DNA of 64,000 bases from Pseudoxanthomonas composti (GTDB lineage: Bacteria > Pseudomonadota > Gammaproteobacteria > Xanthomonadales > Xanthomonadaceae): NCBI RefSeq assembly GCF_004122095.1, contig NZ_SAWZ01000002.1:1-64000 (forward strand). The letters are read 5' to 3'. The notes beneath the pieces are model-generated. The model saw only the letters and a list, made by a program, of their open reading frames with translations. It was not told the DNA's origin and searched no databases. Positions 1 to 64,000 of the stretch are shown in pieces. The position numbers and the translations under genes are program-made. Each line of letters begins with the position of its first letter. The first letter of the stretch is position 1.

Positions 1-2093
1 AAGCCGGCGCCGATGCCCCCGCCGGGACCGACGCCGCGCGTCCGGCCCGCACCGTGCGTCCGCCGGCACCGGCCCCGGCGCCGCGCCGCGAGCCGGAGCG
101 TGCCGCCCCGGCCACGCCGCGCCACAAGACCCGCGGTTCGCATGCGATGGTGGCCGGCGTCGAGGATGACGACAGCACCCAGCGTTTCGCCGGCCAGTTG
201 CACCTGTCGGCGGCCGACCGTGCCCGTCGCGGCGCCTCGCGCGGCAAGCCGCGCGCCGGCCAGCCCAACCGTCGCAGCGAGCAGAGCCGCAGCGCCTCGG
301 GCAGCCACCAGTTCGCGCGCCCGACCGCGCCGGTGGTGCGCGATATCACCATCGGTGAGGCGATCACCGTCGGCGACCTGGCGCAGAAGCTCGCGCTCAA
401 GGGCGGCGAGGTGGTCAAGGCGTTGTTCAAGATGGGCGTGATGGCCACCATCACCCAGACCATCGACTACGACACCGCCGAGCTGGTGGCCGAGGAACTG
501 GGCCACAAGGTCTCCCGTGCCAACGAGGCCAACGCCGAGGACGCGCTGCTGGCGCATGTGGAAGACGTGCAGGGCGACCGCTCGCCGCGTCCGCCGGTGG
601 TGACCATCATGGGTCACGTCGACCACGGCAAGACCTCGCTGCTGGACTACATCCGCCGCACCAAGGTGGCCACCGGCGAAGCCGGCGGCATCACCCAGCA
701 CATCGGCGCCTACCACGTGGAAACCGACAGGGGCGTCATCAGCTTCCTGGACACCCCCGGCCATGCCGCGTTCACCGCCATGCGCGCCCGCGGCGCCAAG
801 CTGACCGACATCGTCGTGCTGGTGGTGGCGGCCGATGACGGCGTCATGCCGCAGACCATCGAGTCGGTGCAGCAGGCCAAGGCGGCCGGCGTGCCGCTGA
901 TCGTGGCGGTCAACAAGATCGACAAGTCCGCCGCCGATCCGCTGCGGGTGAAGAACGAACTGCTGACCCACGAAGTGGTGGCCGAGGAGTTCGGTGGCGA
1001 CACCCAGTTCATCGAGCTGTCGGCCAAGACCGGCCAGGGCATCGACAACCTGCTGGACGCCATCTCGCTGCAGGCCGAGGTGCTGGAACTGACCGCGGTG
1101 CCCGATGGGCGTGCCACCGGCACGGTCATCGAGTCCTCGCTGGACAAGGGCCGCGGCCCGGTCGCCACCGTGCTGGTGCAGCAGGGTCAGCTGAAGAAGG
1201 GCGATTACCTGGTGTGCGGCGTGCAGTACGGCCGCGTGCGCGCGCTGTTCGACGAGACCGGCGGCCAGCCGGCCTCGGCTGGCCCGTCGATCCCGGTGCA
1301 GGTGCTGGGTCTGTCCGGCGTGCCCGATGCAGGCGATGATTTCGTGGTGGTGGACGACGAGCGCCTGGCCAAGGACGTGGCCCAGCAGCGCGATGCCAAG
1401 CGCCGCGAGTCGCGCCTGGTGGCCTCGGCCGGCAGCCGCATGGAAGACATCATGGCCCAGCTGGGCAAGGGCGATGGCCAGCTCAGCCTGAACCTGATCA
1501 TCAAGGCCGACGTGCAGGGCTCGGTGGAAGCGCTGCGCCATTCGCTGGTGGCGCTGTCCAACGAGGACATCCGCATCAACATCATCAGCGCCGGCGTCGG
1601 TGGCATCACCGAGTCCGATGCCAACTCGGCCACGGCCTCCAAGGCCACGATCATCGGCTTCAACGTGCGTGCCGACGCGTCGGCACGCCGCCTGGTCGAA
1701 GCCAACGGCGTGGACATGCGTTACTTCTCGATCATCTATGACGTGATCGATCAGGTGAAGCAGGTGGCGTCCGGTCTGCTGGGCGTGGAGATCCGCGAGG
1801 AGATCATCGGTATCGCACAGGTGCGCGATGTGTTCCGCAGCTCCAAGTTCGGCGCGGTGGCCGGCTGCATGGTCATCGAGGGCGTGGTCAAGCGCTCCAA
1901 GCCGATCCGCGTGCTGCGCGACAACACCGTGGTCTTCGAGGGCGAACTGGAATCGCTGCGCCGCTTCAAGGAGAACGTGGACGAAGTGCGCAACGGCACC
2001 GAGTGCGGTATCGGCGTGAAGGCCTACAACGACGTCAAGGCCGGCGACCAGATCGAGTGCTTCGAGCGCATCGAAGTGCAGCGCACGCTGTGA
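1..2093 (+). CDS. infB: translation initiation factor IF-2 (5' part missing)
   Basis: GTPase that brings initiator fMet-tRNA to the 30S subunit and promotes 70S joining. The reading frame is open from the window edge (first full codon at 3), so the start lies outside. A Lys/Arg/Ala-rich linker is followed by an IF2_N domain and then the G domain with GHVDHGKT (about 610-635), DTPGHAAF (about 750-775) and NKID (about 910-925). The beta-barrel and IF2 C-terminal domains follow to the stop at 2091-2093. At least 695 residues are present. It is the first gene of the infB-rbfA-truB-rpsO-pnp block, usually preceded by nusA, which is not visible here. Start coordinate reflects the window edge only. 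Confidence 0.97.
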
Positions 2094-2101
2094 TGAGGTC
2101 A

Positions 2102-2192
2102 GGAACGAGTGAGGAGAAACGAGAAACGAGTGCTTGTCAGCCGTCGATCTCGCTCCGCTTTCACTCGTTCCTCGTTTCTCTCCACTCGTTCC
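2102..2192. repeat. inverted heptamer-repeat hairpin between infB and rbfA
   Basis: Two 31-bp arms (2102-2132 and 2162-2192) are reverse complements at 28 of 31 positions, separated by a 29-bp core. Each arm is built from GAGAAAC/GAACGAG-type units spaced about 7 bp apart. The element fills most of the infB-rbfA gap and would form a very strong RNA stem in the intergenic mRNA. There is no U-tract, so it is not a standard terminator. The architecture resembles the GGGGACC element at 37436-37740. Confidence 0.85.
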
Positions 2193-2214
2193 TCTCCGCC
2201 AGTCTTCAGGTCTT

Positions 2215-2613
2215 ATGAAAAAGTCTTTCCATCGCACCGACCGCGTGGGCGCCCAGCTGCGTCGCGAACTGGGCACCCTGGTGCACGAGGCGGTGCGCGA
2301 GCACCGGCTGCCTTCGGTCAGCGTGTCCGACGTGGAGGTCACGCGCGACCTGGCCCATGCCAAGGTGTTCGTCACCGCGCTGATGCCGGAGCGTTCGGCC
2401 GAGGCGGTCAAGGGGCTGCGCGAGCTGTCCAAGGACATCCGCATGGCCCTGGCGCGGGCGATGAAGCTGCGCCATGTGCCGGAGTTGCACTTCCAGTACG
2501 ACGATTCGGTCGACAAGGGCGAGCGCATCGAGCATCTGCTGAAGGAACACCCGCCGCTGCCGGAGCAGGACCAGGACGAGGCCGACCCGGCGCCGGACGC
2601 GACCTCACGCTGA
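2215..2613 (+). CDS. rbfA: 30S ribosome-binding factor A
   Basis: Small KH-like protein that binds the 5' helix of 16S rRNA during late 30S maturation and cold adaptation. 132 residues starting [14 protein letters not shown], which is the family's usual N-terminus. The [10 protein letters not shown] start, the central [16 protein letters not shown] strand and the [14 protein letters not shown] segment are all typical. The ATG at 2215 was chosen because the frame upstream runs through the repeat hairpin and has no RbfA-like sequence. The Shine-Dalgarno is weak (cagg about 7 bases upstream). The tail beyond residue 115 is acidic. It follows infB by 121 bp that contain the inverted heptamer repeat, and is followed by a terminator-like hairpin before truB. 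Confidence 0.96.
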
Positions 2614-2652
2614 GGCGGACGGGCGGCGCACGCGCCCCTGTTGGACATCGCG

Positions 2653-2683
2653 GGGTCCGCCATGGGCGGGCCCTTTGTTTTTT
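2653..2683 (+). terminator. terminator or attenuator between rbfA and truB
   Basis: A 9-bp stem (2653-2661 with 2665-2673, one G-U pair, loop ATG) is followed by TTTGTTTTTT (2674-2683). It lies 40 bp after the rbfA stop and 35 bp before truB, so it would reduce read-through within the infB-rbfA-truB unit. Confidence 0.7.
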
Positions 2684-2717
2684 CGCCTTCGTGGCGACCT
2701 TGGAGCACACTCGCACG

Positions 2718-3659
2718 ATGCGGCCCAAGATTCGATTCCGCCGTCTCGACGGCATCCTGTTGCTCGACAAGCCCACCGGCGTGAGCTCCAACCAGGCGCT
2801 GCAGGACGCGCGGCGGCTGCTGCGCGCGGAAAAGGGCGGCCACACCGGCAGCCTGGATCCGCTGGCCACCGGCCTGCTGCCGCTGTGCTTCGGCGAGGCG
2901 ACCAAGATCGCCGGCGGCCTGCTGGGTGCCAGCAAGGCCTACGACGCGGTGGCGCGCCTGGGGCAGGTCACCGATACGGACGATGCCGAGGGCCAGGTAC
3001 TGCGCGAGCGTCCGATCCAGGGCTACACGATTGCGCAAATCGATGCGGCGTTGCGGCAACTGACTGGCGAGCTGACGCAGCGCCCGCCGATCTACTCGGC
3101 GCTCAAGCGTGGCGGCGAGCCGCTGTACGCCAAGGCGCGGCGGGGCGAGCTGGTGGAAGTGGAGGCCCGGCCGGTGCAGGTTTTCCGCTTCGAGCTGCAG
3201 TCGGCCGCCGATCTGCTGGACGGAGGCCAGCCGCTGCTGCGCCTGCGCGTGGAGTGCGGCTCGGGCACCTATGTGCGCAGCCTGGTGCGCGACCTGGGCG
3301 AGCTGCTGGGCTGTGGCGCCCATGTCGCGGCGTTGCGACGCCTATGGGTGGAGCCCTTCGTGGAGCCGCGGATGTGGACCATGGAGGAGCTGCACGCCCT
3401 GGCCGAACGCGACCCGGCCAGCCTGGAGGCCTGCGTGCTGCCGCTGGAGGCCGGGCTGGCGGCCTGGCCGCGGATCGATTTGACCGAGGAGGCCGCCGCA
3501 CGCCTGCGCCTGGGCCAGCGCCTGTCCGGCGTTCCCGGTGAGCCCGGCGAGGTGGCCGTATTCAGCGCCAGCGGCCAGCCGATCGGCCTGGCGCAGCTGA
3601 GCGCGCAAGGCCAGCTGGCGCCGCAACGCCTGTTCAACTGGGCCGCCAATCCGGCGTGA
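2718..3659 (+). CDS. truB: tRNA pseudouridine(55) synthase
   Basis: Makes pseudouridine 55 in the T-loop of elongator tRNAs. 313 residues starting [19 protein letters not shown]. The catalytic aspartate is D47 in the [16 protein letters not shown] motif, and the YSALKRGG and [15 protein letters not shown] signatures of the TruB family are present, followed by a C-terminal PUA-like region. ATG 2718 places the KPTGVSS motif at the usual distance from the N-terminus; a longer upstream extension of the frame has no homologous look. It is third in the infB-rbfA-truB-rpsO-pnp block. Confidence 0.97.
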
Positions 3660-3674
3660 ACGACCAGTTCAGGC

Positions 3675-3703
3675 TTGTTCCGGGCGGGGCGAAGGCCTAC
3701 ACT
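3675..3703 (+). promoter_or_regulatory. sigma-70 type promoter for rpsO
   Basis: TTGTTC (3675-3680) and TACACT (3698-3703) are separated by exactly 17 bp. They lie just after the truB stop and about 135 bp upstream of rpsO, implying a long rpsO leader. Confidence 0.65.
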
Positions 3704-3730
3704 GTTGCGGCCTTTTTACAGGCATACGTC

Positions 3731-3756
3731 GGCCCGTCCACAGTCACGGGCCTTTT
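3731..3756 (+). terminator. terminator-like hairpin in the rpsO leader
   Basis: A perfect 7-bp stem GGCCCGT/ACGGGCC (3731-3737, 3746-3752) is followed by TTTT. It sits downstream of the rpsO promoter and 82 bp before the start codon, so it may act as an attenuator or as the end of truB read-through transcripts. Confidence 0.5.
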
Positions 3757-3838
3757 CATTGAGCAGTCGGCGAGCCAGTGGTGCGCACGGTGGACATGAC
3801 CGTCGCTTCTGCGGGCCCCGCATCTAATCGAGAACACC

Positions 3839-4099
3839 ATGTCCATCGACACCCAGAAAGTCATTGAAGACAACAAGCGCGGCGCCAACGACACCGGCTC
3901 GCCGGAAGTCCAGGTCGCCCTGCTGACCGCGCGCATCACCATGCTGACCGAGCACTTCAAGACCCACAAGAAGGATCACCACAGCCGCCGCGGCCTGCTG
4001 CAGCTGGTCAACCGCCGCCGCAGCCTGCTGGACTACCTGCACCGCAAGGATGCGCCGCGCTACAAGGCCCTGATCGAGAAGCTGGGTCTGCGTCGCTGA
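3839..4099 (+). CDS. rpsO: 30S ribosomal protein S15
   Basis: Primary 16S rRNA-binding protein of the 30S platform. 86 residues, close to the usual 88-89, with the conserved [30 protein letters not shown] and RRRSLLDYL segments. The ATG at 3839 gives the canonical MSIDTQKV start. The leader is long (about 130 bases from the promoter at 3675-3703) and contains a terminator-like hairpin and a GC-rich palindrome just before the start. In enterobacteria S15 represses its own translation by binding its leader; whether this leader does so is not known. It is followed by a strong terminator and then pnp. Confidence 0.98.
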
Positions 4100-4111
4100 G
4101 AAAAGAACACC

Positions 4112-4146
4112 AACCGCGGCGCAGTGATGCGCCGCGGTTCGTTTTT
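4112..4146 (+). terminator. rho-independent terminator after rpsO
   Basis: A perfect 12-bp stem (4112-4123 with 4128-4139), GTGA tetraloop, then CG and TTTTT (4142-4146). It begins 13 bp after the rpsO stop and separates rpsO from pnp. Confidence 0.92.
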
Positions 4147-4177
4147 CTGCTGTTCAGGAAAAACGCACTGCAACATC

Positions 4178-4195
4178 GGCTGCAATACGGCAGCC
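4178..4195 (+). promoter_or_regulatory. stem-loop in the pnp leader
   Basis: GGCTGC (4178-4183) pairs with GCAGCC (4190-4195) around a 6-base loop, followed by further GC-rich self-complementary sequence before the pnp start. Enterobacterial pnp leaders carry an RNase III-cleaved hairpin used for autoregulation; a comparable role here is inference from position only. Confidence 0.4.
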
Positions 4196-4257
4196 AGCCG
4201 GAGGCGGCAGGGGCCGCAGCCGTGTCAAACCAGATTCGAGACCCTTAGGAAACCCAC

Positions 4258-6366
4258 GTGGCAAAAATCACCAAGACCTTCCAGTACGGCAAACACACCG
4301 TCACCCTCGAGACCGGCGAAATCGCCCGCCAGGCCAGCGGCGCCGTCATCGTCAAGATGGACGACACCGTGCTGCTGGTCAGTGCCGTTGCCGCCAAGAG
4401 CGCGCGCGAAGGGCAGGACTTCTTCCCGCTGACGGTGGATTACCAGGAGAAGTTCTACGCCGGCGGCCGTATCCCGGGTGGCTTCTTCAAGCGCGAAGGC
4501 CGGCCGACGGAGAAGGAAACGCTGATCTCGCGCCTGATCGATCGCCCGATCCGCCCGCTGTTCCCCGAGGACTACAAGAACGAGGTCCAGATCATCGCCA
4601 CGGTGATGTCGCTGAACCCGGAGATCGACGGCGACATCGCCGCCCTGATCGGCGCCTCGGCCGCCCTGTCGCTGGCCGGCACCCCCTTCAAGGGTCCGAT
4701 CGGCGCGGCCAAGGTCGGCTACAAGAACGGTGAGTACATCCTCAACCCGACCGTGTCCGAGCTGAAGGAATCGCAGCTGGAGCTGGTGGTGGCCGGTACC
4801 GCCAACGCCGTGCTGATGGTCGAGTCCGAAGCGGCGCTGCTGTCCGAGGAAGTGATGCTGGGCGCCGTGACCTTCGGTCACCGCGAGATGCAGAAGGTGA
4901 TCAACGCGATCAACGAGCTGACCGTGGAAGCCGGCACCAAGCCGTCCAGCTGGGTCGCCCCGGCCAAGAACGAGGCGCTGATCTCGGCGCTGAAGGAAGC
5001 CGTCGGTGGCAGGCTGTCCGAGGCCTTCCAGGTGCGCGACAAGCTGCAGCGTCGCGATGCCATCTCGGCCATCAAGAAGGACGTGATCGAATCGCTGGCC
5101 GGCCGCGTGGAGTCCGAAGGCTGGTCCTCGGCCGAGCTGTCCAAGGAGTTCGGCGAGCTGGAATACAGCACCATGCGTAACTCGGTGCTGGACACCAAGG
5201 TCCGCATCGACGGCCGTGCGCTGGACACCGTCCGCCCGATCACCGTGCAGACCAGCGTGCTGCCGCGCGTGCATGGCTCGGCCCTGTTCACCCGTGGCGA
5301 GACCCAGGCGATCGTGGCGATCACCCTGGGCACCGCGCGCGATGGCCAGGTCATCGACGCGGTGGCCGGCGAGTACAAGGACAACTTCCTGTTCCATTAC
5401 AACTTCCCGCCGTACTCGGTGGGTGAGTGCGGCCGCTTCGGCGCGCCCAAGCGTCGCGAGATCGGCCACGGCCGCCTGGCCAAGCGCGGCGTGCTGGCGG
5501 TGATGCCGACCCTGGAAGCCTTCCCGTACACGATCCGCGTGGTCTCGGAAATCACCGAGTCCAACGGCTCCTCGTCGATGGCCTCGGTCTGCGGCTCCTC
5601 GCTGGCGCTGATGGATGCCGGCGTGCCGGTGAAGTCGCCGGTGGCCGGTATCGCGATGGGCCTGGTGAAGGAAGACGACCGCTTCGTGGTGCTGTCGGAC
5701 ATCCTGGGCGATGAAGACCACCTGGGCGACATGGACTTCAAGGTGGCCGGTACTTCCGAGGGCATCTCCGCCCTGCAGATGGACATCAAGATCGAAGGCA
5801 TCACCGAAGAGATCATGAAGCAGGCGCTGGAGCAGGCCAAGGCCGGCCGTCTGCACATCCTCGGCGAGATGTCCAAGGGCCTGACCGCGCCGCGTTCGGA
5901 GCTGTCCGAGTACGCGCCGCGTCTGCTGACCATCAAGATCCACCCGGACAAGATCCGCGAAGTGATCGGCAAGGGCGGCGCCACCATCCAAGGCATCACC
6001 AAGGAAACCGGCACCCAGATCGACATCCAGGACGACGGCACCATCGTCATCGCCTCGGTCAACAACGCCGCCGCGCAGGCCGCCAAGGCCCGCATCGAGC
6101 AGATCACCTCGGACGTGGAGCCGGGCCGCATCTACGAAGGCAAGGTCGCCAAGATCATGGACTTCGGTGCGTTCGTCACCATCCTGCCGGGCAAGGACGG
6201 CCTGGTACACGTCTCGCAGATCTCCAACGAGCGCGTGGAGAAGGTCGGCGACAAGCTGAAGGAAGGCGACGTGGTCAAGGTCAAGGTGCTGGAAGTGGAC
6301 AAGCAGGGCCGTATCCGCCTGTCCATGAAGGCCGTGGAAGAAGGCGAGGGCGTGCCGGCCGAGTAA
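4258..6366 (+). CDS. pnp: polyribonucleotide nucleotidyltransferase (PNPase)
   Basis: 3'-5' phosphorolytic exoribonuclease of the RNA degradosome. 702 residues: two RNase PH-like domains (about 10-215 and 310-520) joined by an all-alpha linker, a KH domain with the GKGG loop (near 565-570) and a C-terminal S1 domain starting [17 protein letters not shown]. The [21 protein letters not shown] stretch and the second-domain catalytic region with [16 protein letters not shown] are intact. The start is GTG at 4258, preceded by TTAGGAAA as Shine-Dalgarno; [11 protein letters not shown] is the typical N-terminus. It is separated from rpsO by a strong terminator, so it probably has its own promoter in the 110-bp leader, and is followed by a terminator. 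Confidence 0.98.
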
Positions 6367-6391
6367 GCCGACACGTTCGATGCTGCATGAG

Positions 6392-6421
6392 GAAAGCGGG
6401 CCATTGGCCCGCTTTCTTTTT
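6392..6421 (+). terminator. rho-independent terminator after pnp
   Basis: An 11-bp perfect stem (6392-6402 with 6406-6416), 3-base loop, then TTTTT (6417-6421), 25 bp after the pnp stop. The remaining 6422-6615 contains no recognisable gene. Confidence 0.93.
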
Positions 6422-6615
6422 GTGTGGAGTGTGGAACATACGCCTCCGGCCAGGGCGCTGGCCGGTGCAAGCAGAGCCATTTTTTCGCCAAGCCCGAGCA
6501 CAGATGCGGCCTTGCTGCGTAAACCGCCCTCGTCTCGGATCGGCCGCCGCAGGCCGCCGCAGCTGCCGATGGCCGAGCCCGGTGATGATCAAACCTGATG
6601 CTGGGGCTCCAGGCT

Positions 6616-7965
6616 TCAATGCCGGGGCAGACGGAGCGTGACCCGCAAGCCACGCGGGCGACGGTTGGCCAACACCAGCATCCCGCCATGCGCTTCAGCG
6701 ATGCGCTCGGCAATCGCCAGGCCAAGGCCGACGCCGCCTGTCGCACGACTGCGCGAGTCCTCCAGTCGCCTGAACGGCGTGGTGATGCCGGGCAGCTGCG
6801 CTTCGGGGATGCCAGGGCCGTCGTCGTCGATGTGGAGGTTGGCCCAGTCCGCGCGCAGCTCGATGGCAAGGCGGGCGTTGCCGGCGAAGCGCAGCGCGTT
6901 GTCGAGCAGATTATCGACCGCCCTGTGCAGCGCGTCGGCGTCGGCCTGCACATGCGCATCTGCACCTCCCGGCACGAAGGCCACCTCCTGGCCCAGCGAC
7001 TGCCGGTCCGCAGCGATGGCCTCCACCAGCGCCTCGAGGTTGACCGCTTGCAGCCGTGCTGGCTGGGCCTGCGCGCGCGCATAGGCGAGCATCTGGTCGA
7101 TCATCGCGGCCATGCGGTCGAGGTCGCCGATCATGCGCAGGCGCTCGTTTCCTGGGACCAGCTCGGCGCGGATGCGCAGCGCGGTCAGTGGTGTGCGCAG
7201 GTCGTGCGCGATGGCCGCGAACGCCTGCACGCGTTCGCGGGCATGACTGGCCAGGCGGGCGTGCATGGCATTCATGGCCTCGCCGACTGCACGCAGTTCG
7301 GGCGGGCCATCGAGCGGAAAGCCGGCGCCGCTGTCCAGCTCGCTCGCCGCCGCCGCGCGCGCCAAACGCTGGATCGGCTTGGAAAGCTGCCTGGCGGCGA
7401 ACCACACCGGCAGCGCCAGCAACGCCATCGCCACGGCGAATGCCGCGATCATCCGCAGCCGCCAGCCCGCCAACCGTTGGTCCACAGGTGTCAGGGTCCG
7501 CCAGCGCCCGTCCTGGCCCCGGAGCGCCGCGCTGAAAGCAGGCAGGGACGTGTCCGGGCCGGGCCGCGCATCGGCGCCATAGCGCATCTGGAAGCCGCGT
7601 TCGTCGCTGTCCACCAGCAGGGCGCGCTCGCCGATCAGAATCACGCTCTGTCCGTTGCCGCTGGCCTTGCCGGCACCGGGCGTGTCCAGCCAGCAGGCGC
7701 GCACCCGCGGCGGACGGACGTGTGCCGCCTGCGCCAGCGCCGCCTCCACCTGTGCGACGCGAGGACAGGACGGCGGATCGCCCGGTGCGACCCTGAAGCG
7801 GGCACTGTGCTGGCCGTCGAATGCCGCCACGGCCTCGCGCACGCTCATGCGGATAGGCGCAGGCATGGGCGTGGCCAGCACGATGCCGAAGCACAGGGCG
7901 AAAGCAAGCACCAGGGTGGCCAGCGCTAACGTCGCCACCTGCGCCAGGAGCGGCAGCGGCCTCAC
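6616..7965 (-). CDS. sensor histidine kinase of an OmpR-type two-component system
   Basis: 449-residue inner-membrane kinase. TM1 about residues 8-31, a periplasmic domain of about 140 residues with two cysteines (C67, C91), TM2 about 171-190, HAMP about 190-245, HisKA with H254 in AIAHDLRTPLTALR, then a HATPase domain with an N-box (NLLDNALRFAG), DDGPGIP and GVGLGLAIA. The start is GTG at 7965, overlapping the regulator's TGA in a GTGA arrangement, so translation is coupled. The layout resembles EnvZ/QseC-like sensors. The stimulus is unknown; the divergent neighbour is a secreted HExxH protein, which might be its target or effector (inference). Confidence 0.9.
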   Translation of the reverse strand: MRPLPLLAQVATLALATLVLAFALCFGIVLATPMPAPIRMSVREAVAAFDGQHSARFRVAPGDPPSCPRVAQVEAALAQAAHVRPPRVRACWLDTPGAGKASGNGQSVILIGERALLVDSDERGFQMRYGADARPGPDTSLPAFSAALRGQDGRWRTLTPVDQRLAGWRLRMIAAFAVAMALLALPVWFAARQLSKPIQRLARAAAASELDSGAGFPLDGPPELRAVGEAMNAMHARLASHARERVQAFAAIAHDLRTPLTALRIRAELVPGNERLRMIGDLDRMAAMIDQMLAYARAQAQPARLQAVNLEALVEAIAADRQSLGQEVAFVPGGADAHVQADADALHRAVDNLLDNALRFAGNARLAIELRADWANLHIDDDGPGIPEAQLPGITTPFRRLEDSRSRATGGVGLGLAIAERIAEAHGGMLVLANRRPRGLRVTLRLPRH

Positions 7966-8666
7966 GTCCGCGTCACCGGCGCTTGGAAGCGGTAGCCCAG
8001 GCTGCGTACGGTCTCGATCAGGGCGGCGCCGCCGGCTGCGGCCAGGCGCCGCCGCAGCCGGCTGACGGCCAGATCGATCGCGCGGTCGAAAGGACCCTCC
8101 ACGGCCTCGTGCGTCAGGTCCAGCAGACGGTCGCGACTAAGCACCCGGTGGGGATGGCGCACGAATGCCAGCAGCATCCGGGCTTCGCCTGCGGTCAGTG
8201 CCAGCTCGGCGCCGTTAGGTGCGGTCAGGCGGTGGGAGTCGGCCTCGAACACCCAGCCGGAAAACAGATAGGGGCGCGTCGATGCGGGTGGGCGCGGTGC
8301 CTGTCGGCGCAGGATGGCGCGCACCCGCGCAAGCAGTTCGCGGGGGTCGAACGGCTTGCCGAGATAGTCGAACGCGCCTAGCTCCAGGCCGACCACGCGA
8401 TCGGTCACCTCGACTAGGGCGCTGAGCAGCAGCACGGGCGGACCGTCCTGGCTGAGGCGCCGGCAGATCGACAGGCCGTCCTCGCCAGGCAGCATGATGT
8501 CCAGGATGACCAGATCAGCGGGCTGGCTGCGCAGCAAGGCATCCAGGCCGGCGGCGTCATCGGTGCCCAGCACGTGGAAACCATGTCGGCGCAGGTAAGC
8601 GACGATGGCCTCGCGCACGCTTTCGTCGTCCTCGACCACGACGATCCGGTTGTCCTTGCCTGCCAT
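7962..8666 (-). CDS. OmpR-family response regulator
   Basis: 234-residue transcription factor. Receiver domain residues 7-120 with acidic pocket E12/D13/D14, phospho-acceptor D56 (LVILDIMLPGEDG), and K in the YLGKPFDPREL motif. Residues 135-230 are a winged-helix DNA-binding domain ending in SLGYRFQAPV. ATG at 8666 was chosen because the longer frame upstream has no receiver-like sequence. It is the first gene of a coupled pair with the kinase (4-bp overlap). A perfect 7-5-7 inverted repeat lies 25-43 bp upstream, between this gene and the divergent secreted protein, and is a natural candidate for its binding site. Confidence 0.92.
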   Translation of the reverse strand: MAGKDNRIVVVEDDESVREAIVAYLRRHGFHVLGTDDAAGLDALLRSQPADLVILDIMLPGEDGLSICRRLSQDGPPVLLLSALVEVTDRVVGLELGAFDYLGKPFDPRELLARVRAILRRQAPRPPASTRPYLFSGWVFEADSHRLTAPNGAELALTAGEARMLLAFVRHPHRVLSRDRLLDLTHEAVEGPFDRAIDLAVSRLRRRLAAAGGAALIETVRSLGYRFQAPVTRT

Positions 8667-8690
8667 GCGCGTTTCATAGATCACAGACGT

Positions 8691-8709
8691 ATCGCGATTG
8701 TGTCGCGAT
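8691..8709. promoter_or_regulatory. inverted repeat in the divergent promoter region, possible operator
   Basis: ATCGCGA (8691-8697), 5-bp spacer, TCGCGAT (8703-8709): a perfect palindrome between the response regulator (start 8666) and the divergent HExxH protein (start 8792). Operator function is inferred from symmetry and position. Confidence 0.5.
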
Positions 8710-8791
8710 CGGCCGCGGCGATACAGGTGGGGCATCGATGCGATACCACACCGCGCTGCAATGGCTGTCCAGACGCTTCCCGGATTGACCC

Positions 8792-10126
8792 ATGAGCAAG
8801 CATGCGATGTCGCGTTTCCTCTGCTGGCTGTTCCTCGGCGGTGGTGCCGCCGTCTTCCCCGCACAGGGGCAGTCAGTCGCCCCGGAAGCTTCCTCCGAGC
8901 TGGTGGTGTCCGCCGCCGCGACCATCGACGAGTACCGGATGCTGTGCGAGCGCGACCACGGAAGGCTGTGGGACCACGATCTGTGCGGCCCGGTCATGCT
9001 GGTCGAGCGCGACACGCGCACCTTGTTCGCTGACCGCGATGTGCCCGGGCAGGGTCTGCAGCGTCAGCACGGTGTGTTCGTGGGGCGCTTGCCCGAGCAG
9101 ATCGGCATCGCCAATACCGCCACCGACTGGGCCGGGCTGCGATGGACGATGCTGCAGCTGCCGCTCCCGCAGGAGCGGCAGGCCCGCGCCGAGCTACTGA
9201 TGCACGAGGCCTTCCACCGCATCCAGCCCGAGCGATTGCCACCGCCGGTGGCGCCCCTACCCGAACACCTGGACCAGTTCGATGGGCGTGTCGGACTGCG
9301 GCTGGAGTGGCGGGCGCTCGCGCAAGCGCTGCGCAGCACCGGTGCCCAGCGTCGGGCGGCGGTTGCAGATGCCCTGGCGTTTCGCACCTGGCGTCGTCAA
9401 CGCGTGGAGGGCGCCGCCGCGCGCGAGAACGCGCTGGAGCTCAACGAGGGCTTGGCCGAATACACGGGCAAGCGGCTGGGCGATGCGGGCGATCCGGCGG
9501 TGTCGGCCATCGCCACCTTGGAAGACTACGATCGCAGACGTGGCTACGTGCGCAGCTTCGCCTACGCATCCGGCCCGGCCTACGGCCTGCTGCTGGACGC
9601 GTTGGCACCGGGATGGCGACTGGGCCTGCGGCCCGACGGCGACCTAGGGACGTTGTTGCGGAGTGCCATCGAAGGGCCGTTGCCCGATGCCGCGTTGGCC
9701 GGCGAGCGCTATGGCGAGCGGGAGATCCGCAGTGAGGAGACCGCCATCGCTCAGTCGCACGATCAGCAGGCGGCCCTGTGGCGCGCACAACTGGTGGACG
9801 CCCCACGCTTGCGGCTGCCCTTGGTGCGCATGAGCATCGAGTTCGACCCGCGCACCGTGTTCGCGTTGCCACCGGATGGCACGGTCTATCCGCGCGCGGT
9901 CATCCGCGACGACTGGGGAATGCTGACCATCGAGCGCGGGGTGCTGCTCGCGGGCGACTGGAAAACAGCAACGGTCGCCGGGCCGGTCCATCGGGTCGAT
10001 GGCCGTTACCAGGGACCAGGATGGACCCTGGACCTGGCAGCGGATTGGATGCTGGACCACGATACGGTCCGTCCTCGGCGCGGGGTCGAGGCGGCCGGCG
10101 GCGGCTACACCCAGCCGGTCAGGTAG
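8792..10126 (+). CDS. secreted protein with a gluzincin-like HExxH motif
   Basis: 444 residues with an N-terminal signal peptide (hydrophobic MSRFLCWLFLGGGAAVFPAQG, cleavage near residue 26). Residues 138-142 read HEAFH, and about 77 residues later comes NEGLAEY with E219/E223, the arrangement expected for zinc metallopeptidases of the gluzincin type. No named family is recognised and activity is not proven. An alternative start at 8807 keeps the signal peptide. It is divergent from an OmpR-type two-component system with a shared 125-bp promoter region containing a perfect inverted repeat. Its 3' end overlaps the end of the convergent permease gene by 22 bp. Export to the periplasm or medium is likely. 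Confidence 0.8.
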   Translation: MSKHAMSRFLCWLFLGGGAAVFPAQGQSVAPEASSELVVSAAATIDEYRMLCERDHGRLWDHDLCGPVMLVERDTRTLFADRDVPGQGLQRQHGVFVGRLPEQIGIANTATDWAGLRWTMLQLPLPQERQARAELLMHEAFHRIQPERLPPPVAPLPEHLDQFDGRVGLRLEWRALAQALRSTGAQRRAAVADALAFRTWRRQRVEGAAARENALELNEGLAEYTGKRLGDAGDPAVSAIATLEDYDRRRGYVRSFAYASGPAYGLLLDALAPGWRLGLRPDGDLGTLLRSAIEGPLPDAALAGERYGEREIRSEETAIAQSHDQQAALWRAQLVDAPRLRLPLVRMSIEFDPRTVFALPPDGTVYPRAVIRDDWGMLTIERGVLLAGDWKTATVAGPVHRVDGRYQGPGWTLDLAADWMLDHDTVRPRRGVEAAGGGYTQPVR

Positions 10127-11508
10127 TACGCGAGGATCACCACGAACACCGCCATCGTCTTGATCAGGGTGATGGCGAAGATGTCCTTGTAGGACTGGCG
10201 GTGGGTCATGCCGGTGACCGCCAGCAGGGTGATGACCGCGCCGTTGTGCGGCAGGGTGTCCATGCCGCCGGAGGCCATCGAGGCTACCCGGTGCAGGACC
10301 TCCATGGGGATGCCGGCCGCCTGGGCGTTGGCGATGAAGCTCTCGGCCATGGCGGCCAGGGCGATGCTCATGCCGCCGGAGGCCGAACCGGTGATGCCGG
10401 CCAGTGCGGTGACCGAGACCGCCTCGTTGACCAGCGGATTGGGAATGGCGCCGAGCGCGTTGGCGACCACCAGAAAGCCGGGCAGCGCCGCGATCACCGC
10501 GCCGAAGCCGTACTCGGAGGCGGTGTTCATCGAGGCCAGCAGCGCCCCGGCGATGGCCGACTTGGTGCCCTCGGCGAAGCTGGCCACCACCGGCTTCCAG
10601 GCAAAGGCCAGCACGCAGGCGATGCCCACCAGCAGCGCGCCCTGCACGGCCCAGATCGCCGCGACCTTGGACACTTCCTGCACCACCGGCGCGGGGTTGC
10701 CGATCACTGCCGGCACGAAGCTGTGCGAGCTGCCGTACAGCGCGCCGATCCAGCGAGTGAACACGAAGTTGGAGACGCCCACCAGCAGCAGCGGCAGCAG
10801 GGCCACCAGCGGGTGCGCCAGGCGTTGTCCGCGAAAGGGCTCCGGTTCGTTGCGCAGCTCGCCGCCATCGGCATAGCCCTCGCCGTTGCGCGCGGCCACG
10901 CGGCGGCGCCATTCCAGGTATGTCATGCCGATGGCCAGGATGAACACCCCGCCCAGGGTGCCCAGCACCGGCGCGGCCCAGCCGGTGGTACCGAAGAAGG
11001 CGGTGGGAATGATGTTCTGGATCTGCGGCGTGCCGGGCAGGGCATCCATGGTGAAGGTGAAGGCCCCCAGCGCGATGGTGCCCGGGATCAGGCGCTTGGG
11101 GATGTTGCCCTGGCGGAACAGTTCGGCCGCGAACGGATACACCGCGAAGACCACCACGAACAGCGACACGCCGCCGTAGGTCAGCAGCGCGCAGACCAGC
11201 ACGATGGAGAGCATGGCGCGCTGGGCACCGACCACCTTGATGGTGGCTGACACGATGGACTTGGAGAAGCCGGACAGCTCGATCAGCTTGCCGAACACCG
11301 CGCCCAGCAGGAACACCGGGAAGTAGAGCTTGAGGAAGCCGACCATCTTGTCCATGAACAAGCCGGTGAACATCGGCGCGACCAGCGATGGATCGGTCAG
11401 CAGCACTGCCGCCAGTGCCGCGACCGGGGCGAAGAGGATGACGCTGTAGCCGCGGTAGGCCACCAGCATCAGGAAGGCCAGCGCCGCCAGCACGATCAGG
11501 AAGGACAT
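10105..11508 (-). CDS. GntP-family permease (probable 3-hydroxybutyrate/organic acid transporter)
   Basis: 467-residue inner-membrane protein with about 12 hydrophobic segments; the GntP-family look is clear from the N-terminal half (LMLVAYRGYSVILFAPVAAL, GKLIELSGFSKSI) and the C-terminal SGGMDTLPHNGAVITLL stretch. The family moves gluconate, 3-hydroxybutyrate and related organic acids with protons. ATG at 11508 begins MSFLIVLAALAFLML; the longer upstream frame is not membrane-like. It is divergent from a TonB-dependent receptor, with a 16-bp motif (11578-11593) shared with the bdhA promoter region and a GATACT -10 candidate at 11546-11551. That context makes 3-hydroxybutyrate the most attractive substrate, but this is inference. 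Confidence 0.85.
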   Translation of the reverse strand: MSFLIVLAALAFLMLVAYRGYSVILFAPVAALAAVLLTDPSLVAPMFTGLFMDKMVGFLKLYFPVFLLGAVFGKLIELSGFSKSIVSATIKVVGAQRAMLSIVLVCALLTYGGVSLFVVVFAVYPFAAELFRQGNIPKRLIPGTIALGAFTFTMDALPGTPQIQNIIPTAFFGTTGWAAPVLGTLGGVFILAIGMTYLEWRRRVAARNGEGYADGGELRNEPEPFRGQRLAHPLVALLPLLLVGVSNFVFTRWIGALYGSSHSFVPAVIGNPAPVVQEVSKVAAIWAVQGALLVGIACVLAFAWKPVVASFAEGTKSAIAGALLASMNTASEYGFGAVIAALPGFLVVANALGAIPNPLVNEAVSVTALAGITGSASGGMSIALAAMAESFIANAQAAGIPMEVLHRVASMASGGMDTLPHNGAVITLLAVTGMTHRQSYKDIFAITLIKTMAVFVVILAYYLTGWV

Positions 11509-11577
11509 TGCACGCTCCAGCCGCCGGTCGGTGGCGGTCGCCGGCAGTATCGGCAGGGCCGGCACGTGCGGCCCACT

Positions 11578-11593
11578 GTACCAAGGGACGATG
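11578..11593 (-). promoter_or_regulatory. candidate CrbR-like binding motif, copy 1
   Basis: GTACCAAGGGACGATG on the plus strand, identical at 14 of 16 positions to 19663-19678. The motif centre lies about 37 bp upstream of a GATACT element (11546-11551) for the minus-strand permease. It lies between two divergent starts (11508 and 11675). The regulator assignment is inferred. Confidence 0.55.
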
Positions 11594-11674
11594 CCGCGGC
11601 CGCGACGAAGCGCAGAGGATGCGGCATCGGCGGGGAGGGCCCGTCGCCATGTTCTTGCCCGGGGAGGGTACGAG

Positions 11675-13882
11675 ATGAAGCGCAAGCATCTGTGCGTGAC
11701 GATCGGCTGTGCGTTGCTGGCGTCGGCGGGCCAGGCCTGGTCCCAGGAGGCGGCGGCGCCCGAGGCGCGCGCCACGCAGCTGGACGCGGTGACGGTGACC
11801 GCCCGCAAGCGCGAGGAGACCCTGCAGGAGGTGCCGGTGGCGGTGACGGCCTTCACCGCCGAGTCGCTGGACAAGCTGGGCGTGGAAGACATTGGCGACC
11901 TGGATGCCCAGGTGCCCAACCTGACCGTGTACGCGGCGCGCGGTTCCAGCAGCACGCTGACCGCCTACATCCGCGGCGTCGGCCAGGCCGACCCGCTGTG
12001 GGGCGTGGACCCGGGCGTGGGCCTGTACCTGGACGATGTCTACATCGCCCGGCCGCAGGGCGCGCTGCTGGATGTGTTCGACGTCGAGCGCATCGAGGTG
12101 CTGCGCGGGCCGCAGGGCACCCTGTACGGCAAGAACACGATCGGGGGCGCCATCAAGTACGTCTCGCGCGGCTTGCGCGAGCAGACCGAAGGCTCGGCCT
12201 CGGTGACCGTGGGCAGCTACAACCGGCTCGATGCCAAGGCCGCCATCGGCGGCGCGATCGGCGGCGAAGGCAGCGGCCTGCGCGGACGGGTGGCGGTGGC
12301 CAGCCTCAACCGCGACGGCTACGGCGACAATCTTTTCAGCCGGCAGCAGGTCTCGGACAAGGAGATCAATGCCGCGCGGCTGCAGCTGGGCGCCTACTCG
12401 GGCGAGGACTTCGACGTGCAGTTCGCCCTGGACTGGATGGACGACCAGTCCGGCGTGCGTTCGGCCAAGATGCTGGCGGCCAACCCGCTCGCGCCGGGCT
12501 ACCCGCCGCTGGAGGATCGTTACGACATCCGCAGCGGCATGCCCAACGTCAACGACACCACGATGAAGGGCGGCTCGGTCACGGTGAACTGGCGCCCCAG
12601 CCAGGACTGGGCGCTGAAGTACGTGCTGGCCAAGCGCGAGTCCGACACCGAGACCAACATCGACTTCGACGAGGTGCCGCTGCCACTGGTGGACGTGCGC
12701 GCCTTCTACGACGACAGCCAGGTCAGCAACGAGCTGCAGCTCAACTACGACGCGGGCGGGCGCGTGCGGGGCGTGACCGGCGTGTACTGGTTCGACGGCG
12801 ATGCCGGCGGGCAGGTGTTGAACCACTTCTGGAATCCGCTGCTGCCCACCGCGGCCACCAATCCGCTGTTCGGCGATACCCAGGGCTATGTCAACACCAG
12901 CAGCATCGCCGTCTACGCCGACTGGACCTTCGACCTGGGCGAGCGCTTCAAGCTGGACCTCGGTGCGCGCTACACCGATGAGGACAAGCATGCGGTGGCC
13001 TTGAACCGGTTCTACACCGATGGCAGCTACACCACCTCATGGGGCACGGCGGCCAACTTCGACAAGACGGTCAACTTCAAGAACGTCTCGCCCAAGGCCT
13101 CGCTGGACTACCAGTTCACCCCGGACATCATGGGCTATCTGTCCTACAGCCGCGGCTTCAAGTCCGGCGGCTTCAATATCCGCGCCAACACCACCGCGGT
13201 GCCGCGCTCGGGCGAGCCCTTTGACGACGAGGTCGTGGACAGCTACGAGGTCGGCACCAAGATGGCCTTCATGGACCAGCGCGCCTTCCTCAACCTGGCC
13301 TACTTCTACAACCAGTACAAGGACATCCAGCTGTCGGTGTTCACCTCCTACACCTTGCCCGGTGGCGGCCAGAGTTTCTTCGGCGACTTCACCAACGCGG
13401 GCAAGGGCACGGTGCAGGGCGTGGAGGTGGAGTACCAGCTGCTGCCGACCGAGCACTGGCTGATCACCGGCAACCTGGCCTGGCTGGATGCCAGGTACGA
13501 TGAGTTCATCAGCGCCGGGGTGAACATCGCCGACAGCCAGCGCTTCACCAACGCACCGGAGTTCTCCGGCGCCTTGAACGTGGAGTGGCGCACCGACCTG
13601 GCCAATGGCGGCAACCTTTCCGCGCGCGTGGGCTACTCCTATCAGAGCGAGGTATGGCCCACCACCGACCTGAGCCCGCTGATCCGCCAGGGCGGCTACG
13701 GCCTGCTCAACGCCGGTGTGACCTGGAAGCTCGACCAGGCCTGGACGCTGGCCCTGCAGGGCACCAACCTGACCGACGAGGAATACCGGACCACCGGCTA
13801 CAACATCGCCGCCTATGGCGTGGTGACCGGGTTCTACGGGCCGCCGCGCGAGTTCTCGCTGAGCGCGCGCTACGACTTCTGA
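11675..13882 (+). CDS. TonB-dependent outer-membrane receptor
   Basis: 735 residues. Signal peptide to about residue 24, TonB-box-like DAVTVTARK, plug domain about 40-160 (PVAVTAF, VLRGPQGTLYGKNTIGGAI), then a 22-strand barrel ending in an aromatic C-terminus (SLSARYDF). ATG 11675 follows GGGGAGGGTACGAG, a strong Shine-Dalgarno. The family imports scarce substrates across the outer membrane using TonB energy; this sequence belongs to the large Xanthomonas/Caulobacter-type group with MTVTARKREE-like starts that often handle non-siderophore ligands. The divergent GntP-type permease and downstream CrbS-like kinase (78 bp further, same strand) suggest an organic acid or hydroxyacid oligomer ligand, which is inference. 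Confidence 0.93.
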   Translation: MKRKHLCVTIGCALLASAGQAWSQEAAAPEARATQLDAVTVTARKREETLQEVPVAVTAFTAESLDKLGVEDIGDLDAQVPNLTVYAARGSSSTLTAYIRGVGQADPLWGVDPGVGLYLDDVYIARPQGALLDVFDVERIEVLRGPQGTLYGKNTIGGAIKYVSRGLREQTEGSASVTVGSYNRLDAKAAIGGAIGGEGSGLRGRVAVASLNRDGYGDNLFSRQQVSDKEINAARLQLGAYSGEDFDVQFALDWMDDQSGVRSAKMLAANPLAPGYPPLEDRYDIRSGMPNVNDTTMKGGSVTVNWRPSQDWALKYVLAKRESDTETNIDFDEVPLPLVDVRAFYDDSQVSNELQLNYDAGGRVRGVTGVYWFDGDAGGQVLNHFWNPLLPTAATNPLFGDTQGYVNTSSIAVYADWTFDLGERFKLDLGARYTDEDKHAVALNRFYTDGSYTTSWGTAANFDKTVNFKNVSPKASLDYQFTPDIMGYLSYSRGFKSGGFNIRANTTAVPRSGEPFDDEVVDSYEVGTKMAFMDQRAFLNLAYFYNQYKDIQLSVFTSYTLPGGGQSFFGDFTNAGKGTVQGVEVEYQLLPTEHWLITGNLAWLDARYDEFISAGVNIADSQRFTNAPEFSGALNVEWRTDLANGGNLSARVGYSYQSEVWPTTDLSPLIRQGGYGLLNAGVTWKLDQAWTLALQGTNLTDEEYRTTGYNIAAYGVVTGFYGPPREFSLSARYDF

Positions 13883-13960
13883 CCTGATGGCGGCTCGGGT
13901 GGCCCGCGCTATGCTGGGCGCGGGAATCGGGGGAGGTGCGATGCCACAGCGGAGCGCGGC

Positions 13961-16900
13961 GTGCTGAGCCTGTGGCTGGTGGCGCTGGCGGGCCTGGTGT
14001 GGCTGGCGCTGATGTTCGGCACCGCGCTGTACGGCGAGCGGCACCCGACGCTGCTGGCCGGGCGCTGGCGGCATGTCTACGCGCTGTCCCTGGCCGTGCA
14101 CTGCACGTCCTGGACCTTCTACGGCACGGTCACTCAGGCCGCGCGCTATGGCTGGCCGCTGCCGCCGACCTTCGTCGGCGCCATCCTGTTCTACGCGCTG
14201 GCCATGGGTTTCATGGTGCGGCTGGTGCGGCTGGCGCGGGAGAGCAATGCGACCTCGCTGGCCGACCTGATCGCCACGCGCCTGGGCCGCGATGCCTGGC
14301 TGGCGGCCACGGTGACCGGGGTGGCCGCGCTGGGCCTGATCCCTTACATCGCCCTGCAGCTCAAGGCCGTGGCGATGAGCTTTGCCATGCTCACGCGTAG
14401 CGCCGACAGCCAGGGGCCGATCTGGCGCGACGGCGCGCTGTATGTGGCCCTGGCCATGGCCTTGTTCGCGATGCTGTTCGGCACCCGGCGCGCCAGCGCG
14501 ACCGAGCACAACCGCGGGCTGGTGCTGGCGATGGCGTTCGAGTCGCTGTTCAAGCTGGCGGCGATGCTGGCGCTGGGGGTGTTCGTCTGGTTCGGGCTGT
14601 CGCCGCTGGCGCAGCTGCCCGCGCCCGCGGCCCCGGCCGCCGGCGCGGGCGGCTTCATGCCGCTGGTGCTGCTGGGTGGGCTGGCGATGTTCGTGCTGCC
14701 GCACCAGTTCCATGTGGGCGTGGTGGAGTGCCGCGACGAGCGCGATGCCCGCAGCGCGCGCTGGCTGTTTCCGCTCTACCTGCTGCTGATCGCCTTGCCG
14801 ACCCTGCCGCTGGCCCACGCCGGCCGGGCGCTGCTGGGCGCGGACGTGCCCTCGGACATGTACGTGCTGGCCTTGCCCTTCTCGCAGGGGCGCGAAGGCT
14901 TGGCGCTGTTCGCCTTCCTGGGTGGGTTGAGCGCGGCGACCGGCATGGTGGTGGTCAGCACGCTGACCCTGAGCCTGATGATCGGCAACCACTGGTTCGC
15001 GCCGGGATTGCTGCGCGGGGCCTGGGCGCCGGGCAGGTCCGGCGACCGCCGCCGCGCGCTGCTGCGCCTGCGCCGCATCGGCATCGCCGCGATCATGCTG
15101 CTGGCCTGGGCCTACAGCCGCCTGCTGGCGGGCAACGAGGCCCTGGCCGACGTGGGGGCCTTGTCGTTCTCGGCGCTGGCCACGCTGGCGCCGGTGCTCG
15201 GCTTTGCGGTGTGGCGGCCGCAGACGCCGCCGCGTGCGGCGATCGTCGGCGTGCTGGCGGCCTTTTCCACCTGGGCCTGGGTGCTGCTGGTGCCGACGGT
15301 GGCGCTGGCCGCGGGCCTGGACACGGCCTGGGTGCAGCAGGGGCCGTTCGGGCAGGGCTGGCTGGCCCCGGCCGGACTGTTCGGCCTCACTGGCTGGAGC
15401 CCGCTGGGACGCGCGGTGGGCGCCAGCCTGTTCGTGGGCACGGTGTCCACCTTCCTGGCCATGGCCTGGCGCCGGGATGCGCCGCGCCGGGCCAGCCGCG
15501 CCCTGGACATCGAGTCGCTGCGCGATGCCGGCCGCCGCTTCCTGCCCGAGACCGCGGTGGCTGCGCTGCTGGCCGATGCGCCGCGCAGCGGCCCGGCGCC
15601 GGCGGCGCTGGAGGCCCAGGTCGAACGCGAGCTCTCGGCCGTGCTCGGCGCGGCCTCGGCGCGCCTGCTGCTGGACGCGGCACGGCGCCAGAGCAGCGAG
15701 CTGGAAACGGTGGCCGCCATCGTCGGCGAGGCCTCCCAGGACCTGCGCTTCAACCAGCAGGTACTGCAGGCGGCGCTGCAGAACATGAGCCAGGGCATCA
15801 GCGTGATCGATCGCCACCAGCGGCTGGTGGCCTGGAACCGGCGCTATGCCGAGCTGTTCGGTTTCCCCGAGGAGCTGCTGCAGGTGGGGCGGCCGGTGGC
15901 GGACCTGACTCGCTGGGCGCTGGCCCGGCTCTCGCCGTCGGATGGCGATACGCGCCAGCTGCCGCGTGCGGTGGATCGCCGGCTGGCCTTCATGCGCGCC
16001 GGCACCGCGCATCTGTCCGAGCGCGTCCTGCCCGATGGCAGCATCGTGGAGATCCGCGGCAATCCGATGCCGGGCGGCGGCTTCGTCGCCACCTTCACCG
16101 ACGTCACCGCGTTCCGGCATGCCGAACAAGGGCTCAAGCGTGCCAACGAAACGCTCGAGCAGCGCGTGGCCGAGCGCACCGCGCTGCTGCAGGGCGCCAA
16201 GCTGGAGGCCGAGCACGCCAACGATGCCAAGAGCCGCTTCCTGGCGGCGATCGGCCACGACCTGCTGCAGCCAGTGCACGCAGCGCAGCTGTTCGCCGAT
16301 GCGCTGGTGCAGCGCGGGCAGGACCAGCCGCAGCTGCGCGAGCCGCTGCGGCAGCTGGCGGGCGCGCTGGATGCCACCACCGATCTGCTGACCGGGCTGC
16401 TGGACATGTCGCGGCTGGAGGCGGGTGGGCTGGTGCCGGCGCCGCGCGACTTCCCGCTGGACGAGCTGCTGGCTCCGCTGGCGGCGCAGTTTGCCGCGCT
16501 GGCGCGCGAGCGCGGCCTGGCCTTGCGTTACCGGCCGACCCGGGCCTGGACCCACAGCGACCCGCAGCTGCTGCGGCGCGTGCTGCAGAACTTCCTGGCC
16601 AACGCGGTGCGCTACACGCCGCGGGGGCGCATCGTGCTGGGGGTGCGCCGTGGCAGTGATTGCCTGCGCCTGGAGGTGCACGACAGTGGTCCAGGCGTAC
16701 CGCCACAGGCGCGGACGGCGATCTTCGAGGAGTTCCGGCGCGGCGAGGACGCCCCCGGGCAGGGGCTGGGCCTGGGCCTGTCCATCGCCGATCGCATCGC
16801 GCGCCTGCTCTCCGCGCGCCTTGCCGTCGGTGGCGTGTGGGGACGCGGTGCGGTCTTCAGCGTGGAGGTGCCGGCCGTGGCGCCGGGTGAGCGGGCCAGC

Positions 16901-17338
16901 GTGCGCAGTGCGAGCGCTGCGGCGGGCCGCAGCCTGGCCGGATGCCGCGTGCTGGCGGTGGACAACGATGCGGTCGCGTTGTCGGCCCTGACCACACTGC
17001 TGGCCGGCTGGGGCTGCGATGTTGCCGCGGCCGCCGACGGCAGCGCGGCGGAGGTGGCGCTGGCCCAGGCGCCGGCGCAGTTGTGGCTGCTGGATTACCA
17101 CCTGGATGGCGGCGATACCGGCGTGGCGCTGGCCGCGCGTCTGCGGGCCCGCTACGGCGCGGCCGCCTGTCTGATCCTGTCGGCCGATGCGGGCGGTGCG
17201 GTCAGGCACGCGGCGCAGGAGGCGGACCTGCCGCTGCTGAGCAAGCCGGTGCGTCCCCTGGCGCTGAAGTCGGTGCTGGACCGCCTGCTGGCCGCGCAAG
17301 GCCCGGCCCATGCCCAGGCGGCCCAGCCTGCTGGCTAG
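13961..17338 (+). CDS. CrbS/MxtR-like hybrid sensor kinase with SSS-transporter-like membrane domain
   Basis: 1125 residues: about 13 membrane segments related to sodium:solute symporters (1-500), a short linker, a PAS domain (about 605-720, NMSQGISVIDRHQRLVAWN), coiled coil (about 720-755), HisKA with H766 (AIGHDLLQPVHAAQLFADAL), HATPase (NFLANAVRYTPRG, DSGPGVP, GLGLGLSIADR) and a receiver with D1045 (LLDYHLDGG). This is the architecture of CrbS/MxtR kinases, which control acetate and small-carboxylate use. The start is GTG at 13961; an ATG at 13941 is out of frame. It lies 78 bp after the TonB receptor and may be co-transcribed. A LuxR-type regulator that would match CrbR is at 18149-18820. 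Its ligand here may be 3-hydroxybutyrate or acetate (inference). Confidence 0.9.
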   Translation: MLSLWLVALAGLVWLALMFGTALYGERHPTLLAGRWRHVYALSLAVHCTSWTFYGTVTQAARYGWPLPPTFVGAILFYALAMGFMVRLVRLARESNATSLADLIATRLGRDAWLAATVTGVAALGLIPYIALQLKAVAMSFAMLTRSADSQGPIWRDGALYVALAMALFAMLFGTRRASATEHNRGLVLAMAFESLFKLAAMLALGVFVWFGLSPLAQLPAPAAPAAGAGGFMPLVLLGGLAMFVLPHQFHVGVVECRDERDARSARWLFPLYLLLIALPTLPLAHAGRALLGADVPSDMYVLALPFSQGREGLALFAFLGGLSAATGMVVVSTLTLSLMIGNHWFAPGLLRGAWAPGRSGDRRRALLRLRRIGIAAIMLLAWAYSRLLAGNEALADVGALSFSALATLAPVLGFAVWRPQTPPRAAIVGVLAAFSTWAWVLLVPTVALAAGLDTAWVQQGPFGQGWLAPAGLFGLTGWSPLGRAVGASLFVGTVSTFLAMAWRRDAPRRASRALDIESLRDAGRRFLPETAVAALLADAPRSGPAPAALEAQVERELSAVLGAASARLLLDAARRQSSELETVAAIVGEASQDLRFNQQVLQAALQNMSQGISVIDRHQRLVAWNRRYAELFGFPEELLQVGRPVADLTRWALARLSPSDGDTRQLPRAVDRRLAFMRAGTAHLSERVLPDGSIVEIRGNPMPGGGFVATFTDVTAFRHAEQGLKRANETLEQRVAERTALLQGAKLEAEHANDAKSRFLAAIGHDLLQPVHAAQLFADALVQRGQDQPQLREPLRQLAGALDATTDLLTGLLDMSRLEAGGLVPAPRDFPLDELLAPLAAQFAALARERGLALRYRPTRAWTHSDPQLLRRVLQNFLANAVRYTPRGRIVLGVRRGSDCLRLEVHDSGPGVPPQARTAIFEEFRRGEDAPGQGLGLGLSIADRIARLLSARLAVGGVWGRGAVFSVEVPAVAPGERASVRSASAAAGRSLAGCRVLAVDNDAVALSALTTLLAGWGCDVAAAADGSAAEVALAQAPAQLWLLDYHLDGGDTGVALAARLRARYGAAACLILSADAGGAVRHAAQEADLPLLSKPVRPLALKSVLDRLLAAQGPAHAQAAQPAG

Positions 17339-17369
17339 AATGGGCGTTTGCCTGCCTGGTCGCCGCCGC

Positions 17370-17858
17370 ATGCCCTACACCCCGATCGTCGCCACCCTCG
17401 GTTACGTCCTCTCGCCCGACCACAGCCAGGTGCTGATGATCCACCGCAACGCTCGTCCGGGGGATCACCACCTGGGCAAGTACAACGGGCTGGGCGGCAA
17501 GGTCGAGCGCGACGAGGACGTGGTGTCCGGCATGCGCCGCGAGATCATGGAAGAGGCCGGCATCAGCTGCGAGTCGATGCGCATGCGCGGCACCATCAGC
17601 TGGCCGGGCTTCGGCAAGCATGGCGAGGACTGGCTGGGCTTCGTGTTCGTGATCGATCGGTTCAGCGGCACCCCGCTGGAGCGCAATCCGGAAGGCACGC
17701 TGGAATGGGTGGCGGTGGACAGGCTGCTGGAGCTGCCGCTGTGGGAAGGCGATCGCCATTTCCTGCCGCTGGTGTTCGATGCCGATCCGCGCAGCTTCCA
17801 CGGGGTCATGCCGTACCAGGATGGGCGCATGCAGTCCTGGAGCTGGTCGCGCCTGTGA
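17370..17858 (+). CDS. Nudix hydrolase, 8-oxo-dGTP diphosphatase-like
   Basis: 162 residues with a complete Nudix box at residues 42-65 (GGKVERDEDVVSGMRREIMEEAGI pattern, written here as GGK...REIMEEAGI) and the LGKYNGLGGK approach seen in MTH1-type 8-oxo-dGTP hydrolases. Such enzymes sanitise oxidised nucleotides; substrate is not proven. ATG 17370 gives MPYTPIVATLGYV. A TAGAAT -10-like element (17336-17341) overlaps the stop of the upstream kinase gene, so it may have its own promoter. Downstream lies the tandem DnaA-box cluster. Confidence 0.88.
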   Translation: MPYTPIVATLGYVLSPDHSQVLMIHRNARPGDHHLGKYNGLGGKVERDEDVVSGMRREIMEEAGISCESMRMRGTISWPGFGKHGEDWLGFVFVIDRFSGTPLERNPEGTLEWVAVDRLLELPLWEGDRHFLPLVFDADPRSFHGVMPYQDGRMQSWSWSRL

Positions 17859-18110
17859 GACAGGGCTTGTCCACACCGGTTGTGGGCAATTGCCTGACAA
17901 CGGTGTGGATAACCCGCGCCAGCCCTTGCGTGGCAACGCTGCCGATCGATGTGGCGAAAATTTGACCAGGCGATGACGGTGGCGTTCTGCGGTTTTCCAC
18001 ACCGGGTGTGGATGATTCGCGCACAAACATGTGGATAACCGCCGGAGCGCTTTGCGCCGTGGGCGTGTCAAGCGATATGGCGAAAAAATGACCGCAAATA
18101 ATTGGCGTGA
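17859..18110. repeat. tandem duplicated 126-bp module carrying five DnaA-box-like sites
   Basis: Between the Nudix gene and the LuxR regulator two imperfect copies repeat with a constant 126-bp offset. Matching landmarks are TTGTCCACACCGG (17867) and TTTTCCACACCGG (17993), TGTGGATAACC (17904 and 18030), and CGATGTGGCG/CGATATGGCG (17947 and 18073) followed by an A/T-rich run and TGACC. Two sites (17904-17912, 18030-18038) match TTATCCACA exactly on the minus strand, 17993-18001 matches TTWTNCACA, and 17867-17875 and 18007-18015 differ by one base. No gene is visible here. Confidence 0.8.
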
Positions 18111-18148
18111 AAACGCCGGCCGAACGTGCTAAAGCGCGCCGCGCAGCG

Positions 18149-18820
18149 CTAGGGGCCGGGCTCGATCTGGCGGCAAGGGTCCGCCAGTTCCAGCTCGCGC
18201 AGCACCACGCCGGCCTGGGTGCGGTTGCGCACGCCCAGGCGCTCGAAGATCGCCGACATGTGCGCCTTCACCGTGCGCTCCTGCACGTCCAGGCGGTCGG
18301 CGATCTGCTTGTTGAGCAGGCCCTGGGCGACCATGCTCAAAACGCGGAACTGCTGCGGCGACAGGCTGGCCAGGCGTGCGGCCAGTTCGGTATCGCTGCG
18401 CGAGGACTGCGCCCGTGCCACCGAGGCCCGCAGCGAGGCCGGCAGCCACTGCTCGCAGGCCAGCACGCAACGGATCGCCTCGCGCAGCTCGTCCAGGCCG
18501 GCGCTCTTGGGCAGATAGCCGGCCGCGCCATGGTCCAGCGCCCGCCGCACCACGCGCGGATCGTCGTTGGCCGAGACCACCACCACGGCCACGGCGGGAA
18601 ACTCGGCGCGGATGGCGGCCAGTCCGGCCAGACCATGGTTGCCGGGCATGTGCAGGTCCAGCAGCACCAGGTCCACGTCCGGGCGCGATTCCAGCGCGGC
18701 CAGCACCTCATCCAGCGAGGCGGCTTCCAACACCTGCAGCTGCGCCACCGCATCGGTAGCCGCCGAGCGCAGGGCCGCGCGGAATAGCGGGTGGTCGTCT
18801 GCGATCAGCAGGATCGGCAT
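18149..18820 (-). CDS. LuxR/NarL-type response regulator, probable CrbR-like partner
   Basis: 223 residues. Receiver domain 1-120 with D8/D9 and phospho-acceptor D55 (VLLDLHMPG), K in the YLPKSAG motif, then a LuxR-type helix-turn-helix (about 148-212: LSPQQFRVLSMVAQGLLNKQIA and RTVKAHMSAIFERLGV). It lies 21 bp after the bdhA stop on the same strand, so bdhA and this gene probably form one operon. With the CrbS-like kinase 0.8 kb away it fits a CrbS/R pair, known in Vibrio and Pseudomonas to activate acetate-use genes such as acs. Target genes here are inferred from a shared motif in two divergent promoter regions. Confidence 0.87.
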   Translation of the reverse strand: MPILLIADDHPLFRAALRSAATDAVAQLQVLEAASLDEVLAALESRPDVDLVLLDLHMPGNHGLAGLAAIRAEFPAVAVVVVSANDDPRVVRRALDHGAAGYLPKSAGLDELREAIRCVLACEQWLPASLRASVARAQSSRSDTELAARLASLSPQQFRVLSMVAQGLLNKQIADRLDVQERTVKAHMSAIFERLGVRNRTQAGVVLRELELADPCRQIEPGP

Positions 18821-18841
18821 GGCGCGTTGGGCGCGTGCGGG

Positions 18842-19600
18842 TTACTGGACGGTCCAGCCGCCGTCCAGCACCAGGGTCTGTCCGGTCATGTTGCGGGCGG
18901 CGGCGGACATCAGGAAGGCCGTGGTGCCGGCCAGTTCGTCCATCTCGATGAACACGCCCTTGGGCATGGGCTTGAGCATCACCTCGCTCACCACCTGTTG
19001 CTCGCTGATCCCGCGCGTGCGGGCCTGGTCGGCGATCTGCTTGTCCACCAGCGGGGTCTTCACGTAGCTGGGGCAGACGGTGTTGATGGTGATGTCGGTG
19101 CCCGCCGTCTCCAGTGCGATCACCTTGGAAAATCCGACCAGGCCGTGCTTGGCCGCCACGTAGGCGCTCTTGTACGGGCTGGCCACCAGGGCGTGGATGC
19201 TGCCGATGTTGATCACGCGCCCGAAGCCGCGCTCGCGCATGCCCGGCAGCACCGCGCGGGTCAGGCGCGCCACGCCCACCAGCATCACCTGCACCAGGAA
19301 ATCCCACTTGGCGATGGGGAACTCCTCCAGCGGCGAGACATGCTGCAGGCCGGCGTTGTTGACCAGCACGTCCACCGGACGGCTGATGGCGTTCAGTGCG
19401 GCTTCCACGCTGTCCTCGGAGGTCACGTCCAGCGCCACGGCTTCGGCCGAGCCGCCGCCCTGCACGATGGCCTGGGCCACGCGGGTGGCCGCGTCCAGGT
19501 CCAGGTCGCTGATGATCAGATGGTGCCCGGCGCTGGCCAGCGCCTGGGCGATGCCGGCGCCGATGCCGCTGGCGGCACCGGTGACAAGGATGCTGCGCAT
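18842..19600 (-). CDS. bdhA: 3-hydroxybutyrate dehydrogenase (SDR family)
   Basis: NAD-dependent oxidation of D-3-hydroxybutyrate to acetoacetate in the cytoplasm. 252 residues with the SDR nucleotide motif TGAASGIG (7-14), NNAG (81-84), catalytic S134, Y147 and K151 (YVAAK), and the KPMPKGVFIEMDEL tail region typical of BdhA. ATG 19600 gives MRSILVTGAASG. It is the first gene of a probable operon with the LuxR-type regulator and is divergent from the 3HB-oligomer hydrolase. Upstream is the 16-bp motif at 19663-19678 and an extended -10 (TG-C-TAAGCT, 19632-19637 for TAAGCT). Confidence 0.93.
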   Translation of the reverse strand: MRSILVTGAASGIGAGIAQALASAGHHLIISDLDLDAATRVAQAIVQGGGSAEAVALDVTSEDSVEAALNAISRPVDVLVNNAGLQHVSPLEEFPIAKWDFLVQVMLVGVARLTRAVLPGMRERGFGRVINIGSIHALVASPYKSAYVAAKHGLVGFSKVIALETAGTDITINTVCPSYVKTPLVDKQIADQARTRGISEQQVVSEVMLKPMPKGVFIEMDELAGTTAFLMSAAARNMTGQTLVLDGGWTVQ

Positions 19601-19662
19601 GAACTGACGGCCTTCGTGGGGAAGTGGCGCGAGCTTAGCAAGGCCGCCGCCGCGGCCGCGTG

Positions 19663-19678
19663 GTACCAAAGTACGATG
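19663..19678 (-). promoter_or_regulatory. candidate CrbR-like binding motif, copy 2
   Basis: GTACCAAAGTACGATG on the plus strand, matching copy 1 at 14 of 16 positions and in the same orientation relative to the minus-strand catabolic gene. Its centre is about 36 bp from the TAAGCT -10 candidate of bdhA, placing it near -45, the usual position of an activator next to RNA polymerase. Confidence 0.6.
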
Positions 19679-19733
19679 ACGCCCGCCGCGGGCCACCGTT
19701 AGCGTGCCGGCACTGTCCGTGACCGGTGCTGCC

Positions 19734-21557
19734 ATGTCCCGCATGTTGCCATCGCTGCTGATCAGCCTGTGCCTGGCAGCCTGCGCCGTCCGTCCCGACC
19801 CGCCCCAGGGAGCCTTGACCCAGATGCAGCTGTCCACGCCGATGCGGGTCACCGAGCACCGCGGGCAGGACGACCTGCTCAGTGCGGGGCTGGGCCTGAG
19901 CGGCCTGCAATCGACGAGCGCTCCCGCCTTCTCCGACCCCGCGCATCCGACGCCGGCCGAGCTGCGCCGCAGGGCGCTGTGGAGCAACTGGCGCGGGATC
20001 GCCGACCTGTCGCCCACCGGTGGCTACGGGCGCCTGTACGGCACCCTGGCCCCGGTGCCCGGGCGCGAGTACACCGCACTGGCGACGGTCCCCGGGGCCA
20101 GGCAACCGCATCGGGTGCTGGCGCAGGTGCCGGATCATTTCGATGCACGGCGCCGCTGCGTGGTGGTGGCGCCTTCGTCGGGGTCGCGGGGCATCTATGG
20201 CGGCATCGCGGTGGCCGCCCCCTGGGCGCTGCCCAAGGGCTGCGCGGTGGCCTACACCGACAAGGGCGGCGGCAGCGACTACGTGGATCTGGACGCCGGG
20301 CTCGGCGTGGGCCTGGACGGCATGCTGGCGCCCCTGGGAACGCCCGGGCTGGCCTTCGCACCGCAGGTGCCGCCCGGCGCCTCCGGGGTGGCCTTCAAGC
20401 ATGCGCATTCGCGCGACAACCCCGAGGCGGACTGGGGGCGGCACGTGCAGCAGGCCGCGGCCTTCGCGTTGCAGGCCCTGGACGCGGCCTTCCCGGCGCA
20501 GGCGCCTTTCACCTTCGACAACACCCGCATCATCGCCGTGGGCATTTCCAATGGCGGCGGTGCGGTCCTGCGCGCGGCCGAGCTGGAAGGCGACTGGCTG
20601 GATGCGGTGGTCGCCGGCGAGCCCAATGTCTACGCAGCGCAGGCGCCTGGCAGTCGGCCCTTGTACGACTTCGCCACCGAGGCGGCCTTGCTGATGCCCT
20701 GTGCGCTGCTGGACTTGCCGGCGCAGGCGCTGCCACAGCCGCCGCTGCGTGCCCAGGTCGAACCGGCCTGGCGCGCGCGCTGCGAGCGCCTGGCGGCCCT
20801 GGGGTTGGTCGATGGAGCCGACGCGATGGCCCAGGCCCGCGATGCCCACGAACGCCTGCGCGCGAGCGGATGGACCGATGCGGCCTTGCAGGCCGGCGCG
20901 CCCAGCGTCGGCTTCGACCTGTGGCGCGCCGTGGCCGCCACCTACGCCTCGGCCTATGGCCGCTACGGCGTGGGCGAGCACCCCTGCGGCATGTCCTACG
21001 CGGCGCTGGATGCGACACAACTGGCGGGCCTGCGCCCGGGCTGGTGGGCCGAAGGCGCGGGCATTCCGCCCGGCAACGGCATCGGCCTGCGCGATCCGTG
21101 TGCGCAAGGGGCCGACCCGACACTGGAAGGCCTGCGCTGCCTGCGCGCCTTGTTCACCGGCGAGGGTGAGGACGCCAAGCGGGTCCAGGCCGGCATCGCG
21201 GCCACGGCTGCGGGCCTGCCGCGTGCAGAGCTGCCGGTGCTGGTGGTGCATGGCATCGATGACGGCTTGATCCCGCCCGCGTTCACCAGTGCGCCGTACG
21301 TTGCGGCTGCGCGCGCCGCCGGCCGCCGGCGCATCGCCAGCTGGCAGGTGGAACACGGCGAGCATTTCGACGCTTTCCTGGCCTTTCCCGACTACGGTGC
21401 TCGCTACGCGCCGATGCTGCCCTACGTCTACGCCGCGCTGGACCGCGTGAGCCAGGTCTTGGACCGAACCGCACCGATGCCGGCCGACGCGCGGATCCCG
21501 GCGCGTGGGCGCGGGCAGGGCGCGGTGGAGGCCGCCCAGTTGCCGATGCCCGACTGA
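19734..21557 (+). CDS. D-(-)-3-hydroxybutyrate oligomer hydrolase, lipoprotein form
   Basis: 607 residues resembling the PHB-pathway 3HB-oligomer hydrolase family, which cleaves oligomers to 3-hydroxybutyrate monomers. Signal peptide with lipobox LAAC (C17), then the conserved PAELRRRALWSNWRGIAD segment, nucleophile S272 in GISNGGG, a downstream HGIDDGLIPP (acid) and EHGEHFDAF (histidine). ATG 19734 was chosen because it starts the signal peptide; a GTG at 19704 only adds ten residues. It is divergent from bdhA with the shared motif between them. The lipobox predicts membrane anchoring outside the cytoplasm, consistent with degrading external oligomers. Confidence 0.88.
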   Translation: MSRMLPSLLISLCLAACAVRPDPPQGALTQMQLSTPMRVTEHRGQDDLLSAGLGLSGLQSTSAPAFSDPAHPTPAELRRRALWSNWRGIADLSPTGGYGRLYGTLAPVPGREYTALATVPGARQPHRVLAQVPDHFDARRRCVVVAPSSGSRGIYGGIAVAAPWALPKGCAVAYTDKGGGSDYVDLDAGLGVGLDGMLAPLGTPGLAFAPQVPPGASGVAFKHAHSRDNPEADWGRHVQQAAAFALQALDAAFPAQAPFTFDNTRIIAVGISNGGGAVLRAAELEGDWLDAVVAGEPNVYAAQAPGSRPLYDFATEAALLMPCALLDLPAQALPQPPLRAQVEPAWRARCERLAALGLVDGADAMAQARDAHERLRASGWTDAALQAGAPSVGFDLWRAVAATYASAYGRYGVGEHPCGMSYAALDATQLAGLRPGWWAEGAGIPPGNGIGLRDPCAQGADPTLEGLRCLRALFTGEGEDAKRVQAGIAATAAGLPRAELPVLVVHGIDDGLIPPAFTSAPYVAAARAAGRRRIASWQVEHGEHFDAFLAFPDYGARYAPMLPYVYAALDRVSQVLDRTAPMPADARIPARGRGQGAVEAAQLPMPD

Positions 21558-21642
21558 CGCGTCCAGGGCGGCTCCGCGCCGATACCTGGCCTGCACGAGG
21601 GCCCGGCTATCCTGCCGGCCTGTCCCGTTGAGACCTGTCCGC

Positions 21643-22257
21643 ATGGCACGCCACTTCTCGATGTTGCGCGACTTCCAGCTGGCCGACTGGTTCACGCTGG
21701 GCAACGCCTTCTGCGGCACCGGCGCGGTGTTCGCCGCGCTCAACTTCATGCAGGACGGACGGATCAGCGTGCTGCTGGCCGGCATGGGGCTGATCCCGCT
21801 GGCCTTCATCTTCGATGCGCTGGATGGACGCGTGGCGCGCTGGCGCAACTCGGCCTCCACCCTGGGGCGCGAGCTGGACTCGCTGGCGGATGTGATCTCC
21901 TTCGGCGTGGCGCCGGCGGCGCTGGCCTACGCTTGCGGCCTGCGCGGCGGTTGGGACTGGCTGGTGCTGAGCTACTTCGTCTGCTGCGGGGTCAGCCGCC
22001 TGGCGCGCTACAACGTGACCGCCGAATCGCTGTCCGGCGATGAGGGCAAGGTGAGTTTCTTCGAGGGCACGCCCATTCCCACCAGCCTGGTGCTGGTGGT
22101 GGTGCTGGGCCTTGCCGCCGTGCAAGGACGCGTGGGGCCTGCGATCTGGGGCGGCGTCTGGCAGCTTGGGCCTTGGCAGCTGCACCCGCTGGTGCTGCTG
22201 TTCGCGCTGTCCGGCTCGTTGATGATCAGCAAGACCATTCGCATCCCCAAGCCATAG
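21643..22257 (+). CDS. pssA: CDP-diacylglycerol-serine O-phosphatidyltransferase
   Basis: Makes phosphatidylserine, the precursor of phosphatidylethanolamine, at the inner membrane. 204 residues with six or so hydrophobic segments and the full CDP-alcohol phosphatidyltransferase motif D58-x2-DG-x2-AR-x8-G75-x3-D79-x3-D83. ATG 21643 gives MARHFSMLRDFQLADWFTLGN, the usual start of this type II enzyme. It lies 85 bp after the oligomer hydrolase and before phaE, on the same strand, but its function is general lipid synthesis rather than PHB metabolism. TATCCT at about 21608 is a weak -10 candidate. Confidence 0.93.
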   Translation: MARHFSMLRDFQLADWFTLGNAFCGTGAVFAALNFMQDGRISVLLAGMGLIPLAFIFDALDGRVARWRNSASTLGRELDSLADVISFGVAPAALAYACGLRGGWDWLVLSYFVCCGVSRLARYNVTAESLSGDEGKVSFFEGTPIPTSLVLVVVLGLAAVQGRVGPAIWGGVWQLGPWQLHPLVLLFALSGSLMISKTIRIPKP

Positions 22258-22339
22258 AGCGTCGCGCGCTTCGGATACGCGCGGTCCGCACGCGGGCGCG
22301 CACGCCCGGACCTGCTCTCAAACGCAACCGGGCCGTTGC

Positions 22340-22345
22340 TATGAT
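22340..22345 (+). promoter_or_regulatory. -10 element candidate upstream of phaE
   Basis: TATGAT, one mismatch from TATAAT, 28 bp before the phaE start; no good -35 is seen at 16-18 bp. The rest of the 115-bp pssA-phaE gap shows no other feature. Confidence 0.4.
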
Positions 22346-22372
22346 CGGGCCACGCGTCCACGGGAGTGCCTG

Positions 22373-23677
22373 ATGTTCCAGAACAGCCCATTCGAGACCT
22401 CCAGCCTGGAGCGCATGGCGCGGGACTCCCTGGAGCAGTGGGGCGCGGCGTTGCGCCAGGCCGGTCTTGGCGGCGGGCTGTCGCAGCCGCCGCAGATGTG
22501 GCCGGGCATGCAGGCCGCGAGCGCCGCGACCTCCGGTTTCGCCGCGGGCGCCAGCGCCCAGCGCCAGGCCGACGACTGGTTTTCGCTGATGCAGAACCTG
22601 GCCAGCCGCTTCGCCGGCCGGGAGGCCAGTGCGGCCGACATCGGCCAGGCCTGGCGCGAGGCGCTGGGGGCCAATGCAGCCGATCCCTTCGCCAGCGTGT
22701 TCACCCAGTGGGGCGCGCAGGGGCTCAGTGGCTTGGAGAACTGGCTGCAGCAGGTGTTGCCTGGACTCAACGATCTGCAGGAGCAAGCCAGTCGCTGGTT
22801 CAACATGCCGGCCTTCGGCCTGACCCGCGAGCACCAGGGGCGTTGGCAGCAACTGCGCCAGGCGCTGCAGGAGTACCAGCGCTGGGCCAACGACTACCAC
22901 GCCCTGATGACCAAGGCTGGCCAGCACGCCCTGGCGCTGTTCGAGACCAAGCTGGAAGCGCACGCCGAGCCCGGCCGCCAGATCGCCTCGGCACGTGCGC
23001 TGTTCGATGTGTGGATCGATGCGGCCGAGGAGGCCTATGCGCAGATCGCGCTGTCGCCCGAGTTTCGCCATATCTACGGCCAGCTGGCCAACGCGCAGAT
23101 GCGCGTGCGCGCCGGCGTGCAGAAGGAAGTGGAGCAGGTGAGTGCGCTGTTCGGCATGCCGACACGCACCGAGGTCGATTCGGCCTACCGCAAGATCGTG
23201 GAGCTCGAGCGCGCGATGCGTCGCCTCAACCGCCAGGTTGGGCCGCAGACCGTGGTGCGCGCCACGCCGGCCGCATCGACAACAGGTGAGGCCCCCACGC
23301 AATCCAAGCCGGCGCCGAAGACGCGCGCGCCCGGCGCGCGCAGGCGCGTGGCCAAGCAGGCCGCCGCGGCCGGAGCGCCGCGCAAGGCCGCAGCCAAGGC
23401 GCCTGCACCCGCCAAGCGCGCCGCGGCCGAGCGCGCCGTGGCACCGGCCGCCAAGACGACCGCGCCGGCCGCCGCGCGCCGCGCAACATCGCCCAAGGTT
23501 GTGCCAGCGAAGTCGGCACCAGCCAAGACCGCCAAGGCCGCCAAGCCGCTCAAGGCGGCCGGCAAGACCAGCAAGGCGGCGCGCAAGTCGGTCATGCCGG
23601 CCGTGGAGGCGCCGGTCTCGATGCGTGACTGGGTCAGCCAACATGCCTCTGGCAAGCGCGCGGGGAGGACCTCCTGA
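22373..23677 (+). CDS. phaE: class III PHA synthase subunit PhaE with histone H1-like C-terminal tail
   Basis: Partner subunit required for activity of class III polyhydroxyalkanoate synthase at the granule surface. 434 residues. Residues about 1-300 are PhaE-like (DWFSLMQNLASRF, LTREHQGRWQQLRQALQEY, the helical FDVWIDAAEEAY region and the VDSAYRKIVELERAMRRLN motif). Residues about 304-415 are an Ala/Lys/Pro-rich low-complexity tail resembling PhaF/AlgP or histone H1, ending in SMRDWVSQHASGKRAG. Typical PhaE proteins lack such a long basic tail. GGGAG precedes ATG 22373. It overlaps phaC by one base (TGATG), so translation is coupled. Confidence 0.9.
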   Translation: MFQNSPFETSSLERMARDSLEQWGAALRQAGLGGGLSQPPQMWPGMQAASAATSGFAAGASAQRQADDWFSLMQNLASRFAGREASAADIGQAWREALGANAADPFASVFTQWGAQGLSGLENWLQQVLPGLNDLQEQASRWFNMPAFGLTREHQGRWQQLRQALQEYQRWANDYHALMTKAGQHALALFETKLEAHAEPGRQIASARALFDVWIDAAEEAYAQIALSPEFRHIYGQLANAQMRVRAGVQKEVEQVSALFGMPTRTEVDSAYRKIVELERAMRRLNRQVGPQTVVRATPAASTTGEAPTQSKPAPKTRAPGARRRVAKQAAAAGAPRKAAAKAPAPAKRAAAERAVAPAAKTTAPAAARRATSPKVVPAKSAPAKTAKAAKPLKAAGKTSKAARKSVMPAVEAPVSMRDWVSQHASGKRAGRTS

Positions 23678-24747
23678 TGACCAGTCCACTGGAGATCAGC
23701 CTGGAAGCCCTGGCCGAGGAAGCGATGGCGATGCAGCAGAAGCTGGCCGCCGGCTTCCAGCTGCTGCCCGATGTGGAAGACGTGCAGTACGGCGTTACCC
23801 GCCGCGAGGAGATCTGGCGCGACGGCAAGGTCGTGCTGTATCGCTTCGTCGGCGAGCACGCGCCGGTCACCAGCGTGCCGCTGCTGATCAGCTATGCGCT
23901 GGTCAACCGCCCGTACATGGTGGACCTGCAGTCCGACCGTTCGCTGGTGCGCAAGCTGCTTGAGCAGGGGCAGGACGTCTACATCATCGACTGGGGCTAT
24001 CCGGACCGTTCGGACCGCTTCCTGGAACTGGGCGACTACCTGCATCGCTACATCGACGGCGCGGTGGACGCGCTGCGCCAGCGCAGCGGCCACGATGCGA
24101 TCAACGTGCTCGGCATCTGCCAGGGCGGTTCGTTCTCGCTGTGCTACGCCGCGCTGTATCCGCGCAAGGTGCGCAATCTGGTGACGATGGTGACGCCGGT
24201 GGATTTCCACACCCCGGACAACATGCTGTCCAACTGGGCGCGCGAGATCGACGTGGACCTGTTCGTGGACACCATGGGCAACGTGCCGGCGGACATGCTC
24301 AATGCCAGCTACCTGATGCTCAAGCCGTTCCGGCTGAACCTGCAGAAGTACGTGGGTCTGGTGGACATCCTGGACGATCGCGGCGCCATCGAGGATTTCC
24401 TGCGGATGGAGAAATGGATCTTCGACTCGCCCGATCTGGCCGGCGAGGCCTTCCGCCAGTTCATCAAGCAGTTCTACCAGGCCAATGGGCTGGTCAAGGG
24501 CGAGGTGGTGATCGATGGCGACCGCGTGGACCTGGGCTTCGTGGACATGCCGGTGCTCAACATCTACGCCGAGCAGGACCATCTGGTGCCGCCGGACGCT
24601 TCGCGCGCCCTGGCCAAGGTGGTCGGCACGCAGGACTACACCGAGCTGAGCTTCAAGGGCGGCCATATCGGCATCTACGTCTCCAGCCGCGCCCAGCGCG
24701 AGGTGCCGTCCACCGTGCACCAGTGGCTGATGGCGCGTTCGCGCTGA
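23677..24747 (+). CDS. phaC: class III poly(3-hydroxyalkanoate) synthase subunit PhaC
   Basis: Polymerises 3-hydroxyacyl-CoA to PHA. 356 residues, the class III length. The lipase-like box GICQGG carries nucleophile C148, with D301 (AEQDHLVPP) and H330 (KGGHIGIYVS) completing the triad; VYIIDWGYPDRSDR and NVLGICQGG are family signatures. The ATG at 23677 overlaps the phaE stop by one base. Together with bdhA, the oligomer hydrolase and the CrbS/R-like pair it makes this a PHB synthesis and re-use locus. phaA/phaB are not in the window. Confidence 0.95.
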   Translation: MTSPLEISLEALAEEAMAMQQKLAAGFQLLPDVEDVQYGVTRREEIWRDGKVVLYRFVGEHAPVTSVPLLISYALVNRPYMVDLQSDRSLVRKLLEQGQDVYIIDWGYPDRSDRFLELGDYLHRYIDGAVDALRQRSGHDAINVLGICQGGSFSLCYAALYPRKVRNLVTMVTPVDFHTPDNMLSNWAREIDVDLFVDTMGNVPADMLNASYLMLKPFRLNLQKYVGLVDILDDRGAIEDFLRMEKWIFDSPDLAGEAFRQFIKQFYQANGLVKGEVVIDGDRVDLGFVDMPVLNIYAEQDHLVPPDASRALAKVVGTQDYTELSFKGGHIGIYVSSRAQREVPSTVHQWLMARSR

Positions 24748-24830
24748 GCGCGCGGCGCGCGCTGCGATTCACAGGCCGCAGCCACGCCCTGGCCGAGACT
24801 GGGGCTCCCATGCCTATGGAGAACGCCGAC

Positions 24831-25031
24831 ATGTCTGCTCATCGCCCACTGGCACGCTCGCTCGACGATCGCATGATCGCCGGCGTCATGGGCGGCATCG
24901 CCCATCGCTTCGGCTGGAACCCGACCCTGGTGCGGGCGATCTACGTGATCGTCTCGCTCGCCTCGGCCGCTTTTCCCGGCGCCATCGTCTACCTGCTGCT
25001 GTGGCTACTGATGCCGGTGGAGGCGGACTGA
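24831..25031 (+). CDS. small PspC-domain membrane protein
   Basis: 66 residues: a short N-terminal arm, the PspC core (RMIAGVMGGIAHRFGWNPTLVRAIYV) and one long hydrophobic segment ending LLLWLLMPVEAD. PspC proteins sense or relay envelope stress to PspA; lone short PspC proteins are common and often uncharacterised. GGAGA at 24818-24822 is 8 bases before ATG 24831, so that start is preferred over in-frame ATGs at 24810 and 24816. No psp operon is nearby. Confidence 0.8.
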   Translation: MSAHRPLARSLDDRMIAGVMGGIAHRFGWNPTLVRAIYVIVSLASAAFPGAIVYLLLWLLMPVEAD

Positions 25032-25067
25032 TGCGCCGCCACGCAGGTGCTTGATGCGGTAGGGCAA

Positions 25068-25496
25068 ATGCGCAGGCGTGCGTTGTTGATCGCAGGCGCC
25101 GCGTGGACACTGCCGAACAGCCTCATCGGCCTGCTTCTGGGCGTTCTGGGCCTGGCCGGCGGCGCCCGGCCGCAATGGCGCCAGCGCGAGCTGGCCTTGG
25201 TTTTCGACCGCTACCCCTGGGGTCCGGGTGGGGCCATCACCTTCGGCAACATCATTCTCAACACCGGGTCGTCGCTGGACACCATGTGCAGCACCTATGC
25301 CCAGCGCGCCGGACTGCGCACTGAAAAGGCGATCTGCCTGGGCGACCACGAGCGCGCGCACGTCTATCAGTACATGGTGCTCGGCCCCTTCTTCCTGCCG
25401 GTCTATCTGCTCAGCGGCGGCATCAGCGTGCGCAACCCGTTCGAGCGCGCCGCCGACCGCTACGCGGCGACCGGGGCCGGCTGGTGGCCGTTCTGA
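25068..25496 (+). CDS. small membrane protein with HExxH and ERAAD motifs
   Basis: 142 residues, not assigned to a named enzyme. N-terminal hydrophobic segment (about 5-32), a middle region with a GxxITFGNIIL stretch, then HERAHVYQ (H94, E95, H98), a second hydrophobic stretch (about 101-120), and NPFERAADRYA (E126, D130). The HExxH plus downstream ER-AD pattern resembles DUF4157-like minimal zinc peptidase folds, but catalysis is not shown. A GTG at 25047 would add seven residues. It lies 36 bp after the PspC protein and may share its transcript. Confidence 0.7.
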   Translation: MRRRALLIAGAAWTLPNSLIGLLLGVLGLAGGARPQWRQRELALVFDRYPWGPGGAITFGNIILNTGSSLDTMCSTYAQRAGLRTEKAICLGDHERAHVYQYMVLGPFFLPVYLLSGGISVRNPFERAADRYAATGAGWWPF

Positions 25497-25556
25497 TCGC
25501 GACCAAGCTCCGCGGGGACGGGGATTGCACCGCCTGCCCCAGCCCGCACGCCGGCC

Positions 25557-26240
25557 TCAGCGGGGCAGTACGCCGCTTAGGAAGGTCTCCACGCCGCTCA
25601 TGGCATACGCGCGGATTTCCTCGGGGTTCGGGTTAAGCAGGTTGCCGCAGGCTGTGCGCAGGATCAGCCCGCCGAACAGCATGTCGAAGAACTGCAGCGC
25701 GGCCTGCATCGGCGAGTTGCGCAGCACGATGTGACCGGCTTCCTGCTGGGCCTCCAGGTAGCTCGCCAGATGAGTGCTGATGGACTCCAGTGCGTTGGCG
25801 AAGAACCAGTCGCGCAGGGCGGGGAAGGAGTGCCCCTCGCCGATCACCAGGCGATGCACCAGGTGGGCATCGTCGGTGGTGTTGCTGCGGGTGTAGCGCT
25901 CGGCGGCTGCGCGCAGGCCTTCCTCCGGCGGCAGGCCCTCCAGGTCCAGCCCGTCCATGATCGCGGACATGGCCTGCAGGCGGCGATCGACGATGGCGTA
26001 GGCCAGTCCTTCCTTGTCGCCGAACACGCGGTACAGCGTGGCCAGCGAGCCGCCGGCCCGCGCCACGATCTCGCTGAGCTTGGCGTGCTGGTAGCCCTTC
26101 TCCCGGAACACCTCGGTGGCCGCATCCAGGAACTTCTCCACGCGCAGCTCGCCGCGCCGGCACAGGTCCACCTGGGGCAGGGGATGCATGTCCCCGGACA
26201 GCACCCGGGTGGTGAATCGAACGGGTTGTGGACTCTTCAC
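25557..26240 (-). CDS. TetR/AcrR-family transcriptional regulator
   Basis: 227 residues (210 from the ATG at 26189). The helix-turn-helix is at about residues 36-80 (FLDAATEVFREKGYQHAKLSEIVARAGGSLATLYRVFGDKEGL), with a helical ligand/dimer domain after it. The GTG at 26240 has AAGG seven or so bases upstream; the ATG at 26189 would leave twenty residues before the helix-turn-helix and is also possible. No obvious target lies next to it: the next gene is a tRNA and the convergent neighbour is a small membrane protein. Two TTGTCGGA direct repeats upstream (26251, 26288) could be regulatory. Confidence 0.88.
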   Translation of the reverse strand: MKSPQPVRFTTRVLSGDMHPLPQVDLCRRGELRVEKFLDAATEVFREKGYQHAKLSEIVARAGGSLATLYRVFGDKEGLAYAIVDRRLQAMSAIMDGLDLEGLPPEEGLRAAAERYTRSNTTDDAHLVHRLVIGEGHSFPALRDWFFANALESISTHLASYLEAQQEAGHIVLRNSPMQAALQFFDMLFGGLILRTACGNLLNPNPEEIRAYAMSGVETFLSGVLPR

Positions 26241-26347
26241 GCGGGCGACCTTGTCGGAATGCCGAACTGACCGGCCACGCTATCAAATTGTCGGACAGAC
26301 GCATGCTGCGTTGCGGTATCTGCCGATTACGCTCTAGATGGCGGCGC

Positions 26348-26380
26348 AAAAAGCAAATGCCCGGCCAAGACCGGGCATTT
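26348..26380 (-). terminator. terminator of tRNA-Leu
   Basis: On the minus strand a 10-bp stem (26371-26380 with 26355-26364, 6-base loop) is followed by GC and TTTTT (26352-26348), about 7 bp beyond the tRNA 3' end. Confidence 0.9.
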
Positions 26381-26386
26381 TCGATT

Positions 26387-26472
26387 TGGTGCCGAAGGTG
26401 GGACTCGAACCCACACGCTTTTAAGGGCGGCGGATTTTGAGTCCGCTGCGTCTACCATTCCGCCACTTCGGC
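26387..26472 (-). tRNA. tRNA-Leu (anticodon CAA)
   Basis: 86 nt including the encoded CCA. The acceptor stem GCCGAAG/CUUCGGC closes, the D-arm carries AAUGGUAGACG, the anticodon stem GCGGA-CUCAAAA-UCCGC gives anticodon CAA (decodes UUG), a class II long variable arm follows, and the T-arm has GGUUCGAGUCC. A TATACT -10 element lies upstream and a rho-independent terminator downstream. Confidence 0.97.
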
Positions 26473-26482
26473 GCGGCCGCGC

Positions 26483-26488
26483 AGTATA
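26483..26488 (-). promoter_or_regulatory. -10 element of the tRNA-Leu promoter
   Basis: TATACT on the minus strand, 11 bp upstream of the mature tRNA 5' end. No clear -35 is seen at 16-18 bp. Confidence 0.6.
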
Positions 26489-26580
26489 GCGACTCGGCCT
26501 GTGGGATGCACAGCCAGACTTTGCGCAGCGCGGGTGGGCGTGGTGCGCCGCAGAATGCATTTGCGGGCGTGGCCGGTATG

Positions 26581-26596
26581 GTGACAGCGCTGTCAC
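26581..26596. promoter_or_regulatory. perfect 16-bp palindrome, LacI-family operator-like
   Basis: GTGACAGCGCTGTCAC is fully self-complementary with the central CG typical of LacI/GalR operators. It lies 205 bp beyond the 3' end of the lacI-type gene, not in front of an evident target gene. Confidence 0.5.
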
Positions 26597-26800
26597 GGCA
26601 GGCGCCGGCGCGCGGCGTGCGATGACTTCACGGGAGGGGGGATGCAGGCCAACACGAAGGTGCTGCGGCAAGCCGCTGGCGCGTGTCTGCCTGCGCCCAC
26701 GCCAGTGCAATGCTGGCGATTCCCAGCTTCAGATCCGTGCGCGATGATCAGTACAACGTGCCCGAGAACAAGGCGCGCGGCCAGGCGATGGCGGCTGGCC

Positions 26801-27811
26801 TCAGCGTTCCCTGACCGGGCCGGTCGACTCGCGCAGCTGCAGGGTGTAGTCCATCTGCACCATGTCCCCGGCATCGGGCGCGCGGATGGCGCGCAGCAGT
26901 TCCATCGTGGCCACGCGGCCCATGTCCTGGCCCGGCTGGCGCACGGTGGTCAGTGCGGGGAAGGTGTGGCGCGAGAGCGGGGTGTCGTCGAAGCCGCAGA
27001 TCGACAGGTCCAGCGGCACCTTGAGCCCGCGCTCGCCGGCCACGCGCAGCACGCCGGCCGCGGTGTCGTCGTTGCCGGCGAAGATCGCCGTCGGCGGCTC
27101 CTCCAGGTCCAGCAGCCGGTTGGCGCCGGTTACGCCGGATTCGAAGGTGAATTCGCCATTGACCGTCAGCACCGGGTCGTAGGCGATGCCGGCATTGCGC
27201 AGGCCTTCGCGGTAGCCGGCGTGGCGCCATTCGGCCGCGCCATGCGAGGGCGGTCCCTTGATGTGGGCGATGCGGCGATGGCCCAGCGCCACCAGGTGCG
27301 CCATCAGCTCGCAGGTGGCGTTGTGCTCGTCCAGAGTCACGCCGATGCGGCCGCGCGGGATGCGCGGGGCGATGCTGGCGAAGGGCATGGCCTGCTCGTC
27401 GAAGTGGGCCAGCAACTGCATGTCGTCGGTCAGCGGCGGGGTGAGGATGAACCCGTCAACAGCGGTGTGCCGGGCCAGCTCGTCCAGCTCGGCGATGGTG
27501 CGGCCATCGCCATAGGTCACCGGCGCCAGCACCAGCGTGTAGTGTTGGGCGCGGCAGGCATCGAGCACGCCGCGCTGGATCTCCATCAGGTAGTTGCGCG
27601 AAGGGTTGTCGTAGGCCAGCGCCACCATGTAGGAGCGCTGCCCGGCCAGGCTGCGCGCGGACAGGCTGGGGCGGTACTGCAGGCGCTCCACGGCCTCGCG
27701 CACGCGCTGGCGCGTGCTCTCGCTGACGCGCGGCTCCTCATTGAGGACGCGGGAGACCGTCTTCATCGACACCCCGGCGGCCGCGGCCACGTCCTCGATC
27801 CTGACCCGCAT
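26801..27811 (-). CDS. LacI/GalR-family transcriptional regulator
   Basis: 336 residues. N-terminal helix-turn-helix with hinge (RIEDVAAAAGVSMKTVSRVLNEE, 3-25) and a periplasmic-binding-protein-like effector domain (AIFAGNDDTAAGVLRVAGERG, SICGFDDTPLSRHTFPALTTVRQP). ATG 27811 gives MRVRIEDVAAAAGVS. It is divergent from a secreted family 3 beta-glucosidase/glucanase, so control of oligosaccharide use by a sugar effector is likely. The 164-bp shared region contains nested inverted repeats at 27926-27956 as candidate operators. The family sensed sugar cannot be read from sequence. Confidence 0.92.
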   Translation of the reverse strand: MRVRIEDVAAAAGVSMKTVSRVLNEEPRVSESTRQRVREAVERLQYRPSLSARSLAGQRSYMVALAYDNPSRNYLMEIQRGVLDACRAQHYTLVLAPVTYGDGRTIAELDELARHTAVDGFILTPPLTDDMQLLAHFDEQAMPFASIAPRIPRGRIGVTLDEHNATCELMAHLVALGHRRIAHIKGPPSHGAAEWRHAGYREGLRNAGIAYDPVLTVNGEFTFESGVTGANRLLDLEEPPTAIFAGNDDTAAGVLRVAGERGLKVPLDLSICGFDDTPLSRHTFPALTTVRQPGQDMGRVATMELLRAIRAPDAGDMVQMDYTLQLRESTGPVRER

Positions 27812-27925
27812 CGTGTTGATCCCCTGAATGTGTCTGTGCCGCGCCCGCAGGCGTGTGCGCATGTTGCCAGAGCCCCCGCCCCGGTCATGCCGCAGTGCGA
27901 TGCCAGGGTGCCACCATTTTCTATT

Positions 27926-27956
27926 ACCGTGCGCACCGTTGGCGCGCACGGTGCGC
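27926..27956. promoter_or_regulatory. nested inverted repeats upstream of the family 3 glycosidase
   Basis: ACCGTGCGC (27926-27934) pairs with GCGCACGGT (27944-27952), and the overlapping GCGCACCGT (27931-27939) pairs with ACGGTGCGC (27948-27956). They lie 20-50 bp before the glycosidase start; an operator for the divergent LacI-type regulator or an RNA hairpin are both possible. Confidence 0.45.
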
Positions 27957-27975
27957 CTTCCAGACAGGAGTTGCC

Positions 27976-30531
27976 ATGAAACCCAGCGTGTCTTCCCGTT
28001 CCGTGCGTCTGCGTCCGCTGGTGGCGGCGCTGGCGATCTCCCTGCCCCTGGGCATGGCCTGCGTGGTCGCGCAGGAAGCGCCCGGCACCGCGCATCCGGA
28101 ACAGTGGCCGGCGATGCGCTCGCCGCTGAAGGCGGACCCCAAGCTGGAAGCGCGCATCGATGCGCTGCTGGCCAAGATGAGCGTGGAGGAAAAGGCCGCC
28201 CAGGTGGTGCAGGGCGATATCGCCAGCATCACCCCGGCCGACCTCAAGACCTATCGCCTGGGCTCGATCCTGGCTGGCGGCAGCTCCGACCCGGGTGGCC
28301 AGTACAACGCCCCGGCCAAGGCCTGGCTGGACCTGGCCGATGACTTCTACGCCGCCTCGATGGACACCAGCGGCGGCAAGTACAACGCGATCCCGGTGAT
28401 CTTCGGGGTGGATGCGGTGCATGGCCACAACAACGTCGTCGGGGCCACCCTGTTCCCGCACAACATCGGCCTGGGCGCGACCCACGACCCGGCGCTGATG
28501 GGGCAGATCGCGCAGGCCACCGCCGCGGAAATGCGCGCCACCGGCATCGACTGGACCTTCGCGCCCACCCTGGCCGTGCCGCAGGACGATCGCTGGGGCC
28601 GCACCTACGAGGGTTACTCGGAGAATCCGGAGGTCGTGCGCAGCTACGCCGGCCCGCTGATCCAGGGCCTGCAGGGCAGGCCGGGCAGCACCGATTTCCT
28701 GAAAGGCGCGCACGTTGTGGCCACGGCCAAGCACTTCCTGGCCGATGGCGGCACCCACGAAGGGCGCGACCAGGGCGATGCGCGGATCGATGAAGCCACG
28801 CTGCGCGATGTCCACGACGCCGGCTATCCGCCGGCATTGAAGGCCGGCGTGCAGGCGGTGATGGTGTCCTTCTCCAGCTGGAACGGCGCCAAGATGAGCA
28901 GCAACGCCACCTTGCTCGAAGCGGTGCTGAAAAAGCGCATGGGCTTCGACGGTTTTGTGGTCAGCGACTGGAACGGCCACGCCAGCGTGCCCGGCGGCAG
29001 CCGCGAGAACTGCGTGCCTTCCTTCGTTGCCGGCGTGGACATGATCATGGCGCCCGACACCTGGAAGGGCTGCTACGAGCACATCCTGGCGGCGGAGAAC
29101 AACCACACGCTGCCGGCCGGGCGCCTGGACGAGGCGGTGCGCCGCATCCTGCGGGTGAAGTTGCGCGCCGGCATGTTCGAGGCCGGCAAGCCTTCCACGC
29201 GTGGCGTGGCCGGCAAGTTCGAGCTGCTGGGCAGCCCCGCGCACCGCGCCATCGCCCGCCGTGCCGTGCGCGAGTCGCTGGTGCTGATGAAGAACAACGG
29301 CGGCGTGCTGCCGCTGGACCCGCGCAAGAAGCTGCTGATCGCCGGCGATGCGGCCGACGACATGATGCTGCAGTCCGGCGGCTGGACGCTGAGCTGGCAG
29401 GGCACGGGCCTGAAGCCCGAGGACTTCCCCAACGCACAGACCATCGGCGCGGCCCTGCGCGAACAGGTCGGCAAGGCTGGCGGCAGCGCCGAGCTGTCGG
29501 CCGAGGGCAAGTACACGTCCAAGCCCGATGCGGCGGTGGTGATCTTCGGCGAGACGCCTTATGCCGAGTTCCAGGGCGACCTGAAGGTGCTGGCTTATCG
29601 CCCGGGCGATGACCGCGACCTCAAGCTGCTGAAGAAGCTCAAGGCCGAGGGCATCCCGGTGGTGGCGGTGTTCCTGTCAGGCCGTCCGCTGTGGATGAAC
29701 CGCGAGATCAACGCCGCCGATGCCTTCGTGGCGGCCTGGCTGCCCGGTTCGGAAGGCGGTGGCGTGGCCGACGTGCTGTTGCGCGATGCCGCCGGCAAGG
29801 TGCAGCACGACTTCCGCGGCACCTTGTCCTACTCCTGGCCGCGCACAGTGATGCAGAGCCCGCTCAATGTCGGCCAGGCCGGCTACGACCCGCAGTTCGC
29901 CTACGGCTATGGCCTGACCTATGCCAAGCCGCAGACCGTGGCCGCACTGTCCGAAGACGCCGGCATGGACCTGTCCACGCTGGGCTCGCAGACCTTCTTC
30001 AGCCGTGGTGCGCCGGCCACGGGCTGGACCGTGCGCGTGCAGCCCAAGGGCGGCCAGCCACGCATGGTGTCCCAGCCCTCGGGCCAGAAGTACGCCACCG
30101 ATGTGGCCATCGTGCCGGTGGACAACAAGGCGCAGGAGGATTCCTGGCGTTTCAGCTGGAAGCGCGACGCCGATGTGGCCTTCATCGCCCCTCGCCCGCA
30201 GGACCTGGTGCGCGAGACCAATGGCGATGTGCTGCTGCTGATGACCATGCGCGTGGATACCGCGCCCAAGGGCAAGGGCGCGGAGCTGTTCGTGGAATGC
30301 GGCGAAGGCTGCAGCGCGCGCTTCCCGCTGGATGCCGCACTGGCCTCGGCGCCGCGCGGCACCTGGGGCCGGGTCGGCGTGCCGCTGAAGTGCCTGGCCT
30401 CGCTGGGCGCGCAAATGGGCAACATCAGCGCACCGTTCGGCCTGCGCATGCCGGCCGGCACGGAAGTGTCGCTCAGCGAGGTCGCCTTTGGCACCGATGC
30501 GCAGCATGTGCTGCCTTGTCCGGTGAAGTAA
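27976..30531 (+). CDS. glycoside hydrolase family 3 beta-glucosidase/exoglucanase
   Basis: 851 residues, exported (signal peptide to about residue 32, AVVAQ-like cleavage). (alpha/beta)8 domain about 50-390 with nucleophile D331 in FVVSDWNG and the KHFLADGGTHEGRDQGD acid/loop region; alpha/beta sandwich about 400-610 with the RRAVRESLVLMKNN signature and the PGSEGGGVADVLLRDAAGKV closing motif; then an extra C-terminal domain of about 200 residues, as in ExoP/CelD-type exo-1,3/1,4-glucanases. CAGGAG precedes ATG 27976. Divergent from a LacI-family regulator that probably controls it. The product would release glucose from plant or algal glucans in the periplasm. Confidence 0.94.
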   Translation: MKPSVSSRSVRLRPLVAALAISLPLGMACVVAQEAPGTAHPEQWPAMRSPLKADPKLEARIDALLAKMSVEEKAAQVVQGDIASITPADLKTYRLGSILAGGSSDPGGQYNAPAKAWLDLADDFYAASMDTSGGKYNAIPVIFGVDAVHGHNNVVGATLFPHNIGLGATHDPALMGQIAQATAAEMRATGIDWTFAPTLAVPQDDRWGRTYEGYSENPEVVRSYAGPLIQGLQGRPGSTDFLKGAHVVATAKHFLADGGTHEGRDQGDARIDEATLRDVHDAGYPPALKAGVQAVMVSFSSWNGAKMSSNATLLEAVLKKRMGFDGFVVSDWNGHASVPGGSRENCVPSFVAGVDMIMAPDTWKGCYEHILAAENNHTLPAGRLDEAVRRILRVKLRAGMFEAGKPSTRGVAGKFELLGSPAHRAIARRAVRESLVLMKNNGGVLPLDPRKKLLIAGDAADDMMLQSGGWTLSWQGTGLKPEDFPNAQTIGAALREQVGKAGGSAELSAEGKYTSKPDAAVVIFGETPYAEFQGDLKVLAYRPGDDRDLKLLKKLKAEGIPVVAVFLSGRPLWMNREINAADAFVAAWLPGSEGGGVADVLLRDAAGKVQHDFRGTLSYSWPRTVMQSPLNVGQAGYDPQFAYGYGLTYAKPQTVAALSEDAGMDLSTLGSQTFFSRGAPATGWTVRVQPKGGQPRMVSQPSGQKYATDVAIVPVDNKAQEDSWRFSWKRDADVAFIAPRPQDLVRETNGDVLLLMTMRVDTAPKGKGAELFVECGEGCSARFPLDAALASAPRGTWGRVGVPLKCLASLGAQMGNISAPFGLRMPAGTEVSLSEVAFGTDAQHVLPCPVK

Positions 30532-30551
30532 AGAAATCTTTCGCCGCCCGC

Positions 30552-30956
30552 ATGAAGATCACCCTGGTTCTTTTCTTGCTCAACATCCAAAGCAGTTACG
30601 TTCAGAACATCGAACGAGAGGCCACTGCGGGCGTCTTCGACACAGTCCAGTTCGTGTCAGTCGAAGGCAAGGGCTGGCGCATCAAAACCTACGCGATCGA
30701 CCAGGACGTTCACCCCTGGTCGATCGGCTCCAACACGCAAGAGATCGTTGCGGTCGCAAAGCAGAACACCAGAAAGCATTACGGTGATGTGTTGTCGAAG
30801 ACCTACGTCATTGAGACATCGGATGGCATCGAAGGACTACGTCGAGAACTTGCCCGACAGGGGCTATCAGCGACCTTGGAAGTAGCGGAAGCGGGCTTCG
30901 TTTTCTGGGTTCCGGCTGAGAGTGACTATCGAACACGCTCAACACCCGCTGGCTAG
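30552..30956 (+). CDS. hypothetical protein, lower-GC gene
   Basis: 134 residues starting MKITLVLFLLNIQSSYVQNIE; no family recognised. Base composition is clearly lower in G+C and codon use is more mixed than in the flanking genes (for example ATT, TCA and GAA-rich stretches), suggesting recent acquisition. There is no clear Shine-Dalgarno and no second hydrophobic segment. It follows the family 3 glycosidase by 20 bp on the same strand. The protein has a mixed alpha/beta look with a TYVIETSDGIEGLRRELARQ helix. Confidence 0.55.
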   Translation: MKITLVLFLLNIQSSYVQNIEREATAGVFDTVQFVSVEGKGWRIKTYAIDQDVHPWSIGSNTQEIVAVAKQNTRKHYGDVLSKTYVIETSDGIEGLRRELARQGLSATLEVAEAGFVFWVPAESDYRTRSTPAG

Positions 30957-31005
30957 CCTGTTTCGCCATCTGGAAGGCTGAAGGATTGTCTGAAGGCCCG
31001 TCCCG

Positions 31006-31605
31006 TCAATGCCGGACCGGGTCGGTCCCAAGCAGCCGCTCTTCCCGCAAGCACCATTCGCCGCCTTCGGCCTCAGGTACGTACACGCCGCAGCGGACCA
31101 TCTGCTTCTCGTAGATATGCAAGGACACGGCCACGTCGGTCTGGCTGGGATTGCGGATGGTGTGGAACTCGTGCGGCGGGATCAGGCTGCCGGCCGATCC
31201 AAAGCCCGCATCCACCGTGGTGATGGGCTGGAAGCGGAAGCGGCCCTGGGCGCGCTCGCTCAACAGGTACTGGCTGATCTCCAGCCGGCCATGCCAGATG
31301 CCCTCCACGCACCACAGGCCGGAGTGATCGTGGATCTGCGTGCCCTGGCCCGGGCCCCAGGTCATGGCGACCACGCTATAGCCGTGCTCCGGGCTGACGT
31401 ACAGCTCGCGCCGCGCGTAATGCGCGCCGATCGGCTCCAGCACCTCCCTGGGCAGGCGCACGTCGGGGGTGCGGATCAGCTCGCACATCGCCTGGCGCAG
31501 GGCCTCGGTGATGGCATGTTCGTCGCCCAGGCCGGTGGCGGCATCCAAGGCACGAATCAGCCGGTCGCGCCCGGGGAAATCAAGGCTCACTGCATCCAAC
31601 CACAT
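31006..31605 (-). CDS. cysteine dioxygenase-type cupin thiol dioxygenase
   Basis: 199 residues. Iron ligands H92 and H94 (QIHDHSG) and H148 (EFHTI) are present, with C99 at the position of the Cys-Tyr cross-link of true cysteine dioxygenases and a candidate Tyr in SLHIYEKQ. The family oxidises cysteine to cysteinesulfinate; 3-mercaptopropionate dioxygenase is an alternative. ATG 31605 is preferred over the TTG just before it. A perfect 8-6-8 inverted repeat lies 19 bp upstream. Adjacent genes are unrelated, so the pathway link is only general sulfur metabolism, also represented by the MetX-type enzyme at 32138. Confidence 0.88.
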   Translation of the reverse strand: MWLDAVSLDFPGRDRLIRALDAATGLGDEHAITEALRQAMCELIRTPDVRLPREVLEPIGAHYARRELYVSPEHGYSVVAMTWGPGQGTQIHDHSGLWCVEGIWHGRLEISQYLLSERAQGRFRFQPITTVDAGFGSAGSLIPPHEFHTIRNPSQTDVAVSLHIYEKQMVRCGVYVPEAEGGEWCLREERLLGTDPVRH

Positions 31606-31623
31606 CAAGAAAGATGGGCCACA

Positions 31624-31645
31624 TGCTAACCAGCGCCGGTTAGCA
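31624..31645. repeat. perfect 8-6-8 inverted repeat
   Basis: TGCTAACC (31624-31631) and GGTTAGCA (31638-31645) flank AGCGCC, between the DUF4262 gene stop and the thiol dioxygenase start. No U-tract, so either an operator or a REP-like hairpin. Confidence 0.5.
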
Positions 31646-31666
31646 CGCGGTTATGGCAGCGCCACG

Positions 31667-32113
31667 CTACATCGTGAGTACCGGTTGCTGATGACGGAAC
31701 TGCTCGCTTGCCTCGGCCTCCCAGGGCCAGATCCCCGAGACACTCGGCCAGATCAGCTGGAGTGCCTCGAAATTGGCGCCTTCGTAGAGCCACATCGCCG
31801 ACAGCATTCGCCTCTTTCGATGGTCAAGCGCGACATACGCGAACTGGATGGGGAAGCCTTCCAGGAAACCCGCGTAGGGCGTGTTGGGGACAAACTTCTC
31901 GCCTTGCACGACGCGGTCGTAATAGTCGCTTACAAGTGCGTGTCCCAGTTGGGGAGAGAGGCCGACCACCATAAGCTCAGGGGCACCCGTGGTGCGGGTG
32001 ATCCCGATGGTGTAGCTGAACGTCGGGTCGATTCCCTCCGGATCGAATACGGAGGTTGTGCTGAAACCATACTGCTCGATGTGCTCAAGAAGCTTGCGCT
32101 CGTGATCGTTCAT
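31667..32113 (-). CDS. DUF4262 family protein
   Basis: 148 residues. The N-terminal YGFSTTSVFDPEGIDPTFSYTIGITRTTGAPELMVVGLSP segment is characteristic of DUF4262 (shown here in part: FSYTIGI and PELMVVGL), and the C-terminal half contains PIQFAYVALDHRKRRML. Function is unknown; these proteins are common in accessory regions. G+C is lower than in neighbouring housekeeping genes. ATG 32113 lies 25 bp after the stop of the MetX-type gene on the same strand. Confidence 0.8.
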   Translation of the reverse strand: MNDHERKLLEHIEQYGFSTTSVFDPEGIDPTFSYTIGITRTTGAPELMVVGLSPQLGHALVSDYYDRVVQGEKFVPNTPYAGFLEGFPIQFAYVALDHRKRRMLSAMWLYEGANFEALQLIWPSVSGIWPWEAEASEQFRHQQPVLTM

Positions 32114-32137
32114 CCGCTTCCTTGTGCTTGCGCTTGA

Positions 32138-33250
32138 TCAGGTGACTGCGAGAAACCCCGCCACCGCGGGCCCGAAGCGGGCGATATCCACGAGGAAGGC
32201 ATCGTGGCCTTGCGGGGAGGGCAGGGCGAGGAATTCGGCCTCCGCGCCGCCGGCGCGCAAGCCGTCGGCGATCTGTTCCTGCTGCTGCAGCGGGAACAGG
32301 ATGTCGGTGGCCGCACCGATGGACAGGGCGCTCGCCACGCGCAGCCCGGCCAGGCCGGCCATGACATCGCCCTGGCCGTACTCGGCCAGGTCGAACCAGT
32401 CCATCGAGCGGCTCAGATACAGATAGCAGTTGGGATCGAAGAAGCGCACGAAGCGGCGGGCGTGGCCTTCCAGGTAGCTTTCCACCTGAAACTCCAGGCC
32501 GAAGGGGTCCTCGTCGGTGGCATCCGAATCCAGCCGCACGCGGCCGAAGCGGCCGTCCCATTCCAGCGCCGAGCGATAGGTGATCACGCCCATCTTGCGG
32601 GCCATGCGCATGCCGCTTTCCGGATAGCGTTCCTCGGTGTAGTGGCCGCCGTTCCATAGCGGGTCCAGGCGGATGGCCTCACGCTGCAGCGAGCGGATGG
32701 CGATGGAGAACGGCAGGGCCTGCGCGCTGCCGCTGATGTTGATGTGGCTGCGCGCGATACCAGGGTGCCGCAGCAGCACCGCCAGGGCGGTCATGCCCCC
32801 CATCGAGTTGCCGATCAGGCAGGCCAGCTGGGTGATGCCCAGCGCCCGCACCACGCTGACCGCCGCATCGGCGCCGTCTTCCACCGACAGCTCGGGAAAG
32901 GACAGGCGATACGGCTCGCCGGTGGCCGGATCGGGCGAGGCCGGGCCGGTGGAGCCCTTGCAGCTACCCAGTGAGTTCACGCACACCACGAACCAGCGCT
33001 CGGTATCGATCGGCTTGCCCGGGCCCAGCATGGCCTCCCACCAGCCGGGGCTGGGGTCCTGCGCGTTGCTGGCCGCGTGCGCGTTGGGCGACAGGCCGGT
33101 GACGATGAGGATGGCGTTGCCGCCGTCGGCGTCCAGCGTGCCCCAGGTTTCAAAGGCCATGCGCGCGCCATGCAGCTGGCCGCCGCGCTTCATCGGGAAG
33201 GGCGAGGGCAGGGCGTGGAAGCGGCTGCCAGGCGGGATGAATTCGGTCAT
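32138..33250 (-). CDS. serine O-succinyltransferase (MetX-type alpha/beta hydrolase)
   Basis: 370 residues. Nucleophile S149 in GNSMGGMTAL, acid D in GAATDILFP and H in SPQGHDAF form the triad of the homoserine O-acyltransferase MetX fold, with a helical lid in the middle. In Xanthomonadaceae close relatives have been shown to use L-serine and succinyl-CoA, feeding an alternative cysteine route, which is why homoserine acetylation is not the first choice; the exact specificity needs the active-site residues compared. ATG 33250 gives MTEFIPPGSRFHALP. The upstream region holds REP-like hairpins. Confidence 0.85.
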   Translation of the reverse strand: MTEFIPPGSRFHALPSPFPMKRGGQLHGARMAFETWGTLDADGGNAILIVTGLSPNAHAASNAQDPSPGWWEAMLGPGKPIDTERWFVVCVNSLGSCKGSTGPASPDPATGEPYRLSFPELSVEDGADAAVSVVRALGITQLACLIGNSMGGMTALAVLLRHPGIARSHINISGSAQALPFSIAIRSLQREAIRLDPLWNGGHYTEERYPESGMRMARKMGVITYRSALEWDGRFGRVRLDSDATDEDPFGLEFQVESYLEGHARRFVRFFDPNCYLYLSRSMDWFDLAEYGQGDVMAGLAGLRVASALSIGAATDILFPLQQQEQIADGLRAGGAEAEFLALPSPQGHDAFLVDIARFGPAVAGFLAVT

Positions 33251-33291
33251 GGGCCAGGATTGTAGGGGCGCGTTGTGCGGTTTGCGGCGGT

Positions 33292-33410
33292 GGTGGATGG
33301 AACAGCGGCATCCACCCGATGCAGCGTTGGTCGATGGAGGAGCGTCATCCACCCCACGAGGGGCTGATGACCCGCACGAGGTAGGGTGGACAACGCGAAG
33401 CTTGTCCACC
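33292..33410. repeat. REP-like hairpins including a GTAG-headed REP
   Basis: Three inverted repeats follow one another: GGTGGATG/CATCCACC (33292-33316), an imperfect GATG/CATC hairpin (33329-33353), and GTAG followed by GGTGGACAA/TTGTCCACC (33381-33410, 8-base loop). The last has the GTAG head plus stem of RAYT-associated REP elements. They fill the 237-bp gap between the divergently positioned MetX-type gene start and the ccmI stop. No transposase is nearby. Confidence 0.75.
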
Positions 33411-33487
33411 ATGACGCCCGCCACGCGTGTCAGCGACCCGATGTGATGAGCCCGCTCAGCATCGAACGCGGCCTGCGCGCGCAAGAC

Positions 33488-34498
33488 TCACGGCGCCTGG
33501 CCGATCACCAACTTCACTGGCGCCTGGGCGGGCAGGGTCACGCGCAGCGGGGCGGTGCTCAGGTCACCGGGCTGGGCCATGGCATTGCCGCTGACCGACA
33601 CGCGCGCCAGCACCTCCACCTCGCCCAGGGCGGACAGGCGCTGGGTCGGCATGGGGCTGTCCGCATCGTCCAGCGTCACCGTCAGGGGCAGCGCGCTCAG
33701 CGGGTGTTTCTCCACCGCCACCGGCATCGGTGGGCCACCGGGCACGCGGGCGATCACGAACACACTGGCATCGGCAGGCAGCGACTCGGCGATGCCCGGA
33801 GCCAGTGCGAGCTGCACGGTCACCGCGTGCGCGCTGTCGGCCGCGGGCGCGGCGCTATCCTGCAATGGCGGCAGCTGGGCCTCCTGGCGCGCCAGGTTGA
33901 CCTGTTCCAGCAGGCTGGCGCGGGTGTTGCCCTGCACCTGCTCCAGCAGCGGCGCCCAGGTGTCGGCGGCGGCGGCCGGCTGGCCCGCCTGGCGCTGGGC
34001 CACGCCCAGGAACCAGCGCGCGCGTTCGTGGTTGGGCTGGGCCTGCAGCGCGCGCTGCAGCAGCGCCACGGCCTGCGCATCCAGGCGGCGATCGGGGCTG
34101 GCCAGCATCCGCGCCTGGGCTGCTTCGGTGAGGATGTTGGCGTCGGTGGGGGCGAGCTCAGCGGCCTTGGCGAACGCCTGGCGTGATTGGTCCAGGTCCT
34201 CGCGCGCAGCCAGCGCGCGGCCCAGCAGGCGCCAGCCTTCCGGCTCGTTCGGCTTGCGCTGCAGGGCTGCGCGCAATTGCGCGATGGCCTGGTCCAGGTC
34301 CTGCGGCGCCTCGGCCACAACGGACTGCGGCGCCAGCGCCTGCGGCGTGCCGACCAGGCGATACAGCAGCCCGACGCCGATCGCCAACAGCAGCAGGCAG
34401 CCCAGCATCAGCTTGCGTTCGCCGCGCCACAGCGGCCACAGCACGCCGACCAGCACCAGCAGGCCAACGACCACGGCAATGGCGATGAAGGTCCCCAT
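33488..34498 (-). CDS. ccmI: cytochrome c maturation protein CcmI (TPR)
   Basis: 336 residues. Two N-terminal membrane segments (about 1-20 and 30-50), a tetratricopeptide repeat domain (about 75-190: GWRLLGRALAAREDLDQSRQAFAKA and similar) and a periplasmic beta domain at the C-terminus. Presents apocytochrome c to the CcmF/H haem ligation complex. ATG 34498 overlaps the ccmH stop by one base. It is the last gene of the minus-strand ccm cluster. Confidence 0.9.
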   Translation of the reverse strand: MGTFIAIAVVVGLLVLVGVLWPLWRGERKLMLGCLLLLAIGVGLLYRLVGTPQALAPQSVVAEAPQDLDQAIAQLRAALQRKPNEPEGWRLLGRALAAREDLDQSRQAFAKAAELAPTDANILTEAAQARMLASPDRRLDAQAVALLQRALQAQPNHERARWFLGVAQRQAGQPAAAADTWAPLLEQVQGNTRASLLEQVNLARQEAQLPPLQDSAAPAADSAHAVTVQLALAPGIAESLPADASVFVIARVPGGPPMPVAVEKHPLSALPLTVTLDDADSPMPTQRLSALGEVEVLARVSVSGNAMAQPGDLSTAPLRVTLPAQAPVKLVIGQAP

Positions 34499-34941
34499 CA
34501 CCACTCCTGCGACGGATCGGCAGGCGGAACCTCGCGGCCGCCGCGCCGGCGCACCACGCGCCACAGCACCAGCCCACCCAGCAGCAGCAACGCCAGCGGT
34601 CCGAACCACAGCAGCCAGGTGCCAGGTTCCACCTGCGGGCGATACAGCACGAACTCGCCATAGCGCTCGACCAGGAACTGCTTGATCTGCGCGTCGCTAC
34701 GACCCTGCTGCATCAGCACCAGCACCTCGCGGCGCAGGTCGTGGGCGACCTGGGCGTTGGAATCGGCCAGCGACTGGTTCTGGCACATCACGCAGCGCAG
34801 CTCGTGGGCCAGCGCCTGGAAGCGCGCTTCCTCGGCCGCGTTGCGGAACTGCAGCGGGCGGGGGTCGCTGACCTGCGCCAGCACCGGGGCCGACAGCAGC
34901 AGGCCCAGCATCAGCAGCAGGGTGCGGGCGATACGCGTCAT
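34498..34941 (-). CDS. ccmH: cytochrome c-type biogenesis protein CcmH
   Basis: 147 residues, exported, with a signal sequence to about residue 22, the redox motif LRCVMCQNQSLADSN (C50, C53) and a C-terminal membrane anchor (about 108-128). It reduces apocytochrome cysteines with CcmG before haem attachment. The start overlaps the ccmG stop by four bases (ATGA) and its stop overlaps ccmI. Confidence 0.95.
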   Translation of the reverse strand: MTRIARTLLLMLGLLLSAPVLAQVSDPRPLQFRNAAEEARFQALAHELRCVMCQNQSLADSNAQVAHDLRREVLVLMQQGRSDAQIKQFLVERYGEFVLYRPQVEPGTWLLWFGPLALLLLGGLVLWRVVRRRGGREVPPADPSQEW

Positions 34942-35510
34942 GGGCGCTCCAGGCGGTCGATGGCCGGCAGCAGTTCCTGCTGGATCAGCGCATCGCTCAA
35001 GGGGCCGACGTGCTTCCAGCGTACGATGCCGGCCGCATCGACCAGGAAGGTCTCCGGTGCGCCGTAGATGCCCCAGTCAAGGGCCTGCCGGCCTTCCACG
35101 TCGGTCACCACGTCGCTGTAGGGATTGCCGTACTGCGCCAGCCAGCGCAGCGCGTCCTGCGGCTCGTCCTTCAGGCCGTAGCCGATCACGCGGATGCGCT
35201 TGCTATGGGCCAGGCGGGTGATGGCCGGATGCTCGACCCGGCACTCCGGACACCAGCTGCCCCAGACATTCAGGACGAAGGGCTTGCCGCGCAGCTCGGC
35301 CAGGGTCAGGCGCTGCTGCGGCGCATGCAGCAGCGGCAGGTCCATCGCCGGGGCCGGCTTGCCGATCAGCGCCGACGGCAGGGCCTGGCGGTCGGCGCGA
35401 TCCGAACGCAGCACGCCCACCAGCAACAGGGCGAACAAGGCGACAAAGGCGATGGCACCGCCGATCAGGACGCCGCGCGACACGCCGCGTGCGGGTTGCG
35501 GGCCGCTCAT
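34938..35510 (-). CDS. ccmG: thiol:disulfide interchange protein CcmG/DsbE
   Basis: 190 residues: an N-terminal membrane anchor (about 14-34), then a periplasmic thioredoxin fold with WCPEC (C87, C90) and the GAPETFLVD cis-Pro loop. It keeps the haem-binding cysteines of apocytochrome c reduced, together with CcmH. It overlaps ccmF and ccmH by four bases each, indicating translational coupling. Confidence 0.96.
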   Translation of the reverse strand: MSGPQPARGVSRGVLIGGAIAFVALFALLLVGVLRSDRADRQALPSALIGKPAPAMDLPLLHAPQQRLTLAELRGKPFVLNVWGSWCPECRVEHPAITRLAHSKRIRVIGYGLKDEPQDALRWLAQYGNPYSDVVTDVEGRQALDWGIYGAPETFLVDAAGIVRWKHVGPLSDALIQQELLPAIDRLERP

Positions 35511-37426
35511 GCCCTGGCCTCGCGATGGCGACGGAAGCGCTTGTCGGCTGCGGCGACGAAGCCGCCCAGCGCCATCAACAGCGCGCCCAGCCAGATCCAG
35601 CGCACGAAGGGCTTGATCTGCACGCGCACCGCCCAGCTGCCACCGCCCAGCGGCTCGCCCAGGGCGACATACAGATCGCCGCGCAGGCCGGGATGGATGG
35701 CCGCCTCGGTCATCACCTGGCCGCCGCTGGCGTAGGCGCGCTTCTCAGGGTGCAGGTCGGCGAAAGCTTCGTCGCCGCGCTCGACCAGGATGTGGCCGCG
35801 GCCGGCGATGAAGTTGGGGCCGCGCGTCTCGCGCACGCCTTCGAACTTGAAGCGATAGCCCCCGATCTCCGCGGCCTGGCCAGGCTTGAGCGCCAGCTCG
35901 CGCTGGGTGGACAGCGCCTGCACCAGCAACGCGCCGACCAGGAACACCGCCAGGCCCAGGTGCGCCAGCACCATGCCCAGCATCTCCGGGGTGAAGCGGC
36001 CCTGGGCGCGCAGCCGCGTCCACACGAAGCGCAGCGTGCCCAGGCCCACCCACAGCGCGCCGCCGATGCCGGCGGCGGTCTTGAGCTTGCCGGCCGGGGC
36101 CAGGAAGAAGGCCAGGCCCGCGCCGGCCAGGGCCACCAGCGCCCAGGGCAGCAGCATGGCCAGCGGCCGCGAGGCCTGCTCGCGCTGCCAGCGGGTCAGT
36201 GGGCCGAATGGCACCAGCAGCACCAGCGGCGTCATCAGCACCACGAACAGCAGGCCGAAGTAGGGCGGCCCCACCGAAATCTTGCCCAGCTCCAGCGCAT
36301 CGGCCAGCAGCGGATACAGCGTGCCCAGCAGCACCATGGCGCAGGCGCTGGCCAGCAGCAGGTTGTTGGCCAGCAGCAGGGTCTCGCGCGAGCTGGCGGC
36401 AAATGGCGCGCCATCGGCCATGGCCGGCGCGCGCAGCGCGTACAGCAGCAGTGAGCCGCCGATCACCAGGCCCAGGAACACCAGCACGAACAGGCCGCGC
36501 GTGGGGTCGGCGGCGAAGGCGTGCACGCTGGTCAGCACGCCCGAGCGCACCAGGAAGGTACCCAGCAGCGACAGCGAGAAGGCGGCGATGGCCAGCAGCA
36601 GGGTCCAGCCGCGGAAAGAGCCGCGTTTTTCCGTCACCGCCTGCGAGTGCAGCAGCGCCGCGCCGGCCAGCCACGGCATGAAGCTGGCGTTCTCCACCGG
36701 GTCCCAGAACCACCAGCCGCCCCAGCCCAGTTCGTAGTAGGCCCACCAGCTGCCCAGGGCGATGCCGCAGGTCAGGAAGCCCCAGGCCACGTTGGTCCAC
36801 GGCCGCGTCCAGCGCAGCCAGCGCGCATCGACCTCGCCATCGAGCAGGGCGGCGATGGCGAAGGCGAACGGCACCGAGAAGCCCACATAGCCCAGGTACA
36901 GCATCGGCGGGTGGATGATCATCCCCGGGTCCTGCAGCAGCGGGTTGAGGTCGCGGCCTTCCAGGGCCGCCGGCAGCACGCGCTCGAACGGGTTGGAGGT
37001 GAAGATCAGGAAGGACAGGAAGCCGATGCTGATCACGCCCATCACCCCAAGCACGCGCGCCACCACCCGCTCGGGCAGCGCCCGCGAGCACTCGGCCACC
37101 GCCCCGGTCCACAGCGCCAGCACCAGCGCCCACAGCAGCAGCGAGCCCTCGTGCGAGCCCCACACCGCCGTGTAGCGGTAGATCATCGGCAGCAGCGAGT
37201 TGGAGTTCATCGCCACGTAGCGCACCGAGAAATCCTGGGTGACGAAGGCGATGGTCAGCAGCACGAAGCCGGCCAGCACGCAGGCCAGCTGCGCGAACGC
37301 GGCCGGGCGCGCCACCGCCATCCAGCTGGCGCGCCCGCGCTGGGCGCCCGCCAGCGGCAGCACCGCCTGCACCAGCGCCACCATCAGGCCCAGCAACAGG
37401 GCGATCTGGCCCAGCTCAGGAAGCAT
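35507..37426 (-). CDS. ccmF: haem lyase subunit CcmF
   Basis: 639 residues with about 15 membrane segments; the tryptophan-rich motif WGGWWFWDPVENASFMPWL binds haem in the ligation complex with CcmH and CcmI. ATG 37426 begins MLPELGQIALLLGLM; the frame continues upstream into the GGGGACC repeat element but that part has no CcmF homology. It is separated from ccmE by the 0.3-kb repeat element, unlike the tight overlaps elsewhere in the cluster. Confidence 0.96.
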   Translation of the reverse strand: MLPELGQIALLLGLMVALVQAVLPLAGAQRGRASWMAVARPAAFAQLACVLAGFVLLTIAFVTQDFSVRYVAMNSNSLLPMIYRYTAVWGSHEGSLLLWALVLALWTGAVAECSRALPERVVARVLGVMGVISIGFLSFLIFTSNPFERVLPAALEGRDLNPLLQDPGMIIHPPMLYLGYVGFSVPFAFAIAALLDGEVDARWLRWTRPWTNVAWGFLTCGIALGSWWAYYELGWGGWWFWDPVENASFMPWLAGAALLHSQAVTEKRGSFRGWTLLLAIAAFSLSLLGTFLVRSGVLTSVHAFAADPTRGLFVLVFLGLVIGGSLLLYALRAPAMADGAPFAASSRETLLLANNLLLASACAMVLLGTLYPLLADALELGKISVGPPYFGLLFVVLMTPLVLLVPFGPLTRWQREQASRPLAMLLPWALVALAGAGLAFFLAPAGKLKTAAGIGGALWVGLGTLRFVWTRLRAQGRFTPEMLGMVLAHLGLAVFLVGALLVQALSTQRELALKPGQAAEIGGYRFKFEGVRETRGPNFIAGRGHILVERGDEAFADLHPEKRAYASGGQVMTEAAIHPGLRGDLYVALGEPLGGGSWAVRVQIKPFVRWIWLGALLMALGGFVAAADKRFRRHREARA

Positions 37427-37435
37427 GGGGGAACT

Positions 37436-37740
37436 GCCGGGACCGGGGACCGGGGACCGGGGACTGCAAGGCCGGGACCGGGGACTGTAGGGCCGGGACC
37501 GGGGACCGGGGACCGGGGACCCGGGAAAGCAGGTTCCCGGGCACTTCATGCTCCAGCGGGGCCGCCAGTTGCATCGAATCGGGGGAAGCGGCCATCTCGG
37601 GGCGGTCCGCTCCTGACAGAAAGCAGATGTCATCGGTCGCAGCAGGCGAGGGCGCACAGGATTTTGGTTTTCCCGGGTCCCGGGTCCCCGGTCCCCGGTC
37701 CCGGTTGTTGGGTCCCCGGTCCCCGGTCCCCGGTCCCGGC
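37436..37740. repeat. inverted GGGGACC heptamer-repeat element inside the ccm cluster
   Basis: The left arm (37436-37527) is a run of GGGGACC units with two short interruptions; the right arm (37671-37740) is the reverse complement pattern (GGTCCCC). A unique core of about 140 bp (37530-37670) lies between. The element occupies nearly the whole ccmF-ccmE gap (37427-37750). Open frames within it translate to arginine/proline/glycine-rich nonsense. The arms would form a very stable stem in RNA or in single-stranded DNA. Confidence 0.85.
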
Positions 37741-37750
37741 TTTCCAAGGC

Positions 37751-38200
37751 TCACCGCGTCTCCTCCACCTGATGCTTCTCATGCGCCTTGCCCATCTTCT
37801 CGGCGACTTCCTTGGGCATGTAGTTCTCATCGTGCTTGGCCAGCACTTCGGTGGCCACGAAGGTGCCGCCGCGCATGGCGCCGGTGGCGATCACCGCGGT
37901 GTCCTCGCGGAACAGGTCCGGCAGGATGCCTTCATAGACCACCGGCAACTGCGCATCGCCATCGGTGACGCGGAAATGCGCCTGCATCGAGCCAGGCGCG
38001 CGCTGGAACGAGCCGCGCTCGACCATGCCGCCCAGGCGGAAGCGCGCCTGCTTGCCGGGCTGCCCTTGCAGCACCTCGGCCGGGGTGTAGAGATAAGCCA
38101 CGTTGCGTTGCAGGGCCATGGCCACCAGGGTGGTGGCGATGCCGGCTGCTGCGGCCAGCGCGAGCACCCACAGCAGGCGGCGACGACGGGTGGGGTTCAT
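37751..38200 (-). CDS. ccmE: haem chaperone CcmE
   Basis: 149 residues: a positively charged N-terminus, one membrane anchor (about 9-29) and a periplasmic beta-barrel with the haem-binding H123 in KHDENYMP. It receives haem from CcmABC(D) and passes it to CcmF/H. The start overlaps the ccmD stop by four bases. A GGGGACC repeat element follows before ccmF. Confidence 0.96.
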
Positions 38201-38373
38201 CGCGCCAGCTCGGCGTTGGCATCGCGCGGGCTGCGCGCGGCCTGCTGGCGCCGCGCCAGGGCACGCGCGGCGCGAAGCTGCCGTCGCAGCTGCAGGCGTG
38301 GGGCGATGAAATCCCAGGCCAGCACCAGCACGAACACCGCGTAGGCGCCGATCACGTAGGGCAGGTAACTCAC
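38197..38373 (-). CDS. ccmD: haem exporter protein CcmD
   Basis: 58 residues: one membrane segment ([20 protein letters not shown]) followed by an Arg-rich cytoplasmic tail ([16 protein letters not shown]), the standard CcmD layout. It assists release of haem-loaded CcmE from CcmABC. The start is GTG at 38373, overlapping the ccmC stop (GTGA). Easily missed because of its size, but position and composition are convincing. Confidence 0.9.
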
Positions 38374-39128
38374 TTTACTTCTCCGGCCAGTGTTCCGACC
38401 CAGGCCTTGCCGGCCTCCCGTCGCAGGTTGTCCACGCGGGCGCGGGTCAGCAGCGAACCGGCAAACCAGCACTTGGTCGCCAGCACCATGACCCACAGGG
38501 GCGCGATCATGCTGGCATCCATGCTCGATTCGCCCAATAGGCGGATGGTCTGGCCCTGGTGCAGCGAGTTCCACCACACCACCGAGTAGCGGATCACCGG
38601 CAACAGCGCGATGCCGACAATGGCCAGCAGCCCGGCGGCCCGGGCGGCGGCACGGCGGTCCTCGATGGCCTGGTACAGCCCGATCACGCCGATGTAGAGG
38701 AACAACAGGATCAGCTCGGTGGTCAGGCGCGGGTCCCAGTCCCACCACGCGCCCCACATCGGCTTGCCCCAGATCGAACCGGTGGCCAGGGTGATCAGGG
38801 TGAAGGCCGCGCCAATCGGCGCGCAGGCCATGGCCAGGATCTCGCACAGCTTGATCCGCCAGATCATGCCGATGGCCGCGTACAACGCCATCAGGCCGAA
38901 CACGAACAGGCTCATCCAGGCGCTGGGCACGTGGATGTAGAGGATGCGGAAACTATCGCCCTGCTTGTAGTCGGTGGGCACCACGAACAGCCCCTGGTAC
39001 AGCCCCCAGCCCATCAGCAGCAGGCCGGCCAGATAGCACCACGGCGCCCAGCGCCGCGCGAAGCGGTCGAAGATGGGGGGCGATCCCAGCCGGTGGAACC
39101 ACAGCACCAGCGCGTTCTTCTCGGACAT
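38370..39128 (-). CDS. ccmC: haem exporter protein CcmC
   Basis: 252 residues with six membrane segments and the [12 protein letters not shown] motif with flanking His residues that present haem to CcmE. ATG 39128 is preferred over the GTG one codon upstream. It lies 177 bp downstream of the azurin gene, whereas ccmD follows with a 4-bp overlap. A 10-bp perfect stem (39241-39250 with 39259-39268) lies in the gap. Confidence 0.95.
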
Positions 39129-39240
39129 CACTTGCTCGCTTCAGGTGAGGAGCCGCGTCCGGTCGCGGACGTTCAGCGGCACGACCTGCCACGCCGTGAT
39201 GGCGCGCGCTGGCGTCACCGGCATTTTTTCAGATGTCGAA

Positions 39241-39268
39241 CCGCCGCGCCAATAACGCGGCGCGGCGG
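39241..39268. repeat. stem-loop between azurin and ccmC
   Basis: CCGCCGCGCC (39241-39250) pairs with GGCGCGGCGG (39259-39268) across an 8-base loop. There is no T-tract on either side in the expected direction, so a factor-dependent stop or mRNA-stabilising hairpin after azurin is possible. A second 6-bp stem with GTCG loop is at 39156-39171. Confidence 0.45.
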
Positions 39269-39304
39269 AGCGGGGCGGCCGTCGGCACGCCGGGGCCAGG
39301 ACCC

Positions 39305-39763
39305 TTACTTCAGGGTCAGGGTGCCCTTCATCAGCGCCGAGTGGCCGGGGAAGGTGCAGACGTAGGAATACGGGCCGCCGGCCAGCTTGGCCACCGGGAT
39401 GCTGACCGAGGTGCTCTCACCGCCGCCGATCAGGCTGCTGTGGGCCACCACGCGCGCATCGTCGGCCTTGACGTAATCGCCGGCGGCGCCGGCCTTGATG
39501 CCGTCGGCGGCCACGGCGGCGATGTCGGCGGTCTTGGTCACCACCACGTTATGACCCATCACGTTCTTGGCCAGCTTGCCGCTGTGCTTGAGGTTGATGG
39601 TGAAGGTCTTGCAGCTCTTGGGGACGTCGATGTTGGCCTTGTCGAACTTCATCGCGTCATTGCCGGACAGCTCGGCCGAGCAGTTGTCGGCCGCCTGCGC
39701 GGCCAACGGCGCGGCCGCCAACAGGGCCAGAAGGAAGGGGGCAACCAGGGGCTTGCGGGTCAT
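39305..39763 (-). CDS. azu: azurin, periplasmic blue copper protein
   Basis: 152 residues with a signal peptide to about residue 25. Type 1 copper ligands H71 (GHNVVV), C136 and H141 (CTFPGH) and M145 are in place, and the disulfide pair C28-C51 fits azurin. It shuttles electrons between cytochromes c and redox enzymes in the periplasm. ATG 39763 starts [15 protein letters not shown]. The gene is inserted in the ccm cluster between ccmB (136 bp upstream) and ccmC (177 bp downstream), all on the minus strand. TAGAAT about 60 bp upstream is a weak -10 candidate. Confidence 0.95.
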
Positions 39764-39898
39764 GCACGATCTCCAGTGATGCTTGCGAATGTCGCCGGAC
39801 ATTGCGGGCGAAAGACTGATTCTATGAAGTGAGGCGGCCCTTGGGGGGAAATCCTGCCGAAATCCTTCACGCCGGCGGCGGCTGGGGTTCAGGCCGGG

Positions 39899-40578
39899 TC
39901 AGCTCAGGGCGATGCGAAGCGCGGCGGCGGCGGCGAGTGGCGCCAGCACCAGGGCCAGCACCAGCCCGGCGCCCAGCAGCAGCCAGGCGCCCACCGGGTC
40001 CAGCCCCTGCGCGGCGGCGGTGACGCTGCCGGCGCCGAACACCAGCACCGGCACGTACAGCGGCAGGGCCAGCACCGCCAGCAGGATGCCCGAGCGCCGC
40101 ATCCCCACCGTGAGCGCCGCCACCACCGCGCCCAGCAGGCTCAGCAGCGGCGTGCCCAGCGCCAGGGACACCAGCAGGGTCGGCAGTTGCGCCCGCGGCA
40201 GGTGCAGCAACTCGGCCAGCAGCGGGGTGGCCAGGATCAGCGGCACCGCCGCGCTGAGCCAGTGCGTCAGCACGCGCACGGCCACCAGCCAGGCCAGCGG
40301 CACCGGGGCCAGCATCCACTGTTCCAGCGAGCCGTCCTCGGCATCGCCGCGGAACAGGCTGTCCAGCGACAACAGGCCGGCCAGCAGCACCGCGACCCAC
40401 ACCACCGCCGAGGCCGCGCGCGCCAGCGCATCCTTCTCCCCGCCCAGGCCCAGCGCGAACAGCACCACCACCAGCACCGCGAACAAGGCCGGTTGGAAGG
40501 CGTCGCCGCGGCGGCGCCAGAGCAGCCGCAGGTCGCGGGTGAGAAGGGCGGCGGCGGAAGAGGCCAGGGTCGGTGGGC

Positions 40579-40582
<4 letters not shown>
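39899..40582 (-). CDS. ccmB: haem exporter permease CcmB
   Basis: 227 residues, six hydrophobic segments, with the [24 protein letters not shown] start and [25 protein letters not shown] segment typical of CcmB. It is the membrane subunit of the CcmAB ABC complex that drives haem release on CcmE. The start is GTG at 40582, overlapping ccmA by four bases. The longer frame upstream belongs to the antisense of the aminotransferase region and is not coding. Confidence 0.94.
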
Positions 40583-41235
<653 letters not shown>

Positions 41236-41341
41236 CGCCGGCATTGTAGGGCGCGCGGCCGCCGGCGCTGGCCGGCCCGAAACCGGCATGTGACCGCGGA
41301 TGGGTAGAATCGGCCGCTTCCCCGCAAGACCTTCGGCCTCG

Positions 41342-42493
41342 ATGCCCACGCTCCAGACCAAGCTGCCCAAGGTGGGCACCACGATCTTCACCGTCATGTC
41401 CCAGCTCGCCGCCGAACACGGCGCGGTCAACCTGGGCCAGGGCTTTCCGGATTTTCCGGTGCCGGACCGGCTGGTCCAGTCGCTGGAGGCGGCCATGCGC
41501 GCCGGCCACAACCAGTACGCGCCGATGACCGGGATCCCCGCGTTGCGCCAGGCCATCGCCGCCAAGGCGCTGCGCTGCTACGGCGCCCAGGTCGATGCCG
41601 AGTCCGAGATCACCGTGACCAGTGGCGCCACCGAGGCGATCTTCAACGCTGTGCATGCGGTGGTGCGCCCGGGCGATGAGGTGATCGTGCTGGACCCGGC
41701 CTACGACTGCTACGAGCCGGCCATCGACCTGGCCGGGGCCCGGGCGGTTCACATTCCGCTGGATCCGCAGACCTTCGCGGTGGACTGGGAGCGCGTGCGC
41801 GCGGCCATCACGCCCAGGACCCGCCTCATCATGATCAACAGCCCGCACAACCCCTCCGGCGCGATGTTCAGCGCCGAGGACATGCGCGCCCTGGCCGAGC
41901 TGTTGCGCGAGACCGACATCTTCCTGCTGTCCGACGAGGTCTACGAGCACATCGTCTTCGACGGCCGCCGCCACGAGTCGGTGCTGCGCTGGCCCGAGCT
42001 GCGTGCGCGCGCCTTCGTGGTGTCCAGCTTCGGCAAGACCTACCACTGCACCGGCTGGAAGATCGGCTACGCCATTGCGCCGCCGGCGCTGAGCGCAGAG
42101 TTCCGCAAGGTGCACCAGTACAACGTCTTCTGCACCTTCGCCCCGGCCCAGCACGCCTTCGCCGCGATGCTCAGCCAGGAGCCCGAACACGACGAGCAGC
42201 TGGGCGCGTTCTACCAGGCCAAGCGCGACCGCTTTCGCCAGCAATTGCTGGGCACGCGCCTGAAGCCGCTCGACGTGCCCGGCGGCTATTTCCAGCTGGT
42301 GGACTATTCGACCGTCAGCGACCTGCCGGACCTGGAGTTCGTGAAGTGGCTGACCATCGAACACGGCGTCACCGCCATCCCGCTGTCGCCGTTCTACGAG
42401 ACCCCGCCCGCCGGTCAGCGCCTGGCGCGGCTGTGTTTCGCCAAGAACACCGCGACACTGGATGCGGCGATCGAGCGGCTGGCCAAGCTGTGA
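41342..42493 (+). CDS. methionine aminotransferase (YbdL/MtnE-like, PLP-dependent)
   Basis: 383 residues, fold-type I. PLP lysine K232 in [25 protein letters not shown] and [13 protein letters not shown] near the N-terminus and NSPHNPSG in the middle are characteristic of the YbdL/kynurenine aminotransferase-like group that transaminates methionine or its keto acid with glutamine. ATG 41342 gives [22 protein letters not shown] (41305-41310) is a -10 candidate. The next gene encodes an omega-amidase, a known metabolic partner. Confidence 0.9.
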
Positions 42494-42527
42494 GGCACAT
42501 GCCATGACGATAGGTGGAAAGAACCCC

Positions 42528-43325
42528 ATGCAGGACCTGCGCATTTCCCTCGTCCAGGGCGCCACCCGCTGGCACGACCCGGCCGGCAATCGCGACTACT
42601 ACGCCAGCCTCATCGCGCCGTTGGCCGGCAAGACCGACGTGGTGATCCTGCCGGAGACCTTCACCAGCGGGTTCTCCAACGAGGCCATCGACAAGGCCGA
42701 AGGCATGGACGGGCCGACCGTGGCCTGGATCCTCGAGCAGGCCCGGGCGCTGGACGCGGCCGTGACCGGCAGCGTGCAGCTGCGCACCGAGACGGGCGTG
42801 TTAAACCGCCTGTTGTGGGCCACGCCGGATGGCGCGCTGGCCTACTACGACAAGCGCCACCTGTTCCGCTACGCCAACGAACACAAGCGCTACGCACCCG
42901 GGCGTGAGCGCCTGTGCGTGGAATGGAAGGGCTGGCGCATCAATCCGCAGGTCTGCTACGACCTGCGTTTCCCGGTGTTCTGCCGCAACCGCTTCGATGT
43001 CGAGCGCCCGGGCCAGATGGATTTCGACCTGCAGCTGTTCGTGGCCAACTGGCCCTCGGCGCGCACCTATGCCTGGGACACGCTGCTGCGCGCACGCGCC
43101 ATCGAGAACCTGTGCTACGTGGCCGCGGTCAACCGGGTCGGCACCGATGGCAACCAGCTCACCTACGACGGCCACAGCGCGCTGATCGATCCGCTGGGCC
43201 AGCCGCTGGTCACTGGCGGGCCGGAGGAAGGCGCGCTGCATGCCGTGGCCTCGGCCGAGGTGCTCAAGGGCCATCGCGAGCGTTTCCCGGCCATGCTGGA
43301 TGCGGATCGCTTCACGCTGGAGTGA
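42528..43325 (+). CDS. omega-amidase (YafV/Nit2-like nitrilase family)
   Basis: 265 residues. The nitrilase triad is E43 (LPETFTSGF), K109 (YDKRHLF) and C143 (QVCYDLRFP). The family hydrolyses 2-oxoglutaramate or 2-oxosuccinamate, the keto amides left when glutamine or asparagine is the amino donor. GGAAAG lies just upstream of ATG 42528, which is therefore preferred over an ATG at 42504. It follows the aminotransferase by 34 bp, making a glutamine transaminase-omega-amidase pair, as in methionine salvage. Confidence 0.92.
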   Translation: MQDLRISLVQGATRWHDPAGNRDYYASLIAPLAGKTDVVILPETFTSGFSNEAIDKAEGMDGPTVAWILEQARALDAAVTGSVQLRTETGVLNRLLWATPDGALAYYDKRHLFRYANEHKRYAPGRERLCVEWKGWRINPQVCYDLRFPVFCRNRFDVERPGQMDFDLQLFVANWPSARTYAWDTLLRARAIENLCYVAAVNRVGTDGNQLTYDGHSALIDPLGQPLVTGGPEEGALHAVASAEVLKGHRERFPAMLDADRFTLE

Positions 43326-43400
43326 AGCCCGGCAGGTGCGGTGGGGCGCGGCGCTCTGTCGTGGTAGCGGCCTGACGGCGGCAGCGCCGCGGCCCCCGGC

Positions 43401-43414
43401 TTGATCCAAGTCAA
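43401..43414 (+). promoter_or_regulatory. FNR/ANR-like box upstream of hemN
   Basis: TTGATCCAAGTCAA, one mismatch from TTGAT-N4-ATCAA, 27 bp before the hemN start. HemN genes are commonly induced by FNR-type regulators when oxygen is low. Confidence 0.65.
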
Positions 43415-43441
43415 GGCGCAGGCCGCCTGGCACAGGCGACG

Positions 43442-44860
43442 ATGGCGTGCATGGACACACGCCACGCCGAGCCCGCCTGCTGGACCTTCGATGCCGACCT
43501 GCTGCGCCGCTACGACCGGCCCGGCCCGCGCTATACCTCGTATCCGTCCGCTCCACAGTTCACCGACAGCTTCGGCGCGGCGGATCTGGCCGATGCGGCA
43601 CGTGCGGGCAACGTCGGCGCTTCCTCGCGGCCGCTGTCGCTGTATGTGCATGTGCCGTTCTGCCACAGCCCGTGCTTCTACTGCGGCTGCAACCGCCGCA
43701 TCACCCGCGATCCGGCTGCCGGGGCGAGCTACTTGGCGCAGCTGCGGCAGGAAATCGCGCTGGTGGCCGCACTGGTCGATCCGCGCCGGCCGGTAGTGCA
43801 GCTGCACCTGGGCGGTGGCACACCGAACTTCCTGAGCGCCGCGCAGCTGGGCCAGCTGCTGGACACGCTGGGGCAGCAGTTCCGCTTCGGCGATGCGGCC
43901 AGCCGCGATTTCTCCATCGAGCTCGATCCACGCCATTCCACCCCCGGCGATATCGCCGCGCTGGCCGCGATGGGCTTCAACCGGGCCAGCCTGGGCGTGC
44001 AGGATTTCGACCCGGCGGTGCAGGCGGCGATCAACCGCCTGCAGAGCGTGGAGGAAACCGCGGCCCTGGTCGGGGCCTGTCGCGCGCACGGCCTGCGCTC
44101 GGTCAACATCGACCTGATCTACGGCCTGCCGCTGCAGACGCTGGAAGGCTTCGGCCGCACGCTGGAACAGGTCATCGCCATGCGCCCGGACCGGCTGGCC
44201 GTCTATGGCTACGCGCACATGCCGCAGCTGTTCCGCGCGCAGCGGCAGATCGATCCGGCCCAGCTGCCCGATGCCGAAGGCCGGCTGGCCCTGCTCGGGC
44301 TGGCGGTGCGGACACTGGAAGCGGCCGGCTATGTCTACATCGGCATGGACCATTTCGCCCTGCCGCACGATGCCCTGGCCATCGCCCAGCGCCGCGGCGG
44401 CCTGCACCGCAACTTCATGGGCTACACCACCCATGCGCAGACCGATCTGTTTGGGCTGGGCGTCAGCGCCATCAGCCACGTCGGCGATTGCTTCAGCCAG
44501 AACCACCGCGACCAGGAGGCGTGGGCTGCGAGCCTGGCAGGCGGCGCACTGCCGGTCTGGCGTGGGCGGCGCATGGACCAGGACGATGTCATCCGCGCCG
44601 ACGTGATCCAGCGCCTGATGTGCCACGGCAAGGTCGAGTTCGATGCCGTGGGGCGCGCGCATGGCATCGAGTTCCGCGACTACTTCGCGCCCTGCCTGCG
44701 CGCGCTGGCACCGCTGGCCTGCGATGGCCTGGTGCGGGTGCAGCCCGATGGCCTGGAAGTGACGCCGCGCGGCCGTGGCCTGCTGCGCGTGGTGGCCATG
44801 CGCTTCGACCGTTACCTGCAGGTGCCGGCCGGCGCGCCCCACCACTCGCGCGCGATCTGA
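43442..44860 (+). CDS. hemN: oxygen-independent coproporphyrinogen III oxidase
   Basis: 472-residue radical SAM enzyme that decarboxylates coproporphyrinogen III without oxygen. The 4Fe-4S cysteines are C74, C78 and C81 (CHSPCFYCGCNRR), with GGGTPNFLS (SAM) and the N-terminal PRYTSYPSAPQF substrate trip-wire region and C-terminal HemN domain typical of true HemN rather than HemW. ATG 43442 or 43451 are both possible. The FNR-like box just upstream supports anaerobic induction. With ccm and azurin nearby, this fits low-oxygen respiration. Confidence 0.95.
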   Translation: MACMDTRHAEPACWTFDADLLRRYDRPGPRYTSYPSAPQFTDSFGAADLADAARAGNVGASSRPLSLYVHVPFCHSPCFYCGCNRRITRDPAAGASYLAQLRQEIALVAALVDPRRPVVQLHLGGGTPNFLSAAQLGQLLDTLGQQFRFGDAASRDFSIELDPRHSTPGDIAALAAMGFNRASLGVQDFDPAVQAAINRLQSVEETAALVGACRAHGLRSVNIDLIYGLPLQTLEGFGRTLEQVIAMRPDRLAVYGYAHMPQLFRAQRQIDPAQLPDAEGRLALLGLAVRTLEAAGYVYIGMDHFALPHDALAIAQRRGGLHRNFMGYTTHAQTDLFGLGVSAISHVGDCFSQNHRDQEAWAASLAGGALPVWRGRRMDQDDVIRADVIQRLMCHGKVEFDAVGRAHGIEFRDYFAPCLRALAPLACDGLVRVQPDGLEVTPRGRGLLRVVAMRFDRYLQVPAGAPHHSRAI

Positions 44861-45023
44861 GCCACAGCGCCCACGCCGGCGGGTCCGCATGGCGGCCCCG
44901 CAGCGCTCGCGGCGTAAGCACAGGTGTGGACTCACCTGCGGCCTGCCAGACCGGGCCGGCGGACTGGACCGATGCGCGGTCCTGTCCGCGTTGTGAGCGG
45001 CATGACATCGAAGGGGCGGCGCC

Positions 45024-46574
45024 ATGGAACGCGAACAGCAGGTCGGTCGTGGGGTGAGGTGGAAAGCCAGGCTGGCAGGAGCGGTCGTCGTGTCGATCGC
45101 CGTCGTTGGCGTGGCGCTGCAGCCCGGTTGCGTTCCGGTGAGGCCATTACGGGTGTCGGTGCCTGCGGAGCAGCTCGATCCGGCGTGCCAGGAACGGGGC
45201 GAAGAAGCCGAACCTGGCCCGATCCCCGCGCGCTGCAAGTCCCTGGCCGTCGAAAAGGCCGCGGACTACAGCTTGAACGTCGTCGAGTTCGACGACCAGG
45301 GGCGGCTCTATTCGCCCGGCAATCCGTCCGCGGGCGAGGCCTGGAAACAGGAGCAAGCCTTTTTCGACGGCCTGCGCGAAGCGGTTTCGGCGCAGCACGC
45401 CACCGGCGCGAGCGTGGTGGTCTTCGTCCATGGCTGGAAGCACTCGGCGGACTACGACGACCCGCACCTGGTCCAGTTCAGGCAGATCCTCCAGCAACTG
45501 GCCGGGGTGGAAGCCAGGAGCTGCGGACGCGCGGTGAAGGGGTTGTACGTCGCCTGGCGCGGCAAGGCCGGCCGCGCCGGCGACGCGCTGGAGAACCTCA
45601 CTTTCTGGTCGAGGAAGTTTGCCGCCGAGCAGGTCGCGACCGGCCAGATCCACGAGGTGTTCGGCACCTTGCGCGCGATCCAGGACACCACGCCACGACG
45701 CGGCCAGGAGGGGTTGATCCGCCGCCTGGATTGCAGGTCGCGGCTGAAGACCACCTACGTCGGGCACAGTTTCGGTGGCCTGGTGGTCACCCTGGCCACC
45801 GCGCCGGCCCTGATCCGGGAGCTGGCCGAGGCGCATGAACGCAACCTGGCGCCTGCGCGCACGACGGCGGTCGCCTCTGCCCCGGCGCCGGATGAGTTGG
45901 CCATCGTGATCAACCCGGCGGTGGAGGCCGCGCGATTCGCCGCCCTGTACGACATGGCCCAACGCGAGCGCTCGGCCACCGCGCGCGCGCCGCGCTTCGT
46001 GGCGATCACCTCCTATGACGACAAGGCGACCCGGATCGGCTTTCCGATCGGGCGCTACCTCAACAGCATGACCAAGGCCTACCCCGAGGGAGACGGTGCA
46101 TCCAGGGCAGCCGCGCGTCAGACCCTGGGGCACGACCCCAACTACCTGACCCACACCTTGACCTCCCTGGAGGACACGCCGGACGCGCCGGTCTCTGGAG
46201 CCCAGCAATGCGAGCCCATTGCCCAGGAGGCACCCGATGGGGCCGCTCCCGCGGTGCAGCAGGCCATCCTGCAGCGGGAGCCCACCGCGTCGCAGCGCGA
46301 GCTGCCGCGCTGCCTTCCGGTGCGCACGCAGGCCGGCTCGGCCCATCAGGTCAGGCTGCTGCTGCGCCCCTACGACGCCACGCGCCAGGGGCGCGATAGT
46401 CCGGCCAATACCGAGGTCTGGAACATCGCCACGCAGGCCCCGGTGGTCAAGGACCACAATGATTTCACCAACCAGCGGCTGCTGGATTTCCTGGGGTTGC
46501 TCTATCTGGAATCCCTGACCGATGCCAGCGTGGCCGACAAGGACCTCAACCGCGGCGGCGGCGCGCGCAAATGA
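45024..46574 (+). CDS. putative secreted alpha/beta-hydrolase (esterase/lipase)
   Basis: 516 residues, no named family recognised. A membrane segment at about 15-33 is followed by PGC, a weak lipobox. VVVFVHGW (oxyanion strand) and GHSFGG with S249 identify an alpha/beta-hydrolase; a long linker between them and a C-terminal region with Pro/Gln-rich stretches are unlike small esterases. Substrate unknown; a lipoprotein or periplasmic location is likely. It is alone between hemN (163 bp upstream) and convergent DUF2809. Confidence 0.7.
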   Translation: MEREQQVGRGVRWKARLAGAVVVSIAVVGVALQPGCVPVRPLRVSVPAEQLDPACQERGEEAEPGPIPARCKSLAVEKAADYSLNVVEFDDQGRLYSPGNPSAGEAWKQEQAFFDGLREAVSAQHATGASVVVFVHGWKHSADYDDPHLVQFRQILQQLAGVEARSCGRAVKGLYVAWRGKAGRAGDALENLTFWSRKFAAEQVATGQIHEVFGTLRAIQDTTPRRGQEGLIRRLDCRSRLKTTYVGHSFGGLVVTLATAPALIRELAEAHERNLAPARTTAVASAPAPDELAIVINPAVEAARFAALYDMAQRERSATARAPRFVAITSYDDKATRIGFPIGRYLNSMTKAYPEGDGASRAAARQTLGHDPNYLTHTLTSLEDTPDAPVSGAQQCEPIAQEAPDGAAPAVQQAILQREPTASQRELPRCLPVRTQAGSAHQVRLLLRPYDATRQGRDSPANTEVWNIATQAPVVKDHNDFTNQRLLDFLGLLYLESLTDASVADKDLNRGGGARK

Positions 46575-46724
46575 CGCAGTGCTCGCGAGTGCGCAGACGC
46601 GACAGGCCCGCCGGATGGGCGGTCCTCTCGCGTTGACCACGACCTCGCCTCGGGCTCAGGGCACGCCCTGCGTGGTCATGACGCGCCACATCCAATCGCC
46701 ATCCTTGCCCCGCATCACCGAGGC

Positions 46725-47132
46725 TCAGCGACGCCTGCCCAGGCGCGCACGCCACATCGACTCGAAGGCGACACCGAGCGCAATGCCCACCAGATAGGCC
46801 AACAGATCCGATGCATGAAACCCAGAGCCCAGCACCAGATGCCCGAGCGTGGTGTCGCGCAGGGCGACCAACCACGGGGTGCGGATCAGTTGGCTGAACT
46901 CCACTGCGAAGCAGATCGCCGCGGCCAACGCGGCGACGGCGGCGGTGGACCACGCAGGCCTGAGGAAGCCGACCATCAGGAACATCATCCACGCCCACAG
47001 CGCATCGCCCGGCCATTTGCCCAGCACCGCCGGCAAGGCCTGCGGATACTTCCTGGACGCCAGCCCCAGCACGATGACGATGACGATCGCCAGGCACTGC
47101 ACAGGCCTGCTGCGGAGCGGCCGCCTGCGCAT
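46725..47132 (-). CDS. DUF2809 family membrane protein
   Basis: 135 residues, four hydrophobic segments, with the LGKWPGDALWAWMMFLMVGFLRP motif of DUF2809 (quoted in part: LGKWPGDALWAWMMF) and FAVEFSQLIRTPWL. Function unknown. ATG 47132 is used because the frame beyond it only adds a TTG-initiated nine residues that overlap the upstream gene. It follows the small secreted protein gene by 16 bp on the same strand. The 150 bp on its far side (46575-46724), towards the convergent hydrolase, shows no feature. Confidence 0.8.
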   Translation of the reverse strand: MRRRPLRSRPVQCLAIVIVIVLGLASRKYPQALPAVLGKWPGDALWAWMMFLMVGFLRPAWSTAAVAALAAAICFAVEFSQLIRTPWLVALRDTTLGHLVLGSGFHASDLLAYLVGIALGVAFESMWRARLGRRR

Positions 47133-47148
47133 CAGGCCTGGGTCGGCC

Positions 47149-47571
47149 TCATGGCGCAAAGCTCAGCTCGAAGGAGATCAGGAAGGGGGCGTCCTGCGGC
47201 GCCGGCAAGGTCTTTCCTCGCAGCTGCCGTTCCACGCAGACCGCCAGCGGGGTGCTGCCGCGGCGCCAGGTGCGCTTGATCGTGCCGGCTGCGTCCAGCT
47301 GGGCAACGATCACGAACGGTTCCAGCTGCGGCGTCGGGGTAGCGCAATCCGGCACCGCCCGGTCCAGCAATGCGCGCTGCGCGCTCTGCAGGCGGGTCCT
47401 TTCCGCCTCCGACAGGGTGCGCTCGTTGGCATCGGCCTGGATCTTGACGCTGTCGAAGTCGCTGGACTGCGCCCGCAGGTCCACCCCCACGCCCAGCAGG
47501 GCGGCCACGGCGATCAGGCGGCTCAGGTGCATCGCGCATGAGCGCATCGGCAGGTCCTTTTTCTTGTTCAT
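47149..47571 (-). CDS. small exported protein, TonB C-terminus-like
   Basis: 140 residues with a signal peptide (LIAVAALLGVGVDLRAQ). The C-terminal half (PFVIVAQLDAAGTIKRTWRRG, STPLAVCVERQLRGKTLPAP) has the look of TonB C-terminal/TonB-like domains seen in other xanthomonad proteins, but there is no proline-rich spacer and no membrane anchor. The start ATG 47571 overlaps the ABC exporter stop by four bases (ATGA), suggesting that the two products work together; an in-frame ATG at 47547 is possible. Function unknown. Confidence 0.75.
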   Translation of the reverse strand: MNKKKDLPMRSCAMHLSRLIAVAALLGVGVDLRAQSSDFDSVKIQADANERTLSEAERTRLQSAQRALLDRAVPDCATPTPQLEPFVIVAQLDAAGTIKRTWRRGSTPLAVCVERQLRGKTLPAPQDAPFLISFELSFAP

Positions 47572-49430
47572 CGGTAGCCCGCCGCCTGCAGTTCGAACAG
47601 CTCGGCATAGCGGCCGCCCTGCGCCAAAAGCTCGGCATGCGTGCCACTGGCTTCCAGTTGACCGTGGTGCAGCACCAGGATGCGGTCGGCCATGCGCACG
47701 CTGGAGAAGCGGTGGGAGATCAGCACGGCGGTGCGGTTGTCCGAAAGCTCCTTGAAGCGCTGGAACACCTCGAACTCGCTGCGCGCATCCAGCGCGGCGG
47801 TGGGCTCGTCCAGGATCATCACCTGCGCATCGCGCATGTAGGCGCGCGAGATGGCGATCTTCTGCCACTGTCCGCCGGACAGGTCCACGCCGTACTTGAA
47901 GCGCCGGCCCACCGGCTGGTCGTAGCCGCGCGCCAGGCCCTGGATCACCTCGTCGGCCATGCCGCGCTGGGCGGCGCGGCGGATGCGCCCGGCATCGTCC
48001 ATCGCATCGACCTGGCCCACGCCGATGTTCTCGCCCGCGCTCAGGCTGTAGCGCACGAAATCCTGGAAGATCACCCCGATGTTCGCGCGCAGCGCATCGA
48101 TGTCGTACTCGCGCAGGTCCTGGCCATCGAGCAGGATGCGGCCTTCGTCCGGGTCGTACAGGCGCGCCAGCAGCTTGACCAGCGTGGTCTTGCCCGCGCC
48201 GTTCTCGCCCACCAGCGCCACCACTTCGCCGGCCTGCAGCGAGAAGGACAGGTGGCGCACGGCCCAGGCCTGTGCATCGGGGTAACGGAACCCGACGTTC
48301 TCGAACACGAAGCCCTGGCGGATCGGTTGCGGAAACGGGCGCGGGTTGGCCGGCGAGACGATCTCCGGGACGATGGCGAAGAAGGAGAAGAGATCGTCCA
48401 GGTACAGCGCCTGGCCGGCCACCTGTGAAAACCCCACCAGCAAGCCTTCCAGCAGCTGCCGCAGGCGCAGGAAGCTGCCGGCCAGGAAGGTGAGATCGCC
48501 GATGCTGAAATCCCCGCGCACGGTGCGCCAGCAGATGTAGGCATAGGCGGCGTAGTAGCCCAGCGTGCCCAGCGCGGCCAGCGTGGTGCCCCAGACCATC
48601 CGGTGGCGCGCCAGCTTGCGGCTGGCGAGGAAGAAGCTGCCGGCCAGGTCCCGGTAGCGTTCGATCAGGAAGGCGTTGAGGCCGAAGATCTTCACTTCCT
48701 TGGCCGTTTCCACGCTGGCGCCGGCCATGCGGATGTATTCCAGCTGGCGCCGTTCGGCCGTCCAGCGCGAGTCCAGCGCGTAGCGTTGCGCGTTGAAATG
48801 CGATTCGCCGATGAAGGCCGGCACCAGCGCCACCAGCAGCAGCACCATCAGCCAGGGCGCATAGGCCAGCAGGCCGATGCCGAAGGTGAGCACGGTGATC
48901 GCATCCTGCACCTGGCCGAACAGCTGGCTGAGCAGGTTCATGCGCCCCATGGTCTGGCGACGCGCGCGGTCCAGCCGGTCCTGCAGGTCCGGGTCCTCGA
49001 AATCCTCCAGGTCCAGCTGCGCGGCATGCTCCATCAGGCGGATGCTGGTGGAGTTGGTGAACAATTCCGACAGCAGCGTGTCGGCGTAGCTGACCAAGCG
49101 GGCAAGCAGGTCCGAGACGATGGCCAGGGCCAGCTCGATCCCCAGCAGCAACAGCAGGTGGTCCAGCAGCCCGCTGCGCAGCAGGCCCAGCACGCCCGCG
49201 TCGGGCAGGCCATCGGCGACCAGGCGCACGGCCTCGTCGATGATCAGCTTGCCCACGTACAACGAGGCCACAGGCAGCAAGGCGCGTATCAGGCGCAGGC
49301 CCAGGCTGCCCACGGTGAGCCAGCGACTGGTCTGCCACACCATCTTCAGGAAGGGCGGTACGTTGCGCAGGGCGTGGAAGCGCTGGCGCAGACTCGGGTG
49401 CGGGGCGGGGGCTTCGATGTGCGGCGGCAT
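47568..49430 (-). CDS. ABC transporter, fused permease and ATPase (exporter type)
   Basis: 620 residues: a six-helix exporter membrane domain (about 20-340) and an ATPase domain (about 360-620) with Walker [15 protein letters not shown] (about 405-418), signature LSGGQWQK (about 515) and Walker B VMILDEPTAALD. Homodimeric exporters of this type move lipids, peptides or drugs. ATG 49430 gives MPPHIEAPAPHPS. The 4-bp overlap with the downstream small exported protein is the only clue to substrate or partner; upstream it is 64 bp from the AhpD-like gene of the ECF41 unit. Confidence 0.9.
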   Translation of the reverse strand: MPPHIEAPAPHPSLRQRFHALRNVPPFLKMVWQTSRWLTVGSLGLRLIRALLPVASLYVGKLIIDEAVRLVADGLPDAGVLGLLRSGLLDHLLLLLGIELALAIVSDLLARLVSYADTLLSELFTNSTSIRLMEHAAQLDLEDFEDPDLQDRLDRARRQTMGRMNLLSQLFGQVQDAITVLTFGIGLLAYAPWLMVLLLVALVPAFIGESHFNAQRYALDSRWTAERRQLEYIRMAGASVETAKEVKIFGLNAFLIERYRDLAGSFFLASRKLARHRMVWGTTLAALGTLGYYAAYAYICWRTVRGDFSIGDLTFLAGSFLRLRQLLEGLLVGFSQVAGQALYLDDLFSFFAIVPEIVSPANPRPFPQPIRQGFVFENVGFRYPDAQAWAVRHLSFSLQAGEVVALVGENGAGKTTLVKLLARLYDPDEGRILLDGQDLREYDIDALRANIGVIFQDFVRYSLSAGENIGVGQVDAMDDAGRIRRAAQRGMADEVIQGLARGYDQPVGRRFKYGVDLSGGQWQKIAISRAYMRDAQVMILDEPTAALDARSEFEVFQRFKELSDNRTAVLISHRFSSVRMADRILVLHHGQLEASGTHAELLAQGGRYAELFELQAAGYR

Positions 49431-49494
49431 GGCGCCATTGTGCCCGCCGCCAGTGGCGTGGACGATGAAGTCCACGCCACCGGTGCCGCCGTCC

Positions 49495-49941
49495 TCAGGG
49501 CATCTGCGGCAGCAGGCCGACGCCCAGGCGGTTCCAGGCGTTGATCAGGGCCACGGCCATGGTCAGGGTGGCGATACCGGCATCGTCGAAGTGCCCGTGC
49601 AGCGCCTGGTAAAGCGCTTCGTCCGGCTCGCCCGAGGGCAGGGTGGTCAACGCCTCGGCCCAGGCCAGCGCAGCGCGCTCGCGCGGGTCGAAGAAGCGGC
49701 TGTCGCGCCAGGCGGCGACGGTATCGAGCTTGCGCGGTTCCACGCCGGCCTTGCGCAGCGCGCTGGCATGCATGTCCAGGCAGTAGGCGCAGCCGTTGAG
49801 CTGGGACACACGCAGGAAGACCAGTTCCACCAAGGTGTGTTCCAACACCCCTGTGTGCACGCGCTGGCTGGCGGCATACAGGCCCTTGAAGGCTTCCGGC
49901 AGGTGCTGGGTGTAATCGACGCGGGCGAATTGCATGGTCAT
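49495..49941 (-). CDS. AhpD-like carboxymuconolactone decarboxylase-family protein
   Basis: 148 residues with the redox-active C51-x-x-C54 and H58 (CAYCLDMHA). Members reduce peroxides or act on lactones. ATG 49941 starts MTMQFARVDYTQHLPEAFKGL. It follows the ECF41 sigma gene by 41 bp on the same strand; carboxymuconolactone decarboxylase/oxidoreductase-type genes are the classic neighbours and targets of ECF41 sigma factors, so it is probably part of that regulon. Confidence 0.88.
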   Translation of the reverse strand: MTMQFARVDYTQHLPEAFKGLYAASQRVHTGVLEHTLVELVFLRVSQLNGCAYCLDMHASALRKAGVEPRKLDTVAAWRDSRFFDPRERAALAWAEALTTLPSGEPDEALYQALHGHFDDAGIATLTMAVALINAWNRLGVGLLPQMP

Positions 49942-49982
49942 CGGTGAATCCTCGGCAATGTGGCGGCCGCAGGTGGCCACCT

Positions 49983-50870
49983 TCACTGCAAGGACGGGCC
50001 AGTTCCGATGCCTGTGACAACCGTCGCCAGCTTGTCCGGATTCATCAGCGTCAGGATCTCGCTGACCGTCTCGCCATCGCTCACGATGACCGTCAGCGAA
50101 TGCAGCCGGCCTGCGGCAAAGCGTAGGATCGCCGGTTGTCCATCCACCGTGCCCAGCACCGCAGGCACCGCCCCGCCGCGCCGCGCGATGGCCCAGTACA
50201 GCTGCGCGATGCGCTCGGCGCCCAACAGCGGACGCAGCACTGCGGTGACCTTGCCGCCACCGTCGGAGACCAGCCGCGCATTGGCGCTGAGCAGGGCGAT
50301 GATGGCCGCCTTGTCGCCGGACTGCGAGGCCTCCATGAAGCGCTGCAACAGCTGTCGGTGGCGATCGGCCGGCACCTGGAAGCGCGGCCGCCCGGCCTGC
50401 AGCCGCGTCCGCGCGCGATGTACCAGCTGCCGGCAGTTGGCCTGGCTGTGGCCCAGCAGGTTGGCGATCTGGTCGTAGTCGTAATCGAAGGCCTCCTTCA
50501 GCAGGAAGGCCGCGCGTTCGTCCGGCCCCAGCTGCTCCATCAGCGCCAGGAAGGCCCAGGACACGGTCTGGGCGGCTTCGTGGCGCTCGGCAGGATCCGG
50601 CGCCAGGTCAACCTGCAGGGGCTCGGGCAGCCAGGGCCCGATGTAGTCGGTGCGCGCGTTGCGTGCCGTGCGCAGTCGGTCCAGCGCCAGGCGGGTGGTG
50701 GCCGTCACCAGCCAGGCTTCGTCGTCGCGGATGCCGGCCGGCTCGGCGCCGTGCCAGCGCAGCCAGGCGTCCTGCACCACGTCCTCGGCCTCGGCGCGGC
50801 TGCCCAACAGGCGATAGGCCAGCGAAAACAGGCGGGCACGGTGGATTTCGAAGCGCGATGGTGTGTTCAT
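49983..50870 (-). CDS. ECF41-family RNA polymerase sigma factor
   Basis: 295 residues: sigma2 (about 6-75), sigma4 (about 105-160) and a SnoaL-like C-terminal domain that replaces an anti-sigma factor. All three hallmark motifs are present: WLPEP (80-84) in the linker, DGGGK (203-207) and NPDKL (277-281). ATG 50870 gives MNTPSRFEIHRARLFSLAYRLLGS, as in the family. An ECF41-type promoter lies so close that the transcript would be almost leaderless. It precedes its AhpD-like partner. Confidence 0.93.
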   Translation of the reverse strand: MNTPSRFEIHRARLFSLAYRLLGSRAEAEDVVQDAWLRWHGAEPAGIRDDEAWLVTATTRLALDRLRTARNARTDYIGPWLPEPLQVDLAPDPAERHEAAQTVSWAFLALMEQLGPDERAAFLLKEAFDYDYDQIANLLGHSQANCRQLVHRARTRLQAGRPRFQVPADRHRQLLQRFMEASQSGDKAAIIALLSANARLVSDGGGKVTAVLRPLLGAERIAQLYWAIARRGGAVPAVLGTVDGQPAILRFAAGRLHSLTVIVSDGETVSEILTLMNPDKLATVVTGIGTGPSLQ

Positions 50871-50879
50871 GATTCCCAG

Positions 50880-50906
50880 GACGCGGGAGGGCGCCGTGCC
50901 GTGACA
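50880..50906 (-). promoter_or_regulatory. ECF41-type promoter, probably autoregulatory
   Basis: On the minus strand TGTCAC (50906-50901) and CGTC (50883-50880) are separated by exactly 17 bp, matching the TGTCAC/CGTC arrangement described for ECF41 targets. It ends 9 bp before the sigma factor start codon, so transcription would begin at or just before the ATG. Confidence 0.65.
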
Positions 50907-50929
50907 GCGGGCGGCCAGCCAGTTTGGCC

Positions 50930-50935
50930 TAAAAT
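50930..50935 (+). promoter_or_regulatory. -10 element candidate for fumarase
   Basis: TAAAAT, one mismatch from consensus, 40 bp before the fumarase start; no good -35. It lies back to back with the ECF41 promoter. Confidence 0.45.
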
Positions 50936-50975
50936 GACGCGATCCCATCTCCCCTTCGCTAGCGTCGAGCCAGCC

Positions 50976-52541
50976 ATGAACCTCCACACCCACGCCGCCG
51001 TTCCCGCGTCCACCGCGCCCGTGTCGATCCGGCAGGAAGACCTGATCCAGTCCGTCGCCGATGCCCTGCAGTACATCAGCTACTACCATCCCGTGGACTA
51101 CATCAAGAACCTCGCCGCGGCCTACGAGCGCGAGGAGTCGCCGGCGGCCAAGGACGCCATCGCTCAGATCCTGATCAACTCGCGCATGTGCGCCGAAGGC
51201 CACCGCCCGATCTGCCAGGACACCGGCATCGTTACCGTGTTCCTGGAAATCGGCATGAACGTGCGCTGGGACGACGCCACGATGGGCGTGGAGGACATGG
51301 TCCACGAAGGCGTGCGCCGTGCCTATAACCACCCGGACAACAAACTGCGTGCCTCGGTGCTGGCCGATCCGGCCGGCAGGCGCACCAACACCAAGGACAA
51401 CACGCCGGGCGTGGTCAATGTCAAGGTCGTGCCGGGCAACACGGTGGAGGTGATCGTGGCGGCCAAGGGCGGTGGCTCGGAGGCCAAGAGCAAGTTCGCC
51501 ATGCTCAATCCCTCCGACTCCATCGTCGACTGGGTGCTCAAGACCGTGCCGACCATGGGCGCCGGCTGGTGCCCGCCGGGCATGCTCGGCATCGGCATCG
51601 GCGGCACCGCCGAGAAGGCGATGCTGCTGGCCAAGGAAGCACTGATGGAGCCCATCGATATCGTCGACCTGCAGGCCCGCGGGCCCTCCAACCGCGCCGA
51701 GGAACTGCGCCTGGAGCTGTACGAGAAGGTCAACGCGCTGGGCATTGGCGCCCAGGGCCTGGGCGGCCTGACCACGGTACTGGACATCAAGGTCAAGGAT
51801 TACCCCACCCACGCCGCCAACCTGCCGGTGGCGCTGATCCCCAACTGCGCGGCGACCCGCCACGCGCACTTCACCCTGGACGGCAGCGGCCCGGTGATGC
51901 TGGACCCGCCCTCGCTGGAGGACTGGCCCACGCTGACCTACAACCCGCAGGGCGCGCGCCGCGTGGACCTGGACACCATCACCCCGGAAGAGGTGGTGAG
52001 CTTCAAGCCCGGCGAAGTGCTGCTGCTCAACGGCAAGCTGCTGACCGGCCGCGATGCCGCGCACAAGCGCATGGTGGAGATGCTCAACCGCGGCGAGGCA
52101 CTGCCGGTGGATCTCAAGGGCCGCTTCATCTACTACGTGGGCCCGGTCGATCCGGTGCGCGATGAGGTCGTCGGCCCGGCCGGCCCGACCACGGCCACGC
52201 GCATGGACAAGTTCACCAACCAGATCCTGGAGCAGACCGGCCTGCTGGGCATGGTCGGCAAGGCAGAGCGCGGCCCGGCCGCCATCGAAGCGATCCAGAA
52301 GCACAAGTCGGTGTACCTGATGGCGGTCGGCGGCTCGGCCTACCTGGTCTCCAAGGCGATCAAGGCGGCCAGGGTGTTGGCGTTCGAGGACCTGGGCATG
52401 GAGGCCATCTACGAGTTCGAGGTCAAGGACATGCCGGTGACCGTGGCGGTGGATTCGACCGGCGAGTCGGTGCACAAGACCGGCCCGCGCCAGTGGCAGG
52501 CCAGGATCGGCAAGATTCCGGTGGTGGTCGAACCGGCGTAA
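50976..52541 (+). CDS. fumarate hydratase, class I (4Fe-4S)
   Basis: 521 residues, homodimeric iron-sulfur fumarase of the TCA cycle. N-terminal alpha domain with CQDTG and GWCPPGMLGIGIGGTAEK, PNCAATRH supplying another cluster cysteine, and a C-terminal beta domain (GPTTATRMDKFTNQILEQ and the GGSAYLVSKAIKAARV segment). ATG 50976 gives MNLHTHAAVPASTAPVS; an upstream extension in frame is not conserved-looking. Class I enzymes are oxygen-sensitive. Followed by a terminator-like hairpin. Divergent from the ECF41 sigma gene. Confidence 0.95.
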   Translation: MNLHTHAAVPASTAPVSIRQEDLIQSVADALQYISYYHPVDYIKNLAAAYEREESPAAKDAIAQILINSRMCAEGHRPICQDTGIVTVFLEIGMNVRWDDATMGVEDMVHEGVRRAYNHPDNKLRASVLADPAGRRTNTKDNTPGVVNVKVVPGNTVEVIVAAKGGGSEAKSKFAMLNPSDSIVDWVLKTVPTMGAGWCPPGMLGIGIGGTAEKAMLLAKEALMEPIDIVDLQARGPSNRAEELRLELYEKVNALGIGAQGLGGLTTVLDIKVKDYPTHAANLPVALIPNCAATRHAHFTLDGSGPVMLDPPSLEDWPTLTYNPQGARRVDLDTITPEEVVSFKPGEVLLLNGKLLTGRDAAHKRMVEMLNRGEALPVDLKGRFIYYVGPVDPVRDEVVGPAGPTTATRMDKFTNQILEQTGLLGMVGKAERGPAAIEAIQKHKSVYLMAVGGSAYLVSKAIKAARVLAFEDLGMEAIYEFEVKDMPVTVAVDSTGESVHKTGPRQWQARIGKIPVVVEPA

Positions 52542-52572
52542 GCGCAGCGGGCCAAGGCTGGCGCAATCGCTC

Positions 52573-52608
52573 GACCAGGGCCGGGGCCATGCTCCGGCCC
52601 TGGTCGTT
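52573..52608 (+). terminator. terminator-like hairpin after fumarase
   Basis: A perfect 12-bp stem (52573-52584 with 52594-52605), 9-base loop, followed by only GTTT. Probably a terminator with a short U-tract. Confidence 0.6.
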
Positions 52609-52701
52609 TCGGTGGGCACCCGGCACGGCACCAACAGCGCCGCACCCGTGCGCGCCACGGCGCGATGGGCGATGATCGGCACAGACGAAAGGGAGCACGT
52701 C

Positions 52702-53115
52702 ATGCACGCCCTGGGCCGTTGGATGCTGTTGTTGGCGCTGGGGCTGTCCTCGCCCATCTGGGCAGGACCGCAGAGCTCGGCGCCTCAGCCCGCCGCGGGC
52801 GAAAGCCCTCCCGTGCAGGATGAGGCCTCGCAGGCGCTGGCCCGCAAGTTAGCGCGCACCACCAGTTCGCCACCTCCGTCGGATCGTTGTTTCGCCCAGT
52901 GTCAGCGTGGCAGGCGTGAGTGCGTGGTGGCGCCGTCCATCAGCGACTCGGCGTGCAGGAGTCGCCTGGCGCCGCGCGGGAAGTCATGCCAGACCCTGGG
53001 CGATCCGGCCGCACGCAACAACTGCCTGTCCGAGACCCTCAGCTGCCAGACGCGGGGCAATGTGGACACCTGCGAGGCGCGCCTGCGAAGCTGCCTGGCC
53101 GCCTGTACCCCCTAG
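52702..53115 (+). CDS. small secreted cysteine-rich protein
   Basis: 137 residues, no family recognised. Signal peptide (MHALGRWMLLLALGLSSPIWAG), a Pro/Ser/Ala-rich linker (about 23-62), then a domain of about 70 residues with ten cysteines arranged in pairs (CFAQC, EC, AC, SC, NC, SC, TC, SCLAAC), suggesting a disulfide-rich fold. GGGAG precedes ATG 52702. Likely periplasmic or secreted. It lies 16 bp before the GST gene and may share its transcript. Confidence 0.72.
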   Translation: MHALGRWMLLLALGLSSPIWAGPQSSAPQPAAGESPPVQDEASQALARKLARTTSSPPPSDRCFAQCQRGRRECVVAPSISDSACRSRLAPRGKSCQTLGDPAARNNCLSETLSCQTRGNVDTCEARLRSCLAACTP

Positions 53116-53131
53116 ACCTTCCGGAGCCCCC

Positions 53132-53767
53132 ATGTCCGTCACCTTGTACGGTTCCCCCAGCACCGCCGCGCTGGTCGTGCACTGGCTGCTGATCGAGTTG
53201 CAGATCGAGCACGAGTTGGTCCAGCTGGATTTCGAAAGGCAGGAGCACAAAACCCCGGCGTACCTGGCGCTCAACCCGCAAGGGCGCGTGCCCACGCTGC
53301 TCCTGGACGGCCAGGTGCTGACCGAATCGGCCGCCATCGCCCTGCACCTGGCCGATCTGCATCCTCAGGCCGACCTGGCCCCGGCGCCGGGCACGCCGGA
53401 ACGGGCGGCCTACTACCGCTGGATGTTCTTCTGCGCCTACACGCTGATGCCGGCCTACCGCGACTGGTTCTACCCGCATGAGCCGGCCGGTGCGGACCAG
53501 GCCGAGGCGGTGCGGACCAGCGCGCGCGCCTTCCTGGAGAAGGCCTGGCAGGAAGTGGATGCCCATCTCTCGACCCATGGCCCCTACCTGTTGGGCGAGC
53601 AGCGCAGCGCGGCCGATTTCGTGCTGACCATGCTGATGCGTTGGTCGCGCAACATGCCGCGCCCGACCGACACCTGGCCGGCCCTGCATCGGCACGCCAA
53701 GCTGATGAAGGCGCTGCCCAGCTTCGCCGAGGTCTATCGCCGCGAAGGCCTGACCGACTGGACCTGA
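53132..53767 (+). CDS. glutathione S-transferase family protein
   Basis: 211 residues: thioredoxin-like N-terminal domain (MSVTLYGSPSTAALVVHWLLIE, with NPQGRVPTLLLDG and TESAAIALHLADLHP for glutathione binding) and an all-helical C-terminal domain (LLGEQRSAADFVLTMLMRW). Substrate unknown. ATG 53132 follows GGAGCCCC. Convergent with the fatty acid hydroxylase, separated by a REP-like hairpin. Confidence 0.9.
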   Translation: MSVTLYGSPSTAALVVHWLLIELQIEHELVQLDFERQEHKTPAYLALNPQGRVPTLLLDGQVLTESAAIALHLADLHPQADLAPAPGTPERAAYYRWMFFCAYTLMPAYRDWFYPHEPAGADQAEAVRTSARAFLEKAWQEVDAHLSTHGPYLLGEQRSAADFVLTMLMRWSRNMPRPTDTWPALHRHAKLMKALPSFAEVYRREGLTDWT

Positions 53768-53793
53768 GCCACCGACGCGTAACCCGGGCCGCC

Positions 53794-53879
53794 CTGTGGC
53801 AGCGGCTTCTGTGGGAGCCGCTTCTGTGGGAGCGGCTTTAGCCGCGAAGGGGCGTTACTAGGAACGCCCCTTCGCGGCT
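53794..53879. repeat. REP-like element: three 15-bp tandem units and a perfect 17-bp hairpin
   Basis: CTGTGGCAGCGGCTT, CTGTGGGAGCCGCTT and CTGTGGGAGCGGCTT (53794-53808, 53809-53823, 53824-53838) repeat with a 15-bp period. They run into a perfect 17-bp inverted repeat (53840-53856 with 53863-53879, loop ACTAGG). The GTGGGAGCGGCTT...AGCCGCGAAGG core is a common REP sequence in Pseudomonas and Xanthomonadaceae. It lies between two convergent genes. Confidence 0.85.
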
Positions 53880-53922
53880 GATGTCCCGGGGCCTATTGAA
53901 AGAAGCTCCCGGCCCGCGCCAT

Positions 53923-55050
53923 TCAATCCACGTACTCATCGTATTTTCGACCGCGCTGGAACGGCATCAGGTGCTGCTTCAGCAGCCCGCGCGGCACCGT
54001 CTCCAGATTCATCACCCCGTACTCCTCCGGCCAGTCGGTGCGCTTGGGCGGCAGCTTGAAGGTGCCCATCAGCATGTCCACCAGCGGCAGGTGGATGGCG
54101 TAGTTCACGTCCAGGTAGTCCTTGTGCCGGGCGTGATGCCAGTGGTGGTAGCGCGGCAGCACCAGCACGTATTCCAGCCAGCCGAAGCGTACGCCCAGGT
54201 TGGCATGGGCCAGCACCGCCTGCAGGCCGACCAGGATCACGTAGGCATTGACCGCCGATGGCGAAAACCCCAGCACCAGCAGCGGCAGCAGCACCACGCT
54301 GCGCGTCAGGACGATCTCCACCACGTGGATGCGCGAGCCAGCCAACCAGTCCATCTGCCGGCTGGAGTGATGCACCGCGTGGAAGCGCCAGAGCCAGGGC
54401 ACGTTGTGATACGCACGGTGCAGCAAGGCCTGGGCCAGGTCGGCCACGAACACCGCCAGCAGGAACTGCGCCCACACCGGCAGCGACTGAATCGAGGCCT
54501 TCAGGCCAGGAAAGGCTGCCAGTCCGGCGATGGTGGAGGTCGAGGCCGTCACCAGGATCAGGATGAACTGCACCAGCACGTGGCTCATGAAGAAGTAGCC
54601 CACGTCGGTGCGCCAGCCGGGGCGCAGCGGCGAGAGCCGGTGCTGGCCCAGGTAGCGTTCCAGCGGCACGAACACCAGCGCCGAGAAGAACAGCGAGATC
54701 ACGAACCAGTCCAGCCCGAGCGAGTAGGGCGTCTGGCCGATGGCATCGAACTGCACGTTGGTGCCGCCCAGCAGCACGGCCAGGGTGGCGCTGCCCACCC
54801 CGACCAGGGCGATGCGCTTGTTGCGGTCGCGCAGGATGGCCAGCGTCCCGAGGATGAAGGCCGCGCTCAGCCCGGCCAGCAGCAGGTGCCGCGCGAACTG
54901 TTCGCTGTAGACGGCGCGGAACTCCTTGCTGGTCAGCAGTTCCGGGAAGTGGAAGCAGGCGACGGCCAGCAGGCTCAGCACGCCCAGCAGCGCAGCCGCA
55001 TAGGCGAAGAACGAGCGTCGAACGCGCGCCGAAGGCAGGGAGGCGGCCAT
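53923..55050 (-). CDS. fatty acid hydroxylase/sterol desaturase-family membrane protein
   Basis: 375 residues, about seven hydrophobic segments, with the three-histidine-box di-iron signature HRAYH, HAVHHS and HHWHH plus a further HARH. The family hydroxylates or desaturates lipids using oxygen. An N-terminal membrane extension of about 120 residues precedes the catalytic domain. ATG 55050 gives MAASLPSARVRRSFF. Lipid enzymes are next door (cardiolipin synthase, phospholipase A1). Confidence 0.88.
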   Translation of the reverse strand: MAASLPSARVRRSFFAYAAALLGVLSLLAVACFHFPELLTSKEFRAVYSEQFARHLLLAGLSAAFILGTLAILRDRNKRIALVGVGSATLAVLLGGTNVQFDAIGQTPYSLGLDWFVISLFFSALVFVPLERYLGQHRLSPLRPGWRTDVGYFFMSHVLVQFILILVTASTSTIAGLAAFPGLKASIQSLPVWAQFLLAVFVADLAQALLHRAYHNVPWLWRFHAVHHSSRQMDWLAGSRIHVVEIVLTRSVVLLPLLVLGFSPSAVNAYVILVGLQAVLAHANLGVRFGWLEYVLVLPRYHHWHHARHKDYLDVNYAIHLPLVDMLMGTFKLPPKRTDWPEEYGVMNLETVPRGLLKQHLMPFQRGRKYDEYVD

Positions 55051-55124
55051 GACACGATCCTTGTAGTGGGGCGGGCGCCGGCGATGGTACGCCACCAGGC
55101 GCATGTCTTGCGCTGCCTGCGGGG

Positions 55125-55493
55125 TCAGGGCAGCAGCGCGTCCACTCGTTCAGGCGGCCGGCACAGGCGCACGCCGCGCGGCGTGAACACCAGGGGGCGG
55201 TTGATCAGGATCGGATGCGCCAGCATGGCCTGGATCAGCTGCGCCTGGTCCGCATCCTGCAGCCCAAGCTCGGCGAACACCGCCTCCTTGCTGCGCACCA
55301 GCTCGCGCGCGTCCAGACCCGCATCGGCCAGCACCTTCCGCAGCGTGGCCTCGTCCGGCGGGTCGGCCAGATAGTCCACCACAGTTGGCTCGATCCCGGC
55401 ATCGCGGATGCGCTGCAGCGCCCCGCGCGAGTTGCCGCAGCGCGGGTTGTGCCAGATCGTCACCGGGAACGGGTGCGCAGCCCCCTGCGCCAT
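55125..55493 (-). CDS. ArsC/Spx-like arsenate reductase-family protein (YfgD type)
   Basis: 122 residues with the redox C19 in HNPRCGNSRGAL and the NRPLVFTPRGVRLCRPPE C-terminal motif, typical of the YfgD branch of glutaredoxin-linked arsenate reductases; no ars operon is present, so arsenate is not assured as substrate. ATG 55493 overlaps the phospholipase stop by one base (TGATG), so it is the third gene of a coupled cls-pldA unit. Confidence 0.88.
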   Translation of the reverse strand: MAQGAAHPFPVTIWHNPRCGNSRGALQRIRDAGIEPTVVDYLADPPDEATLRKVLADAGLDARELVRSKEAVFAELGLQDADQAQLIQAMLAHPILINRPLVFTPRGVRLCRPPERVDALLP

Positions 55494-56635
55494 CAGAACC
55501 ACTCCAGCAGCGACACGCCCAGGCCGATGTAGGTGGCCTTGTGGTTGTAGTCGATCATGCTCTCGCCATAGCCGTGGAAGACCTCCAGGTGCCCGCGCAG
55601 GTTGCGGTCGATGGGAAAGCCCCAGGCCAGCTGCACCGCACCGTGGGACTCATCGCCGCCGCGCAGCGAATGCCGGCCCAGCAGCGACAGCTCATGCCCA
55701 CCCTTGCTGTAGACCAGCAGGGCATCGCCGCGGCCCATGTAGTTCTCGATATCCGGATTGTCGTCGTCGTTGCCATCGGGGATGCGCCACCACGGGCGCA
55801 CCACGAAGGCCCAGTTCTCACGGTCCAGCCCGGCCGACAGGATCACCCGGTTCCAGCTGCGCGAAAGCGGGTCGCCGCGGCCGTTGGACTGGTGATTGAG
55901 GCTGATGCCGGTCATGCGGCCATGCCAGCCGCCGAGCGAATAGTTGTTGCGGAACACCAGCATCACTTCCGGCTCGTAGTTTGTCTCGCGGAACGGCCGG
56001 GAGGCCTCGCCGTTGTAGACCTGCCAGCGCGAGCTCTGGGTATACCCGCCCCAGATATCGCCGTTGTCGCCGAAGAGGTTCTCCACGAACTTGGTCTTGA
56101 AGCTGATCTGAAACTTGGCCTCCTCGCGCTGCAGGTCCTGCGGCGTGGTGACGGTATTGTCCGGATTGGGCGAGGACGGGGTGTTGTTGATGTCGCTGGT
56201 CCAGAACATCGGCAGCAGGTAGGTCGGCTTGTAGGCGCGCATCTGGAACACGCCCAGCTTGGAGTCCTTGGCCAGCTCCCAGCGGCTGTCCAGCAGCGAG
56301 CCCTTGCCGGCGTTGGCCTCCACGTCCAGCTCGTGCGCGTACAGCGCGCCCTGGCGCCTGGTCGTGGCGGCCGAGGCTGCCTCCGCGGCGCTCTGATCGA
56401 GCGCGCGCTTGCGCTCGGCGGCCTGCGCCGCGGCGGTGTCGGCCGCCTCGGTGCTGCTGGGCGCGCGATTGAAGGCGGTGTCGTAGCAGGTCAGGCGCGC
56501 GGCGTCGGCCTGGATCGCCAGGCAGGCCTCGGGCGTGGCCGGCTTGGGCATGGCGTCCTGGGCCTGCGCCGCGCAGGCCAAGCCCAGCGCGGTGGCCAAC
56601 AGGCTGAAGGTCGGAAAGAGGGCGTGTGCGTTCAT
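55493..56635 (-). CDS. pldA: outer membrane phospholipase A1
   Basis: 380 residues. Signal peptide to about residue 26, an unusual Ala/Glu-rich segment (about 30-100), then a 12-strand barrel with catalytic H248 and S250 (LNHQSNGRG) and N262 (SWNR), the OMPLA triad. It degrades phospholipids mislocalised to the outer leaflet. The start overlaps the cardiolipin synthase stop by four bases and its stop overlaps the ArsC-like gene, so all three are probably one transcript. Confidence 0.94.
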   Translation of the reverse strand: MNAHALFPTFSLLATALGLACAAQAQDAMPKPATPEACLAIQADAARLTCYDTAFNRAPSSTEAADTAAAQAAERKRALDQSAAEAASAATTRRQGALYAHELDVEANAGKGSLLDSRWELAKDSKLGVFQMRAYKPTYLLPMFWTSDINNTPSSPNPDNTVTTPQDLQREEAKFQISFKTKFVENLFGDNGDIWGGYTQSSRWQVYNGEASRPFRETNYEPEVMLVFRNNYSLGGWHGRMTGISLNHQSNGRGDPLSRSWNRVILSAGLDRENWAFVVRPWWRIPDGNDDDNPDIENYMGRGDALLVYSKGGHELSLLGRHSLRGGDESHGAVQLAWGFPIDRNLRGHLEVFHGYGESMIDYNHKATYIGLGVSLLEWF

Positions 56636-57897
56636 ACCTGGGACTTGAAGGGAAGGATGAAGGTCTCGGCCAGTTTCTCTCGCATCGGCCGCTGCCGCCA
56701 GCGCTCGTACGTGTACGGCTGGGCCTGGGCCATGTCCGCCTCGAACACCTCGGTCATCTGCCGGGCCATGGCGCGGTCGTACATGTTCAGGCTGGCCTCG
56801 TCGTTGAGGCGGAACGAGCGGATGTCGAAGTTGGTCGAGCCCACCGAGACCAGGTAACCATCGATGATCAGCAGCTTGGTGTGCAGCATTGTGGGCTGGT
56901 ATTCGTGGATCTGGATGCCCGCCTCCAGCAGCGGCCCCCAGCTGGCGCGCGAGGCCAGCCGCACCGACAGCGAATCGATGTGCTTGCCGGGCAGCAGCAC
57001 CCGGATCTGCACGCCGCGGTCGCGCGCCTGCAGCAGCGCCTCGGTGATCAGCGCGTCCGGCACGAAGTAGGCCGCGGCCAGGTCGATCTGCCTGCACGCC
57101 GCGGCGATGGCCAGCAGGTACATCAGGTGCATGCTCTCGCTGCCGCCGGCCGGTGAAGCCAGGAACAGGTGCGCGTCGGTCTCTCCGGCCGGTTCCAGCC
57201 GCGGAAAGTAAGTGTGGCCGTTGAGCACGCGGCCGGTGGTCTTGATCCAGTTGTCGTTGAAGGCGGCCTGCACCTGCGCCACCACCGGGCCCTCGATGCG
57301 GTAGTGGCTGTCGCGCCAATGGTCCGGGTCCTGGGCATGGCCCATCCACTGGTCGGCCACGCCCACGCCACCGGTGAAGCCGATGCGTCCGTCCACCACC
57401 AGTAGCTTGCGGTGGGTCCGGTTGTTGACGCGGCCGATGTTGTACCACCGGAGCGGGCGATAGCGGTGCACCTGCACGCCGGAGCTTTCCATGGCCCGCA
57501 TGAGGGTCGTGTCCATCTTCAGGCTGCCGCCCCAGTCGATGGTGACGTTGACGATCACCCCGGCCTTGGCCCGCTCGCACAGCGCATCGCTGAACTCGCG
57601 GCCGATGTCGCCGGACCAGTAGATGTAGGTCTCGAAGGCGATGGTGTGCTGCGCGCCGCGGATGGCGGCCAGCATCGCCGGGAAAATCTGCTCGCCGTTG
57701 TGCAACGGCTCCACGCGATTGCCCGGCAGGACCGCAGGACCCAGCAGCACCGACATCTCGCGCTTGAACTGTGGGTCCTCCACCCCGTGGCGGTGGGTGG
57801 GGATGTGCTGGAGCTTCTTCTCCGGCGTGGTGAAGTTCATCGCCACCAGCACGATCAGCAGGGTCGCCGCGACTGCGCCCACCACGATCCAGACCAT
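56632..57897 (-). CDS. cls: cardiolipin synthase-like phospholipase D
   Basis: 421 residues. One N-terminal membrane anchor (about 2-22) and two HKD motifs, H162-R-K164-x4-D169 and H339-T-K341-x4-D346, as in ClsB/ClsC-type enzymes. It joins phosphatidylglycerol (or PE) units to cardiolipin. ATG 57897 starts MVWIVVGAVAATLL. It is the first gene of a coupled cls-pldA-arsC-like operon. Confidence 0.92.
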   Translation of the reverse strand: MVWIVVGAVAATLLIVLVAMNFTTPEKKLQHIPTHRHGVEDPQFKREMSVLLGPAVLPGNRVEPLHNGEQIFPAMLAAIRGAQHTIAFETYIYWSGDIGREFSDALCERAKAGVIVNVTIDWGGSLKMDTTLMRAMESSGVQVHRYRPLRWYNIGRVNNRTHRKLLVVDGRIGFTGGVGVADQWMGHAQDPDHWRDSHYRIEGPVVAQVQAAFNDNWIKTTGRVLNGHTYFPRLEPAGETDAHLFLASPAGGSESMHLMYLLAIAAACRQIDLAAAYFVPDALITEALLQARDRGVQIRVLLPGKHIDSLSVRLASRASWGPLLEAGIQIHEYQPTMLHTKLLIIDGYLVSVGSTNFDIRSFRLNDEASLNMYDRAMARQMTEVFEADMAQAQPYTYERWRQRPMREKLAETFILPFKSQV

Positions 57898-57976
57898 GCG
57901 TTACGTCCTTCGTTCGAGCTTCCCCGTCAAGAGAACAAGTGTGAACAGGCGGGCGTGAAGGGCGGTGAAGGCGCCG

Positions 57977-58462
57977 CTACAGGAACCAGGCCAGCAGGAA
58001 CCACCCCAGCATCGCAAAACCCAGGCCCAGCTTGAGCACCATGCCCACCACCATGCCGATCCAGGTGGCCAGGCCGACCCGCGCAGCCAGGTTCAGCTTT
58101 TTTCCGTGCCAAAGCTCACCCAGCAGCGCGCCAAGGAAGGGCCCGGCGACGATGCCGATCGGCCCGAAGAACAGGCCTGCCACCGTGCCCAGGGCCGCGC
58201 CGACCAGGGCCTTGCGGCTGGCGCCGACGCGTCGGGCGCCCATGACGGAAGACAGGATGTCCACCACCACCGACAGCGCGGTCATGACCCCAAGCACCAC
58301 CAGGCTGACCCAGCCCACACGCGCGAAACCGTCCAGCCAGGCGGCCAGCAGCATGCCCAAAAACGTGACCGGCAGGCCAGGCAGGACCGGCAGGATGATT
58401 CCCGCGATTCCGACCACCATCAATACGGCCGCGAATATGTAACCGACCACCTCCAAATCCAT
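57977..58462 (-). CDS. DUF456 family membrane protein
   Basis: 161 residues, mostly hydrophobic, with the glycine-rich repeats VGIAGIILPVLPGLPVTFLGML and GLFFGPIGIVAGPFLGALLGEL of DUF456. Function unknown. AAGGAATTATTA precedes ATG 58462. The 222-bp gap to the divergent cold-shock gene (58463-58684) carries the promoters for both but no strong consensus is visible. Confidence 0.88.
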   Translation of the reverse strand: MDLEVVGYIFAAVLMVVGIAGIILPVLPGLPVTFLGMLLAAWLDGFARVGWVSLVVLGVMTALSVVVDILSSVMGARRVGASRKALVGAALGTVAGLFFGPIGIVAGPFLGALLGELWHGKKLNLAARVGLATWIGMVVGMVLKLGLGFAMLGWFLLAWFL

Positions 58463-58684
58463 TAATAATTCCTTTAAATTCAGTGGCTTGTGCGCGCCCG
58501 GTTAATCGTTGCAATTTGTCTGACAGCGCGCTAGTGTTCGGTCTGCTGTCGTTGCCAAGGTCACCGAGAATCGTGGCCTGATGCGGTAGATCGATGATCC
58601 GCTACATCGCAGTACCTCGCTTGCTCCTTGCAACCAGCCGCCGTCCCCCAGGCGTTCAACCACCCGTTCCAAGGAGATGTACAG

Positions 58685-58894
58685 ATGTCCGATCGCGAGC
58701 AAGGTACCGTCAAGTGGTTCAATGACGCCAAAGGCTTTGGTTTCATCAGCCGCGAGAATGGCGAGGACGTGTTCGTCCACTTCCGCGCCATCCAGACCCA
58801 GGGCTTCAAGAGCCTCAAGGAAGGCCAGAAGGTGAGCTTCACCGTCGTGCAGGGCCAGAAGGGCCTGCAGGCGGACGCTGTCCAGCCAGTCTGA
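58685..58894 (+). CDS. cold-shock domain protein
   Basis: 69-residue single OB-fold RNA chaperone with RNP1 KGFGFIS and RNP2 VFVHF. AAGGAG (58671-58676) lies 8 bases before ATG 58685. It has a long untranslated leader, as usual for CspA-family mRNAs. A bidirectional terminator follows. Confidence 0.95.
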
Positions 58895-58935
58895 GCCATC
58901 CATACCGGGCGCGGACCCCTGACTGCAAACGGTAG

Positions 58936-58964
58936 AAAAGCCCGGCCTTGGCCGGGCTTTTTTT
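58936..58964 (+). terminator. bidirectional rho-independent terminator
   Basis: An 11-12-bp stem (about 58936-58947 with 58950-58961) is followed by a run of seven T (58958-58964). On the minus strand the same stem is followed by TTTT, so it can also end the convergent glycine-zipper gene. Confidence 0.92.
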
Positions 58965-59001
58965 GTCGCAAACGAACGCCGAGATAATGCGCCTTACGCC
59001 A

Positions 59002-59469
59002 TCAGCGCAGAATCACCCGGCCGTTCACCACGCGCACATAGGTATTTTCGCGAATGCCGGCGAGGTCACGCTGGTTGATCACCACGGTGCGGCCATTGTC
59101 CATCTGCACATGGATATCGTAGGTGTCGCCGGTCACGCGCTTCTGGATGGCGTTGCCCGCCACCGCGCCGCCCACGGCTCCCGCCGCGGCCGAGACGTTC
59201 TGGTTGCCCTTGCTGCCGCCGGTCTTGTCGGAGATCTCGTGGCCCGCCACCGCGCCGACGATGCCGCCGAGGATGGCGCCGGTGGCCGACGGCGCGGTGC
59301 GGCCGGAGGGCACCGTGTCGATACGCGTGACCAGGCCGCAGTCGGCGCATCCCCGTGAGGAGTAACCCGGGGCCGGGTTGGAGTATCCATAGCCGCCGCT
59401 GGGTGCGGTAGCGCAGCCGGTGACACCGACGACGGTGATCAGGGCGGCCAATGCGATGCGCTTGTTCAT
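59002..59469 (-). CDS. glycine-zipper outer membrane lipoprotein (SlyB/Pcp-like)
   Basis: 155 residues. Lipoprotein signal with VTGC lipobox (C19), then a glycine-zipper 2TM domain (GAILGGIVGAVAGHEI, AAAGAVGGAVAGNAIQ) and a small C-terminal beta domain (YDIHVQMDNGRTVVINQ). GGAGATTGCA precedes ATG 59469. Such proteins stabilise the outer membrane. A second glycine-zipper protein is at 62124. Confidence 0.9.
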   Translation of the reverse strand: MNKRIALAALITVVGVTGCATAPSGGYGYSNPAPGYSSRGCADCGLVTRIDTVPSGRTAPSATGAILGGIVGAVAGHEISDKTGGSKGNQNVSAAAGAVGGAVAGNAIQKRVTGDTYDIHVQMDNGRTVVINQRDLAGIRENTYVRVVNGRVILR

Positions 59470-59614
59470 TGCAATCTCCGTGGGCTGGTGGCCCGCTACG
59501 ATGGGATGCAGCCCGACGGGGCTGCGTGTCCCGGATCGTGTTGCGTGTGCAATGAACTACGCGTCAACCGGCCGCGGCTGACACCGGATGCGAGGACGCG
59601 GTGTTGCCGGCAAT

Positions 59615-60031
59615 TCAGCCAGCAAAGTCCTGGTGGCATGCCTGGCAGGCCTCGCCGATCTTGCGGTTGGCCGCCTCGATATCGCCGCACGTGCCCGGGG
59701 CGGCGGCGATGGCCGTGTCCAGCGTGCCGCGCAGCTTGCTGGCGTGCGCGCTGAAGCGGCTGTCCTCGGCCAGGTCGGGGAATGCGGTTTCCAGGTCGTT
59801 GCCCATCGCACGCAGGGACTGCAGGCGCGGCAACGCATCGCTGGTGGTGCAGCGGTTCTGGGTCACGCGCTGCTTCAGCAGGTCGGTCTGCTTGGCCATC
59901 ACCTGCATCACGCTGTCGGGGAACGGGTCGCGTCGCGCCTGCAAGGCGCGCATGGACACCACGGTCAGCACGATGCCGACCACCAGGCCAAAGATGAAGA
60001 GAAAGAGATAGCGGCTGGCGTTGCTCTGCAT
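59615..60031 (-). CDS. membrane-anchored class II cytochrome c-like protein
   Basis: 138 residues. An N-terminal membrane anchor (about 7-27) followed by a helical region with one CxxCH haem motif near the C-terminus (C129, C132, H133), the position typical of cytochrome c'-type four-helix proteins. Further cysteines (about C60 and C113) may form a disulfide. It needs the Ccm system encoded in the same window for haem attachment. Partner unknown. Confidence 0.78.
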   Translation of the reverse strand: MQSNASRYLFLFIFGLVVGIVLTVVSMRALQARRDPFPDSVMQVMAKQTDLLKQRVTQNRCTTSDALPRLQSLRAMGNDLETAFPDLAEDSRFSAHASKLRGTLDTAIAAAPGTCGDIEAANRKIGEACQACHQDFAG

Positions 60032-60121
60032 GGACCTGGCTCCGGGCGGGGTGGGTGATGGTGCAGGGTGGGGCGTCTACACTATGCATTCTTCGCCATC
60101 GCCTGCCGCGCACTGCCTGAG

Positions 60122-60955
60122 ATGTCCGCCGATCTTGAACGCTTCGCTGGTATCGACCGCCTGTACGGACAGGGCACGGTCGATGGCTTCTCGCGCGCCC
60201 GGGTCGCCGTGGTCGGCATGGGCGGGGTGGGCTCCTGGGTGGTGGAGGCCCTGGCGCGCACCGGCATCGGCCACCTGACGCTGATCGACGCCGACGACAT
60301 CTGCGTCTCCAACACCAACCGGCAGTTGCCGGCCCTGGCTGGGCAATACGGCCGCAACAAGGCCAAGGCCATGGCCGAGCGCTGCCTGGCGATCAACCCG
60401 GCCATTGAGGTCGATGCGGTCGAAGCCTTCCTGTCCGCTTCCAACCTGGAGGCACTGCTGGACCGGCAGTTCGATCTGGTCATCGACGCCTGCGACAGTT
60501 TCCGGGTCAAGGTCGAGGCCATCGTCTGGTGCCGCCGTCGCAAGCTGCCGGTGATCACCGTGGGCGCGGCGGGCGGACGCACCGACCCGACCCAGGTTCG
60601 CGTGCGCGACCTGTCGCGCACAGAGCATGATGCGATGCTGGCATTGATCCGCAAGAAGCTGCGCGCCGAGTTCAACTTTCCCAAGAACCCGCAGCGCTAC
60701 TTCGGCGTCTCGGCGATCTATTCGCTGGAGAACGTGCAGTATCCCCAGGCCGACGGCACGGTCTGCGGCATCCGCCCGCAGCTCGGCGCCGATGCCGCGC
60801 TCAAGCTGGATTGCGGGGCGGGGCTGGGCGCTGCCACCCACATCACCGGCGCCTTCGCTTTCGCCGCCGTCGGCAAGGCGCTGGAGATCCTGCGCAACAA
60901 GCGCCGGGCTGCGTCGTCCGCCGTGTCGGCGCCACTGGAAGTCGAGGCGAGTTGA
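60122..60955 (+). CDS. tcdA: tRNA threonylcarbamoyladenosine dehydratase
   Basis: 277-residue E1-like enzyme that cyclises t6A37 of tRNA to ct6A using ATP. Glycine motif GMGGVGSW (32-39), D in TLIDADDIC, and the NTNRQLPAL and CDSFRVK segments of the TcdA/CsdL family. ATG 60122 gives MSADLERFAGIDRLYG. TACACT (60078-60083) is a -10 candidate. Convergent with tatD. Confidence 0.94.
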   Translation: MSADLERFAGIDRLYGQGTVDGFSRARVAVVGMGGVGSWVVEALARTGIGHLTLIDADDICVSNTNRQLPALAGQYGRNKAKAMAERCLAINPAIEVDAVEAFLSASNLEALLDRQFDLVIDACDSFRVKVEAIVWCRRRKLPVITVGAAGGRTDPTQVRVRDLSRTEHDAMLALIRKKLRAEFNFPKNPQRYFGVSAIYSLENVQYPQADGTVCGIRPQLGADAALKLDCGAGLGAATHITGAFAFAAVGKALEILRNKRRAASSAVSAPLEVEAS

Positions 60956-60961
60956 GCCGCT

Positions 60962-61729
60962 TCAGTTCGGCAGCCGGAACAGGTCCCGGGCATTGCGCGA
61001 GGTCTGCTCTGCCACCGTCTGCGGCGACTGCCCGCGTAGCCCGGCAATGACCTCGCACACGTAACCCAGCCGCGCCGGTTCGTTGCGCTGGCCGCGGATC
61101 GCCGCATCCGGCTGGTCCGGCGCATCGGTTTCCAAAAGTAGCTGCTCCAGCGGCATGCTGGCGACCAGGCGCCTCAGGCGCTGGGCACGTTCGTAGGTGA
61201 CCGGGCCGCCAAGGCCAAGGTAAAAGCCCTGTTTCCACAGTTGCGCGGCCTGCTCGGGGCTGCCTGAGAAACTGTGCACGACGCCGCGCAGACCGCCGAC
61301 CTTGCGAAGCGCGGCGATCACCTGGTCCACCGCGCGCCGTGCGTGGATTACCAGGGGCAGGTCGAAGTCCTTGGCAAGCCGCAGCTGGCCCTCGAAATAA
61401 TGCTGCTGGTCCTGGGCGTCCAGCCCTTCCACGAAGTAATCCAGTCCGCATTCGCCGACCGCCACCGGGCGCTCGCGCTCCAGCCACTGCGCCAGTTCGT
61501 CCAGATGCGCGGGCCGATGCGCCAGCAGGAAAACCGGGTGCAGGCCATAGGCTGGGTGCAGCCCGGCATCGGTGGCACAGACCTGCTTGAGCTTGGGCCA
61601 GCTGGCGCAGGTCACGGCGGGCACGATCTGGTGCCGGACTCCGGCACGACGGGCGCGGTCGAGGACGTCGTGACGATCGGAATCAAATTCGCCGGCATCC
61701 AGGTGGCAGTGGCTTTCGATCAACTCCAT
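60962..61729 (-). CDS. tatD: TatD-family metal-dependent hydrolase
   Basis: 255 residues, TIM-barrel amidohydrolase-type nuclease. Metal ligands H7/H9 (ESHCHLDAG), E in GECGLDY, H in VIHARRA, H in VHSFSG and D in LETDAPD are present. Involved in DNA repair or 3'-5' nuclease activity. ATG 61729 starts MELIESHCHL; a TTG two codons earlier overlaps the upstream stop. Only two bp separate it from the small membrane protein gene, so the two are probably co-transcribed. Confidence 0.9.
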   Translation of the reverse strand: MELIESHCHLDAGEFDSDRHDVLDRARRAGVRHQIVPAVTCASWPKLKQVCATDAGLHPAYGLHPVFLLAHRPAHLDELAQWLERERPVAVGECGLDYFVEGLDAQDQQHYFEGQLRLAKDFDLPLVIHARRAVDQVIAALRKVGGLRGVVHSFSGSPEQAAQLWKQGFYLGLGGPVTYERAQRLRRLVASMPLEQLLLETDAPDQPDAAIRGQRNEPARLGYVCEVIAGLRGQSPQTVAEQTSRNARDLFRLPN

Positions 61730-61731
61730 GG

Positions 61732-61959
61732 TCAACGGCGCTGGGCGACGTCCGTCTTGATCGGGGCCGGGCCCCCGCGCCGCTTCCAGTTGGCCAAAAG
61801 CAAGGTGCCCAGTCCCAGCACGATCTCATCGAGCAGGGGGATCGGATCCAACGGCCACAACACGCTGACGGCGAAGGCCACCGCCGTCACCTTGAACAGC
61901 GTCGGATAGCGCAGCTTTCCAGCCCAGCGCATCAAGGGCAGCAACAGGAGTTTGGACAA
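61732..61959 (-). CDS. small conserved membrane protein (DUF6116-like)
   Basis: 75 residues from a TTG start at 61959 (MSKLLLLPLMRWAGKLRYPTLF), with a hydrophobic core and LGLGTLLLANWKRR, a pattern common in xanthomonad genomes. An ATG at 62049 would lengthen it to 105 residues but the extra N-terminus does not look membrane-like or conserved. Function unknown; probably co-transcribed with tatD. Confidence 0.6.
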   Translation of the reverse strand: MSKLLLLPLMRWAGKLRYPTLFKVTAVAFAVSVLWPLDPIPLLDEIVLGLGTLLLANWKRRGGPAPIKTDVAQRR

Positions 61960-62123
61960 GACGCAGTCCCGCTCGAAGATGACCGCAACGCTATCACGGA
62001 GCGGAGGGCGTCCCGTGTTTAGCTTCCGTGTAGGGAACAGGACGTCCATGCCCGTCTTTGTTCAGGCTTGTCATGCTGGAATTCGGCATCGATCAACGCG
62101 GGCGGTCCGCACGGAGGATCACG

Positions 62124-62918
62124 ATGAAGTCCACAACCACGACAGCCTTGATTGCCGCGGGTGCCTTGCTGGTCGGCGGCGCCGCGACCGCAGCCTTCAT
62201 GAGCCACCGCTCCGCGCCCGGCGCTGGCATCGAGGGTGGCATTCCGACCGATTCGGCGGCCCTGCAGGATGGCCGCAGCGACGCGCTGCCGCAGTTCGCC
62301 TATGCCGACATTGTCAAGGTCGACCCGGTCACCGAGAAGTCCAAGTTATATGCCACGGTCATCGGCACCGAGCCCGTGCGTGAAGTCACTACCACCTCGA
62401 CCCCGCGCGAGGTCTGCAACGACGTGGTCGTGCAGGAGCGCCTGCCCGAGCGCGACGGCAACGTCGGCGGCACGGTGGCCGGCGCCCTGATCGGCGGCCT
62501 GGTCGGCAACCAGTTCGGCAGCGGCAATGGTCGCAAGGCCGCCACGGTGGCCGGTGCCGCCGCAGGTGGCTACGTGGGCAATCGCGTGGACCGCAACCAC
62601 GTCGGTGGCCGCGTGGTGAACCGCACCGAGCGCCAGTGCCATACCGAGAACACTGCTTCGGAGAGCTCGCGAGTGACCGGTTACAACGTCACCTATCGCA
62701 ACGAAGATGGCACCACCGGCACCATGCGCATGTCCGACAAGCCGGGCAACCGGATCGCCATGGGCAATACCGACGAGGTGGTGGGTTATGACGTCACCTA
62801 CCGCCTGGACGGCCAGGAAAAGGTGATTCGCATGGACGACAAGCCGCAGTCCGACCGCCTGCCGGTGGTGGACGGCAAGGTCGTCGTCCAGGCGCAGGAC
62901 GGCACCATGCGCAGCTGA
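62124..62918 (+). CDS. glycine-zipper 2TM protein (17-kDa antigen-like)
   Basis: 264 residues. Signal/anchor segment (about 8-26), glycine-zipper domain (about 113-160: GTVAGALIGGLVGNQFG, AAGGYVGNRVD), and two similar C-terminal units (VTGYNVTYRNEDG and VVGYDVTYRLDGQ) about 45 residues apart, which look like an internal duplication. Likely outer-membrane or periplasmic. GGAGG precedes ATG 62124; a terminator follows. Confidence 0.88.
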   Translation: MKSTTTTALIAAGALLVGGAATAAFMSHRSAPGAGIEGGIPTDSAALQDGRSDALPQFAYADIVKVDPVTEKSKLYATVIGTEPVREVTTTSTPREVCNDVVVQERLPERDGNVGGTVAGALIGGLVGNQFGSGNGRKAATVAGAAAGGYVGNRVDRNHVGGRVVNRTERQCHTENTASESSRVTGYNVTYRNEDGTTGTMRMSDKPGNRIAMGNTDEVVGYDVTYRLDGQEKVIRMDDKPQSDRLPVVDGKVVVQAQDGTMRS

Positions 62919-62945
62919 TCGTGGTCTCCGCGATTGCCTGACGGA

Positions 62946-62975
62946 AAGACCGGTGCGCAAGTACCGGCCTTTTTT
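62946..62975 (+). terminator. rho-independent terminator
   Basis: A 9-bp stem with one mismatch (62946-62954 with 62963-62971, 8-base loop) and a run of six T (62970-62975), 28 bp after the glycine-zipper gene stop. Confidence 0.85.
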
Positions 62976-63082
62976 CGTTGCCCGCGCTGACCGATAAGCG
63001 TCGTGATATCCGGTGGCCGGCGCCGCGCCTTTTCATTCCCGGATCGTCGACACTGCGAGGCTGGACGAACAGGAGCGCCGCC

Positions 63083-63628
63083 GTGAGTGTCTTCGATCTG
63101 CAGCTGGAAACGCCTCGCCTGCTGATGCGCCCGCCGCGGGCGGAGGATTTTGCGGCCTGGGCCAGCTTCACCGGCGATGCGGTGGCCATGGCGCACCTGG
63201 GCGGCGTGCAAAGCCCGCCGGTGGCCTGGCGCAGCCTGGCGGCCATGACCGGCGCCTGGCAGCTGCAGGGCTTTGCCATGTTCATGGTCATCGAGAAGGC
63301 CACCGGCGAATGGGTCGGCCGCGTGGGTCCCTGGCAGCCCTATGGCTGGCCGGGCCCGGAGGTCGGCTGGAGCATCGATCGCACGCATTGGGGCAAGGGC
63401 TATGCGCCGGAGGCGGCGCGTGCGGCCATTGCCTGGGCGTTTTCCCAGCTGGGTTGGAGCGAGGTCATCCACACCATTGCCCCGGACAACCACAACTCCA
63501 AGGCCGTGGCCGCCAAACTGGGCTCGGGCTTCCTGCGCATGGGTCAACTACCCGAGCCGGCGCACGAGCGTCCAGTGGAGATCTGGGGCCAGACCCGCGC
63601 GCAGTGGCAGGCACACAGCAAGGGTTGA
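63083..63628 (+). CDS. GNAT-family N-acetyltransferase (RimJ/RimL type)
   Basis: 181 residues with LETPRLLMRPPRAEDFAAW at the N-terminus and the acetyl-CoA loop GKGYAPEAARAAIAWAFS, plus NHNSKAVAAKLG, all typical of the RimJ/RimL branch. It acetylates protein N-termini or small amines; substrate unknown. The start is GTG at 63083 with AGGAG eight bases upstream; an upstream ATG in frame would add unrelated sequence. Convergent with ygfZ. Confidence 0.9.
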   Translation: MSVFDLQLETPRLLMRPPRAEDFAAWASFTGDAVAMAHLGGVQSPPVAWRSLAAMTGAWQLQGFAMFMVIEKATGEWVGRVGPWQPYGWPGPEVGWSIDRTHWGKGYAPEAARAAIAWAFSQLGWSEVIHTIAPDNHNSKAVAAKLGSGFLRMGQLPEPAHERPVEIWGQTRAQWQAHSKG

Positions 63629-63668
63629 CCCTTCGGGCTCGCGCCGATGCAGGAAGGGGCAAGGCGCG

Positions 63669-64000
63669 CTATCGCGCCAGGGGATCCCGGAGGGCGAGCT
63701 CCTGGGCGTTGGCATCGGCGATCTTCCATGTCGATGCGTTGCGCTCCAGCGGCATGACCGCAAGCAACAACCGGGTGGGGCCTTCGCTGGCGACAGACAC
63801 CACGTCGCCGACCTCGCGCTCGCCATCGCCGACGCGCTGTCCAGGCGAGACGCCCGCTGTGGCCTCCATCAGCACCAGCTGGCGCTTGGCCTTGCCGAGG
63901 AAATGTGTGCGCGCCACGATTTCCTGGCCGGGGTAGCAGCCCTTCTTGACGCTGTAGGCGGCAAATCGCTCCAGCGACAGCTGCTGCGGCGTCCACTGCT
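63669..64000 (-). CDS. ygfZ: folate-binding Fe-S cluster repair protein YgfZ (3' end only)
   Basis: C-terminal 109 residues of a GcvT-like protein; the start lies outside the window. The YgfZ signature KGCYPGQEIVART is present near 63900-63940, followed by a beta domain (LGKAKRQLVLMEATAGVSP). Acts in maintenance of Fe-S enzymes such as MiaB, with tetrahydrofolate. The stop TAG is at 63669-63671. Fits with the several Fe-S enzymes in the window (HemN, class I fumarase). Confidence 0.9.
   Translation of the reverse strand, partial: QWTPQQLSLERFAAYSVKKGCYPGQEIVARTHFLGKAKRQLVLMEATAGVSPGQRVGDGEREVGDVVSVASEGPTRLLLAVMPLERNASTWKIADANAQELALRDPLAR

Follow-up and report, generated by a model that had tools for sequence, protein, structure and literature searches.

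A CrbS/R paralogue probably dedicated to scavenging external 3-hydroxybutyrate and its oligomers in Xanthomonadaceae

SLC5-type sensor kinases and the regulation of 3-hydroxybutyrate use

CrbS/R, also named MxtR/ErdR, is described in the cited reports as the acetate switch of Vibrio and Pseudomonas, with an ACTU motif at positions -52 to -36 of P. fluorescens acs (PMC5715377, PMC8402216, PMC9927547). The DNA analysed here, a stretch of 64,000 nucleotides from Pseudoxanthomonas composti referred to as the window, encodes a pair which resembles CrbS/R, as portrayed in these sources, in comprising an SLC5-fused hybrid kinase and a LuxR-type regulator and in having, a short way upstream of the promoter, an imperfect palindrome built around an AC-N4-GT core. 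Unlike CrbS/R, the window pair appears as a paralogue next to a true acs-linked pair, its box reads GTAC-N4-GTACGATG rather than GACCA-N2-GTCTAA, and it is linked not to acs but to genes for a 3-hydroxybutyrate (3HB)-oligomer hydrolase (3HBOH), a GntP-type permease, a TonB-dependent receptor (TBDR) and sometimes the 3HB dehydrogenase BdhA.

RpuS/R of Sinorhizobium fredii likewise ties an SLC5/STAC kinase to a carboxylate, in this case pyruvate, and to a transporter, but it belongs to a different lineage and its reported target is a pyruvate symporter; neither 'hydroxybutyrate' nor 'GntP' appears in the main text of the paper (PMC9100948). The same paper links CbrA/B of Pseudomonas to the use of histidine and glucose, and the SLC5-STAC part of CbrA has been solved as structure 10ED (PMC13022988). 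The membrane part of the window kinase is homologous to 10ED (E 6e-77), a likeness to CbrA/B. The regulator of CbrA/B is of another kind than the window regulator. With respect to 3HB itself, bdhA of P. aeruginosa is described as going with a sigma-54 regulator (PMC13390443). As proposed for the window, a 3HB dehydrogenase is thus placed under a dedicated activator, which in P. aeruginosa is an enhancer-binding protein and not part of a two-component pair. We take this regulator to be HbcR; a permease gene lies next door to bdhA, and we know of no 3HBOH or TonB receptor in that system. Among the open-licence matches listed in a literature search, judged from titles and the starts of abstracts, none joins CrbS/R-type systems to 3HB.

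Gene content of the locus and its CrbS/R-type pair

The locus opens with the GntP-type permease gene on the minus strand (10105..11508), followed on the plus strand by the TBDR gene (11675..13882; PF00593, PF07715) and the gene for the SLC5-type hybrid sensor kinase (13961..17338). The LuxR-type response regulator (18149..18820; receiver and GerE domains) and bdhA (18842..19600) are encoded on the minus strand, and the gene for the lipoprotein 3HBOH (19734..21557) on the plus strand. The class III PHA synthase genes phaE (22373..23677) and phaC (23677..24747) also lie on the plus strand. All genes named in the initial annotation were found where it had placed them, spread over both strands; it had not listed a Nudix hydrolase gene (17370..17858, plus strand; PF00293) and a CDP-alcohol phosphatidyltransferase gene (21643..22257, plus strand; PF01066), the latter with no box ahead of it and outside the regulon described below. 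A check of synteny in relatives bore out the grouping: gntP, TBDR, kinase, regulator and 3HBOH genes lie together with conserved orientations in 59 of the 66 loci with enough flanking DNA on both sides, among 80 fetched with the kinase, which argues against a chance arrangement. These 80 are the best of 279 kinase loci, hence all linkage figures for relatives are conditional on the kinase.

Profile searches of the kinase identified PAS_7, HisKA, HATPase_c and receiver domains. A structure model of its membrane part, used for the fold only as it is weak (mean pLDDT 62.7), has an SLC5-type fold, and all 14 Foldseek matches at E<=1e-3 are solute/sodium symporters, including SMCT1, NIS, SGLT2, CHT1, vSGLT and DUR3. 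For a putative STAC domain between transporter and kinase, helices are predicted at 517-607, but the 10ED alignment ends at profile position 454. The protein joins a transporter-like SLC5 domain to a histidine kinase, a feature of SLC5/STAC histidine kinases, and with its PAS, DHp, CA and receiver domains and the adjoining LuxR-type regulator the pair has the CrbS/R architecture. Against NCBIfam models, the kinase reaches 358.7 bits for NahK/ErcS (cut-off 400) and the regulator 222 bits for ErdR, its best match (cut-off 390); the acs-linked regulator, at 241.6 bits, is under the ErdR cut-off as well, suggesting that the ErdR/NahK-type models are narrow.

A separate acs-crbR-crbS locus is located on another contig of the same genome, and its proteins are 43-45% (kinases) and 50% (regulators) identical to those of the window. 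In a regulator tree, for which the tool warned of long branches, a branch supported at 100/99 sets the 64 window-type rows apart, and the acs-linked rows fail to group together (two changes; one change in 8% of the bootstrap trees); the rows over the score and length limits are the window, 63 of the 80 relatives' loci and 24 of 30 acs loci. The recognition helix reads VQERT[V/I] in 62 of the 64 window-type regulators and VSEAT[V/I] in 21 of the 24 acs-linked ones. Judged from these comparisons, the window pair is not CrbS/R itself but its paralogue. The earlier label 'CrbS/R-like system' therefore stands as far as the kind of pair is concerned, but has to be narrowed to a paralogue with its own box beside a canonical acs-linked CrbS/R.

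A palindromic box that tracks the kinase and the hydrolase

Both divergent promoters of the locus share a palindromic box, GTACNAANGTACGATG, to which no strand is assigned: Box A, GTACCAAGGGACGATG (11578..11593), lies between gntP and the TBDR gene, and Box B, GTACCAAAGTACGATG (19663..19678), between bdhA and the 3HBOH gene. The genome contains two matches in total and its control none, a circular result since the first pattern was derived from these two sites, and two or more matches at up to 3 mismatches were also seen in 9 of 100 shuffled windows. The relatives provide the independent test. Across 149 family genomes, 77 exact boxes occur in 73 genomes (reversed control, 1), all of them in the 3HBOH locus; 73 lie within 700 bp 5' of the PF10605 gene and the remaining four beyond the kinase, at the position of gntP/TBDR in the other loci. 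All 30 sites fetched are ahead of 3HBOH. Among the 80 relatives' loci, the box is found with 0-2 mismatches in 66 of the 66 measurable 3HBOH promoters and with at most 4 mismatches in 69 of the 71 measurable gntP/TBDR promoters, whose sites are more variable, and the exact box is absent from 35 of the 108 family genomes having 3HBOH. A loose pattern, GTMCNAANGKACRATG, gave 66 matches at up to 2 mismatches in the own genome versus 96 in the reversed control; in view of this lack of enrichment we claim no further regulon members. One further perfect match to it (C21:201855) lies inside long open frames. In a class-wide survey the exact box occurs in 4 of 369 genomes, three of them family members (G000, G010 and G029); in the fourth, G304 (locus L193), none of the locus proteins finds a match within the 3 kb fetched, and the site is taken as chance, as the reversed control gave 2 matches.

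The position of the box is that expected of an activator site, since -10 elements mostly lie 30-32 bp from its centre. Counting only promoters with a box that satisfies a stricter pattern (48 for gntP/TBDR, 60 for 3HBOH), TANNNT is found at 30-32 bp in 60/60 promoters on the 3HBOH side and 46/48 on the TBDR side, and GANACT in 40/48 on the gntP side; on the bdhA/regulator side an element at the expected distance is present in only 39/60. In the window itself, TANNNT is missing from the expected place in the receptor promoter; the other three promoters have their element there.

The kinase and the hydrolase also occur together. With a threshold of 480 bits, chosen after seeing the gap in scores, and with a fragment of 59% identity in G120 also counted, the window-type kinase is present in 103 of the 108 genomes that have 3HBOH versus 2 of the 41 that lack it. 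G071 and G124, which encode a diverged kinase paralogue (45-46% identity), change the second figure to 4 of 41 if counted as positive. In 19 of the 103 genomes kinase and 3HBOH are separated by over 12 kb or placed on different contigs, the latter being no proof of distance in draft genomes, and 10 of these 19 keep the exact box. Five genomes have 3HBOH without a window-type kinase, and the exact box occurs in none of them, compared with 73 of the 103 with the kinase (p 0.003). In the two of these that were fetched, G028 and G060, gntP, receptor, kinase and regulator are all absent beside 3HBOH and no box is found at up to 2 mismatches, a decayed relic being present in G060; of the others, G007 is 72% complete, and the matches in G059 and G073 are weak or partial. 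Conversely, G130 has lost 3HBOH and retained gntP, kinase, regulator and a box. The regulator is encoded in 63 of 63 relatives' loci having 3HBOH. The proposal of the initial annotation that the permease, receptor and hydrolase have their own sensor gains from the exclusivity of the box, from the co-occurrence and from the box being lost together with the kinase, and the view that the box defines the regulon of the locus is strongly supported by these comparisons.

The canonical acs-linked CrbS/R might instead run the locus as a further acetate-utilisation target, the local pair being redundant or otherwise employed. The 50% identity of the regulators and the AC-N4-GT core common to both boxes would fit such cross-control. 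However, we give it only a very slim chance, because the recognition helices differ, the window-type kinase tracks 3HBOH, and a different, ACTU-like box precedes acs in 18/18 same-genus promoters, in each of which the window box is at least 4 mismatches away (18 of 19 same-genus genomes, our own included; one gave no match to acs at 1e-200). Moreover, G028 and G060 lack the box, yet each has, among the matches listed, one SLC5 kinase in the acs-linked score range.

Substrates, storage genes and the proposed scavenging route

The hydrolase matches PF10605, the 3HB-oligomer hydrolase family, at 414.6 bits (Pfam gathering cut-off 27; E 1e-123) and has a lipobox as well as a GISNG serine motif at residue 270. 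An export signal, a lipobox matched by a simple pattern, is found in 62 of 66 orthologues, hence the enzyme should sit outside the cytoplasm. BdhA passes TIGR01963 (353.6 bits; cut-off 307.05), and its best solved homologues carry the name 3-hydroxybutyrate dehydrogenase. Co-transcription of bdhA with the regulator, proposed earlier, is plausible given that bdhA ends 21 bp upstream of the regulator gene, but bdhA adjoins 3HBOH in only 31 of the 63 relatives' loci that have 3HBOH, and is thus an optional member of the locus. Acetoacetate activation is encoded outside the locus, by a CoA-transferase pair on another contig. The permease has no Pfam or NCBIfam match in profile searches and is named GntP-type only by similarity to annotated records: of 103 matching plasmid records (tblastn), the eight listed are 71-76% identical over 96% of its length, five being annotated 'GntP family permease' and three having no listed gene. 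It is encoded in 69 of the 72 relatives' loci with a left flank. A receptor gene precedes the kinase in 69 of 72 loci as well, 51 encoding one type (>60% identity) and 18 another (<40%); the receptor is proposed to carry 3HB oligomers, or a ligand related to them, across the outer membrane, and the two distant types suggest that the ligand may not be 3HB oligomers.

Alternatively, the pair could control the locus and have a natural signal and substrate other than 3HB, such as a different ester or oligomer of a short hydroxy- or ketoacid; the PF10605 protein, BdhA and GntP would then act on compounds related to 3HB. Substrates are assigned from families only, bdhA is away from 3HBOH in 32 of 63 loci, the two receptor types alternate at one position, and a diverged paralogous locus has another box and a neighbouring gene resembling an acyl-CoA synthetase (about 25% identity to acs). 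The family assignments of the hydrolase and of BdhA nevertheless point to 3HB itself, and we consider a different substrate unlikely.

PhaE and PhaC exceed the cut-offs of TIGR01834 (182.5 bits) and TIGR01836 (545.3 bits), respectively, and phaC follows 3HBOH in 49 of the 63 relatives' loci with 3HBOH, which would be expected if hydrolase, dehydrogenase and synthase formed one carbon-storage unit turning over the cell's own PHB. This reading, already weakened, is very improbable: the lipobox suggests that the hydrolase lies outside the cytoplasm, a scan of the window found no box before phaE/phaC, class III PhaC shows no co-variation with 3HBOH (97/108 genomes with, 37/41 without), and in ten genomes that have both 3HBOH and the window-type kinase a search for class III PhaC gave no match at E<=1e-50. 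Inclusion of PhaE/PhaC storage in the unit, as initially suggested, is thus not supported, and both genes are neighbours rather than regulon members.

We hypothesize that the window pair is a CrbS/R paralogue that is probably dedicated to the scavenging of external 3HB and its oligomers, a reading built on comparative sequence evidence. The SLC5-type kinase would respond to 3HB, to a product close to it or to the flux passing its transporter-like domain, and would phosphorylate the LuxR-type regulator, which would bind GTACNAANGTACGATG midway between back-to-back promoters and activate both sides. That the regulator binds and activates, what the kinase senses and which substrates the receptor and permease handle are our inferences. 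Box A would drive gntP in one direction and the receptor gene, probably with the kinase gene, in the opposite one, and Box B bdhA and the regulator gene in one direction and 3HBOH in the other. As Box B would also drive the regulator gene, the system would amplify itself. Oligomers may pass the outer membrane via the receptor or be cleaved on the cell surface; the lipoprotein hydrolase would release 3HB, the GntP-type permease, the proposed inner-membrane 3HB importer, would take it up, and BdhA would oxidise it to acetoacetate. If this is correct, re-use of PHB breakdown products has a defined regulatory route apart from the cell's own storage, and the acetate switch has been duplicated and retuned with sensor, regulator, recognition helix and DNA box altered together. 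Since two paralogues in one cell would act on different boxes, and so on different reporters, the signal of an SLC5 sensor kinase would also become testable.

More tentatively, and at somewhat less than an even chance, the kinase could be a true 3HB transceptor, whose SLC5 domain binds and perhaps moves 3HB, derived by duplication of CrbS/R into a small Xanthomonadaceae sensor family. Each member would then go with a palindrome of its own, the acetate sensor with GACCA-N2-GTCTAA, the 3HB-oligomer sensor with GTAC-N4-GTACGATG and a third set (G029, G071) with GTACCTAGGTAC. The Nudix hydrolase gene, found in 29 of the 69 relatives' loci having a right flank, is probably a passenger.

Gene content of the locus

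The genes named in the initial annotation were found in their places, on both strands, by sequence and family searches. The gene for the GntP-type permease (10105-11508, minus strand) was assigned by tblastn identity to annotated GntP family permeases. No Pfam or NCBIfam model matched it, and its product shares 71–76% identity with the eight listed matches on plasmids, five of them carrying the annotation GntP family permease. The gene for the TonB-dependent receptor (TBDR; 11675-13882, plus strand) is divergent from the permease gene and is followed, 78 bases past its end, by the hybrid kinase gene (13961-17338, plus strand). A Nudix gene (17370-17858, plus strand) lies between those for the kinase and the LuxR-type response regulator (18149-18820, minus strand), the latter located behind bdhA (18842-19600, minus strand). 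Divergent from bdhA is the gene for 3HBOH (19734-21557, plus strand), a lipoprotein of the 3-hydroxybutyrate (3HB)-oligomer hydrolase family, and 3' of it, on the same strand, come a CDP-alcohol phosphatidyltransferase gene and then PhaE/PhaC. The membrane part of the kinase has an SLC5-type fold in a weak model of its predicted structure and is homologous to the solved structure 10ED, identified in the accessible text of PMC13022988 as CbrA.

The permease is at least 78% identical across the 71 relatives' loci that have one. The receptor position holds two types (more than 60% identical in 51 loci, less than 40% in 18), as does the bdhA position (more than 70% in 18 loci, less than 45% in 13); bdhA is absent at the locus in 32 of the 63 relatives' loci with 3HBOH. 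The window also encodes an unrelated pair of sensor kinase and OmpR-type regulator (6616-8864, minus strand) and a tRNA-Leu (caa) (26387-26472, minus strand), adjoined by a reading frame (25557-26240, minus strand) that is TetR-like by eye.

A box shared by the two divergent promoters

The sequence TACCAANGNACGATG, found by eye, is common to both divergent promoters of the locus, gntP/TBDR (11578..11593) and bdhA/3HBOH (19663..19678). A slightly looser form, in which two positions are relaxed to K and Y, matches just two sites in the genome, both at the locus, and its reversed control none. This test is circular, because the pattern was derived from the same two sites, and at up to three mismatches 9 of 100 shuffled windows yielded two or more matches. 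Hence, the box was tested in relatives, namely 80 named loci retrieved by the kinase. A site with 0–2 mismatches is present in all 66 measurable bdhA-or-regulator/3HBOH promoters; for gntP/TBDR, 69 of 71 promoters carry a site with at most four. At up to one mismatch, GTACNAANGTACGATG has 94 sites in the two promoters within 1.7 Mb of relatives' loci; the only other site is L090:11809, shortly after bdhA and close to a contig end, and the reversed control gave 0. Among 149 whole family genomes, the exact box occurs at 77 sites in 73 genomes (control, 1). Of these sites, 73 are located 5' of a PF10605 (3HBOH) match at a distance of at most 700 bp, and the remaining four are positioned beyond the kinase, on the side where other loci carry gntP and the receptor. 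All 30 boxes fetched with flanks stand ahead of 3HBOH. A survey of 369 genomes of the class recovered the exact box in four, three family members and one other (reversed control, 2).

The spacing to -10-type elements was measured in promoters with a box matching a more stringent pattern, 60 of 66 for 3HBOH and 48 of 71 for gntP/TBDR. TANNNT is located 30–31 bases from the box centre in 60/60 loci on the 3HBOH side, 30–32 bases in 46/48 on the receptor side and within 28–33 bases in 39/60 on the bdhA/regulator side, and GANACT 30–32 bases in 40/48 on the gntP side. At this spacing, the box is centred near -42 relative to both promoters simultaneously, the placement of a class II activator. The expected element is present in three of the window's own four promoters, the receptor promoter being the one without. 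The placement resembles that of the ACTU site of the published CrbS/R system, given as -52 to -36 in the accessible text of PMC5715377.

The window-type kinase is found in 103 of 108 family genomes with 3HBOH versus 2 of 41 without, at a threshold chosen after the score gap was seen. The link between kinase and 3HBOH is more than neighbourhood. In 19 of the 103, the two genes are separated by over 12 kb or sit on different contigs (a split between contigs of a draft assembly being no proof of a large distance), and 10 of these 19 retain the exact box. The exact box is present in 73 of the 103 genomes with both genes versus none of the five with 3HBOH but no window-type kinase (Fisher p 0.003), one of the five being 72% complete and two having weak or partial 3HBOH matches. 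In the other two of the five, G028 and G060, the 18 kb around 3HBOH contain no match to gntP, receptor, kinase or regulator and no box at up to two mismatches. G060 has kept bdhA (87% identical) back-to-back with 3HBOH, with a decayed remnant at the expected box position. G130 is the reverse case, in which 3HBOH is lost and gntP, kinase, regulator and a box are retained.

Extent and proposed function of the regulon

The locus is well supported as a regulon with its own sensor of the SLC5-kinase kind, and the storage half of the initial reading, which had joined PhaE/PhaC to the same unit, falls away. The window holds only two boxes at up to three mismatches, leaving PhaE/PhaC without one, and class III PhaC does not track 3HBOH: 97 of the 108 genomes with 3HBOH have it, as do 37 of the 41 lacking 3HBOH, and it is missing from ten genomes that have both 3HBOH and the window-type kinase. 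The regulator is present in 63/63 relatives' loci with 3HBOH, phaC downstream in 49/63 and an adjacent bdhA in 31/63. A candidate CoA-transferase pair for acetoacetate activation is encoded on contig C23, and no box match was found near it.

A simple pattern search detects a lipobox in 62 of 66 3HBOH orthologues, hence 3HBOH should act outside the cytoplasm. As receptor and permease are under the box of 3HBOH, the simplest reading is that the locus imports and breaks down external 3HB oligomers, its presumed substrates; we likewise infer the signal and the activation. The position of the regulator gene behind bdhA and its box would imply autoregulation, which is also likely for the kinase, encoded behind the receptor and the gntP/TBDR box.

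Paralogy with CrbS/R and separate boxes

The sensor pair is of the CrbS/R kind, as first proposed, but is a paralogue, and the genome encodes a separate acs-linked pair: on another contig, acs is followed by genes for a CrbR-like regulator and then a CrbS-like kinase. The two kinases are 45% and 43% identical over two halves, and the regulators 50%. In a tree of 92 regulators, a branch supported at 100/99 has the 64 window-type sequences on one side, with the acs-linked ones outside it and not forming one group. The recognition helix reads VQERT[V/I] in 62 of 64 window-type and VSEAT[V/I] in 21 of 24 acs-linked regulators. The genome also encodes a third regulator/kinase pair of this broad family (G000:C18:302517-305046), with 51% and 44% identity; the match to its kinase starts past the membrane part. 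The CrbS/R papers, in their accessible text, treat acetate and pyruvate (PMC5715377, PMC8402216, PMC9927547). The term 'hydroxybutyrate' is absent from the main text of all three, 'PHB' and 'TonB' from that of PMC5715377 and 'GntP' from that of PMC8402216, and nothing relevant to a CrbS/R-type system combined with 3HB was among the matches listed from the open-licence literature.

The loci of the two paralogues have boxes of their own. A GACCATGGTC-like site (up to two mismatches; aligned form GACCANNGTCTAA) lies 177–218 bases before the matched start of acs in 18/18 same-genus genomes with an acs match, and in all 18 no site at acs, on either strand, comes closer to the window box than four mismatches. 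Among acs loci from other families of the order, 4 of 12 fetched have an ACTU-like site (up to two mismatches). Genes for an MFS metabolite symporter and a DcaP-type porin adjoin acs (G000:C18 near 134167-137399; L009:2168-5400), the porin gene and acs being transcribed away from each other from either side of the ACTU-like site in the own genome. In a third variant, GTACCTAGGTAC replaces the box in a second copy of the locus in G029 (L199; G029:C8:410500-430000) and a diverged one in G071 (L200; G071:C138:86000-105900), with kinases about 50% and regulators 65–66% identical. G071 carries its diverged copy without 3HBOH, and near both copies lies an acyl-CoA-synthetase-like gene with about 25% identity to acs.
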